NCBI GenBank assembly: GCA_011958945.1
Contig: BLLT01000011.1
Span: 1-38,648 of the forward strand
Source: Lachnospiraceae bacterium
Lineage (GTDB): Bacteria > Bacillota > Clostridia > Lachnospirales > Lachnospiraceae
Length of the DNA stretch: 38,648 nt
Direction of reading: 5' to 3'
The first letter of the stretch is position 1. The number at the start of each line of letters is the position of its first letter. Below, piece by piece: positions 1 to 38,648 of the stretch. The translations under genes and the position numbers were made by a program. Under the pieces are notes generated by a model that worked only from the letters and a program-made list of their open reading frames with translations, searched no databases and was not told where the DNA came from.

Positions 1-23
1 GACTTTGCAGCAAGTGCAAAGTC
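1..23. repeat. Perfect 9-bp inverted repeat at the window edge
   Basis: The arms GACTTTGCA and TGCAAAGTC enclose a 5-nt loop. The sequence just after it (GGCTGAACTGTTAC, about 28-41) recurs at about 27486-27499 behind the citrate synthase gene, so this is probably the edge of a dispersed intergenic repeat or a terminator of an upstream gene. There is no T-run directly after the hairpin, so a terminator role is not supported. Confidence 0.45.
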
Positions 24-147
24 CTGGGCTGAACTGTTACTCCTCTCTTTATAATTAAAAAGAAAATTATTGCGAAAGGGATGGGAAGACGATAAAATAG
101 GAATGTAAGTTTAGGCGGAAGTAAAATACCAGATGAGGAGGAATGAA

Positions 148-1440
148 ATGAAACAGGATATGATAGCGGTTTTGGACCTTGGGAGTACGAAAAATGCGGA
201 ATTGGCGAGGGCAATCCGGGCTTTGGGGGTGTATAGCGAGATATATGCCCATGATATTGCAGCAGAGGATTTGAAAAAGGCGGAGAACTTAAAAGGGATT
301 ATTTTGTTTGGAGGGGAAAACAGGGTAGTAGACGGCGCACCGGTGGAAATTAGTGCGGAGTTGTATGATATGGGTTATCCTATGATGTCCATCGATCATC
401 CTACATCGAAATGTGAGTGGAAGTTCGATGAGATGCCAAAAGAGGATAAGCTGAAAGAGTTTGTGTTTGATATCTGTAAAGCGGAAGCAAACTGGAATAT
501 GAAGAATTTTATTGATGACCAGGTGGAACTGGTGCGTGAAAAGGTGGGCGATAAGAAGGTGCTTTTGGCGCTGTCGGGAGGCGTGGACAGTTCGGTGGTG
601 GCAGCTTTACTGATTAAGGCTATCGGCAAGCAGCTTGTTTGTGTTCATGTGAACCATGGGCTGATGAGGAAAGGGGAGTCGGAGAGCGTTATTGAGGTGT
701 TTAAAAACCAGATGGATGCCAATCTGATTTACGTGGATGCCCAGGAGCGCTTCCTTGGGAAGCTGGCCGGCGTGGCTGACCCGGAGCAGAAGCGGAAGAT
801 AATCGGTGCGGAGTTTATCCGCGTGTTTGAGGAAGAGGCGCGCAAGCTGGAGGGGATTGATTTCCTGGCACAGGGAACGATTTATCCGGATATTATCGAA
901 TCCGGCACGAAGACGGCCAAGATGGTGAAATCCCATCATAATGTGGGAGGTTTGCCGGAGGATTTGAAATTCTCTTTGGTGGAGCCGCTTTATTATCTGT
1001 TTAAGGACGAGGTACGAGCATGCGGCGTGGAACTGGGGCTTCCTAAGGAAATGGTATTCCGTCAGCCATTCCCAGGGCCGGGATTAGGCGTGAGATGCCT
1101 GGGTGCTATTACAAAGGAGCGTTTGGAGGCAGTCCGGGAGTCGGACGCAATTTTAAGGGAAGAATTCGCCCTGGCTGGACTGGATAAGAAGGTATGGCAG
1201 TATTTTACGGCGGTGCCGGACTTTAAGTCAGTGGGTGTGCGCGACCATGCCAGGTGCTTTGAATATCCGGTGATTATTCGGGCGGTGAATACGGTGGATG
1301 CTATGACGGCTACGGTGGAGCAGGTGGACTGGCCGGTACTTATGAAGATTACGGACAGGATTATGAAAGAAGTGCCGAATGTGAACAGGGTGTGCTATGA
1401 CCTTAGCCCGAAACCTACGGCTACGATTGAGTGGGAGTGA
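148..1440 (+). CDS. guaA: GMP synthase lacking the glutaminase catalytic region (ammonia-dependent GuaA-like)
   Basis: GuaA converts XMP to GMP using ATP and ammonia. The start at 148 is chosen because GAGGAGG lies just upstream; the in-frame ATG at 133 lies before that Shine-Dalgarno. The 430-residue product has an intact ATP pyrophosphatase domain (PP-loop SGGVDSS at about residues 143-149) and a complete C-terminal dimerisation domain ending KPTATIEWE. The N-terminal class I glutamine amidotransferase domain is reduced to about 110 residues: its first strands (VLDLGS, GVYSEIYAHD, GIILFGG) remain. The nucleophile segment (GICYGMQ in canonical GuaA) is replaced by SIDHPTSKCEW, and the region holding the catalytic His and Glu (HPE) is gone. 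Canonical GuaA is about 510-525 residues, so roughly 85-90 are missing in frame. The rest is well conserved, which argues for a functional ammonia-using enzyme rather than random decay. A full-length guaA elsewhere in the genome is possible. Confidence 0.9.
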   Translation: MKQDMIAVLDLGSTKNAELARAIRALGVYSEIYAHDIAAEDLKKAENLKGIILFGGENRVVDGAPVEISAELYDMGYPMMSIDHPTSKCEWKFDEMPKEDKLKEFVFDICKAEANWNMKNFIDDQVELVREKVGDKKVLLALSGGVDSSVVAALLIKAIGKQLVCVHVNHGLMRKGESESVIEVFKNQMDANLIYVDAQERFLGKLAGVADPEQKRKIIGAEFIRVFEEEARKLEGIDFLAQGTIYPDIIESGTKTAKMVKSHHNVGGLPEDLKFSLVEPLYYLFKDEVRACGVELGLPKEMVFRQPFPGPGLGVRCLGAITKERLEAVRESDAILREEFALAGLDKKVWQYFTAVPDFKSVGVRDHARCFEYPVIIRAVNTVDAMTATVEQVDWPVLMKITDRIMKEVPNVNRVCYDLSPKPTATIEWE

Positions 1441-2483
1441 TTTGTTTAATCTTGCAAACAGAGTTCCATTTGATGATCGTATCAATCATGAGGCGGAAAT
1501 ATCTGATTTAAACATTACACTTATTCAAAACTATTTGAAAGAAGTGAAAAGTTCCCTGTATGAGAAATCAAAAACAGGAGATTTTGTTGAAGTGTGCCAA
1601 GATATGAATATTGTTAGTACTTTGCCGGAATACACGAAACCTAAAAATGTTGGGTTGATGTTTTTTAGCATGGAGCCGGACAAGTTCTTCCCATATACCC
1701 AGATTGATGTAGTACAGTTTCCGAGTGGGCTTGGTGGAAATGATATTATCGAGAAAATTTTTAAAGGACCAATTCATCAGCTGCTTCGGGATGCGTTGCA
1801 GTATATCAAAAATGTGATTATTACAGAAAAGGTTGTAAAACATCCAGATAGAGCGGAAGCAGACCGTTTCTTTAATTTTCCCTATGCAGCGGTGGAAGAA
1901 GCATTATCGAACGCTGTATATCATCGTGCATATGATGAACGAGAGCCAATTGAGGTACGTGTTGAAAATGACAGAATTGAAATTGTTAGTTTTCCGGGAC
2001 CAGATCGCTCTGTAACGATGGAGGGGTTAAAAAGCTACCGTGTATCAAACCGCCGCTATAGAAATCGCCGGATTGGTGACTTCCTAAAAGAATTGCATTT
2101 GGCAGAAGGTAGAAATACCGGCTTTAAGAAGATTCTTGATGCTTTAGAAGCAAACGGCTCTCCAAAGCCGGAATTTGAGACAGATGAGGATAGAAGTTAT
2201 TTTATAACGAGATTGTTTGCGCATGAAAAATTTGTGCTTGTTTCTCACGAAGAGCCAAAAAGGAGCCAAAAAGGAGCCGAAAAAAGGAGCTGAAAGAAAA
2301 CAAGCGATTTTAGCAATTTTGGCAGAAAATCCGACTATTACCCAAACACAAATTATGGAAGAAATGAATTTAACAAGAAAACAAGTACAAAAGAATATGA
2401 AAGAATTGCAGGAAGAAGGTGTACTTGTAAGAAAGGGCACTAACAGAAGTGGACGTTGGGTGGTAAAAGAATATGAAGAATGA
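1441..2483 (+). pseudogene. 5'-truncated, frameshifted Schlafen/AlbA_2-type transcriptional regulator
   Basis: Directly after the guaA stop, an open frame begins in mid-protein (DLFNLANRVPFDDRINHEA). It carries the GHKL-like C-terminal half known from Schlafen AlbA_2 (RecG-like) regulators: HPDRAEADRFFNFP, EEALSNAVYHRAY, FLKELHLAEGRNTGF, NGSPKPEFETDE. The N-terminal AlbA_2 nucleic-acid-binding domain, usually about 150 residues, is absent. The frame stops at 2293 inside an 11-bp repeat tract. A second frame continues to 2483 with the family's winged-helix tail (TQTQIMEEMNLTRKQVQKNM, then a VLVRKGTNRSGRW-type end). The gene is therefore broken at both points. The junction exactly at the guaA stop looks like a deletion endpoint. 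Confidence 0.8.
2252..2293 (+). repeat. 11-bp tandem repeat (GAGCCAAAAAG) causing a frameshift
   Basis: Two perfect GAGCCAAAAAG units (2252-2262, 2263-2273) are followed by a 13-nt variant (GAGCCGAAAAAAG) and a partial GAGCTGAAAG. Eleven is not a multiple of three, so gain or loss of one unit, or slippage in the A6 run, changes which downstream frame is joined. In the present state the upstream frame ends at TGA 2291-2293, while the winged-helix tail lies in the +1 frame. This is a slippage-prone tract of the kind seen in contingency loci. Confidence 0.75.
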
Positions 2484-3210
2484 TAATTACAATAATATGA
2501 CTGAAAATTTGAGCAGAGTTCTTCTTAAAGCATCAAAGGATATGGCAAAGATTGTAGAAGGAATTAATGTTACTGCATCTTTAAAAGCATTGGAAACATT
2601 CGCTGAGTATCTTCAGAATATTCCAGATGACATAAAAGATACAATATTTTTTGGAAAGGTACAGGATTTAAAAAATATAAATCTTCGTTATGAAGATGTT
2701 GTTTGGATTGTGGAGGATTTTGGACTTATTTATACTGAAGAAAAATGGCAAGGAATGTTAAAAAGTGAGCATAATAAATCTGATTTGCATCAGTATATAG
2801 CGAAGACTATTTTGTCTACTTCTATGGAAAAACGTGAAAAGTTAATTATTCTACTGGCACATATTGAACCATTAATTTACAAAACATTGGAAATATCTAA
2901 AACAAGGAACATGAAGTTGAAGTTTGCTGTTAATAAGGTATCTGTTGATGATAATGGAGGTATGTCTGCTGAAAGTTTAGGAAAGATATATGTGCTGGCA
3001 GTTACGTATATAATATTTGCTAATACTGACGCTTATACAGATGAAATTGATAAAAGAATACCATTTAGAAACAATATTCTTCACAATGGTATTGTTATGT
3101 ATAGTGATGAAGATATAGATGTTGCTTACGAGTTGTTGCTAGGCTTGATAGAAATATTAATTACTGTTGAAGAACAGCTGCAAGAGCAGTATTGCATCGA
3201 TGAAATGTAG
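2473..3210 (+). CDS. Hypothetical protein with a HEPN-like Rx4H motif
   Basis: This 245-residue, mostly helical, AT-rich protein belongs to no family I recognise. Near the C terminus is RNNILHNG (Arg199, His204), spaced as the Rx4-6H catalytic motif of HEPN ribonucleases, with Asn after Arg as is common in that superfamily. The following predicted helix (DIDVAYELLLGLIEILI) fits a HEPN four-helix bundle. The start overlaps the end of the preceding winged-helix remnant and has only a weak ribosome binding site; ATG 2497 is an alternative. The gene sits between regulator debris and a TOTE-like primase-helicase, so a conflict-related role is plausible. The HEPN call rests on one short motif. Confidence 0.6.
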   Translation: MKNDNYNNMTENLSRVLLKASKDMAKIVEGINVTASLKALETFAEYLQNIPDDIKDTIFFGKVQDLKNINLRYEDVVWIVEDFGLIYTEEKWQGMLKSEHNKSDLHQYIAKTILSTSMEKREKLIILLAHIEPLIYKTLEISKTRNMKLKFAVNKVSVDDNGGMSAESLGKIYVLAVTYIIFANTDAYTDEIDKRIPFRNNILHNGIVMYSDEDIDVAYELLLGLIEILITVEEQLQEQYCIDEM

Positions 3211-3254
3211 ATTGTGTCAGAGAGAATGTAACCAGACATAGTGGGGGATTAAAA

Positions 3255-3388
3255 ATCTTGGACTTAATTAGTTCATCAAAGGATGCGTTAGTCCAAGATT
3301 AGTCTAAGATTTAGTCCAAGAAAATGCTGAAACGCTGAAAACAGATGGTTTTCGTCTTGGACTAAGCAATATACTTAGTTCAAGATTA
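3255..3388 (+). promoter_or_regulatory. Cluster of six TTAGTCCAAGA-type repeats upstream of the primase-helicase gene
   Basis: The unit TTAGTCCAAGAT occurs at 3288, 3299 (TTAGTCTAAGAT) and 3311 as direct copies spaced 11 and 12 bp, that is about one helical turn. Inverted copies lie at about 3255-3266 (TCTTGGACTTAA) and 3355-3365 (TCTTGGACTAA), and another direct copy at 3375 (TTAGTTCAAGAT). The copies at 3311 and 3355 can also pair as an 11-bp or longer stem with AAAA/TTTT next to it. The arrangement resembles an operator or iteron array and occupies most of the gap between the HEPN-like gene and the primase-helicase gene. Confidence 0.65.
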
Positions 3389-3441
3389 TGATGATTCTAT
3401 GTGTTTAAGGCATAGTTTTTGCTCTGCCAGGGAGGAATATA

Positions 3442-6417
3442 ATGCGTGACCCGATTGAGAATATTAGCAAATTGCAAAAACAATTGAATGATTTGCAATT
3501 GGAAAACCAAATATTAAAAAATATTCTGGATCGGGCAGGAGTATCTTATAAACAATCAATAGCTCGTCTGAAAGCGGCAGATGAGATAGAAAACTATGAT
3601 CCAGAGCAGGGAAAAAGAATTATACCTCCTGATGAAATTACGGACGAGATGGCAAATAATTTTTTTGCGAGGTTTTGGGGACGTCAGGATGTTTATGCTA
3701 AGAGAAATGAAAAGAAGGATACAGGAAAAGCCGGGTACTTTACGCAATGCAGGAATTTTTGGACAAGTGCGTGCCATAGGAAGTTAAAAACGGGTGTTTC
3801 ATGTAAAAACTGTGAGTATTATGAATATAAACCCTTAACAAAGGAAGACATACTTGCTCATTTAAGAGGAAATGCCTATAATGCTTCCGATGTGATAGGG
3901 GTGTATCCGCTTCTTAAAAACAATACTTGCCGTTTTCTGGTATTTGATTTCGATAATCATGAGAAAAATGCAGAGGAGAATGATTTCGCAAATGTGGATG
4001 ATGCGTGGATAGAAGAAGTTGAAGCAATGCGGAACATCTGTGTTTTGAATGGAATAGATCCATTGGTAGAACGTTCACGTTCAGGACGGGGCGCACATAT
4101 CTGGATATTTTTTGACAAGCCGATTCCTGCTTCTTTGGCAAGAAGATTTGGAACAGCATTGCTTGATAGGGGGGCAGAGTGTGTAAATCTGAAATCCTTT
4201 AAGTATTATGACAGAATGCTTCCGGCACAGGATAAACTGCCGGAAGGCGGACTGGGCAATCTGATAGCTCTTCCGCTGCAGGGAAAGGCATTGAGGAATG
4301 GGAATAGTGCATTTGTTGACAGTAATTGGAATGCGTACAGGGAACAATGGGAAGTGCTATGGAGTAAGCCAAAGCTGTCACAGGAGTTTTTGGAGTTGAA
4401 AATAAAAGAATGGTCGCTATTACTTGGAGATATGGAGGAAAGTGAACAAGGAGAAAGCCGTGAAAAGCCTTGGGAGCAGAATAGAAAGTTTGTAGTAAGT
4501 GATGTGGCCGGAAAGCTTAGTATTACATTATCAAATGGTATTTATATTGATAATACGAATGTGAAAGCTGCTATGCAAAATAAGATTCGAAGAATGGCTG
4601 CAATTAGTAATCCTGTTTATTTCAAAAATCAGGCAATCGGTACATCTAATTATGATACCTCAAGATGGATTTACTTAGGAGCAGACCATTTGGGCGGATA
4701 TATAGAAATTCCACGAGGACTTTATGATAGCTTAATAGATAACTTAGAACAGGCGCACATTGAATATGAAATTCAGGACGAAAGGCAGGTCGGAAGAAAT
4801 ATTCACGTTGAATTTAAAGGACAATTAAGAGAAGAACAAGCGCTTGCACTTGAAGGATTAACAAAGTTTGATAATGGAATATTACATGCTGCAACAGCTT
4901 TTGGAAAAACAGTTGTATGCAGTGCGATAATTGCCAAGAAAAAGGTAAATACACTTATTTTGTTGGAATCCTCTTCGTTAGTTGGACAATGGCAGGAATC
5001 CCTGGAAAAATTTTTGGAGATAGATGAAGAATTACCTACATATAAGACTAAGACGGGGAGACTTAAAACAAGAAAAAATATAATCGGCAGATTGCAAGGC
5101 ACACATGACTCCATGACTGGAATTATTGATATAGCTATGGTTGGTTCGCTATGCAAAAAGGGTGAATACCATGATTTGTTGAATCAATATGGACTTGTGA
5201 TATGCGACGAGTGCCACCATGCGGCTTCAGATACGATTTCAAATGTGTTAAAGGAAGTGAAAGCAAAATATGTTTATGGAGTAACTGCAACTCCGAAAAG
5301 GGCAGACGGTTTGGAGAAAATAAGCTATATGTTGATTGGGCCTATACGATATAGTTACACAGCAAAGGAAATGGCTGCTGCACAGGGAGTGGAACACTAT
5401 GTATATCCAAGATTTACCCGTATAGTTGCACCAAGAGGTGTTGTTACGGATAAAATGCATCCCAATGAGGCATATGATATTATTCATGGTAACAGTATTC
5501 GGGATGAGCAGATTATCAGTGATGTAAAGGCTTGTGTGCTGCAAGGCAGGACACCTGTTGTATTATCAAAATATAAAGACCATTCGGAAAAATTGTATAG
5601 TCGTTTAAAGGAGTATGCGGATCATGTATTTCTTATGACCGGTAATAATTCCAAGAAAGAACATAAGAAAATTCTGGAGCAGCTTCATGAGGTAAGTAAA
5701 GAGGAAACACTGATTTTAGTGGCAACAGGTTCACTTATTGGAGAAGGATTTGATTATCCCCGGTTAGATACATTATTTATGGCGATGCCGGTATCGGCTC
5801 GAAATATAGTGGAGCAATATGCAGGAAGACTAAATCGTGATTACGAAGGCAAGCAAGAAGTAATTGTATATGATTATGTCGATAGTCATATCCCTATGTT
5901 TGACAACATGTATGCGAAAAGGCTTAAGGCATATAAACAGATTGGGTATGAGGTTTGTACAGGAATAAAAGGTGAAAAACAAACTGCAAATGCTATTTTT
6001 GGCGGAGATAATTATGTAGAAGTATTTCAAAGGGACTTGCTTGAAGCAGATCATAACATAATCATTTCAAGTCCGGTAATTAGCGGTTCAAAAGTATATG
6101 AATTGATTCATTTGCTTAAAGATAAACAGGTAAATGGAGTTGACGTTACGATAGTGACATGGGAACCGGATTCTTATGGTTTTGGCGATGCAGGCTTCTG
6201 GATGCAGTTGCACGAAGAAATAAGACAAGCTGGATTTTATATAAAAGCTGTTGAAGATTCATGTGGGCATTTTTCCATTATAGACCAGAATATTGTTTGG
6301 TATGGCAATATTAACATATTAGGTAATGCAAAGTTTGAGGATAGCATGATGCGTTTGGAAAGTAAGGAAATTGCTGCAGAATTGATGGAGATAACCTTTG
6401 GAGAAAAACCAATATAA
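3442..6417 (+). CDS. TOTE-type primase-helicase: AEP primase, SF2 helicase, PLD-like domain
   Basis: This 991-residue protein is preceded by GGGAGG at good spacing. Visible parts in order: a short N-terminal coiled coil (about 5-35); a Cys cluster (C103, C111, C121, C124) likely binding zinc; an archaeo-eukaryotic-type primase with DxD in FDFDNH (D169, D171) and the sxH-like motif SGRGAHIWIF (H219); an SF2 helicase with Walker A ATAFGKT (K489), DECHH (D589), VTATPKR (about 614) and motif VI QYAGRLNR (about 792); and a C-terminal phospholipase-D-like domain with HFSIID (H943, D948), in which the usual HxK lysine is Ser. This order matches the primase-helicase proteins of TOTE conflict systems, thought to act on invasive nucleic acid. 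Whether the PLD-like part is catalytic is doubtful because of the missing Lys. Codon use is AT-rich compared with the chromosomal genes further along. Confidence 0.85.
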   Translation: MRDPIENISKLQKQLNDLQLENQILKNILDRAGVSYKQSIARLKAADEIENYDPEQGKRIIPPDEITDEMANNFFARFWGRQDVYAKRNEKKDTGKAGYFTQCRNFWTSACHRKLKTGVSCKNCEYYEYKPLTKEDILAHLRGNAYNASDVIGVYPLLKNNTCRFLVFDFDNHEKNAEENDFANVDDAWIEEVEAMRNICVLNGIDPLVERSRSGRGAHIWIFFDKPIPASLARRFGTALLDRGAECVNLKSFKYYDRMLPAQDKLPEGGLGNLIALPLQGKALRNGNSAFVDSNWNAYREQWEVLWSKPKLSQEFLELKIKEWSLLLGDMEESEQGESREKPWEQNRKFVVSDVAGKLSITLSNGIYIDNTNVKAAMQNKIRRMAAISNPVYFKNQAIGTSNYDTSRWIYLGADHLGGYIEIPRGLYDSLIDNLEQAHIEYEIQDERQVGRNIHVEFKGQLREEQALALEGLTKFDNGILHAATAFGKTVVCSAIIAKKKVNTLILLESSSLVGQWQESLEKFLEIDEELPTYKTKTGRLKTRKNIIGRLQGTHDSMTGIIDIAMVGSLCKKGEYHDLLNQYGLVICDECHHAASDTISNVLKEVKAKYVYGVTATPKRADGLEKISYMLIGPIRYSYTAKEMAAAQGVEHYVYPRFTRIVAPRGVVTDKMHPNEAYDIIHGNSIRDEQIISDVKACVLQGRTPVVLSKYKDHSEKLYSRLKEYADHVFLMTGNNSKKEHKKILEQLHEVSKEETLILVATGSLIGEGFDYPRLDTLFMAMPVSARNIVEQYAGRLNRDYEGKQEVIVYDYVDSHIPMFDNMYAKRLKAYKQIGYEVCTGIKGEKQTANAIFGGDNYVEVFQRDLLEADHNIIISSPVISGSKVYELIHLLKDKQVNGVDVTIVTWEPDSYGFGDAGFWMQLHEEIRQAGFYIKAVEDSCGHFSIIDQNIVWYGNINILGNAKFEDSMMRLESKEIAAELMEITFGEKPI

Positions 6418-6437
6418 GTTAAAACAGGAGGTAGAAA

Positions 6438-6788
6438 ATGTTATTTTTATGTTATCCCAAATGTTCAACTTGTCAGAAAGCCAGGAAATGGCGGGATGAA
6501 TACAATATAGAATATACAGAGCGTCATATTGTGGAGGATAATCCGACCTATGACGAATTAAAGACATGGTATAAGCAAAGCGGTTTGCCACTCAAGAAGT
6601 TTTTTAATACCAGTGGATTAGTTTATAAAGAAATGCAGTTAAAGGATAAGCTACCGTCAATGAGTGAAGAGGAACAGCTAAAGCTGCTTGCTGCGAATGG
6701 GATGCTCATAAAGCGCCCGATGGTGATATGTGAGGATAAAGTGTTTGTAGGTTTTAAGGAAACTGAGTGGGAGGTGCTTAAAAAATAA
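6438..6788 (+). CDS. ArsC/Spx-family thiol reductase-like protein
   Basis: A 116-residue thioredoxin-fold protein of the ArsC/Spx/YffB family. It carries CSTC (C9, C12) followed by KARKW, and the family's C-terminal KRPMV segment. It begins 21 nt after the primase-helicase stop with AGGAGG at good spacing, so it may be cotranscribed. The CxxC resembles Spx or YffB more than a dedicated arsenate reductase, and no ars genes are nearby, so arsenate reduction should not be assumed. Confidence 0.8.
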   Translation: MLFLCYPKCSTCQKARKWRDEYNIEYTERHIVEDNPTYDELKTWYKQSGLPLKKFFNTSGLVYKEMQLKDKLPSMSEEEQLKLLAANGMLIKRPMVICEDKVFVGFKETEWEVLKK

Positions 6789-7136
6789 AAAGATGTGTCA
6801 ATAAAAAGTGTTGTGAATCTTCAAATTAACGATATACTTTTCTCAGTGGTATTGTGGGGCTACGCATAATATTTTATCCGGTTAGGGAAACTCGCAAACC
6901 GCTGGAACCATCATGAGTAAAGAAAATAGCTATTGGTACTGATTTGGTACTAAAAATTCTTGAAACGAGATGGAATAGAAAAAATATAGAAATATTTAAT
7001 ACAAAAATGTATGGTAAAATGCAAAATAACACGACCTGCTAAACAGAACTTTGCGAGTGGGAGTAGCTTGAAAGGTTGAAGAAATCCAGGCAAGTCATTT
7101 GGCGAAATGTGAACGTGCCAGTGCACTAGTTATGAT
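6789..7136. other. Non-coding stretch without recognisable genes
   Basis: I see no credible coding sequence here: all frames are short and none has a plausible start with a ribosome binding site. It is AT-rich and leads into the hairpin at 7137. It looks like an element remnant or spacer within the accessory block. Confidence 0.5.
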
Positions 7137-7178
7137 GCCCTTAGCTGTGGGTAGGAACTCATGGCTAAGGGCGTTTTT
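7137..7178 (+). terminator. Rho-independent terminator-like hairpin
   Basis: GCCCTTAGC and GCTAAGGGC form a perfect 9-bp stem around an 18-nt loop, followed by GTTTTTAA. It is well placed to end transcription from the primase-helicase/ArsC unit, though about 350 nt downstream of it. Confidence 0.6.
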
Positions 7179-7207
7179 AATTCCTGTGAAGAAACCTTCA
7201 CCCAGAT

Positions 7208-7333
7208 TTACGTGGTATCGAACTTGGGATAGTAATAACGCCAACGGTTATATTTTTCTTTGATGCTTTCATCGGCGCAGAGTTTGTCTGCCTGCTCTTT
7301 CCGCGAAACAAAAAGCTTAATGTTTTCTTGAAA
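7208..7333 (-). pseudogene. C-terminal fragment of an unidentified protein
   Basis: Read on the minus strand, about 40 codons stay open and give a protein-like tail (ENIKLFVSRKEQADKLCADE, later YNRWRYYYPKFDTT) that stops at 7208. The composition looks like real coding sequence, but there is no start and no upstream continuation. I cannot name the family; it is probably a remnant of a mobile-element gene. Confidence 0.4.
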
Positions 7334-7437
7334 ACCACTTAACAATAGCAAATATACTTAGTATAATTAGAAACGACTAAGCGTATCAAGAGCTTATGCC
7401 TATAAGATCATCCGACAGTTAAAGGAGGAATTAGAAA

Positions 7438-7579
7438 ATGGAAGCTATCAGACGCAAAAGATTTTATTTCTGCTATGCTTTCCGCAGATGAAAATGAAAC
7501 TTATGCTTTTGCTATTACCGCAGATAATATAGTGATTGGCAGTGTCGGCATTTTGTCAAAAGAGGAAATAAAGGAATAA
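7438..7579 (+). pseudogene. GNAT acetyltransferase N-terminal fragment, frameshifted
   Basis: AAAGGAGGAATTAGAAAATG gives a good start at 7438, but that frame stops after a few codons. One base later a frame reads DAKDFISAMLSADENETYAF and then AITADNIVIGSVGI, typical of the N-terminal half of GNAT acetyltransferases. It stops at 7579, before the acetyl-CoA-binding motif. It is both frameshifted and 3'-truncated. Confidence 0.6.
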
Positions 7580-7660
7580 GTATGGATTATCAAATGGTAA
7601 AAAGGAAAAGGGTTGTTTATATACGAAAAATTTACTGCTGTTTCCGATGAAGAACTAAAA

Positions 7661-7746
7661 AGGAGTCGAAAACAAGTGCAGAAAGAGATTAAGGAATTGT
7701 AGGAACAAGGTGTGCTTGTAAGAGAAGGAACCAATCGGAATGGTAA
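7661..7746 (+). pseudogene. Decayed second copy of the Schlafen-type winged-helix tail
   Basis: The frame reads RSRKQVQKEIKEL, then an in-frame TAG (7700-7702), then EQGVLVREGTNRNG. This matches the tail of the regulator at 2350-2460 (RKQVQKNMKELQEEGVLVRK) closely enough to show common descent. It is a remnant of a second regulator of the same family. Confidence 0.6.
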
Positions 7747-7769
7747 GCAGATATGCAAAGGAGTTTTTG

Positions 7770-8091
7770 ATGATAGAAATATTAAAAAGTGACTGGAAGC
7801 TTTACAGGGAGAAAATAGGCGGCTGGCAGGAAAATTATATGGAAAAGTTAATTGCGGAGTATACTGACCTGCTTAGAGCAGAGGATAAGAAGGCATCGGA
7901 CAAGTTCTGGGAACTTGAAAAACGGATAAAGAACGACAGGCGTCATCCAGGTGTGATAATTGAAATGAAAAAATCCAATGCGATATATGATATGGTAAAT
8001 CTGGTCAGGTGTAATCACTTGTGACGATTTGATAGATTTTAGTGATGATTTACAGCAGGCGGTGGCATTTATGGTTGAACGATTTAAGTAA
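7770..8091 (+). pseudogene. Small conserved hypothetical protein, frameshifted near its C terminus
   Basis: The start ATG 7770 follows AAAGGAG at ideal spacing. The frame reads MIEILKSDWKLYREKIGGWQ and continues through FWELEKRIKNDRRHPGV to a premature stop at about 8024. Shifting one base near 8007 restores GVITCDDLIDFSDDLQQAVA and a tail to the stop at 8091, making a protein of about 106 residues. I know similar short acidic/basic helical proteins from Lachnospiraceae, often mislabelled as transporters, but their function is unknown. A single small deletion explains the break. Confidence 0.6.
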
Positions 8092-8161
8092 TAAATTCAG
8101 CTTGTGAGACTTGATGCGCCTTTTGGGTTTAATTCGGATTTGATGACAGCGGAGGAAAAAA

Positions 8162-8620
8162 ATGAAATATATAACAGCAACATCCGACCTGGCGGATGCG
8201 GTTTACAATGTTTTGCATATAACTATTCAATCCATATACCCCAAATATTACCCCCGGGAAGTGGTGGATTTTTTTTGCAGCCACCATAGCAAAGAACATG
8301 TATTGGAGGGGATAGTCACCGGAAATATGGGCGTATTGCTGGACGGCAGGGAGATTATGGGAACGGGGTGCTATGACGGCAATCATATCACGGGTGTATA
8401 TGTGCTGCCCCATTATCAGAAACGAGGCTGTGGTTCGCAGATTATGGATTGCCTGGAAGCGGAAATTGTAAAAAAGTATGATACAGCTATTTTAGACGCT
8501 TCACTTCCAGCGGCATGTTTATATGAGCATAGGGGGTATAAAACGGTAGGGCACGGAATATATGAACTGGAAAATGAAGTAAAGCTGGTCTATGAAATTA
8601 TGGAGAAAAAGTTGATATAG
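8162..8620 (+). CDS. GNAT-family N-acetyltransferase
   Basis: A 152-residue GNAT acetyltransferase that would transfer an acetyl group from acetyl-CoA to an unknown amine. Motif A is visible as GVYVLPHYQKRGCGSQIM (Q/RxxGxG type), after a strand reading GTGCYDGNHIT. The length is normal for the family. GGAGG lies 7 nt upstream of the ATG. The substrate cannot be read from sequence; the neighbours are fragments, so this may be a surviving cargo gene. Confidence 0.8.
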   Translation: MKYITATSDLADAVYNVLHITIQSIYPKYYPREVVDFFCSHHSKEHVLEGIVTGNMGVLLDGREIMGTGCYDGNHITGVYVLPHYQKRGCGSQIMDCLEAEIVKKYDTAILDASLPAACLYEHRGYKTVGHGIYELENEVKLVYEIMEKKLI

Positions 8621-8655
8621 GAAAATGCAGTGTTTTGTTTAATGAATTTTGCAAA

Positions 8656-8670
8656 AAGATATGCTATACT
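8656..8670 (+). promoter_or_regulatory. Possible extended -10 promoter (TGCTATACT)
   Basis: TATACT at 8665-8670 is preceded by TGC, an extended -10, shortly before the TPR-like gene. The -35 region is poor, so this is tentative. Confidence 0.3.
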
Positions 8671-8692
8671 ATTTTCAGACATGCAAAAGATT

Positions 8693-9265
8693 ATGAACTT
8701 AGCAAAAGATAAGCGTTGCATAAGAAGGCAATGGGATAAATGGGATGATTTGGTGCAAGATGGATATGAATATTATGAGCAGGAAAAGTACGCGGGAGGC
8801 CTGCGCTGCTGGTAGCAGGCGTGGGAGGCTTTTGACTCCCCTTTAAAACAAATTCCGGAAACAGATAACGTTTATGATCTGATAGTGGAACTGGATTATA
8901 TATACCCGATTGATAATTGGCTTCAGGGCTATGAAGTGGAGTTGGAAAATGTAGGGAAACGTGAAGAAAGAATTGTGTTTTGTCAAAAGATGCTGGAAAT
9001 ATTCAATTGGGAAGGGGGAGGCGGGGATGACAGCTGCTTGCGGTGCGGTATTGGCGAAGCGATTTTTGGGGAAGGCAGAGTAGAGGAAACATATGAATAC
9101 TTTGAAAGCTGGCTGAAGGATGAAACGCGAAATGTGGAAGGAATCAATAGCTTTTACTGGGTGCTTTATGAAAACGGAGATAGAGAAAAGGCTTATGCAA
9201 TGGTAAGGAAAATGACGTGGAGCATTGCATGCGGATCGAATAATGCAATTCTCTTTCATATGTGA
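8693..9265 (+). pseudogene. TPR-like hypothetical protein interrupted by an in-frame TAG
   Basis: A single frame runs from 8693 to 9265 except for TAG at 8813-8815. Translation before it (WDDLVQDGYEYYEQEKYAG, then GLRCW) and after it (QAWEAFDSPLKQIPETDN, onward to NREERI-like helical repeats, EETYEYFESWLKDETRNVEG) forms one continuous tetratricopeptide-like helical protein. One base change (CAG to TAG) would explain the stop. The 3' end is also lost: the frame ends where GH42 sequence begins at about 9262. The start is uncertain, with no strong ribosome binding site. Confidence 0.6.
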
Positions 9266-9378
9266 AAGAGCTTTATCAGGGCACACCGGCAGTGGTGGAG
9301 AACGACTACGGAAAAGGCAAAGCATACTATGTAGGTGCGGATGCGGAGCAGGGATTCTACGGATATTCCGGGGGATGA
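9262..9378 (+). pseudogene. Fragment of a GH42-type beta-galactosidase
   Basis: The frame VKELYQGTPAVVENDYGKGK, then AYYVGADAEQGF, matches the C-terminal trimerisation/flavodoxin-like region of GH42 beta-galactosidases (pattern YxGTPAV..NxYGKGxAYYVG). Only about 38 codons remain, with no catalytic residues. It is spliced directly onto the end of the TPR-like gene, a deletion scar. The next 90 nt include a short open stretch (VREKYRGTLGRQDFLQNL) from another unidentified gene. Confidence 0.65.
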
Positions 9379-9479
9379 AGCTGGAAGGCGAGATTTTGTA
9401 CGGGAGAAATACAGAGGAACTTTGGGCAGGCAGGATTTCCTGCAAAACCTTAAAAATAATATGTGAATAGGGCGGCATT

Positions 9480-10760
9480 ATGAAACTTGAACTTGAAAAT
9501 GTAGGAAAAATCAGTTTGGCTAATATTGAACTAAATGGCATTACAGTTATTGCAGGAGAAAATAATACAGGAAAAAGTACAATCGGAAAAATGCTTTTTT
9601 GTATATTTCATGCATTCTATAGGATTGAAGAACAAATTAGAGAAGAAAGAGTGAAGTCAATTTCAAGGGCTTTAAACAGTTTTTATCATGAAGCATCCAA
9701 TCGGCTAACACGAAGATTTGGTACAATGGAGTTAGCTGAGGACATTGTTAATCAGCAGGAAATATTTCGGGGAGACACAAGGCTTATAGAGAAAGCGATA
9801 GAAGAATATTTCATAAATAAAGATAAATATTTTGAAAAATATGTAACGCAAGATGCTTTAGAAAAATTGGCGATAAGAATTTATACTTTTCTGGATTTGG
9901 AAGATAGCGAAATACAAAAAATAATTCTGCAAAAAAGACTGGAAGCAGAATTTGCGATGAAGGTTGGGCACTTGAATAGCCTTTCACAAAAATCAACGGT
10001 AAAATTAAGCATTAAAAATAATTGCATAGATTTTGCAGTAATTAATAATGAGGATATAACTATATCCAGCTATATGAATTTAAGCAAAGAAATTATTTAT
10101 ATGGATGACCCGTTTATTTTAGATGATTTAGGGAGTGCTCGTTTCTATATTCGCAATAATGAATTTGAGCATCGACAGGACTTATTAAAAAAACTAGCAA
10201 ATGATAAGAGAGAAGAATTTTCAGTTGTTGATGAACTTATTGTACAGAAAAAATTAGAGAAAATCCAAAATAAATTGCATGACATATGCGATGGCAACAT
10301 TATATCAGAGGATAGGGATTCTTTCGTTTATAAAACGGATAAGTTAGACGGCGATTTAAAGATGGTGAATTTATCTACCGGAATGAAGAATTTTGCTATT
10401 CTTAAGCGGTTATTGCAAAATGGCAATATTGATGAAAATGGAATTATTATTTTGGATGAGCCGGAAATTCACCTTCATCCAGAGTGGCAGCTAAAGTTTG
10501 CGGAAATTATTGTGTTGCTTCAAAAAGAGTTTAATGCGAATATCCTCCTGAATACGCATAGTCCATATTTTTTAAATGCTATAGAGGTATTTTCTGAAAA
10601 ATACAAAATTGCGAATAATTGCAAATATTATCTCGCAATTGAAGAAAAAGGAAGTGCGTTAATTATGGATGTGACAAATGAGACAGAAAAAATCTATGAA
10701 AAATTAGCAAAACCGTTACAGGAATTGGAGAACATAGAATATGGAAATACAAAAGTATGA
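9480..10760 (+). CDS. ABC-type AAA ATPase (AAA15/OLD-like, no TOPRIM) of a putative two-gene defence module
   Basis: This 426-residue ATPase has an SMC/OLD-like split ATPase: Walker A GENNTGKST (K32), a long helical insert (about 50-280), signature LSTGMK (298-303), Walker B IIILDEPEIHLHPEW (D326, E327) and H-loop NTHSPYF (H360). There is no C-terminal TOPRIM domain, so it is not a full OLD nuclease. The stop at 10760 overlaps the next gene by 20 nt, implying translational coupling. ATPases of this type in paired operons (Septu, PARIS, and AAA15 pairs) serve as sensors in phage defence. AT-rich composition and surrounding debris support horizontal origin. Confidence 0.8.
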   Translation: MKLELENVGKISLANIELNGITVIAGENNTGKSTIGKMLFCIFHAFYRIEEQIREERVKSISRALNSFYHEASNRLTRRFGTMELAEDIVNQQEIFRGDTRLIEKAIEEYFINKDKYFEKYVTQDALEKLAIRIYTFLDLEDSEIQKIILQKRLEAEFAMKVGHLNSLSQKSTVKLSIKNNCIDFAVINNEDITISSYMNLSKEIIYMDDPFILDDLGSARFYIRNNEFEHRQDLLKKLANDKREEFSVVDELIVQKKLEKIQNKLHDICDGNIISEDRDSFVYKTDKLDGDLKMVNLSTGMKNFAILKRLLQNGNIDENGIIILDEPEIHLHPEWQLKFAEIIVLLQKEFNANILLNTHSPYFLNAIEVFSEKYKIANNCKYYLAIEEKGSALIMDVTNETEKIYEKLAKPLQELENIEYGNTKV

Positions 10761-11319
10761 AGAGATAAAGATATTTAAAGATAATTTATCTTCTTTTAGA
10801 GAAACTTCTCGGGATACCGATGGACAAGAAGCTGGATGTATGACGAACTCAGAAATCCAAGTAATAAATTTTGATAAAGTGAAAGAAAGTTATATAAGTG
10901 AAATGAAATTGCCGAATACTCCGTGTTCAAATGATGCACTATATATTGGGAAAGATGAAAAAATATTTTTTGTCGAATTTAAAAATGGCGTCATGAAAAA
11001 AGAGAAGATTTTTAATGTGTACTATAAAATATATGACAGCCTGCTCATATTTAATGATATTGTAGGAGAAAATATATCCTTTTGCAGAAAAAATTTATAT
11101 TTTATTTTGGTATACAACGAAGGGAAAAATTCGTGTGAAAGTGATAGAGTTGGACAACAGGATAGTTCAAAGGCAATTATAAGTAAATATGTTCATAACA
11201 AGGCGAAAAAGAAATTTGTAAGATTTGGTTTGGATAGGTTTGAAAAAATTTATTTTAAAGAGGTTTTTACATATACAGAATATGAATTTGAAAAAATCTT
11301 TTTACCTCAAATATCCTAA
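10741..11319 (+). CDS. Putative PD-(D/E)XK nuclease-like partner of the AAA ATPase
   Basis: The 192-residue product overlaps the ATPase gene by 20 nt. It belongs to no family I can name with certainty. It has NDALYIGKDEKIFFVEFKNG, where D65, E79 and K81 are spaced as in PD-(D/E)XK nucleases (D then ExK on a following strand), then a helix and strand (KNLYFILVYNEGK). This makes it a candidate effector, in the position that HNH or TOPRIM proteins hold in Septu and PARIS. The nuclease call is an inference from one motif; it could be an inactive adaptor. No other gene follows in the operon. Confidence 0.6.
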   Translation: MEIQKYEEIKIFKDNLSSFRETSRDTDGQEAGCMTNSEIQVINFDKVKESYISEMKLPNTPCSNDALYIGKDEKIFFVEFKNGVMKKEKIFNVYYKIYDSLLIFNDIVGENISFCRKNLYFILVYNEGKNSCESDRVGQQDSSKAIISKYVHNKAKKKFVRFGLDRFEKIYFKEVFTYTEYEFEKIFLPQIS

Positions 11320-11430
11320 TTGATAGAAAAAGCGAGAATATTACTAGCGACCCATGAATTCTTTCTTTACGTAAACGGATGGCAATAATAAGATGAGAGA
11401 AACAGATGCCAAAAGAAAGGAGAAGAATTT

Positions 11431-11655
11431 ATGGAGTATAGCGGAACTAAAACCAGGGAGATTTCTTTCCCTCTGGGAGGAATAGGCACGGGCTGCATAG
11501 GATTGGCAGGGAATGGCGGATTCAGGGATATAGAAATTAAAAGCAGGCCAGGTAAAAACACAACAGGAGAATTTACACACTTTGCCATAAAGGCAGAGGA
11601 CGAAAACGAAGTGGTGGACTGTAGGGTCTTGCAAGGGGATATGTACAGGGATTAT
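11431..11655 (+). pseudogene. N-terminal fragment of a GH116-type glycosidase
   Basis: AAAGGAGAAGAATTT gives a good start. The first 70-75 residues (REISFPLGGIGTGCIGLAGN, then FTHFAIKAEDENEVVDCRVL) match the N terminus of GH116 beta-glucosidase / non-lysosomal glucosylceramidase-like proteins. Family similarity ends at about 11650, where the DNA becomes an ABC permease gene in another frame. The catalytic domain is missing. The continuing frame to 11802 is accidental read-through into the permease. Confidence 0.75.
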
Positions 11656-12178
11656 GCGGGATGTGGTTTTTATGATTATATTGGCGGGGATGATGATTCC
11701 CAGCCAGGCGAAACTGATTCCTACTTATATCGTTATGTCGAAAATGGGGCTGGTTGGCACTCATATGTCCTTGATTTTACCGGCGGTCATCAGCCCGCTT
11801 AATATCTTTTTTGTCAGGCAGTATATGCTGACAATACCGGACAGCTATGAAGAAGCGGCATATATTGACGGTGCCGGACGGTTTCGGATTTATCTGTGTA
11901 TTTTTCTTCCTATGTCCAAGTCGGTCATTATTATGACTTCTTTGCTTACTTTTCTGGCTTCATGGAATGATTTTTTGAATCCGCTGATTTTTCTGTCCAA
12001 ATATGACAGGATGACATTGCCTCTTGGATTGAAAGTGTTAAGCGGGGCTATGGGAACGGGGAGTGTGTCCGTAATTTTGGCGGGGGTTATGCTGTCCATT
12101 GTGATTCCGACGATTTTATATGTATTCGGGCAGAAATATATTCTGCAGAGCGTAGTTATGTCAGGGTTGAAGAGCTGA
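11654..12178 (+). pseudogene. C-terminal part of a MalG-type sugar ABC transporter permease
   Basis: From about 11655 the sequence encodes the second half of a carbohydrate ABC permease: LAGMMIPSQAKLIPTYIVM, then several membrane helices and the EAA loop EEAAYIDGAGRFRIYLCIFLP, which contacts the ATPase. It ends normally at 12178. The first 100 or so residues, including the first helices, are absent. The ATG at 11654 only happens to lie at the junction with the GH116 fragment. It is probably not functional. Confidence 0.75.
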
Positions 12179-12217
12179 AGGGGTATTTTTGACAAGTCAT
12201 GCACAAAAGAGTATTAA

Positions 12218-12260
12218 GCAACTATGATATAGTTGCAAAAGGGGTGAGGCCTTGTATAAT
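12218..12260 (+). promoter_or_regulatory. Promoter with overlapping palindromic operator upstream of hflK
   Basis: TTGCAA (12233-12238), 16 nt, then TATAAT (12255-12260) form a near-consensus sigma-A promoter. The palindrome GCAACTAT-GAT-ATAGTTGC (12218-12236) overlaps the -35 box, a typical repressor position. No terminator follows before hflK at 12494, so hflKC is the likely target. Alternatively this is a leftover sugar-operon promoter. Confidence 0.55.
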
Positions 12261-12493
12261 GAGTAAATTTGAGAAAGCAAAAGAAAGAATAAGATGAAAA
12301 CCTAATGATTATACTTTTGCACAAGCAAGCTTTTTGCAGTTTTTTCCTTTCATCCATATATTGAATTGTAGGGAAATGAGTAGTACAATCAATATATTCA
12401 AGCGTATGATTAAGAAACCCATAAATACATTGAAAAAACCTTGTATCCATACAGGAAACCGGAGCAGGGAAGTAATCCAAAAAAGGAGAGTAT

Positions 12494-13567
12494 ATGTTCA
12501 AAAAAAAGAAAAAAGATACAGTAGATGAGCAGCAGGATTCCCAGAGCAGGAAATCCGGCATCAAAATAGGGAAAGTGGCAGGGGGTGTGATTGTTTTTTT
12601 CCTGGCCGGTTATTTGCTGGTGGGCAGCATCTACTCCCTGAAAGAAAATGAATATGCCGTGATTACCACGTTTGGCGTGCCGGGTGTGGTGGAGGAATCG
12701 GGGATTCATGTAAAATTGCCATACATTCAAAGGCTGGCCAAAGTGCCGAAGACAATCAATGGTTTTCCTATCGGCTATGAATCGGAGACAGGGAATTTTG
12801 TGGATAAGGAATCCTTTATGATAACCAGGGATTATAATTTTGTAAATGTGGATTTCTATGTGGAGTATCGTGTAACGGACCCGGTAAAATATCTGTTTGC
12901 ATCGGAGGACCCCATTTCCATTTTAAAGAATCTGACCCAAAGCTATATCAGAGATACCATCGGGTTGTATGATGTGGACAGCGTGATTACAACGGGCAAG
13001 AACGAAATACAGGCGTCTATTAAGGAGAAAATTATTACTCGGCTGGATGAAGAGGATATCGGTATCCAGCTGGTAAATATCACCATCCAGGATGCGGAGC
13101 CGCCCACCCAGGAAGTAATAAATGCATTTAAGAATGTGGAGAATGCAAAACAGGGGAAAGAAACTTCCATCAACCGGGCGAACCAGAAAAGGAATGAGGA
13201 CATCCCGGCGGCCAGGGCTGCCGCGGATGAAACCGTAAAAACCGCTCAGGCGCAGGCAGAAGAGAGGATAAATGAGGCAAAAGGCCAGACTGCCAGGCTG
13301 AATGAGCTGTATGCAGAATATCAAAAATACCCGTTAATTACCAAACAGAGGATGTTCTATGAGGCGATGGAAGAAATCCTGCCTACGATGAAAGTGATTA
13401 TAGAAAAAAGCGATGGTACAACTCAGACCATGCTCCCGCTAGAATCTTTTGCCGACTTTACCGCAGCAGGAAATGGCGGCAATGCGGATGGGAGCAGTGC
13501 CAACGATACCGTCAACACAGTAAAAAGCGATACCGCAGGCGGAACGGAATCTGCGGAATCGGAATAA
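12494..13567 (+). CDS. hflK: HflK-like SPFH/prohibitin-family membrane protein
   Basis: HflK and HflC form a membrane complex that modulates the FtsH protease in bacteria where it is studied. This 357-residue protein has a basic N-terminal tail, one membrane helix (about 30-50, VAGGVIVFFLAGYLLVGSIY), the SPFH domain starting NEYAVITTFG, and a charged coiled coil (about 220-280) rich in Ala, Glu and Gln. The ribosome binding site is AAAGGAGA. A low-complexity Gly/Asn/Ser tail follows residue 325. It is cotranscribed with hflC 54 nt downstream. Confidence 0.88.
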   Translation: MFKKKKKDTVDEQQDSQSRKSGIKIGKVAGGVIVFFLAGYLLVGSIYSLKENEYAVITTFGVPGVVEESGIHVKLPYIQRLAKVPKTINGFPIGYESETGNFVDKESFMITRDYNFVNVDFYVEYRVTDPVKYLFASEDPISILKNLTQSYIRDTIGLYDVDSVITTGKNEIQASIKEKIITRLDEEDIGIQLVNITIQDAEPPTQEVINAFKNVENAKQGKETSINRANQKRNEDIPAARAAADETVKTAQAQAEERINEAKGQTARLNELYAEYQKYPLITKQRMFYEAMEEILPTMKVIIEKSDGTTQTMLPLESFADFTAAGNGGNADGSSANDTVNTVKSDTAGGTESAESE

Positions 13568-13614
13568 AACTGGAAAACAGCACTCGTCCGGACAGTGCGG
13601 AACTGGAATAGGAG
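13567..13614 (+). repeat. Short dispersed repeat between hflK and hflC
   Basis: The spacer contains AACTGGAAAACAGCA and then GTGCGGAACTGGAATAG, separated by a small stem (GCACT/AGTGC). Both blocks recur in the tandem repeat region at 27499-27680, which marks this as a dispersed intergenic repeat. It ends just before the hflC ribosome binding site. Confidence 0.5.
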
Positions 13615-13620
13615 AAAGAG

Positions 13621-14511
13621 ATGAAAAGGAAATTTGGACGTTTAATTCCAATATGCATTGTGGTAGTTTTATTGGTGCTTGCTAATGCCAGCGTGGTAGT
13701 GACCTACCCCAACGAATACACAATTATCAAGCAGTTTGGAAAGATTGAAAGCATACGGGAGACGCCGGGGCTTAGCCTGAAGCTGCCGTTTATCCAGACG
13801 GTGGAGAAGATTCAGAACGAAATGCTTCTCTATGATTTGGCGGTGAGCGATGTGATGACAAAAGATAAGAAATCCATGATTGCGGATTGCTTTGTTCTAT
13901 GGGAGATAGAGGACCCTTATAAATATACGCAGACACTGAGCGCCCAGAAAAGCAATGCGGAGTTCAGGATTGATACGATTGTATATAATAGCCTGAAAAA
14001 TGTAATCAGCAGTTTAAGCCAGGAAGAGGTAATCAGTGGCCGTGACGGCGCGCTTACAAAAGCGATTATGGAAAACATAGGCGGAACGTTGGAACAGTAC
14101 GGGATTAGGCTGCTTGCTGTGGAAACGAAATCGCTGGATTTGCCGGATGAGAATAAAAATGCAGTCTATGAGCGCATGATTTCGGAAAGGAATAATATTG
14201 CGGCCACTTATCAGGCCGAGGGGCAGGAGGAAGCTAAACAGATTGCCAACAAAACTACGGCAGAGATAATTGTAATGCAGTCTCAGGCGGATGCCCAGGC
14301 AGCGGAGATTATTGCCAAAGGCGAGGCCGAATATATGAGAATCCTGAGCGAGGCATATAATGACCCGGAGAAAGCGGATTTCTACCTGTTCCTGCGTTCG
14401 TTGGATGCGGCGAAGGCGACGATGACAGGAGGGGATAAAACATTGATTGTGGACGAAACATCCCCCATTGCCCAGATTTTCTATTCCTCCGGATATTCCT
14501 CCGGACAATGA
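13621..14511 (+). CDS. hflC: HflC-like SPFH/prohibitin-family membrane protein
   Basis: A 296-residue partner of HflK. It has an N-terminal membrane helix (about 8-28), the SPFH domain (NEYTIIKQFGKIESIRETPG) and the characteristic C-terminal SEAYNDPEKADFYLFLRSLDA segment found in HflC proteins. It starts after AGGAGAAAGAG at normal spacing. The gene is convergent with the BlaI-like repressor gene. Confidence 0.88.
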   Translation: MKRKFGRLIPICIVVVLLVLANASVVVTYPNEYTIIKQFGKIESIRETPGLSLKLPFIQTVEKIQNEMLLYDLAVSDVMTKDKKSMIADCFVLWEIEDPYKYTQTLSAQKSNAEFRIDTIVYNSLKNVISSLSQEEVISGRDGALTKAIMENIGGTLEQYGIRLLAVETKSLDLPDENKNAVYERMISERNNIAATYQAEGQEEAKQIANKTTAEIIVMQSQADAQAAEIIAKGEAEYMRILSEAYNDPEKADFYLFLRSLDAAKATMTGGDKTLIVDETSPIAQIFYSSGYSSGQ

Positions 14512-14528
14512 AATGAATAAAACAGGCC

Positions 14529-14572
14529 GGGGCGGCAGCAAAAAGAAAATAACTGAATTTTGCAACTGCCCC
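14529..14572. terminator. Possible bidirectional terminator between convergent genes
   Basis: GGGGC/GCCCC and GCAAAA/TTTTGC can pair in one imperfect stem in the 75-nt gap between the hflC and blaI-like stops. A T-rich tract follows a little later (14588-14597) on the plus strand. The pairing is imperfect. Confidence 0.4.
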
Positions 14573-14586
14573 AAACACAGGCGGAT

Positions 14587-14979
14587 TTATTTTTTCTTCA
14601 TGATTTTTTCCCGCTGCTTTTTAATAATCTCTTCCAGATTATCCAGTTCTTCTAATACAGAATCCGTGTCCTTGTTGTGGGATAAGGCATTCACTAAATC
14701 AGCGGCAGTAGTGGAAAATTTCTGCATTTCAAAATCTTTTTGGGTGATGGTTGGCTTATAGCGGCGGCCGTATACATTGCCGCTTTTTACAAAATCCGCC
14801 ACAACTACCAATTCTTTTTCCAGCATTTTTTTCAAAGCCGTATTAACGGTTGCCGGCTTTAGCTTTTGGTCTATCGCCAGAATTTCGGATGCCAGCATAG
14901 GTTTGCCCGCGTTCCATAATATGTAAAGGATATCTACTTCGCGGGAACTGAAACGAACTTCTTTTTTCTTCTTGTCCAT
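14587..14979 (-). CDS. BlaI/MecI/CopY-family transcriptional repressor
   Basis: A 130-residue winged-helix repressor of the penicillinase-repressor family: SSREVDILYILWNAGKPMLA opens the DNA-binding domain, and the recognition helix region reads LKPATVNTALKKMLEKELV. The C-terminal helical part ends in a Lys-rich tail. In many such regulators a BlaR-type sensor protease is adjacent; none is present here, so the target and signal are unknown. Its 5' UTR carries copy A of the dispersed structured repeat, and a promoter lies at 15173-15201. Confidence 0.8.
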   Translation of the reverse strand: MDKKKKEVRFSSREVDILYILWNAGKPMLASEILAIDQKLKPATVNTALKKMLEKELVVVADFVKSGNVYGRRYKPTITQKDFEMQKFSTTAADLVNALSHNKDTDSVLEELDNLEEIIKKQREKIMKKK

Positions 14980-15094
14980 ATTTTACCCCATTTCTGCGCT
15001 GCTTTTGTGGCCCGGCATTACCGGGGCTTTATGCATCTTAAGTTTGTGGATGCAGCGCAGACACAAACCCTGGATTGAAAACTTCGGTTTTCAA
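14980..15094 (-). repeat. Structured 5'-UTR repeat, copy A (upstream of blaI-like gene)
   Basis: Read on the minus strand: a TTGAAAAC/GTTTTCAA hairpin (about 15075-15094), then P1 strand GGGTTTGTG (15070-15062), P2 strand CTGCGCTGC (15060-15052), P1' CACAAACTT (15048-15040), a CCCGG-type hairpin, P2' GCAGCGCAG (15002-14994), then AAATGGGGTAAA leading to the start codon. P1 and P2 interleave, giving either a pseudoknot or two alternative folds. P2' lies just before the Shine-Dalgarno. Related copies lie upstream of four other genes. Confidence 0.75.
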
Positions 15095-15172
15095 TTTTTG
15101 ATTTTAGTGTTTTGGACCTTTGACCTTCAGCTGATTTGTGTTAACATCAATTTATTGTCTTATTTTGTTTAG

Positions 15173-15201
15173 ATTTTATCATATTTATATCATTGTGTAA
15201 A
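15173..15201 (-). promoter_or_regulatory. Sigma-A promoter for the blaI-like gene
   Basis: On the minus strand, TTTACA (15201-15196), 17 nt, TAAAAT (15178-15173). This gives a 5' UTR of roughly 190 nt that includes the structured repeat copy A. Confidence 0.6.
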
Positions 15202-15284
15202 TATTTTATTGCATCACATGAATATTTTTTCTTGAAAATATTAGGTAAAAATAGAACAAATATACGTTGTGAAGAAGCAGGATG

Positions 15285-15309
15285 AAAAAAGCCGGAAATA
15301 TTATCCGGC
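15285..15309 (-). terminator. Rho-independent terminator after the LacI remnant
   Basis: On the minus strand GCCGG-N9-CCGGC is followed at once by TTTTTT. It sits just beyond the stop of the LacI-type gene fragment, so it is the original terminator of that gene. Confidence 0.75.
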
Positions 15310-15350
15310 ACTGTAATCCATCTCCCTTCCATAGTTCTGCAAAAGACTTC

Positions 15351-15780
15351 TCACGCTTTTCCTTCCGGGCTCCCTTCCAGGGTGGTGCCTCCATAGGCAT
15401 ATGGGACAGGGAGGCAAACCAGCGGAGGTTTGGCGGATATGTTTTCCCGCAGGAGAAGGTCCACGCACATTTCGGCCATTTCAGGTACGGGCTGCACGAT
15501 GGTGGAACAAGTGTAGTCTTTGTACCCAAAATGTCTTGTGCCGTCGAATCCGATGATTTGTACATCTTCCGGAACTTTTTGGTTTAGTTTATGCAGCGTT
15601 TTTATAATAGAATATGCGAGGCTGTCCGTAACGCAGAATATTCCGTCAAAGGACAGCCGCCCGCCGTGGATGTGTTCAGCCAGGAACTTTTCGAATTCCG
15701 AATACGGGTCGCCATCGCTTATGATTTTCATTTCATAGGAAAGGCCGCGGGACAGGCAGCCGTTTTCAAACACTCCATTC
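15351..15780 (-). pseudogene. C-terminal half of a LacI-family repressor
   Basis: Minus-strand residues read GLSYEMKIISDGDPYSEFEK, then FDGIFCVTDSLAYSIIKTL, VPEDVQIIGFDG and the typical end TIVQPVPEMAEMCVDLLL. These match the periplasmic-binding-like effector domain of LacI/GalR regulators. The helix-turn-helix and first half are absent. At about 15780 the sequence becomes a solute-binding-protein gene on the opposite strand, so two genes were joined by a deletion or inversion. The upstream continuation of this frame is an artefact. Confidence 0.75.
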
Positions 15781-16825
15781 CTCAGTTTTCTATGATTAAT
15801 AAGGCATGGCTGGATGATTTGGGGCTTGAAGTGCCCACCACTCTGGATGAACTGCATACGGCACTGAAGGCCTTTAAGGATAACGATATGAGCGCAAAAT
15901 ATTATGGGAATTCCCCGGGAAGCACCATTCCTATGAGCACGGGGTTTGATGAATGGTGTTGGGGTCAGAATATTTTTTATGCGGGCTTTGGCTTTACCAA
16001 CTGGCCCAATGACGTGTGCAAGGATTTGGTTTTGCGGGATGACAAAACGGTGGATTTCGTATGCATATCCGATGAATACTGGGAGGCGGTGACTTACTTC
16101 CATGATTGGTATGAGGAGGGGCTGATGGATGCGGAAATGTTCAGCCAGTCCGATACACAGCTTATTTCCAAATGTTCCCAGGGCTATGTGGGGGTATCCA
16201 CATGGTGGTATATTGAAGAGTTAATGGGGGATTATGCAAAAGATTATGTATTCCTGCCGGTTCTGGACGGGTCGGATGGTACGCATAATGTGACCATACG
16301 GACCGGCGGCGGAATCAACAGCGGAAACCTGAACATTACAAAGGCATGCAAGAGCCCGGCCAATCTGCTTAAGTTTTTTGACATGTGGTATGATCCCGAA
16401 AATGTGATGCAGCTGCAGTACGGGGCGATTGGGGTATATTTTACCGATCAGGATGAAAATGTGGTGTGGATGAGTATTTCCGATGAGGAGAGCCGTGAAA
16501 AGTACGGGAAAAGTTCTGGCGAATTGAAGACCGTGCCATTGAACGTCTGACGGATTTGTATGAATTCTGGATGCCTTATGTGGACAGCACGACGGTCTAT
16601 CCGGTGGACTGCGTATTCACCAGCAGGGAATTGGATGATATTGACTGGTATAAGGCGAATTTCGAAAGCGCCGTAGCAGAGCAGGAAGGCCTGTGGATAA
16701 GGGATGGCGGGCCAACGGATGAAGAGTGGGAGAATTATATTCAATATTTAAGGGATAAATGTGGTATGGATAAGCTGCTGGCGGTATATCAGGCGGCTTA
16801 TGACAGATATACAGGGGCTGAGTAA
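15781..16825 (+). pseudogene. Extracellular sugar-binding protein (ABC family 1), truncated and frameshifted
   Basis: From about 15781 (FSMINKAWLDDLGLEVPTTL) the plus strand encodes the body of a lipoprotein sugar-binding protein: YFHDWYEEGLMDAEMFSQ, TGGGINSGNLNITKACKSP, FFDMWYDPENVMQLQYG. The signal peptide, lipobox and first roughly 150 residues are missing. A frameshift near 16505 (in TACGGGAAAAG) moves the reading to a frame giving FWRIEDRAIERLTDLYEFWM and on to the stop at 16825. The gene is therefore dead. It probably served the same sugar ABC transporter whose permease remnant lies at 11654. Confidence 0.75.
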
Positions 16826-16903
16826 ACGGTTTTGTTTAGGGGGTTGCATTTGCCCTAAAGTTATGAAATAATTTTAGGCAGGGAAGAATCCAATCCGGAC
16901 TGC

Positions 16904-16933
16904 TTGCCTTATGAAATTAAGAAATGTTACAAT
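16904..16933 (+). promoter_or_regulatory. Possible promoter for the GH32 gene
   Basis: TTGCCT (16904-16909), 18 nt, TACAAT (16928-16933), about 120 nt before the start codon. It is a moderate match only. Confidence 0.4.
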
Positions 16934-17053
16934 TAAATAAATTATTTTTAACTCGCTGCTCCTTCCTGCGGAATAAATCGGAAGACAGAGGATGGGGCTG
17001 TGTAATGGGTAAACCACGAAAAATATGAATCGAAGAAAGGTATGGGAATAGCT

Positions 17054-18553
17054 ATGACGAGCCAGATTTTACGGGATGCGCGGAAATATGAAATGGAGAT
17101 GGAAAGGAAAATAGCAGGTGAGCACAGGCCGGTATTTCATTTATCCTCCCGTGTGGGGTGGATGAATGACCCTAATGGATTTTCTTTTTATAAGGGGGAA
17201 TACCATATGTTCTATCAGTATCACCCTTATAGCCCCTTCTGGGGCCCCATGCACTGGGGGCATGCTGTGAGCAGGGACTTGCTGCATTGGGAGCATTTGC
17301 CGGCAGCCCTGGCGCCGGATATGGAGTATGACAGGGATGGGTGTTTTTCGGGCAGCGCCGTGGTGCTTCCGGACGGAAGGCATCTGCTTATGTATACAGG
17401 AGTCTCCAAGGAAGTGCAGCCGGATGGCAGTACGAAAGAGGTACAGACACAGTGCCTTGCTGTCGGGGATGGGATGGACTACGAAAAATATGTGGGGAAT
17501 CCGGTGTTGGATAAAGCTGCCCTTCCCGAGGGCGGAAGCAAATATGATTTCCGGGACCCTAAGCTTTGGAGAAAGCAGGATGGTTCTTATTTGTGTGTGA
17601 CAGGGAATTGCACGGCAGCCCATGACGGGCAGATTCTCCTTTACAGCAGCCCGGATGGCTTCCGGTGGAAATATGAGAAAATTCTGGCGGCCAATCATGA
17701 GCGGTTCGGAAAAATGTGGGAATGCCCAGACTTCTTTGCCTTGGACGGGAAACAGGTTTTGATTACAAGCCCCCAGGATATGGTGCCTCAGGGATTTGAA
17801 TACCATAACGGGAACGGTACGCTTTGCCTGATTGGTTCTTATGACGAAGCATCGAATACTTTTGTGGAAGAAAGCAATCAGTCTATTGACTACGGCATAG
17901 ATTTTTATGCGCCCCAGACAGTGCTCGCCCCGGATGGGCGGCGGATTATGATTGGATGGATGCAGAATTGGGATACCTGTAACCTGCATGCCCCAGAGAT
18001 AAGGTCATGGTTTGGCCAGATGAGCCTGCCCAGGGAACTTTCCGTCCAAAACGGCAGACTGTTCCAGCGGCCGGTCAGGGAACTGGAAGCTATGCGGGGG
18101 CAGGAAGTGAAATATGAAAACGTTGCTTTTACGGATATTATAAAACTAAAAGGCATACAGGGCCGTAAAATTGATATGGAACTCACCATACGCCCGGAGG
18201 ATGAGCAAAATGTATACCGTAAATTTGCGGTACGATTTGCCCAGGATGACAAATATCAGACTTCTGTCAGCTTCCGCCCTTACGAATCCATAATAAAAGT
18301 GGACAGAAAGCATTCAGGCTCCAGACGGGCGATTATCCACCAACGCCGCTGCCTGGTAAGGGATGACAACGGAAGTGGAAACGGAAGGATTAAAATCAGG
18401 ATTATCTTGGATAATTACAGCGCGGAGGTCTTTGTCAATGACGGGGAATATGTGCTTTCGGCTACCTTTTATACGGACCCCTCTGCGGATGGCATATCTT
18501 TCTTTGCGGACGGCAGGGTAGTTATGGATGTGGTGAAGTATGAGTTGGCGTAG
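17054..18553 (+). CDS. GH32 sucrose-6-phosphate hydrolase / beta-fructofuranosidase
   Basis: This 499-residue cytoplasmic enzyme (no signal peptide) hydrolyses beta-fructosides such as sucrose, sucrose-6-phosphate or short fructans. The three GH32 active-site motifs are present: WMNDPNG (nucleophile Asp39), FRDP (Asp168) and WECPDFF (acid/base Glu223). The C-terminal beta-sandwich ends SADGISFFADGRVVMDVVKY. The ATG at 17054 (MTSQILRDARKYE) fits the family better than 17042, which lies 1 nt after AAAGG. It is the only apparently intact enzyme in a locus of broken sugar genes, so uptake must come from elsewhere. No PTS gene is adjacent. Confidence 0.88.
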   Translation: MTSQILRDARKYEMEMERKIAGEHRPVFHLSSRVGWMNDPNGFSFYKGEYHMFYQYHPYSPFWGPMHWGHAVSRDLLHWEHLPAALAPDMEYDRDGCFSGSAVVLPDGRHLLMYTGVSKEVQPDGSTKEVQTQCLAVGDGMDYEKYVGNPVLDKAALPEGGSKYDFRDPKLWRKQDGSYLCVTGNCTAAHDGQILLYSSPDGFRWKYEKILAANHERFGKMWECPDFFALDGKQVLITSPQDMVPQGFEYHNGNGTLCLIGSYDEASNTFVEESNQSIDYGIDFYAPQTVLAPDGRRIMIGWMQNWDTCNLHAPEIRSWFGQMSLPRELSVQNGRLFQRPVRELEAMRGQEVKYENVAFTDIIKLKGIQGRKIDMELTIRPEDEQNVYRKFAVRFAQDDKYQTSVSFRPYESIIKVDRKHSGSRRAIIHQRRCLVRDDNGSGNGRIKIRIILDNYSAEVFVNDGEYVLSATFYTDPSADGISFFADGRVVMDVVKYELA

Positions 18554-18657
18554 GTGGAAGATAGGAGGTACAGGAATCAATTTTCATGGGTAGTGTGGCG
18601 GGCAGGAAATTATCTGTATTTTGTATGGAAAATTGTTTGGGGAAATATAAGTTTTGG

Positions 18658-18681
18658 AGTTGGCCGTTTGGCCAACTTTTT
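18658..18681 (+). terminator. Rho-independent terminator after GH32
   Basis: AGTTGGCC-GTTT-GGCCAACT is a perfect 8-bp stem with a tetraloop and TTTTT. A near-identical hairpin core occurs at 24474-24498. Confidence 0.8.
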
Positions 18682-18687
18682 CCTGTC

Positions 18688-18716
18688 TTTACAAATTTCC
18701 ATTTTTATCGTATACT
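18688..18716 (+). promoter_or_regulatory. Promoter of the por operon
   Basis: TTTACA (18688-18693), 17 nt, TATACT (18711-18716) is a strong sigma-A match. It starts just after the GH32 terminator and leaves a 5' UTR of about 95 nt before porC. No structured leader was recognised there. Confidence 0.7.
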
Positions 18717-18817
18717 ATTCAAGATTGTTCTTGCAATACGGACAAATGTATTTGCATAAAAGACTGGAAGAAAATGTTAGAACGTATAAAAAATTACTTG
18801 CGGAATGGAGGAAGCAA

Positions 18818-19390
18818 ATGGAAGCACTGACAGAAATACGCTGGCATGGCAGGGGAGGCCAGGGGGCGAAGACAGCGGCTCTTTTGTTGGCGGAAGCGGC
18901 ATTTAATATAGGAAAGCATGTACAGGGATTTCCGGAATACGGACCGGAAAGGATGGGTGCGCCCATTACCGCCTATGACCGGATTAGCGATGGTGAAATC
19001 CGTGTACATTCCAATATATACGAACCGGATTATGTGGCGGTAGTTGACGATACTCTTTTACATACGGTGGACGTAACAAAAGGTTTGAAAACAACCGGCG
19101 GAATTTTAATCAACACCCAGAAGGAAAAGCAGGAAATCCTCCCGTTGCTCAATGGATATCAGGGGAAAATATATCTTCTGAACGCTTATCATGTGTGCAT
19201 GGAAACGATGGGCCAATATTTCCCCAACACCCCTATGCTGGCGGCATTAGTGAAGATTTCCGGCGTCATCGGCACGGATGTTTTTTTAGGGGAAATGGAA
19301 AAATCGCTGGCGCATAAATTCGCAAAAAAACCGGAAGTGCTGGCCGGGAATATGGCAGCGCTGAAACTGGCTTTGACGGAGGTGGGGTAA
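18818..19390 (+). CDS. porC: 2-oxoacid:ferredoxin oxidoreductase gamma subunit
   Basis: The gamma subunit of the four-subunit enzyme that oxidatively decarboxylates pyruvate or another 2-oxoacid to acyl-CoA, reducing ferredoxin. The 190-residue product has the family start EIRWHGRGGQGAKTAALLLA and FPEYGPERMGAPITAYDRI. The start at 18818 follows GGAGG at 7 nt; the open frame runs further upstream but through the promoter region. The stop overlaps the porD start by one base. Confidence 0.9.
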   Translation: MEALTEIRWHGRGGQGAKTAALLLAEAAFNIGKHVQGFPEYGPERMGAPITAYDRISDGEIRVHSNIYEPDYVAVVDDTLLHTVDVTKGLKTTGGILINTQKEKQEILPLLNGYQGKIYLLNAYHVCMETMGQYFPNTPMLAALVKISGVIGTDVFLGEMEKSLAHKFAKKPEVLAGNMAALKLALTEVG

Positions 19391-19692
19391 TGGAGTTGAA
19401 AGCAGCACAGATAAATGAGGAAACAAAATGGCAGGATTTGACGGAAGGGCTGAAAATTTTCGAGCCGGCCACCTCACGCCTGTTTGAGACGGGGGAATGG
19501 CGGACGCAGACGCCGGTATGGGAGGAAGAAAAGTGTAAACAATGTCTGCTCTGTGTACCCTATTGCCCGGACAGCTGTATTCCGGTAGAGAATAAAAAAA
19601 GAGACGGCTTTGATTTAGTGCATTGCAAAGGCTGCGGAATCTGCGAAAAAGCATGCCCTTTCGGGGCGATTTCGATGAAGGAGGGAAAATAG
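19390..19692 (+). CDS. porD: 2-oxoacid:ferredoxin oxidoreductase delta subunit (2x[4Fe-4S])
   Basis: A 100-residue ferredoxin-type subunit with two [4Fe-4S] motifs: CKQCLLCVPYCP and CKGCGICEKACP. It relays electrons from the catalytic subunits to ferredoxin. It is translationally coupled to porC (TAATG) and followed at once by porA, whose Shine-Dalgarno GGAGGG lies in its last codons. Confidence 0.92.
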   Translation: MELKAAQINEETKWQDLTEGLKIFEPATSRLFETGEWRTQTPVWEEEKCKQCLLCVPYCPDSCIPVENKKRDGFDLVHCKGCGICEKACPFGAISMKEGK

Positions 19693-20874
19693 ATGGCAAT
19701 CAGAACCAGTATGTCAGGAAACGAAGCGACTGCATATGCGGTGCGCCAGATTAACCCGGATGTTATGCCGGCGTTCCCAATTACTCCTTCTACGGAAATC
19801 CCCCAGTTTGTATCCAATATGATAGCAAACGGGGAAATTGATACGGAATTTATCCCGGTGGAGAGCGAACACAGCTCTATGAGCGCGGCCATCGGGGCCA
19901 GCGCGGCCGGAGCCAGGACTCTGACGGCCACATCATCGGCGGGGCTTGCCCTGATGTGGGAAGTGGTATATGTGGCGGCCTCCAGCCGTCTGCCAATCGT
20001 AATGGCGGTGGTGAACAGGGGTCTGACAGGGCCTTTGAACATCAATGCGGAGCATTCCGACAGCATGGGGGCAAGGGATTCGGGCTGGATACAGATTTAT
20101 GCGGAAAACAATCAGGAAGCTTATGATAATATGCTGCAGGCGTACCGGATTGCGGAGCATCGGGATGTGCATCTTCCCGTTATGATATGCCAGGATGGAT
20201 TTATAACCAGCCATGCGGTGGAGAACATCAGCCTGCTGGAAGATGAACCGGTGAAAAAATTCGTGGGTGAATATTGTCCGGAGCATTATCTGTTAAATGA
20301 AAAGGAAGCGATGGCCGTAGGGCCTTATGCGGTTTCCAATTATTGTATGGAAGCAAAGAAGGCACAGGCGGAAGCGATGATACGTTCAAAGAAGGTTATC
20401 CTGGATGTGGCGGAGGAATTCGCGGCTATGTCGGGAAGGAACTATGGATTTTATGAGGCATACCGGATGGAGGATGCGGAATATGCGGCGGTAGCCATTG
20501 GCTCCGTGTCAGGAACGGCCAAAGATGCGGTGGACAGGCTAAGGGAAAAAGGGGTGAAAGCCGGATTTGTGAAGGTCCGGGTATTCCGTCCTTTTCCGGG
20601 GGAGGAACTGGCAAAGGAGTTACGGGGCTGTAAGGCGGTTGCTGTTATGGACCGGTGCGAAAGTTACAGTACGCAGGGAGGGCCTTTAGGGGCAGAACTG
20701 ATGGCGGCTATGTACCAGGCGAAAGTGACGGCGGAAGCAGTGAATGTTGTTTATGGGCTTTCAGGCCGAGATGTTCGGGTGGAAGATATGGAAAAAGTGT
20801 ATGGGGATTTGCGGGAAATGGCAAAAGAAGGGAAGATATTTGAACAGTATCCGTATCTTGGGCTGCGTGAGTAA
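19693..20874 (+). CDS. porA: 2-oxoacid:ferredoxin oxidoreductase alpha subunit
   Basis: This 393-residue subunit carries the pyrimidine-binding and domain-II parts of the enzyme. The family start (SGNEATAYAVRQINPDVMPA), FPITPSTEIPQ, and FIPVESEHSSMSAAIGASAA are clear, the last being a cofactor/substrate contact segment. The length is normal. Order gamma-delta-alpha-beta is typical of POR/VOR operons in anaerobes; substrate choice (pyruvate or branched-chain 2-oxoacid) cannot be settled from sequence. Confidence 0.92.
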   Translation: MAIRTSMSGNEATAYAVRQINPDVMPAFPITPSTEIPQFVSNMIANGEIDTEFIPVESEHSSMSAAIGASAAGARTLTATSSAGLALMWEVVYVAASSRLPIVMAVVNRGLTGPLNINAEHSDSMGARDSGWIQIYAENNQEAYDNMLQAYRIAEHRDVHLPVMICQDGFITSHAVENISLLEDEPVKKFVGEYCPEHYLLNEKEAMAVGPYAVSNYCMEAKKAQAEAMIRSKKVILDVAEEFAAMSGRNYGFYEAYRMEDAEYAAVAIGSVSGTAKDAVDRLREKGVKAGFVKVRVFRPFPGEELAKELRGCKAVAVMDRCESYSTQGGPLGAELMAAMYQAKVTAEAVNVVYGLSGRDVRVEDMEKVYGDLREMAKEGKIFEQYPYLGLRE

Positions 20875-20995
20875 GCAACAGTGTTGGGCTGTAAAGCGGC
20901 AGGCTGGGGGAAGATTCTGACAATATGTTTTGCCGGAATATTCAGCAAGTTTGTTGGTTTTGCATGTATCTGGCAGGAGAATGGGCGAAAGGAGC

Positions 20996-21958
20996 ATGGT
21001 TAACATAGAGATGGATGTGAAATTTGATTTTAAGGAGATACAGGAAAGGGAAGAGCGGTTGGCGCCTGGGCATCGAATGTGTGCCGGGTGCGGCGGCACG
21101 ATAGCAGTGAGGAATGTATTGAAGGCGCTGCATCCCGGGGATAGGGCAGTGGTAGGGAATGCTACGGGATGCCTGGAGGTGTCTACCTATATGTATCCTT
21201 ACACGGCTTATGAAGACAGTTATATCCACAGCGCCTTTGAGAACGCGGGGGCTACCCTTTCAGGGGTGGAGGCGGCGTATAATGCGCTGAAGAAGAGGGG
21301 GAAAATAAAAGAGGAATATAAGTTCATTACTTTTGGCGGAGATGGGGGGACTTATGATATCGGGCTGCAGTCTCTATCCGGCGCTATGGAGCGGGGGCAC
21401 GATATGGTGTATGTCTGCTATGACAATGGAGCCTATATGAATACCGGTACCCAGCGCTCTTCGGCCACGCCTTCTTTTGCGGATACTACCACAACGCCTG
21501 CGGGGAAAAAGTCGGCCGGGAAGCCCCAGGCCAGGAAGGATTTGGCGGCGGTTATGGCGGCCCATAATATCCCGTACGTGGGGCAGACGACTTTTATTGG
21601 GAATATGAAAGACTTGTATGTGAAATCGGAGAAGGCGATTTATACTCCGGGAGCCGCTTTCCTCAATGTCTTGGCGCCCTGCCCAAGGGGATGGCGGTAT
21701 GATGCCCCGGAACTGATGAATATCTGCAAATCGGCGGTGGAAACCTGTTATTGGCCGCTGTTTGAAGTGGTGGATGGTAAATGGATTCTGAATTATGAGC
21801 CGAAGAAGAAGCTTCCGATTGAAGACTTTTTGAAAAGGCAGGGACGGTTCAAGCACTTGTTTAAGCCGGAAAATCAGGATTATATCGGTGTGTTTCAGGC
21901 AGAAGTGGACAGGAGATGGGAAGAGTTGAGAAAGAGGTGCGAATCTTATGGCGGCTAA
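20996..21958 (+). CDS. porB: 2-oxoacid:ferredoxin oxidoreductase beta subunit (TPP-binding)
   Basis: The beta subunit binds thiamine diphosphate: GDGGTYDIGLQ and, 30 residues on, CYDNGAYMNTGTQRS form the TPP/Mg motif, and the N-terminal CAGCGG plus a later conserved Cys belong to its cluster-linked segment. The start is uncertain. GGAG at 20991 is one base from ATG 20996 and 16 from ATG 21011, both unusual spacings. A 121-nt gap separates it from porA without a terminator. The stop overlaps the next small gene by 11 nt. Confidence 0.9.
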   Translation: MVNIEMDVKFDFKEIQEREERLAPGHRMCAGCGGTIAVRNVLKALHPGDRAVVGNATGCLEVSTYMYPYTAYEDSYIHSAFENAGATLSGVEAAYNALKKRGKIKEEYKFITFGGDGGTYDIGLQSLSGAMERGHDMVYVCYDNGAYMNTGTQRSSATPSFADTTTTPAGKKSAGKPQARKDLAAVMAAHNIPYVGQTTFIGNMKDLYVKSEKAIYTPGAAFLNVLAPCPRGWRYDAPELMNICKSAVETCYWPLFEVVDGKWILNYEPKKKLPIEDFLKRQGRFKHLFKPENQDYIGVFQAEVDRRWEELRKRCESYGG

Positions 21959-22142
21959 ATCTGTTACTATAATAGGCGGGGCGGATGGGCCTACATCCGT
22001 ATTCTTAGCCGGAAAAATAGGCAGTGGATTCTGGATAGGAATTATTGTATCTGCCATCGCAATATTGCTTGTGACAGTCCTGCTGGCCGGGCTGTTCCGG
22101 CGGATTCTCAGGCTGGTGATCCGGTGGATGAAAAAGCGTTAA
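21948..22142 (+). CDS. Small membrane protein with a Na+-decarboxylase beta-subunit-like motif
   Basis: A 64-residue protein overlapping the porB end by 11 nt, so probably translationally coupled. The N terminus VTIIGGADGPTSVFLAGKIG matches the GGADGPT signature of the beta subunits of sodium-pumping decarboxylases (OadB/GcdB). Then comes one membrane helix (FWIGIIVSAIAILLVTVLLA) and a basic tail. The full beta subunit has more than 350 residues, so this is not a transporter by itself. Either it is a small regulatory or assembly peptide for a membrane complex, or a domesticated fragment. It ends without further genes. Confidence 0.65.
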   Translation: MAAKSVTIIGGADGPTSVFLAGKIGSGFWIGIIVSAIAILLVTVLLAGLFRRILRLVIRWMKKR

Positions 22143-22181
22143 AATAAGGAACTGCCTGATGGTGGAAGAGTGAGAGGGGAA

Positions 22182-23177
22182 ATGGCAAAAGGGGCAAATC
22201 AGAAATTAAAAATTTTGTATCTGATGAAGATATTATTGGAAAAAACGGACGAAGAACATAGCATTACGATGCAGGAAATCATAGATTCCCTGGAAGCCTA
22301 CGGGATACAGGCGGAGCGGAAAAGCCTTTATGGAGATATCGAAAGCTTACGGCAGTATGGCCTGGATATCGTTGGCAGGCAGAAGGGGCGCACTTATTAT
22401 TACTCGATAGGAAAGCGTCAATTCGAACTGGCAGAATTGAAACTGCTGGTGGATTCTGTCCAGTCTGCAAGGTTTATTACGGCTAAAAAGTCCAATGAAC
22501 TGATAAAAAAGATAGAAAGTCTGGCCAGCAAATACGAAGCTTCATGGCTTCACCGTCAGGTCTATGTGGCGGAGCGCGTCAAAACAATGAACGAAAGCAT
22601 TTACTATAACGTGGATATGATTCATGCTGCGATCGGGGCAAATTCTCAAATTACATTTCAATATTATCAATGGAATGTAGAAAAGAAGATGGAACTGAGA
22701 AGAAACGGCGCGCTTTATGAAATCAGCCCCTGGGCTCTTTCCTGGAGCAATGAAAATTATTATTTGATTGGGTTCGATGCAGGGGAAGATAAAATCAAGC
22801 ATTTTCGGGTGGATAAGATGCTTCATATTGAAACAACGGGGGTTAAGCGGGAAGGCGAGGAATGTTTCCGCCGGTTCGATATGGCGGTTTATACCCGGAA
22901 AATGTTCGGGATGTTTGGCGGGGAAGAGGAGACGGTAAAGCTGGAATGCGAAAATTCTTTTGCCGGCGTGATGATAGACAGATTCGGCAAAGATGTAATT
23001 TTAATGAAGAAGGACGAGGAGCATTTTGCCGTCCATGTGAAGGTGGCGGTCAGCCGCCAATTCCTTTCCTGGGTGATAGGATTAGGGGAAGGCGCCAAAA
23101 TTACAGGGCCGGAAAAGGTAATAGGGCAGATGAGGGAAGAGGCGGCCAGGCTGATGAGACAGTATGGGGGAATGTGA
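22182..23177 (+). CDS. WYL-domain transcriptional regulator
   Basis: A 331-residue regulator with an N-terminal winged helix-turn-helix (about 5-65; MQEIIDSLEAYGIQAERKSL) and a WYL domain (about 140-225; ITFQYYQWN, YEISPWALSWSNENYYLIG) that senses small ligands or nucleotides, plus a WCX-like C-terminal part. The ATG 22182 after GAGAGGGGA is preferred over GTG 22170. It is followed by a palindrome/promoter and the DIP1984-like gene, its likely target. Confidence 0.85.
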   Translation: MAKGANQKLKILYLMKILLEKTDEEHSITMQEIIDSLEAYGIQAERKSLYGDIESLRQYGLDIVGRQKGRTYYYSIGKRQFELAELKLLVDSVQSARFITAKKSNELIKKIESLASKYEASWLHRQVYVAERVKTMNESIYYNVDMIHAAIGANSQITFQYYQWNVEKKMELRRNGALYEISPWALSWSNENYYLIGFDAGEDKIKHFRVDKMLHIETTGVKREGEECFRRFDMAVYTRKMFGMFGGEEETVKLECENSFAGVMIDRFGKDVILMKKDEEHFAVHVKVAVSRQFLSWVIGLGEGAKITGPEKVIGQMREEAARLMRQYGGM

Positions 23178-23206
23178 GTTGGCTGTGTTTCCGAAAAAAA
23201 TTTTGG

Positions 23207-23252
23207 ATTGGACTAGCCGTCCAATGACAATTGGGGATAAATAGGGTATGAT
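23207..23252 (+). promoter_or_regulatory. Promoter with an overlapping operator before the DIP1984-like gene
   Basis: ATGACA (23224-23229), 17 nt, TATGAT (23247-23252) is a good sigma-A promoter. The palindrome ATTGGAC-TAGCC-GTCCAAT (23207-23225) overlaps the -35 box. The WYL regulator gene just upstream is a natural candidate for binding. Confidence 0.65.
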
Positions 23253-23284
23253 ATTCCTATAAGCAGAGCGAGGAGGTTGGGAAA

Positions 23285-23944
23285 ATGGGCGGTCAGTTAT
23301 TGGTAACACAAGCGTTGGATGAAAGAGAGCTGCTGATTCATAAGATTATGGATAAGATTAATGCTGCGAGTTTTGTAGATATGGCAAAGCATAATGAAGA
23401 GCGGACGGCAGGGAAGCGCCTTTCCAGGGAAGAATATGCGAAGCAGGCGCAAAGGGCTTTCCAGCAGATTATGGATTTGGTGGAGCGGTATCAGAAGATT
23501 GATGCGGCCATTGTAGCCTCCAATGCCAATACTAAGATTCAAACATCCTATGGGGAGTATACGGTGGCAGGAGCGATTTCTTTGAGAAACCGTTTGAAGG
23601 CAGTGAACGGATATGAAGGGAAAAGCTTTGAGAACAGCCTGTATGATAAGATGCAGGAAGAGTATGAAAGGTGCATCCAGTCCATGAATGCGAAGAACCG
23701 GCATCTGGACGATACGGCGGAAAGTATGAGGCTGAGCATTCTGGGAAAGGATGCAAGGACAAAAGAAACAAAGCCTTTAGCGGTAGTGGATGCATATGTT
23801 AAGGAAAATAAGGCGGAACTGGTGGACCCTTTGGGCATTGTGGAAAAGATGCAGCAGCTGAAGGAGCGTAAGGAGAAGCTGATTGCAGAACTGGAAACCC
23901 AGATTAAGGTGTCCAACGCCACTACGCATATAATATTAAACTGA
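23285..23944 (+). CDS. DIP1984-family (septicolysin-like / DUF6847) protein
   Basis: A 219-residue, mostly alpha-helical cytoplasmic protein. The N-terminal ALDERELLIHKIMDKI, the middle KIDAAIVASNANTKIQ, and the C-terminal LKERKEKLIAELETQIKVSN-ATTHI pattern fit the DIP1984/septicolysin-like family, whose function is not known (the toxin name derives from one report). GAGGAGG lies at good spacing. It stands alone downstream of a WYL regulator and an operator-like palindrome. Confidence 0.6.
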   Translation: MGGQLLVTQALDERELLIHKIMDKINAASFVDMAKHNEERTAGKRLSREEYAKQAQRAFQQIMDLVERYQKIDAAIVASNANTKIQTSYGEYTVAGAISLRNRLKAVNGYEGKSFENSLYDKMQEEYERCIQSMNAKNRHLDDTAESMRLSILGKDARTKETKPLAVVDAYVKENKAELVDPLGIVEKMQQLKERKEKLIAELETQIKVSNATTHIILN

Positions 23945-24026
23945 TTTGGTATGAAGGCCGGCTCGTTGCCTGGCATCAGCCAAGTATCAATACGCGCATT
24001 CCGTTTAGGGATAGTTGAAATGAAAC

Positions 24027-24116
24027 AACAGTGAAAAATTAGATAACAGTAAAAAATCAGATAACAGTGAAAAATTAGATAACAGTAAAAAATCAGATAA
24101 TAGTAAAAAATCAGAT
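24027..24116. repeat. 18-bp tandem repeat, five units
   Basis: Five head-to-tail 18-bp units, alternating AACAGTGAAAAATTAGAT and AACAGTAAAAAATCAGAT. They differ at three positions and alternate in pairs, which suggests growth as 36-bp dimers. There are no spacers, so this is not a CRISPR array. No gene includes it. The whole gap 23945-24564 has no other supported gene. Confidence 0.8.
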
Positions 24117-24473
24117 AACAATTGAAAATTGCAAAACAGTTGAAGAGAAGGCAGTGCCTGTAATGCGAAAATCTCAAACTCAGTTTCCCGGCAATGGGGT
24201 CATATTGCAAGGAGATATTCTGTAAAAGGAAAATCTTAAACTCATGAATCGTTTTTTGGTAGGGAACTTTTTGTGAATGGCAGTCAATAAACTTCTTTGT
24301 GTAAATGATAATAGTTCGTATATTACTTATTTTGCAGGCGTGGAGACACGCTGAAATCCATGAAGAGGGTTTGGCAATAAACTGACTGGCCTGAGGTTTA
24401 CCCCATGGCTGCATTATAGGCACTTTTTTATAATATAGGATAATTACGCCACAGCGTTGTCAGTCACTAGGAA

Positions 24474-24498
24474 TTGGCCGCTGGGCCAACTCTTTTTT
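24474..24498 (+). terminator. Terminator-like hairpin upstream of the XRE gene
   Basis: TTGGCC-GCTG-GGCCAA followed by CTCTTTTTT. The core repeats the terminator hairpin at 18658. It is about 530 nt beyond the previous gene, so it may end a long transcript or belong to a small RNA. Confidence 0.5.
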
Positions 24499-24564
24499 AA
24501 CCTTCTGGGATTAGGTCTTTTGATACTCTAACCCTTATAGCAAACTTCGAGGGGGAAAATATAT

Positions 24565-24963
24565 ATGGAGAATGCGAACCGCATATATCCTAACATTAAT
24601 ATGGAAAAAACAGGGCTTTTGCTGAGGGAAAAAGTCTCGGAGCAGGGGTATACAGTAAAGGATGTTCAGAAATATTTGGGGTTATCCTGTCCGCAGCCGA
24701 TTTACCGATGGTTTAAAGGGAAGGTGCTTCCGACCTTGGACCATTTATTTATGCTGAGCCGGATGCTTGATGTGCATATGGAAGAACTGTTAGTATTGGA
24801 AATGGACGAAGAGCGGCAGGAGATAGAAGAAAACGTCTGTGTGATGCCCAATTATGATATAGAAAAGGGGTACGAAAAGAAGCCGGGGCAGTGTGCGCTC
24901 TTCAAGGAGAGAATGAAACGCCTGTCAGCCTATTGGAGCCGATTGCACAAGGGAGTGGCATAG
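24565..24963 (+). CDS. XRE-family (Cro/CI-type) helix-turn-helix protein
   Basis: A 132-residue protein. The HTH covers about residues 13-75: GLLLREKVSEQGYTVKDVQK, then YLGLSCPQPIYRWFKGK (recognition helix) and PTLDHLFMLSRMLDVHMEEL. The C-terminal part (about 80-132) is charged and unassigned. GAGGGGG precedes the start at a slightly long spacing. The gene stands alone, so its targets are unknown. Confidence 0.8.
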   Translation: MENANRIYPNINMEKTGLLLREKVSEQGYTVKDVQKYLGLSCPQPIYRWFKGKVLPTLDHLFMLSRMLDVHMEELLVLEMDEERQEIEENVCVMPNYDIEKGYEKKPGQCALFKERMKRLSAYWSRLHKGVA

Positions 24964-25136
24964 GCGCTAGAAGGCAGCAATTCGATTTCCGAACTTATTC
25001 CCGCGGGGTATTTGATTTGCATAGATTTGGATGCGGAGGCGTTAAAAACACCCCCGTATACCAACGTACTGCCTTATAGGATTTCAGTTCACAAACCACA
25101 TCTGCTCTTCCTTTGTAACTGCTCTTCTGGATAGAG
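24964..25136. other. Intergenic region between XRE gene and membrane smORF
   Basis: No coding sequence with a plausible start is visible; the open frame that overlaps the XRE gene end is an out-of-frame shadow. No repeat was recognised. Confidence 0.4.
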
Positions 25137-25280
25137 TTATTTTGTTAAGGGAATCCCCTTTGCGATTTTCCGGTAAATTTTCCAAATGATAATAATTGGA
25201 AAGCTGAAAAGCAAATATAAAGTAGAAGCAATACCGGCAGCACCTCCGATAATAGCGATTAGTAAAAGTCCGATGTTCAT
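25137..25280 (-). CDS. 47-residue membrane smORF
   Basis: Minus-strand ATG at 25280 is preceded by GGAGG at ideal spacing. The product begins MNIGLLLIAIIGGAAGIAST and goes on through LYLLFSFPIIIIW to a basic KIYRKIAKG end, a single long or two short membrane helices with a positive tail. Size and composition resemble small bacterial membrane peptides, including type I toxins, but no antisense RNA or toxin family can be named. It is transcribed away from the marR gene. Codon use and the ribosome binding site support it being real. Confidence 0.6.
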   Translation of the reverse strand: MNIGLLLIAIIGGAAGIASTLYLLFSFPIIIIWKIYRKIAKGIPLTK

Positions 25281-25442
25281 AGTGAAAACCTCCATGTTGT
25301 ATTAGATTCCAAGAGTCGATGCATTTAAAGAAGCATCAGTCCATACTCTATGTCTCTTATAGTATAGTAGGCGAAAAGGTATAGGAAAAGTGGCGTGAGG
25401 GTTTCTTAGCGCAATCTTAGCGTCAAGCCCCGGTCAGCATTC

Positions 25443-25516
25443 TTGACATATTTCCTTTTTTATGAGAATATAGTTTAGTAATGAACTGTTCGATGCAAAA
25501 CAGTTTAAGAATAAAC
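25443..25516 (+). promoter_or_regulatory. marR promoter region with a 44-bp nested dyad
   Basis: TTGACA (25443-25448) is a perfect -35 box; the -10 is less clear (TATAGT at 25469 is at 20-nt spacing, AATATA at 25467 at 18). Just after it lies GTTTA-N6-AACTGTT-N8-AACAGTT-N6-TAAAC (25473-25516), all arms sharing one centre (25494.5). This two-tier palindrome is the expected shape of a MarR dimer site, and it lies between promoter and gene, so autoregulation of the marR-gltA operon is likely. Confidence 0.65.
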
Positions 25517-25560
25517 AATATAAAGCCAGCAGCTTCAAAAAACAAAAAGAGGTTTAAATT

Positions 25561-25587
25561 TGAAAACGCGCAGAAATGGGAATAAAA
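25561..25587 (+). repeat. 3'-end fragment of the structured 5'-UTR repeat before marR
   Basis: TGAAAACGCGCAGAAATGGG matches the last part (P2' plus Shine-Dalgarno segment GCGCAGAAATGGGG) of the repeat found at 14980, 29291, 31626 and 33111. The 5' arms are missing here. Its presence directly before a start codon repeats the pattern of the full copies. Confidence 0.55.
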
Positions 25588-26049
25588 ATGGATACCGAAT
25601 TTGAAACATTGTTACATGGCCAGCAGTTTAAGAAGCTTTATGAAAAAAAGAGTAATCTTATGACAGAAAAATATGGACTACATAAGGTGGAAATAGAAGT
25701 ATTGCTTTTTTTGAAAAAGGGCAGAGGAAATACGGCCCGTGATATAGCGGAAAATAAGTATTTTTCCAAGGCCCATATATCCCATGCCATTGACCACTTG
25801 ACAGAATGCGGATATCTGGTAGGAGTGCCGGATGGACAGGACAGAAGATGCATTCATCTGATGCTGACACAGGAAGCAGAGCCAGTATGTCAGGAATTGC
25901 TGAAGATGCGGGAAAAGCTGATGGATATAGTTTTCAAAAATGTCACTGGAGAAGAGCGGGAAATGATGAGCCAGGTAGCCAGAAAGATTGCACGCAATAT
26001 TGATGAAGAACTGACACGGGAGATAGTACAGTCTTGCATTGATTCTTAG
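25588..26049 (+). CDS. MarR-family transcriptional regulator
   Basis: A 153-residue winged-helix regulator: LHKVEIEVLLFLKKG, ARDIAENKYFSKAHISHAID (recognition helix) and CGYLVGVPDGQDRRCIHLML (wing) are typical. The start at 25588 is preferred over 25576 because in the sister repeats the AAATGRGG segment acts as Shine-Dalgarno, not start. It is 20 nt upstream of the citrate synthase gene and likely controls it; the ligand is unknown. Confidence 0.8.
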   Translation: MDTEFETLLHGQQFKKLYEKKSNLMTEKYGLHKVEIEVLLFLKKGRGNTARDIAENKYFSKAHISHAIDHLTECGYLVGVPDGQDRRCIHLMLTQEAEPVCQELLKMREKLMDIVFKNVTGEEREMMSQVARKIARNIDEELTREIVQSCIDS

Positions 26050-26069
26050 TAAAGAAATGGAGGATTATA

Positions 26070-27440
26070 ATGACAAAAAGCAGTAGAAGAGAGCAAATGG
26101 AAAAATATACAGCCAAATATGGTGATGTGTGTAAGCAAAATAATCATATAGAAACCAATTTGTATGAAGAATATGGTGTAAAAAGGGGGCTCAGGGATAA
26201 AAACGGGGAAGGGGTATTGGCAGGGCTTACCAATATTTCTGTTATAAAATCCCAGGAGATTGTGGATGGGAAAAGGGTTCCCTGCGAAGGCAGGCTGCTA
26301 TACCGGGGATATGATATCATTGATTTGGTCAGTGGATTTGAACATAGCGCCAGATTTGGCTTTGAGGAAATTACATATCTTTTGTTGTTTGGTGATTTGC
26401 CGGACAAGGCCCATCTGAAAGAATTCAAGGGGATGCTGGCGATGCTGCGGACGCTTCCCACCAATTTTACGCGGGATGTAATTATGAAGGCATCCAGTAA
26501 GGACATTATGAGTTCCCTGACGAGGAGCGTGCTGACCCTGGCTTCCTATGATAAGCAGGCGGCGGATTTAAGCATTCCCAATGTCCTGCGGCAATGTATG
26601 ATGTTGATTAGTGTGTTCCCCATGCTTTCCGTATACGGCTATCAGGCCTATAACCATTATGAAAGGGATGACAGCCTTTATATTCACAGGCCCGATGCCA
26701 GCCTGTCCACGGCGGAAAATATCCTTCGCCTGCTGCGCCCGGATATGAAATATTCGGAACTGGAGGCAAAGGTATTGGATATTGCCCTGGTGCTGCATAT
26801 GGAGCATGGCGGCGGAAATAACTCCACTTTTACCACCCGTGTAGTCACTTCTTCCGGATCGGATACTTATTCGGTTATCGCGGCGGCGCTGTCTTCCCTG
26901 AAAGGGCCGAAACACGGCGGTGCGAATATCAAAGTAGTGGAAATGATGGCGAACATTAAAAAGAATGTGAAAGACGTCAATGACGAGGACAAAGTAAAAG
27001 ATTACCTTGCCCGGATGCTAAATAAAGAAGTATTCGATAAAAGCGGCTTGATTTATGGGATGGGGCATGCGGTGTATTCCATTTCGGATCCAAGGGCCAC
27101 TATTTTCAAGAGCTTTGTGGAAAGGCTGGCGTTGGACAAAGGACGTAAGGAGGATTTTAAGCTATATTCGATGATTGAGCGCCTTGCTCCCCAGGTGATA
27201 GCGGAAAAGCGGAATATTTATAAAGGCGTAAGTGCGAATGTGGATTTTTACAGTGGTTTTGTATACAGCATGTTGGATATACCGTTAGAACTTTATACTC
27301 CCATTTTTGCCATGGCCAGGATTGTGGGCTGGAGCGCACATCGCTTGGAGGAATTGATTAACGCGGACAAAATTATCCGCCCTGCCTATAAGAGCGTGAT
27401 GATGGAGCGGGAATACAATGATATAGAGAAAAGGAAATGA
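26070..27440 (+). CDS. gltA: Citrate synthase
   Basis: A 456-residue citrate synthase (acetyl-CoA + oxaloacetate to citrate). Catalytic regions are visible: HMEHGGGNNSTFTTR (first His), KGPKHGGAN, GMGHAVYSISDPRA (second His), and ANVDFYSGFVY (Asp), with the arginine-containing end segment. The start follows GGAGG. It is somewhat longer than the 370-430 of most bacterial enzymes because of an N-terminal extension of about 45 residues. Operon with marR suggests regulated glutamate/citrate branch synthesis. Confidence 0.9.
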   Translation: MTKSSRREQMEKYTAKYGDVCKQNNHIETNLYEEYGVKRGLRDKNGEGVLAGLTNISVIKSQEIVDGKRVPCEGRLLYRGYDIIDLVSGFEHSARFGFEEITYLLLFGDLPDKAHLKEFKGMLAMLRTLPTNFTRDVIMKASSKDIMSSLTRSVLTLASYDKQAADLSIPNVLRQCMMLISVFPMLSVYGYQAYNHYERDDSLYIHRPDASLSTAENILRLLRPDMKYSELEAKVLDIALVLHMEHGGGNNSTFTTRVVTSSGSDTYSVIAAALSSLKGPKHGGANIKVVEMMANIKKNVKDVNDEDKVKDYLARMLNKEVFDKSGLIYGMGHAVYSISDPRATIFKSFVERLALDKGRKEDFKLYSMIERLAPQVIAEKRNIYKGVSANVDFYSGFVYSMLDIPLELYTPIFAMARIVGWSAHRLEELINADKIIRPAYKSVMMEREYNDIEKRK

Positions 27441-27498
27441 GGTAAAATTCGAAACAGACGGATTCCATAACAGTGAAGCTGAAAGGCTGAACTGTTAC

Positions 27499-27679
27499 GA
27501 ATTTCGCTTCTGCAAAGCAGAGGAGAAATTGCTCCGCGAGAAGGGGTACTGGAAGAGAACTTGCGGAACTGGAAAACAGCAAGAGAACAGCCAGTGCCAC
27601 GGAGAATTTCGCGTCTGCGAAGCAGAGGAGAAATTGCTCCGCGAGAAGGGGCACTGGAAGAGAACTTGCGGAACTGGAA
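27499..27679 (+). repeat. Two 76-bp direct repeats upstream of the DUF1538 gene
   Basis: Copies at 27499-27574 and 27604-27679 differ at only a few positions. Each runs from GAATTTCGC to GCGGAACTGGAA and contains AGCAGAGGAGAAATTG. Blocks AACTGGAAAACAGCA and TGCGGAACTGGAATAG are shared with the hflK-hflC spacer (13567-13614). An inverted TAACAGT/ACTGTTA pair lies just before copy 1. Confidence 0.85.
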
Positions 27680-27698
27680 TAGAAAGGCGGGAGAGGAA

Positions 27699-29243
27699 TT
27701 GAGGTTATACAGAACGAAGCTGCAGGAAAAATTGAATGAAGCGCTAAAAGCAGTGATTCCTATTATCGGCATTGTTCTCGTGCTTTGCTTTACAATTGCT
27801 CCTATATCCCCTAGCATACTGATGGCATTTTTGCTAGGGGCGGTGCTTTTGGTGGCGGGGATGATGTTTTTTACTCTGGGTGTGGAACTTTCTATGACGC
27901 CAATGGGTGAAAGGGTGGGAACTTGTATGACCCAATCGAGGAAGCTGTCGGTAATTATTTTACTGAGTTTTATCCTGGGGCTTGTAATTACCATATCGGA
28001 ACCGGATTTACAGGTTTTGGCAGAGCAGGTGCCATCCATACCGAACCTTGTTCTTATTTTTGCGGTGGCCTTCGGAGTCGGGGTCTTTCTGGTAGTAGCG
28101 GTACTGCGTATGCTTTTTGGAATTCCTTTATCGTATATGCTTCTCTTTTTTTATGGGATTGCCATCGTGCTCGCTTTTTTGGTTTCCAAAGACTTTCTGG
28201 CTGTGGCCTTCGATGCGGGGGGCGTGACCACAGGCCCTATGACGGTTCCTTTTATCATCGCCCTTGGCGTTGGTATTGCGGCCATCCGAAACGATAAGCA
28301 TGCTTCGGATGACAGTTTCGGTTTGGTATCGCTTTGTTCCATCGGCCCTATTCTGTCCGTACTTGTGCTGGGTCTGATTTACCATCCGGAAGGGGCATCC
28401 TATGTTCCCAAACAGATTCCGGATATCAATAGTTCCGTGGAATTATGGGGGATGTTTGCCGAAGGGTTTCCGGAATATATGTGGGAAATGGCGGTTTCCC
28501 TTTTCCCGATTCTGGCTTTTTTCGGTATTTTTCAACTGATTTTTAAGGGGATACAGAAACGTACTTTGATTAAAATAGGAATCGGCCTGGTTTATACTTA
28601 CATAGGACTGTTCCTTTTCCTGACAGGGGTAAATGTGGGATTTATGCCAGCCGGTAATTATCTGGGGCAGGTGATTGCGTCCAACGCATTCCGGTGGATT
28701 ATTGTTCCCGTCGGTATGCTTATCGGCTATTTTATCGTGTTGGCTGAGCCCGCAGTATATGTGTTAACGAAACAGGTAGAGGAGATTACTTCCGGTGCGG
28801 TGTCGGCAAAGTCCATGAGCATGAGCCTTTCTATCAGTGTGTCCATATCCTTAGGGCTGGCTATGATACGGGTGCTGACGGGAATTTCCATTATGTGGTT
28901 CATCATTCCAGGGTATGGGATTGCCCTTATTCTGTCCTTTATCGTGCCGAAAATATTTACGGCGATTGCTTTTGACTCCGGCGGTGTGGCCTCCGGGCCA
29001 ATGACAGCGACCTTTCTTCTGCCTTTTGCCATGGGGGCATGCAATAGTGTGGGCGGAAATATTGTAACGGATGCCTTTGGCGTGGTTGCCATGGTCGCTA
29101 TGACCCCGTTAATTACCATACAGATATTGGGGCTTGTGTATCGGATACGCTCGGCCAAAGCTGTTCCCGCATTACAGCCTGCAGTGGTGGGTTTTCAGGA
29201 AGCATTTGATTTGCTTGGGGATGACGATATTATAGAGTTGTAG
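27699..29243 (+). CDS. DUF1538-family integral membrane protein
   Basis: A membrane protein of about 514 residues with some 12-14 hydrophobic helices and an internal duplication: FDAGGVTTGPMT (about 172) and FDSGGVASGPMT (about 426) mark equivalent positions of two repeats, as in DUF1538 proteins. Such inverted or direct repeats with Gly-rich discontinuous segments suggest a transporter or channel. The family often sits beside P-II genes, as here. The start is uncertain: TTG 27699 after GGGAGAGGA is proposed; the frame extends upstream through the 76-bp repeats, which argues against an earlier start. Confidence 0.8.
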   Translation: MRLYRTKLQEKLNEALKAVIPIIGIVLVLCFTIAPISPSILMAFLLGAVLLVAGMMFFTLGVELSMTPMGERVGTCMTQSRKLSVIILLSFILGLVITISEPDLQVLAEQVPSIPNLVLIFAVAFGVGVFLVVAVLRMLFGIPLSYMLLFFYGIAIVLAFLVSKDFLAVAFDAGGVTTGPMTVPFIIALGVGIAAIRNDKHASDDSFGLVSLCSIGPILSVLVLGLIYHPEGASYVPKQIPDINSSVELWGMFAEGFPEYMWEMAVSLFPILAFFGIFQLIFKGIQKRTLIKIGIGLVYTYIGLFLFLTGVNVGFMPAGNYLGQVIASNAFRWIIVPVGMLIGYFIVLAEPAVYVLTKQVEEITSGAVSAKSMSMSLSISVSISLGLAMIRVLTGISIMWFIIPGYGIALILSFIVPKIFTAIAFDSGGVASGPMTATFLLPFAMGACNSVGGNIVTDAFGVVAMVAMTPLITIQILGLVYRIRSAKAVPALQPAVVGFQEAFDLLGDDDIIEL

Positions 29244-29270
29244 AAACTGAACTGGGTTATGCGCTGAAAT

Positions 29271-29428
29271 GCCGCGCAGAAATGAGGGCGGGATTGAAAA
29301 TTTACAATCCTAAGTTTGTGTCTGCGCTGTATCCACAAGCTTGACATGCGTAAAGTTCCGTCAATGCCGGGCCGCAAAAGCCGCGCAGAAATGGGGTAAA
29401 GATTGAAAATTGAAAATTTTCAATCTGG
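29271..29428 (+). repeat. Structured 5'-UTR repeat, copy B with flanking partial units
   Basis: Order: a partial 3' end (GCCGCGCAGAAATGAGGG, 29271-29288), then a full unit: hairpin GGATTG...CAATCC (29291-29310), P1 AAGTTTGTG (29312-29320), P2 CTGCGC (29322-29327), P1' CACAAGCTT (29334-29342), P2' GCGCAG (29383-29388), AAATGGGGTAAA; then another 5' hairpin (GATTGAAAATT/ATTTTCAATC) and a stem GGAGA-TTAGTGC to about 29471. The units look tandemly inserted. They fill the gap between the DUF1538 and P-II genes. Confidence 0.75.
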
Positions 29429-29499
29429 AGATTAGTGCTGCGCAAGTTTGCGTTTCGCACTAAAGTCTCCGGGCTTTGGAAAGGAGCATGGTTATAAAG

Positions 29500-30195
29500 A
29501 TGAGTAAAGTATATATGATGATAACAATCACAAATAGGAGTATCGGTTCCAAAATGCTGTCGTTTTATAAAGAAAATGATTTGTCAGTTATTTTAAGCAC
29601 TTTGGGGGCAGGAACAGCAAACAGCGATGTGCTGGACTATTTCGGGCTGGAAGCTACGGAAAAGGCGGTAATGGCTGCCGTAGTGACCAGGGAAATGTGG
29701 CGCCTCCTGAAGAAGGGGCTGCAGAAAAAAATGCATATCGATGTGCCGGGAACAGGAATTGCATTTATAATTCCGTTTTCCAGTATTGGGGGAAAGAAGG
29801 CTCTCCAGTTTCTGACGGATGGACAGAATTTTGAAAAAGAGGAGGAAACCGTGTTGAAGGAGACAGAATACGAATTAATCATAGTCATCTTGAATCAGGG
29901 GTACAGCAATATCGTTATGGATGCGGCCAGGGAAAAAGGGGCAGGAGGCGGTACGGTGATTCATGCCAAGGGAACCGGAATGGAAAAAGCGGAACAATTC
30001 CTGGGCGTGTCGATCGCCGCGGAGAAGGAAATGATATTTATTGTTACCAAATCAAAGGGGAAAAATGAAATTATGAAGGCAATCATGGAGCAGGCTGGAA
30101 TGAACAGCAAAGCCAAATCCATTGTCTTTTCCCTTCCGGTAACCAGTACGGCAGGCTTAAGGCTTCAGGAAGAGGAGCCTGCCGAAGAAATATAG
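29500..30195 (+). CDS. Tandem P-II-like regulatory protein
   Basis: P-II proteins sense ATP/ADP and 2-oxoglutarate and bind transporters. This 231-residue product seems to hold two P-II-like ferredoxin folds: an N-terminal one (YMMITITNRSIGSKMLSFY ... VPGTGIAFIIPF) and a C-terminal one with YSNIVMDAAREKGAGGGTVI HAKGTG resembling the P-II signature region. Ordinary P-II is about 112 residues. GGAG lies 13 nt before ATG 29500 and 1 nt before ATG 29488, so the start is uncertain. Its neighbour, the DUF1538 membrane protein, is the likely partner. Confidence 0.72.
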   Translation: MSKVYMMITITNRSIGSKMLSFYKENDLSVILSTLGAGTANSDVLDYFGLEATEKAVMAAVVTREMWRLLKKGLQKKMHIDVPGTGIAFIIPFSSIGGKKALQFLTDGQNFEKEEETVLKETEYELIIVILNQGYSNIVMDAAREKGAGGGTVIHAKGTGMEKAEQFLGVSIAAEKEMIFIVTKSKGKNEIMKAIMEQAGMNSKAKSIVFSLPVTSTAGLRLQEEEPAEEI

Positions 30196-30217
30196 ACAGG
30201 CTGGCATGGAAATATGG

Positions 30218-31378
30218 TCAGAAAGGGCCTGGAGGGGAGATATAAAAAGTGTCGGCCAGGAGAAGCCAGTTCGCCCGGAACAGGTTCATAATCTGCCAGT
30301 ATCCGGCGCCTCGTAACCGGTAATCCTGAATCAGGGAAAATTTTTCCTTTAGGCTGCGTACGTCTTCAAACCAGACTTCGTGCTGTATGCCGTCCTGTTC
30401 GTAGGTGAAGTGGGGCGACATGGATACCTGGTCGAATTCAATGACGGCATTATGCGCAATGGCGATTTCTATGGCTTGGGTATTGCTGATGGTACGGGCG
30501 GCTGTTTTGCCTCTTTCATAAGGAAGGGGCCAGTCATAACCGTAATTGGGAATCCCCAGATTTATTTTTTCTGCGGGGATACGGGTAAGGGCATATTCCA
30601 CTACTTCCCGCACCTTGTGAATAGGGGCGACGGCCATTGGCGGCCCATAAGTATATCCCCACTCGTAGGTCATAAGCAGCACGTGGTTGGCGGCTTCGCC
30701 CAGAAGCCGGTAGTCCTTTCCGCCATAGAGAAGCCCTGGCTGGTCATCGGAGGTTTTGGGTGCAAGAGCCACGGATACAGGATAACCGGCCTTATTGGCG
30801 GCAATGCGTACTCTTTCTACAAACTGGGAAAAAGCTATTTTGTCTTCGGCCAGAATATACTCAAAATCAATATCTATTCCCCCATAATTTTTCCCGGACA
30901 TAGTTCCCAGCAAGTTATCAATTAGGTTTTCCTGTATAGAAGGACTATTGACAAGAACATTAATTAAATAATTACTGAACTGACCGTCTTTTCCAAAAGG
31001 CGTTAGGGTAAGGATAGGGCGTGTATTGTTCATAAGGGCAAGTTCAATCATCCATGTATCGTCCAGGGATGGCGGGATTAATTCCCCTTCCGTGGTAAAA
31101 CCATAGGAAAAAACAAATAAATCTGTAAGATAAGGGAGAGTTTCTGTAAGCGTGAAACGCCGGATAAAGGGATAGGCATAGCCGCCGGACATCACAGTTC
31201 TTTTTTCCGCATCATTGTTCCCGTTATTTGCATTTACTGTAAGCAGCAGCGCCTGCCCTATTGCCAGCCGGTAGGGATAGGATAGCTGGTTATTGTAAAT
31301 AATGGAATCTGTACCAATATCATAATAAGAGGCAATGGAGTCAATGGTATCTCCTGGTTGAACCACATATATTATCAT
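30218..31378 (-). CDS. LysM plus GH18 protein (spore cortex/peptidoglycan hydrolase-like)
   Basis: A 386-residue protein: an N-terminal LysM (YVVQPGDTIDSIASYYDIG, about 3-47) followed by a GH18 domain with the catalytic YGGIDIDFEY (DxxDxDxE). The set-up is that of SleL/YaaH-type N-acetylglucosaminidases used on spore cortex. The start ATG 31378 has AAAGGAG at suitable spacing; the upstream ATG has none. No signal peptide is visible, as in spore-associated family members. It converges on the P-II gene with 22 nt between stops. Confidence 0.85.
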   Translation of the reverse strand: MIIYVVQPGDTIDSIASYYDIGTDSIIYNNQLSYPYRLAIGQALLLTVNANNGNNDAEKRTVMSGGYAYPFIRRFTLTETLPYLTDLFVFSYGFTTEGELIPPSLDDTWMIELALMNNTRPILTLTPFGKDGQFSNYLINVLVNSPSIQENLIDNLLGTMSGKNYGGIDIDFEYILAEDKIAFSQFVERVRIAANKAGYPVSVALAPKTSDDQPGLLYGGKDYRLLGEAANHVLLMTYEWGYTYGPPMAVAPIHKVREVVEYALTRIPAEKINLGIPNYGYDWPLPYERGKTAARTISNTQAIEIAIAHNAVIEFDQVSMSPHFTYEQDGIQHEVWFEDVRSLKEKFSLIQDYRLRGAGYWQIMNLFRANWLLLADTFYISPPGPF

Positions 31379-31514
31379 AGAATTTTCGCTCCTTTGCCTG
31401 ACATGCCGGAAAAGTTTGGGAATCAATCAAGGTATGGCCTGAATGATTGGAGATGGGGCGTGGGCAAAGATTACTGTTTTGTATATTATTGTATGCGGCA
31501 TCCTTGGCAATTGA

Positions 31515-31543
31515 TTGCATTTTATCCAATAATTTGCTATGAT
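31515..31543 (+). promoter_or_regulatory. Promoter of the UAP-type gene
   Basis: TTGCAT (31515-31520), 17 nt, TATGAT (31538-31543) with an extended -10 (TGC just before). The 5' UTR is about 145 nt and includes structured repeat copy D. Confidence 0.65.
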
Positions 31544-31625
31544 ACACATAGTATAGTTTTCGGATAAAAATATAAGGAACGGAAAGATTATGTGGGCGCA
31601 GCCTCTGCAAGCCGGATATGTCCCA

Positions 31626-31691
31626 AGGTTTTGTCTGCGCAGTATCCACAAACTTAACAGGCGCAAAAAGCTGCGCAGAAATGAGGTAAAG
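31626..31691 (+). repeat. Structured 5'-UTR repeat, copy D (short form)
   Basis: CTGCGCAG (31635-31642) pairs with CTGCGCAG (31671-31678); CACAAACTT lies between. The middle hairpin of copies A and B is absent. The unit ends AAATGAGGTAAAG, whose GAGG is the Shine-Dalgarno of the UAP-type gene 2-8 nt before its ATG. Confidence 0.75.
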
Positions 31692-31692
31692 A

Positions 31693-32916
31693 ATGAACTA
31701 CGAGGAAGCGTATGGAAAGCTGGAGAAATATGGCCAGCTGCATGTGCTGAAGTATTATGAGGAATTGCCGGAGGAAAAGAGGGAAGCGCTGCTTGGCCAG
31801 ATAGCAGAACTCGATTTTGAGGTGTTGAAATACTGTAAGGAAAATACCACCAATGAAAAGGGGAAAATCGCACCTCTGGCAGCCATGCAGATGCCGGAAA
31901 TTGAAAAGCACAAAGAGGAGTACACAGCGGCCGGAATCGAGGAGATACGTAAGGGAAGAATCGGCGCTGTTCTTCTGGCAGGAGGAATGGGAACCAGGCT
32001 GGGATCTGAGTGCCCTAAGGGAATGTTCGATATCGGGATGACAAAGCCGGTCTATATTTTCCAAAGAATCATAGAGAACATGCTGGATGTGGTGAGGCAG
32101 GCTGGGGCATGGGTACACTTATTCGTTATGACCAGCGACAAAAATCACGATACGACGGTAAAATTTTTTGAAGAAAAAGGTTATTTTGGCTATAGCAAAG
32201 ACTATGTAAGTTTTTTTGTTCAAGATGTGGTTCCGGCATCGGATTATGACGGAAAAGTGTATATGGAAGAAAAGTGGAAAATTTCCACTTCCCCTAATGG
32301 GAACGGCGGATGGTTTTCTTCTATGAGTAAATGCGGGCTTCTGGACATTGTGAGGGAAGGGGATATTGAATGGCTGAATGTATTTGCCGTAGACAATGTA
32401 TTACAGCGCATTGCAGACCCCTGCTTTATTGGAGCCACCTTGGTTAACGGATGTGTGGCGGGAGCAAAAGTAGTCAGGAAGAACAGCCCGGATGAGAGGG
32501 TGGGGGCTCTTTGCCTGGAAGACGGCAGGCCATCTATTGTAGAATATTATGAATTGACCAACGAAATGAAAGAGGCAAAAAATGCAGACGGAAGCCCCGC
32601 CTATGATTTTGGCGTAATACTCAATTATATTTTTAAGACACAGGAATTGGAAGATGTCATGGACAGGCAGCTGCCTCTTCATGTGGTGGAAAAACAGATT
32701 CCCTATATGGATGAAGAAGGAAATCATATAGAACCAGAAGCGCCAAACGGCTATAAATATGAAACCCTGGTGCTGGATATGATACATCAGGTGGATAACT
32801 GCCTTGCCTATGAAGTGGACAGGAACAGGGAATTTGCCCCTATCAAAAATGCTGCCGGAATTGATTCTGTAGAAACGGCCAGAGAACTATGCAGGATGAA
32901 CGGAATAGAACTTTGA
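31693..32916 (+). CDS. UDPGP/UAP1-type sugar-1-phosphate uridylyltransferase
   Basis: A 407-residue nucleotidyltransferase of the eukaryote-type UDPGP family (UDP-N-acetylhexosamine or UDP-glucose pyrophosphorylase). The signature LLAGGMGTRLG is at about 94-104; then CPKGMFDIG and FVMTSDKNHDTT, FVQDVVPA-like substrate loop, and NGNGGWFSSMSKCGLL. It makes UDP-sugars from UTP and a sugar-1-phosphate. GalE follows downstream, so the pair probably supplies UDP-GlcNAc/UDP-GalNAc or UDP-Glc/UDP-Gal for surface glycans or Leloir metabolism. Confidence 0.85.
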   Translation: MNYEEAYGKLEKYGQLHVLKYYEELPEEKREALLGQIAELDFEVLKYCKENTTNEKGKIAPLAAMQMPEIEKHKEEYTAAGIEEIRKGRIGAVLLAGGMGTRLGSECPKGMFDIGMTKPVYIFQRIIENMLDVVRQAGAWVHLFVMTSDKNHDTTVKFFEEKGYFGYSKDYVSFFVQDVVPASDYDGKVYMEEKWKISTSPNGNGGWFSSMSKCGLLDIVREGDIEWLNVFAVDNVLQRIADPCFIGATLVNGCVAGAKVVRKNSPDERVGALCLEDGRPSIVEYYELTNEMKEAKNADGSPAYDFGVILNYIFKTQELEDVMDRQLPLHVVEKQIPYMDEEGNHIEPEAPNGYKYETLVLDMIHQVDNCLAYEVDRNREFAPIKNAAGIDSVETARELCRMNGIEL

Positions 32917-33110
32917 GCCACGAGGAACAGCAGATAACATTTTGACAGCCATGTATAACATTATCGTATTGAAAAAAATAAGTATAGGAGTAGACTAAGG
33001 ATAGGTATGGAGCAGTTCAATTATCCTGTCTGGTACAGGCATCCGGACTGTTAAGAAATTTAAGTTTTACAAATGGATTGTTGATGCCGTCATAGGCGGC
33101 ATAAGGGGAA

Positions 33111-33195
33111 GATTGAAAATTCTCAATCCCGGGTTTGTGTCTGCGCGGCATTCACGAACCTGGCATGCACAAAAAGCCGCGCAGAAATGAGGAGA
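33111..33195 (+). repeat. Structured 5'-UTR repeat, copy E (before galE)
   Basis: Hairpin GATTGA...TCAATC (33111-33128), P1 GGGTTTGTG (33131-33139), P2 CTGCGCGGC (33141-33149), P1' CACGAACCT (33153-33161), P2' GCCGCGCAG (33176-33184), then AAATGAGGAG with the galE Shine-Dalgarno. Relative to copy A, P2 has changed a T-A to a G-C pair and P1 has G-C for G-U pairs, so pairing is kept. Confidence 0.75.
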
Positions 33196-33198
33196 AAA

Positions 33199-34215
33199 AT
33201 GGCAATTTTAGTAACAGGTGGAGCGGGGTATATAGGAAGCCATACGGTGGTGGAATTACAGAATGCAGGTTATGATGTGGTGGTTCTGGATAATCTGAGC
33301 AATTCCAGCGAGAAGTCATTGGAACGGGTGGAGAAAATTACCGGAAAGGCGGTTCCATTTTATAAGGCAGATATTCTGGACAGGGAAGCTCTGGAAAGTG
33401 TTTTTGAAAAAGAGAAAATTGATTCCTGTATCCATTTTGCAGGGCTTAAAGCAGTGGGGGAATCGGTTGCTAAGCCTTGGGAATACTATGAGAATAATAT
33501 AGCAGGAACGCTGACGCTGGTGGATGTGATGAGGAAACACGGGGTAAAGAACATCATTTTCTCTTCCTCGGCAACGGTATATGGAGATCCGGCAATGATT
33601 CCGATTACAGAGGAATGCCCCAAAGGTCAGTGTACAAATCCATACGGCTGGACAAAATCCATGTTAGAGCAGATTTTGATGGATATTCAGAAAGCGGATC
33701 CGGAATGGAACATAATTCTTCTGCGTTACTTTAACCCTATCGGAGCGCATAAGAGCGGTACCATTGGGGAGAACCCGAACGGTATTCCTAATAACCTGAT
33801 GCCTTACATCACCCAGGTGGCAGTAGGTAAGCTGAAGGAACTGGGCGTTTTTGGGGATGATTATGACACGCCGGACGGAACAGGAGTAAGGGATTACATC
33901 CATGTGGTAGATTTGGCCAAAGGCCATGTTAAGGCGCTGAAGAAGATTGAAGAAAAAGCGGGGCTTTGCATTTATAACCTTGGTACAGGCACAGGATACA
34001 GTGTCCTGGATATTGTGAAAAACTTTGAAGCGGCTACTGGGGTTAAAATCCCTTATACGATTAAGCCCAGAAGGCCAGGGGATATTGCAACCTGCTATTC
34101 GGATGCGGCTAAGGCAGAGGAAGAGTTAGGCTGGGTGGCTGAGAACGGGATTAAAGAGATGTGCGAAGATTCCTGGAGATGGCAGAGCAATAATCCTAAT
34201 GGATATGAGGAATAA
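33199..34215 (+). CDS. galE: UDP-glucose 4-epimerase
   Basis: A 338-residue short-chain dehydrogenase-type epimerase interconverting UDP-Glc and UDP-Gal (and perhaps the N-acetyl forms). It has the NAD-binding GGAGYIGS (7-14), catalytic SSSATVYG (Ser/Thr near 124-126) and YGWTK (Tyr149, Lys153), and the end pattern [19 protein letters not shown]. Start 33199 follows GAGGAG at the end of repeat copy E; the ATG at 33187 lies inside the Shine-Dalgarno segment. Confidence 0.92.
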
Positions 34216-34321
34216 TTTATTGTTTCACCAGTGCAGCGAAATTTTGTAAAGAGCTGGCCGTTAGGGCGGCACTCATAAGACAGTATTGGAAATGTTTTCG
34301 GGGAACGGCGTAGCTTGTGGA

Positions 34322-34700
34322 CTATGCCGTTTCTCCATTTTGCCGGTCATTCAGTAAAGACGTGGGGAGTATTCCCGCAAGGTCATAAGAAATGTCAATC
34401 TGCTGTTCCCTATGCCCCTTTGACTTATCCGGCGCGTGAACGTGCACCGCCTTTACCATATCGTTTAAAACAGAGGGCGTTAATTCGTCCAAGTCAAGAT
34501 ATTTCCGTACTTTGCTGATAAACCTGTCAATGTTCTCTGTTTGTTCTTCTTGTTCGTTAATTTCTTCGTTCAATCGCAACAGCTTTTCCCGCAGTTCTTC
34601 CTGCTCCTGTTCGTAATCGTCGGAGAGCATTTGAAATCTGCTGTCAGATAGTTTCCCGTTGGCGTTGCCCTCATAAATTGTTGTTAATTGCGCAGGGGTA
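34322..34700 (-). pseudogene. C-terminal fragment of a large serine recombinase (DUF4368)
   Basis: On the minus strand the frame gives TPAQLTTIYEGNANGKLSDS, then a coiled coil (DYEQEQEELREKLLRLNEEI) and a tail (LTPSVLNDMVKAVHVHAPD), which is the C-terminal zinc/coiled-coil and DUF4368 part of TnpX/Tn1549-type large serine recombinases. The stop at 34322 is intact. The catalytic and recombinase domains are missing: similarity ends at about 34700, where the transposon begins. It marks the end of a former integrative element next to galE. Confidence 0.78.
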
Positions 34701-34716
34701 TGTCTTCCTGAAAAGG

Positions 34717-35169
34717 TCAGAATGGAAGTTCCTCTTCCGCTGTCAGTGGTTCAGGATATTTATAACGCAGGTACGCATACAGCAGCCCTCTCTCTTTCAG
34801 AAAATCTATGAGAGTGAGGATCTCACAGCCCAGAAAGGTCTGTGCATCCCGGAGGTACTTTTTTGTCTCCTCAAAAGAGCCATGGTCAGAGCGTCTGTCT
34901 GTATAAAAGTTAAACAGCTCCCTGTCCGAAGGCTCCCGTAAATCGAGAGGTTCCCTGACGGTGACCCACCGTGCCGCCCGATGCCATTCGATGAAGCCAA
35001 AAAAGGTACCATCTTCATGGATGGCCTGTTCCGGGTTCTCATAGGGGCTGTTTCCAGCTCCCACCCAGGAACGCAGTTCCCCAAGTTCCAGCCAGCCAAG
35101 TGTCCCGGCATAGGCATCCTCCACCGCCTTAAGTTCCCGCTGCAGGGCTTTCCTTTTTATCTTATCCAT
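34717..35169 (-). CDS. Third transposon-operon protein of unknown function
   Basis: A 150-residue protein (from ATG 35169 with GGGGG upstream; ATG 35193 would overlap the AAA gene). I recognise no family. It has an acidic/aromatic character (GTLGWLELGELRSWVGAGN, FFGFIEWHRAARWVTVREPL) and a predicted helical end. Being the last gene after transposase and ATPase, it occupies the place of TniQ/TnsD-type target-selection or accessory proteins, but no zinc-binding Cys cluster is visible and homology to TniQ is not suggested. The gene begins about 10 nt after the AAA stop. Confidence 0.65.
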   Translation of the reverse strand: MDKIKRKALQRELKAVEDAYAGTLGWLELGELRSWVGAGNSPYENPEQAIHEDGTFFGFIEWHRAARWVTVREPLDLREPSDRELFNFYTDRRSDHGSFEETKKYLRDAQTFLGCEILTLIDFLKERGLLYAYLRYKYPEPLTAEEELPF

Positions 35170-35179
35170 AAGCGGCCCC

Positions 35180-35998
35180 CTATCCCAGTTCACAGTCGTT
35201 TATGGCCTGCATGACTGTGTCGGCATCCACCAGATCCAGCTTTTTTGCATCTGCACACAGCAGGCTCGGGCAGCAGAGGCGGTTAAGCACACGGGGCGTG
35301 CCGTCCGAAGCGTTCAGGATGGCCTCGGTGGCTCCTTCATCAAAGACGGCGTGGCTGCATCCCGCCCCGTCAAGCTTTGCCCGGATGAAAGCCCTCCCCT
35401 CATCTTTCGTCATGCCCTCCATGTGGAAGTTCATCACGAGCCTCTGGCGCAGGGGCTCGTGGACGGACAGGCGCAGGGTATTGTTCAGCTGCCCCAGGCC
35501 GCACAAAAGGACCACGGCCCGGTCCCTGGAATCCATCTCGAAGTTAAACAGGAGTTTTAAGTCATTCAGGATTGCATTGCCTATATAATTCGCTTCATCA
35601 ATAATGATGACGGGGGTCTTTTTCTTCTCCAGGCACAGCCGGCTGACTTCCCCCTGTATGGAACGGAAGTTATCCGGCTTGCGGAAGGAGGGCTGCCCGC
35701 CCAGGGATTCCACGAGGCTGCGGTAGAAATCCGAAACGGTGAGCGTGGAGAGGCAGGAATAGACCACCTTGTAGAGGGAAGGGTTCAGTGCTGCCGCCCA
35801 GTTTCTCACGGCAGTGGCCTTGCCCCGCCCCGGCCCGCCCGTGAGCAGGCCGAAGCCCTTTGTCTTAGCCAGGTAGGAAAGGCGGAAGAGGGCCTCCCGG
35901 TACTGGGCCGCCTCCACCAGGATCTCTTTGGAATTCTTCAGGAAAGGGTTGAATTCCAGCCCAAAACGCGGAACCTCCATGGAATGTCTTTTTTCCAT
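35180..35998 (-). CDS. AAA ATPase (ExeA/TniB/TnsC-like) with altered Walker A
   Basis: A 272-residue AAA protein: FGLEFNPFLKNSKEILVEAA opens the ExeA/TniB-type domain, then Walker A GGPGRGKAT (K60, A61), Walker B VIIIDEANYIG, sensor segments LLCGLGQLNNTLR and EPLRQRLVMNFHM (Arg finger region). The usual Ser/Thr after the P-loop Lys is Ala; the DNA (GGC AAG GCC) confirms it. Such ATPases activate and target DDE transposases in Tn7, Mu and Tn5053 relatives. Its start abuts the transposase stop (TAAATG). Confidence 0.85.
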   Translation of the reverse strand: MEKRHSMEVPRFGLEFNPFLKNSKEILVEAAQYREALFRLSYLAKTKGFGLLTGGPGRGKATAVRNWAAALNPSLYKVVYSCLSTLTVSDFYRSLVESLGGQPSFRKPDNFRSIQGEVSRLCLEKKKTPVIIIDEANYIGNAILNDLKLLFNFEMDSRDRAVVLLCGLGQLNNTLRLSVHEPLRQRLVMNFHMEGMTKDEGRAFIRAKLDGAGCSHAVFDEGATEAILNASDGTPRVLNRLCCPSLLCADAKKLDLVDADTVMQAINDCELG

Positions 35999-37246
35999 TT
36001 ATCCCCCACCCCCTTCGGAAAGGAGGGGTTTTTCCCGCTTCACGGAAGCGTTCCCCTGATTGTTCAAGAGCCTTACCGGGAGCAGGGTGCCGTCCGCCTC
36101 TGCCACATAGACCTCATCCATGCCCGGGGAGCAGCGCAGCCGTATCCTCTGCCTGGCAAAGCGCATGTCCACCTCATACTCCACGTTCCCGATGGTGACC
36201 ACACTGTCTGCGGATACCCTGCGCTCCAGTTCCAGGAGGAAATCCGTTTTCATCTTTTCTTCCGGGAGATGGCGTACCTTTTCCGGCTCGGAGAAGGAAC
36301 GTTCCTGAGGGGTGCTCCCCTTAAGGGAGGAATGGGCGGAAAGGTTGCAGCCTCGGACGTAGGCGCACAGGCTTCCGGAAAGGGCCTCCAGGGAAGGGAA
36401 ATCCCGCATATCCAGGGAGGCCATCCACTGGTCCTTCATGGTCCGGAACCATCTCTCTACCTTGGCCTTGGCTGTCGGGGTATAGGGTTTGCAGTAATTA
36501 ATGGTGGTTCCGATGCGGGCAGCCAGCAGTTCCATCTGTTTGTTCTTATAGGCGCTGCCGTTATCGAAATTGAACATCCTGGGCACGCCGTACTTTGCCA
36601 CAGCGCTTTTCATCACTGACATGAGGTTTACGAAGGTATCCTCGAAGAACACCCCTGCCCCGGTGACAAGGCGTCTTGCGTCATCGATCAGGGCGATCAC
36701 ATATACCCTGCGTTTCCTGCCGTCTGCTGTCCTGAGGTACGGCCCGGCGCTGGAATCCCCGCACCAGACTTCGTTCACATGGGGGCGTTCATAGCGCCGC
36801 ATATCCTGGACGGGCGTACTTCCTGCTTCCAGGGCGAGCCGGTTCACATACCTGTTCACAGTGGACTCGGAGACTTCGCCGCCTTTTATGCTGCCGTCCT
36901 CCTTTAACTGCCGGAAAATGGCGGCTGCACCCATGCGGGGATAGCGCCCTTTCAGATATGAGATTTTTTCTTTCAGGTCATCGTCCAGCTTTCTGGATCT
37001 GCCGCAGTCGTTCCTCCCGGCAGGAAGCAGGGCGTCAAATCCCCCTTTCTGGTAGGTGAAATACCATTTGTAGAGTGTTTTGGGTGCATAATCCCTGACC
37101 TCCCCGTCCGGATGCAGCAGTCCTTTTTGTGATGTTTTCTTCAGATAGTCCGCCAGATTCCGGTACCCTTCCGGCAGGCCGGGGATGAGCGGGGCGATGG
37201 CCGAATAGCGCATCAGCGCGATGGCATGTCTGTATTCCTGTTCCAT
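35999..37246 (-). CDS. Mu/TniA/IS481-like DDE (D35E) transposase
   Basis: This 415-residue transposase has N-terminal HTH segments (KTLYKWYFTYQKGGFDALLP; GGEVSESTVNRYVNRLALEA), an rve/RNase H catalytic core with WCGDSS (D164), FNFDNGSAYKN (D228) and TPTAKAKVERWF (E264), exactly D35E spacing, and a C-terminal Mu-type beta-barrel (VTIGNVEYEVDMRFARQRIR). Strong AAGGAGG lies 10 nt before the ATG. All three catalytic residues are present, so it may be active. It is followed directly by the AAA partner. Confidence 0.9.
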   Translation of the reverse strand: MEQEYRHAIALMRYSAIAPLIPGLPEGYRNLADYLKKTSQKGLLHPDGEVRDYAPKTLYKWYFTYQKGGFDALLPAGRNDCGRSRKLDDDLKEKISYLKGRYPRMGAAAIFRQLKEDGSIKGGEVSESTVNRYVNRLALEAGSTPVQDMRRYERPHVNEVWCGDSSAGPYLRTADGRKRRVYVIALIDDARRLVTGAGVFFEDTFVNLMSVMKSAVAKYGVPRMFNFDNGSAYKNKQMELLAARIGTTINYCKPYTPTAKAKVERWFRTMKDQWMASLDMRDFPSLEALSGSLCAYVRGCNLSAHSSLKGSTPQERSFSEPEKVRHLPEEKMKTDFLLELERRVSADSVVTIGNVEYEVDMRFARQRIRLRCSPGMDEVYVAEADGTLLPVRLLNNQGNASVKREKPLLSEGGGG

Positions 37247-37259
37247 TGATCTGAAACCT

Positions 37260-37285
37260 CCTTATGTTTTTATGTCATCATAAGG
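37260..37285 (-). promoter_or_regulatory. Hairpin covering the transposase ribosome binding site
   Basis: CCTTATG and CATAAGG (12-nt loop) form a 7-bp stem. On the minus strand the 3' arm reads CATAAGG, whose AAGG is the first half of AAGGAGG, the transposase Shine-Dalgarno. Folding would hide the site, so translational control of the transposase is plausible. Confidence 0.5.
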
Positions 37286-37311
37286 GAAAGGGGCGTGGGA
37301 GTCACCCAAAG

Positions 37312-37863
37312 TTATGTAGGCGGCACAAAGAGGAGGTTCCTGGTATTTTTTATCTGCATGGACTGGCGTCCGAAAAGGCGGATGCAGGGCTTAGTGAGGG
37401 CATGGGCGGGGGACAGCGGGAGGCTTTCGCTTAAGAGACGCTGCCGCCAGAAACGGATATATAAGGACAGGATGTAAAAGACCTGGCTGGGAGAGAGTTC
37501 CGGGTTCATATCCATCACCTCCCTGCCGTCCCTCCCATCTTCAAAGGAAGAAGCTATGGCGGCGTGGTCCGTGAGGGGGACCTGGGGGTAGGGGACGATG
37601 CCGGAGGGAAGGAGGGCATGGGTGGCATTGCAGAGGCTGCACTGCACCCTGCGTATGACAAGGGGGATCTTTCCCAGTGCTGTTTTTATGGAGCGGGTAT
37701 AGGCCCCGTGCCCTGCGAGGCAGCCGCAGTGGCCGCAGGGGCACTCCAGCTGGCAGATCTGGATGGAATCCATGGCATCATCATAAAATTCCTGTGAAAT
37801 TTCGTTGCATTCTTCTGTGATTACTGTTATCATATCCTTGTCTGTGGCGGAACCGTCCGCCAT
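37312..37863 (-). CDS. DUF6431-like zinc-cluster protein of the transposon
   Basis: A 183-residue protein with a Cys cluster in CPCGHCGCLAGHGAY followed 25 residues later by CSLCNATHALLPSGIVPY, which looks like a zinc ribbon of the kind seen at the N terminus of many transposases. A helix-turn-helix-like segment (LSPSQVFYILSLYIRFWRQR) follows. I recall this as DUF6431, a family without known function. The ATG 37863 has no good ribosome binding site; ATG 37833 is an alternative. Its position ahead of the transposase suggests end or target DNA binding. Confidence 0.7.
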   Translation of the reverse strand: MADGSATDKDMITVITEECNEISQEFYDDAMDSIQICQLECPCGHCGCLAGHGAYTRSIKTALGKIPLVIRRVQCSLCNATHALLPSGIVPYPQVPLTDHAAIASSFEDGRDGREVMDMNPELSPSQVFYILSLYIRFWRQRLLSESLPLSPAHALTKPCIRLFGRQSMQIKNTRNLLFVPPT

Positions 37864-37876
37864 GGTGTGGGTAAGG

Positions 37877-37919
37877 ACAGGGACACAAACTTTGGTCGGT
37901 GAGGGTTCCTGTCCTTTTT
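37877..37919 (+). terminator. Possible terminator-like inverted repeat
   Basis: GGACAGG and CCTGTCC are separated by about 26 nt and followed by TTTTTT on the plus strand. It overlaps the proposed transposon terminus and may insulate the element from outside transcription. The long loop weakens the case. Confidence 0.35.
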
Positions 37920-37948
37920 TCTGCGTATCAGATAAAAGGATAGCACAA

Positions 37949-38008
37949 AAGGTATGGAGATGAAATAATCTGACGGAAAATATATCAGATTAAAATATCC
38001 CATACCTT
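37949..38008. repeat. 60-bp nested dyad
   Basis: AAGGTATGG-N8-TAATCTGA-N11-TCAGATTA-N7-CCATACCTT: the outer arms (9 bp) and inner arms (8 bp) share one centre near 37979. It lies between the transposon and the primase fragment. A two-tier palindrome like this suggests a recombination, resolution or operator site, or the end of a further element. It overlaps the end of the primase-fragment frame. Confidence 0.65.
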
Positions 38009-38648
38009 ATTTAATTTGGAGAAAAACTGAGGATTTTGGTTCAGATAAACTAACGAATAACAATCAAGCATCAGCAGTTTCCATTCAAGGTCTGCCCGTG
38101 CGAAGCGGTCAACCTCCACCTTCTGTATGCTGCCCGTGTTCATGCTGTCACCGAGCAAAGCACGAAGCACCCTGCCGATGCGTGACTTGCCCTCCCCGCC
38201 TTTGCCTATGACAATCATCATTTTCTGCCCCTTTGTCGTGGGCTGCAGCACATATCCCATAAATTCCTGCAAAGTGATGATGTCCTCCGGCTCCAATAAC
38301 TGCCCTACAAAGGAAAGCCACTGTGACGGCTCAGGCGCATCCGGCGCATACCGCACCGGAAGCCTGTTCATGCAGAACTCTTTCTGTGCGGAAAAATCCC
38401 CCGACAGGAAATAGGTTCCGTTCGCCACATGGATACGGTCTGTCTGGTAGGGTATCGGCGGGGAGTAGCACCTGATCCGCAGCGCATCCAGGAGCGTTGT
38501 CGCCTTTTTTGCGATGCCTGATGTGACATAAGGCGCAATCTTGTAGTATATCTCCGCTTTAATCTGCTCCGCATCACCGATTGCCCCGTTTACGTCAAAA
38601 AAAGTGCCGTGTATGCACTTCATAGGGTGCCCTGCGAGGAAATCCTCA
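37985..38648 (-). pseudogene. D5/P4-type phage or plasmid primase-helicase, partial and truncated
   Basis: The minus-strand frame is open at the window edge, so the gene starts outside. It encodes the D5_N region (GTYFLSGDFSAQ, PSQWLSFVGQLLEPEDIITL) and the start of an SF3 helicase (Walker A GKGGEGKS; then ADLEWKLLMLD). Similarity stops at about 38072, where the helicase core should continue; the last 20-30 residues to 37985 look unrelated. The gene is thus cut by a deletion near the nested dyad. It belonged to a phage-like or integrative element. Confidence 0.75.

What the first reader, a model, noticed from the sequence alone, without database searches (positions are those of the whole stretch)
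14980..33195. Dispersed 5'-UTR repeat family with covarying, interleaved stems and a built-in Shine-Dalgarno
Full or near-full copies lie directly before the blaI-like gene (14980-15094, minus), P-II (29291-29400), UAP (31626-31691) and galE (33111-33195); a 3' fragment precedes marR (25561). P2 varies but stays paired: CTGCGCTGC/GCAGCGCAG (A), CTGCGCGGC/GCCGCGCAG (E), CTGCGCAG/CTGCGCAG (D). P1 likewise: GGGTTTGTG/CACAAACTT (A), AAGTTTGTG/CACAAGCTT (B), GGGTTTGTG/CACGAACCT (E). The order P1-P2-P1'-P2' means a pseudoknot or a two-state switch, and P2' abuts the AAATGRGG that serves as ribosome binding site. It matches no riboswitch class I recognise. It may be a mobile element that delivers a regulated 5' UTR.
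Basis: partly seen in the sequence, partly recalled or inferred. Interest (0 to 1): 0.85.

Follow-up and report, generated by a model that had tools for sequence, protein, structure and literature searches.

The report
Mobile RNA leader replacing ribosome-binding sites
Certain gut-type bacteria carry a short, knotted RNA leader that appears to move into the tiny gap between a gene's ribosome-binding site and its start codon, bringing its own replacement ribosome-binding site so that the gene can still be read.

Summary
The genome (Lachnospiraceae-like) holds about 130 copies, fragments included, of a 69-92 nt leader, in part preceded by an A/T-rich hairpin (P0). No Rfam family reached its threshold at the element. 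In 211 of 260 copies an ATG opening a frame of at least 50 codons lies 0-3 nt after the element (shifted controls at most 5%). Copies stack, the apparently newest nearest the ATG. Sites differ between sister species and the genes are unrelated, so one regulon is unlikely. Best reading: a mobile leader that survives by rebuilding the translation start. The pseudoknot is under structural constraint; its role (insulation, presentation or regulation of the new SD) is unproven, and the mobilising enzyme was not found. Nearest known kind: mycobacterial MIRUs, which use a coupled ORF.

The parts
15073..15096 (-). P0 hairpin of the blaI copy (AATTGAAAACCGAAGTTTTCAATC)
   Evidence: sequence; P0 detection
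15062..15070 (-). P1 5' arm, blaI copy
   Evidence: covariation
15052..15061 (-). P2 5' arm, blaI copy
   Evidence: covariation
15040..15048 (-). P1 3' arm, blaI copy
15011..15026 (-). optional inner hairpin P3, blaI copy
14993..15002 (-). P2 3' arm, blaI copy
14986..14989 (-). element-borne Shine-Dalgarno GGGG, blaI copy
   Evidence: SD tetramer counts
14587..14979 (-). blaI-like gene (Penicillinase_R) that follows the copy
29271..29287 (+). remnant (3' end) of an older-looking element upstream of P-II
   Evidence: (match 29267-29287)
29292..29309 (+). P0 hairpin of the P-II-region copy
29311..29400 (+). P1/P2 pseudoknot with P3 and SD (P1 29312-29320 with 29334-29342; P2 29321-29330 with 29380-29389; SD 29393-29396)
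29401..29500 (+). rep2: a P0 hairpin followed by a different hairpin body ending in GGAAAGGAGCATGGTTATAAAG, directly before the P-II ATG
29501..30195 (+). P-II gene from its probable ATG
31624..31692 (+). UAP leader copy without P3 (P1 31624-31633 with 31647-31656, with mismatches; P2 31634-31643 with 31670-31679; SD 31683-31686)
31693..32916 (+). UDPGP-family (UAP-like) gene
33111..33128 (+). P0 hairpin of the galE copy, preceded by AAGGGGA (probable native SD homologue)
33129..33198 (+). galE leader copy without P3 (P1 33131-33139 with 33153-33161; P2 33140-33149 with 33176-33185; SD 33189-33192)
33199..34215 (+). galE from its probable ATG
25566..25580 (+). 3' remnant (CGCGCAGAAATGGG) at the start region of marR
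   Evidence: short match, weakest part

Best explanation
It is a small mobile element that exists as the 5' leader of other genes' mRNAs. Shown: it consists of an A/T-rich hairpin (P0, missing in many copies), two interleaved helices P1 and P2 (an H-type pseudoknot topology, sometimes with an extra hairpin P3), and a Shine-Dalgarno placed about 6 nt before the start codon. Shown at the sites examined: it lies between the gene's original SD and its AUG; sister species have the same gene with plain SD and no element. Shown: copies stack in tandem under the same rule. Inferred: the newest copy is the one nearest the AUG. Inferred: insertion there would uncouple the original SD and silence the gene, and the element survives because its 3' end is a complete replacement start region. 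Inferred: the pseudoknot is kept, in RNA, because it folds the element away and presents its own SD regardless of the upstream sequence (an insulated start site), or because it tunes translation. P0 probably belongs to mobility rather than expression. Unknown: the enzyme that moves it and whether it moves as DNA or RNA.
For: Covariation: relatives' copies aligned with a model that knew P1 only; P2, not in that model, is 93.6% paired with two-sided changes in 7 of 10 pairs; P1 97.7%; 137 two-sided cells against 29.7, 0/500. Own copies: 82 cells against 30.4, 0/500. Remote copies chosen as examples have wholly different P1 or P2 arms that still pair. Position: 211 of 260. Empty sites: base-level alignments for four genes; over seven genes, 28 of 32 orthologous starts lack the element and 4 carry it; galE 2 of 13 and UAP 2 of 13 sister orthologues have it, two more UAP orthologues keep a 3' remnant. 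SD before P0: 37 of 60 copies against 9, 14 and 11 of 60 in control windows, Wilcoxon p 2.6e-7 to 3.4e-6. Turnover: none of 22 same-genus copies precedes an orthologue (60% identity or more) of a gene behind one of the 107 own copies with a called frame; 6 of 15 sister genomes have no match. Stacks.
Against: 23 of 60 P0-bearing copies have no clear SD before P0; the blaI copy is one by eye. Copies scored as lacking P0 show no SD enrichment (27 of 123 against 40, 26, 30). No target-site duplication was found, and neither the Y1 transposase nor the reverse transcriptase family tracks the element. Nested folding does not make the element's SD more open than shuffled leaders (104 of 198, p 0.11); the mean openness is 0.48 with the leader, 0.46 with a shuffled leader and 0.67 with no leader at all, so insulation is not supported by that crude test, which cannot see the pseudoknot. 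In the own genome the number of pairs with two-sided change (10) is reached by 70 of 500 shuffles. Part of the covariation could have arisen in the source copies and not after insertion.
Confidence: 0.72

Rival explanations
1. A regulatory RNA (riboswitch or protein-binding leader) that spread by mobility: P1/P2 switch between states and open or close the adjacent SD in response to a general signal.
For: Conserved non-paired letters (AAAA before P2', AGAAA around its end), topology with SD just after the 3' strand of P2, strict spacing, covariation; by nested folding the SD is less open with the leader than without it (0.48 against 0.67), though a shuffled leader does the same (0.46).
Against: Genes are of every kind (ribosomal protein, tRNA synthetases, glycolysis, transport, sigma factor, by eye) and cross-genus orthologues with the element are few (4 pairs at 49.9-63% identity among 13 pairs found); no Rfam class; 6 of 15 sister species do without it.
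Confidence: 0.25
2. A DNA repeat whose structure matters only as single-stranded DNA during transposition (like IS200/IS605 or REP ends); the RNA has no role and the SD is a side product of target choice.
For: Mobility and hairpin P0 at the left end; constraint could act on source copies.
Against: P0 is missing in many copies while P1, P2 and SD persist (123 copies scored as lacking P0); own-genome copies also covary; SD tetramer GAGG/GGAG/GGGG in 183 of 198 copies; Y1 transposases do not track the element.
Confidence: 0.2
3. MIRU-like strategy: a short ORF starting in P0 behind the native SD is translated through the element and couples to the gene.
For: P0 puts a TTG or GTG near where the native ATG was; in 16 of 54 copies that frame ends within 15 nt of the element's end.
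Against: 25 of 54 end early and 13 run past; 6 further copies have no start codon there; P0 lengths shift the frame; many copies lack P0.
Confidence: 0.05
4. An old vertically inherited leader, lost at random in relatives.
For: galE and UAP copies are shared by own, G001 and G002; one further gene (L173) is filled in own, G001 and G002, with different P0 sequences.
Against: Native SD found beside P0 in filled sites and alone in empty sites; lineage-specific copies; stacks.
Confidence: 0.03

Closest known systems
MIRU, mycobacterial interspersed repetitive units (one passage read in PMC12548453)
   Same: Short dispersed repeat that appears mobile, inserts at start codons and likely spares expression of the gene.
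   Different: MIRU uses an internal ORF coupled to the gene at -4 nt spacing; here no conserved ORF, but a pseudoknot and a replacement SD; different phylum.
MITEs such as Correia elements (passages read in PMC10969869)
   Same: Small non-autonomous-looking repeats, many copies, often upstream of genes.
   Different: No target duplication detected, no terminal inverted repeats seen by eye (one hairpin, at the left end only), fixed orientation and fixed distance to ATG; Correia is described there as supplying promoters.
preQ1-II and similar translational pseudoknot riboswitches (recalled, no paper read)
   Same: H-type pseudoknot, optional hairpin in the long loop, SD beside the 3' strand.
   Different: No Rfam match at the element in the loci searched; more than 100 copies before unrelated genes.
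BOX/RUP repeats of pneumococcus (search listing only, PMC3049150) and bcr1 of Bacillus cereus (search listing; RNA-like features recalled)
   Same: Interspersed repeats, with RNA folding potential as I recall it.
   Different: Not known to me to sit at a fixed distance from start codons or to replace the SD.
REP elements and RAYT/IS200-type transposases
   Same: Hairpin repeats in many copies.
   Different: Y1_Tnp has no match in four sister genomes that have the element and matches in all six that lack it.

Membership tests
MIRU-like start-codon repeats | dispersed copies inserted at start codons, gene-oriented | tested here: met
   211 of 260 at +0..+3, other strand 2 of 237; empty sites
MIRU-like start-codon repeats | ORF inside the element coupled to the gene | tested here: not met
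   of 54 copies with a start codon in P0, 16 near, 25 early, 13 through
Classical MITE | target-site duplication | tested here: not met
   left/right similarity 4.98 against 4.92 +/- 0.08 shuffled, 63 of 300 as high
Classical MITE | terminal inverted repeats matching an autonomous IS | not tested
   by eye only a left-end hairpin P0; no search for a parent IS was made
IS200/RAYT-mobilised REP | Y1 transposase present where the repeat is found | tested here: not met
   G001, G003, G005, G012 have elements but no PF01797 match at E<=1e-6; G006, G007, G008, G010, G011, G014 have the reverse
Known riboswitch or other Rfam RNA | covariance-model match at the element | tested here: not met
   window and 20 loci at gathering: no match on the element; 6 loci at E<=5: two matches overlap an element, both far below their thresholds and on the other strand (AaHKsRNA69 28.7 of 43 bits in L075, U4 20.4 of 46 bits in L054)
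Structured cis-acting RNA | covarying helices in leaders next to start codons | tested here: met
   covariation; transcription itself not testable here
Riboswitch | ligand-dependent control | not testable with these tools
   needs probing and reporters

The most novel reading that the evidence does not exclude
A new kind of mobile element that homes to translation start sites: it inserts into the SD-AUG gap, possibly recognising the ribosome-bound or initiation-competent mRNA (RNA-level insertion) or the SD-AUG signature in DNA, and its body is an RNA machine (pseudoknot plus SD) that takes over initiation. At least two element types (P1/P2 pseudoknot and rep2 hairpin) seem to use the same strategy and can share P0.
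Probability: 0.35. Interest if true: 0.93.

Novelty: new variant of a known kind. Interest (0 to 1): 0.83.

Why it matters
It would be a genomic parasite or symbiont that has rewritten the translation start of a few percent of a bacterium's genes, including housekeeping ones, without evident breakage. It gives a natural library of over a hundred leaders to test how a pseudoknot next to a Shine-Dalgarno sets translation. It also makes a concrete question testable: how can an element find the few bases between SD and AUG? The 3' part is a candidate natural insulated ribosome-binding site.

Tried and rejected
Rfam matches to the element: none at threshold; at E<=5 two far-sub-threshold matches overlap an element on the other strand. 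Target-site duplication: none. Conserved upstream ORF: not supported. SD more open than in shuffled leaders by nested folding: no difference, and less open than with no leader. Y1 transposase and reverse transcriptase (no match in G005, G009, G012, which have elements, and matches in G008 and G011, which have none) as mobilisers: do not track. Other recombinases were not searched. Plasmids: no match. Phage collection: 13 records match, all faecal 'Bacteriophage sp.' scaffolds; the three of 13 fetched are marked UNVERIFIED and carry no annotation, and one precedes a dnaB-like frame by eye, so they may be bacterial contigs. Viral contigs with a 19-base pattern: 2 stretches, one full copy and one 3' piece. 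A promoter inside the element (TTGACA is common in it) was considered and not tested. Eight paper searches listed no paper that by title or start of abstract describes this element; only the listed top rows were seen, and the library lacks most subscription papers. PMC8040213 was seen in passages only, its supplements were closed, and it may contain the element as an unnamed candidate.

Dropped or partial data. nhmmer hits below 8 bits or not reaching the last 12 model positions were dropped before the counts. P0-bearing copies that follow another copy (12 of 72) were left out of the SD test; copies with an intermediate P0 score fall in neither class. L023 and the marR fragment were left out of A1. 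Searches took 100 loci each (the cap), not all that were held; three copies in A3 (L066, L067, L078) appear as two partial rows each. Of 13 prepared empty-site queries seven and the tail of an eighth were sent.
Full report
WHAT WAS CHECKED. Downstream genes by Pfam: Penicillinase_R (blaI-like), P-II, UDPGP, Epimerase (galE) and MarR-type. Two corrections follow from reading the sequence. The copy before P-II is separated from its ATG (29501) by another repeat. The galE start is probably 33199, since the mechanical ORF start at 33187 is the ATG inside AAATGAGG, in frame.

SIZE OF THE FAMILY. A covariance model of 31 own copies (A1/R1) finds 139 matches at E<=1 in the own genome, 133 of them at E<=0.01; 150 candidates were scored, and some matches are parts of copies. 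Many copies lie at contig ends. Of 60 relatives plus the own genome, 15 of 61 have a match at E<=0.01; among the 15 same-genus genomes nine have matches and six have none. With a model of the form without P3 (R2), 60 of 397 genomes of the family match at E<=1e-3, own included; 29 of 392 in the order (23 in the family, own included, and 6 outside it, one of these strong: G043, 1.3e-14); and 7 of 391 in the class, of which the four outside the family are weak (3.0e-5 to 6.2e-4). In some searches only 12 candidates per genome were scored and stricter filters were used. UAP orthologues in named genomes are mostly Lachnospiraceae; contigs of equal length suggest that G001 is strain 526-35 (71449 bases) and G002 the MAG JAETTM (76275 bases) (inference).

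ANATOMY. Core: P1 5' (about 10 nt, usually CAAGTTTGTG), P2 5' (TCTGCGCNGC) with no spacer, three nt, P1 3', a 10-15 nt A-rich stretch (in the own genome often enlarged by hairpin P3), P2 3' (GCNGCGCAGA), AATGRGG, about 6 nt, ATG. The bases AAAA before P2' and AGAAA around its end are among the most constant. In 72 of the full copies with enough upstream sequence a hairpin P0 (GATTGAAAATTGAAAATTTTCAATC, or in other lineages GAGTGAAAGAT..ATCTTTCACTC) ends just before P1, by a hairpin score of my own; 123 copies scored as lacking it.

COVARIATION. A2, 19 rows, mostly remote copies: 96.1% of cells paired, 25 two-sided cells against 6.8, 0/500. A3, 107 distinct rows from other genomes, aligned to a model containing P1 only: P1 97.7%, P2 93.6%, 17 of 20 pairs with two-sided changes, 137 cells against 29.7, 0/500, and slid controls at most 26 cells. 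P2 is therefore not favoured by the alignment; P1 is. A4, 113 distinct own rows, aligned to a model without P1: 82 cells against 30.4, 0/500, but the number of pairs with two-sided change (10) is reached by 70 of 500 shuffles. The smaller A1 gave weaker values (10 cells against 4.7, 5/500). Shuffles do not keep relatedness, so these are not probabilities; the slid controls do keep it. Remote copies picked as examples, with wholly different arms, pair fully. One P2 pair (U-A at column 19) is often broken (30 of 95).

POSITION. Of 266 unique copies, 260 have at least 30 nt downstream; in 211 an ATG opening a frame of at least 50 codons (or open to the end of the stretch) lies at +0..+3 from the projected model end. 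Seven shifted controls give 3 to 11 hits among 171-257 (at most 4.7%); the other strand 2 of 237. The spacing +2 alone holds for 78 of 134 own and 82 of 132 other copies. Of the exceptions several are inner members of tandems, copies before very short frames, or copies before non-ATG starts (listing).

INSERTION SITE. In P0-bearing copies that do not follow another copy, the 18 nt before P0 pair with the anti-SD far better than three windows further upstream: 37 of 60 at -5 kcal/mol or better against 9, 14 and 11; Wilcoxon p 2.6e-7, 1.1e-6, 3.4e-6; it holds for own (22 copies, p 0.0068, 0.00077, 0.034) and relatives (38 copies, p at most 1.6e-4) apart. The first, smaller test gave the same (39 copies). 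Against it: 23 of 60 lack the signal, and copies without P0 show none (27 of 123 against 40, 26, 30). Empty sites show the order of parts. For seven own genes with a P0-bearing copy, 32 orthologous starts in sister genomes were read. 28 have no element; in 27 of these the last 20 nt before the ATG reach -5 kcal/mol or better with the anti-SD. 4 carry a copy (L329, L330, L333, and a shortened one in L348); my script also flagged L345, which by eye is not an element and is counted among the 28. For four of these genes base-level alignment shows the native SD at the left border and the ATG at the right border, for example AGGAGGTATAGAC-AATGG empty against AGGAAAGTAAGA-[element]-AAAAATGG filled; the displaced SD seems to have begun to decay. 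galE: 2 of 13 sister orthologues have the element; UAP: 2 of 13 (one shortened), and two more keep only AGAAATGAGG. Among 24 named UAP loci the model finds it before UAP in L187 and L188 only; these appear to be the same genomes as G002 and G001, so this is not independent. No target-site duplication is visible.

STACKS. Tandem copies follow the same rule: the next element begins a few bases after the SD of the previous one. Before P-II three lie in a row: a 3' remnant, a full copy, then rep2 next to the ATG. Three copies (L020, L077, L151) sit between an SD of the rep2 type and the ATG. L306 joins P0 and P1 of this element to the tail of rep2.

TURNOVER AND GENES. Proteins after the copies with a called frame (107 own, 123 others) were compared all against all. 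Within the genus the only shared orthologues (60% identity or more) were galE and UAP, which I had fetched for that purpose; the other six pairs, at 26-33%, look like paralogues. None of 22 same-genus copies chosen only by score precedes an orthologue of an own copy's gene. Across genera 13 pairs were found, four of them at 49.9-63% identity. The genes range over ribosomal protein L13, isoleucyl- and tyrosyl-tRNA synthetase, pyruvate kinase, purF, DnaK, RNase III, argG, transport and regulators (names from N-terminal sequences by eye). This looks like insertion before any gene and not like a regulon; I did not compute the chance expectation.

MECHANISM. Shown: structure, place, replacement SD, presence and absence at orthologous starts. 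Inferred: an insertion between SD and AUG is tolerated because the element ends in a working start region; P1/P2 are kept for an RNA role. P0 is often missing while P1, P2 and SD remain, which suggests that P0 serves movement. A nested-fold estimate of SD openness was not different from shuffled leaders (104 of 198, p 0.11; means 0.48 and 0.46) and lower than with no leader (0.67); it ignores the pseudoknot and decides little, but it gives no support to insulation. The mobiliser is unknown: Y1 transposases and reverse transcriptases do not track the element.

COMPARISON. The nearest kind I could find in print is the MIRU, described in PMC12548453 (one passage read) as mobile and inserting at start codons with a coupled ORF. 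Here the coupled ORF is not conserved. Eight paper searches listed no description of this element among the rows shown; the library lacks most subscription papers and supplements were closed.

VERDICT. A real, large family without an Rfam match; a new variant of the start-codon-inserting repeat, with an RNA pseudoknot and replacement SD as its apparent means of being harmless. The regulated-leader reading remains open but is second.

Noticed in passing
window 29401-29500; L300-L314: rep2, a second start-codon-proximal repeat with a hairpin body and tail GGAAAGGRGCATGGTTATAAAG; 15 matches at E<=0.001 in the own genome; in 8 of 10 tails printed an ATG follows directly (frames not checked). In L300 (the window copy) and L310 it is joined to the same P0 hairpin.
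   Followed up: partly
L306: Chimera of P0 and P1 of the main element with the rep2 tail, still directly before an ATG.
   Followed up: no
window 27498-27680: Two 76-base repeats, 96% identical, before the DUF1538 gene; related stretches occur several times in G002.
   Followed up: no
window 29501-30195: The P-II protein is about 230 aa with the Pfam P-II match only in its second half; the first half also begins like a P-II domain by eye, so it may be a fused double P-II, beside DUF1538.
   Followed up: no
own genome contig ends (e.g. C129, C69, C264, C321, C355): Many contigs begin or end inside or beside a copy of the element, so the repeat probably breaks the assembly.
   Followed up: no
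L076 2383-2550 (-) and 2846-3011 (+): Two TwoAYGGAY RNAs (Rfam RF01731) near an mtnN-like gene (by eye) that carries the element.
   Followed up: no
G235, G281, G203 copies (L273, L280; L270, L278, L284; L239-L261): Each lineage has its own consensus of the element, which suggests separate amplifications (by eye).
   Followed up: partly
L173 gene in own, G001 (L329) and G002 (L330): All three genomes have an element before this gene, but with different P0 sequences: either independent insertions at one site or strong divergence.
   Followed up: no
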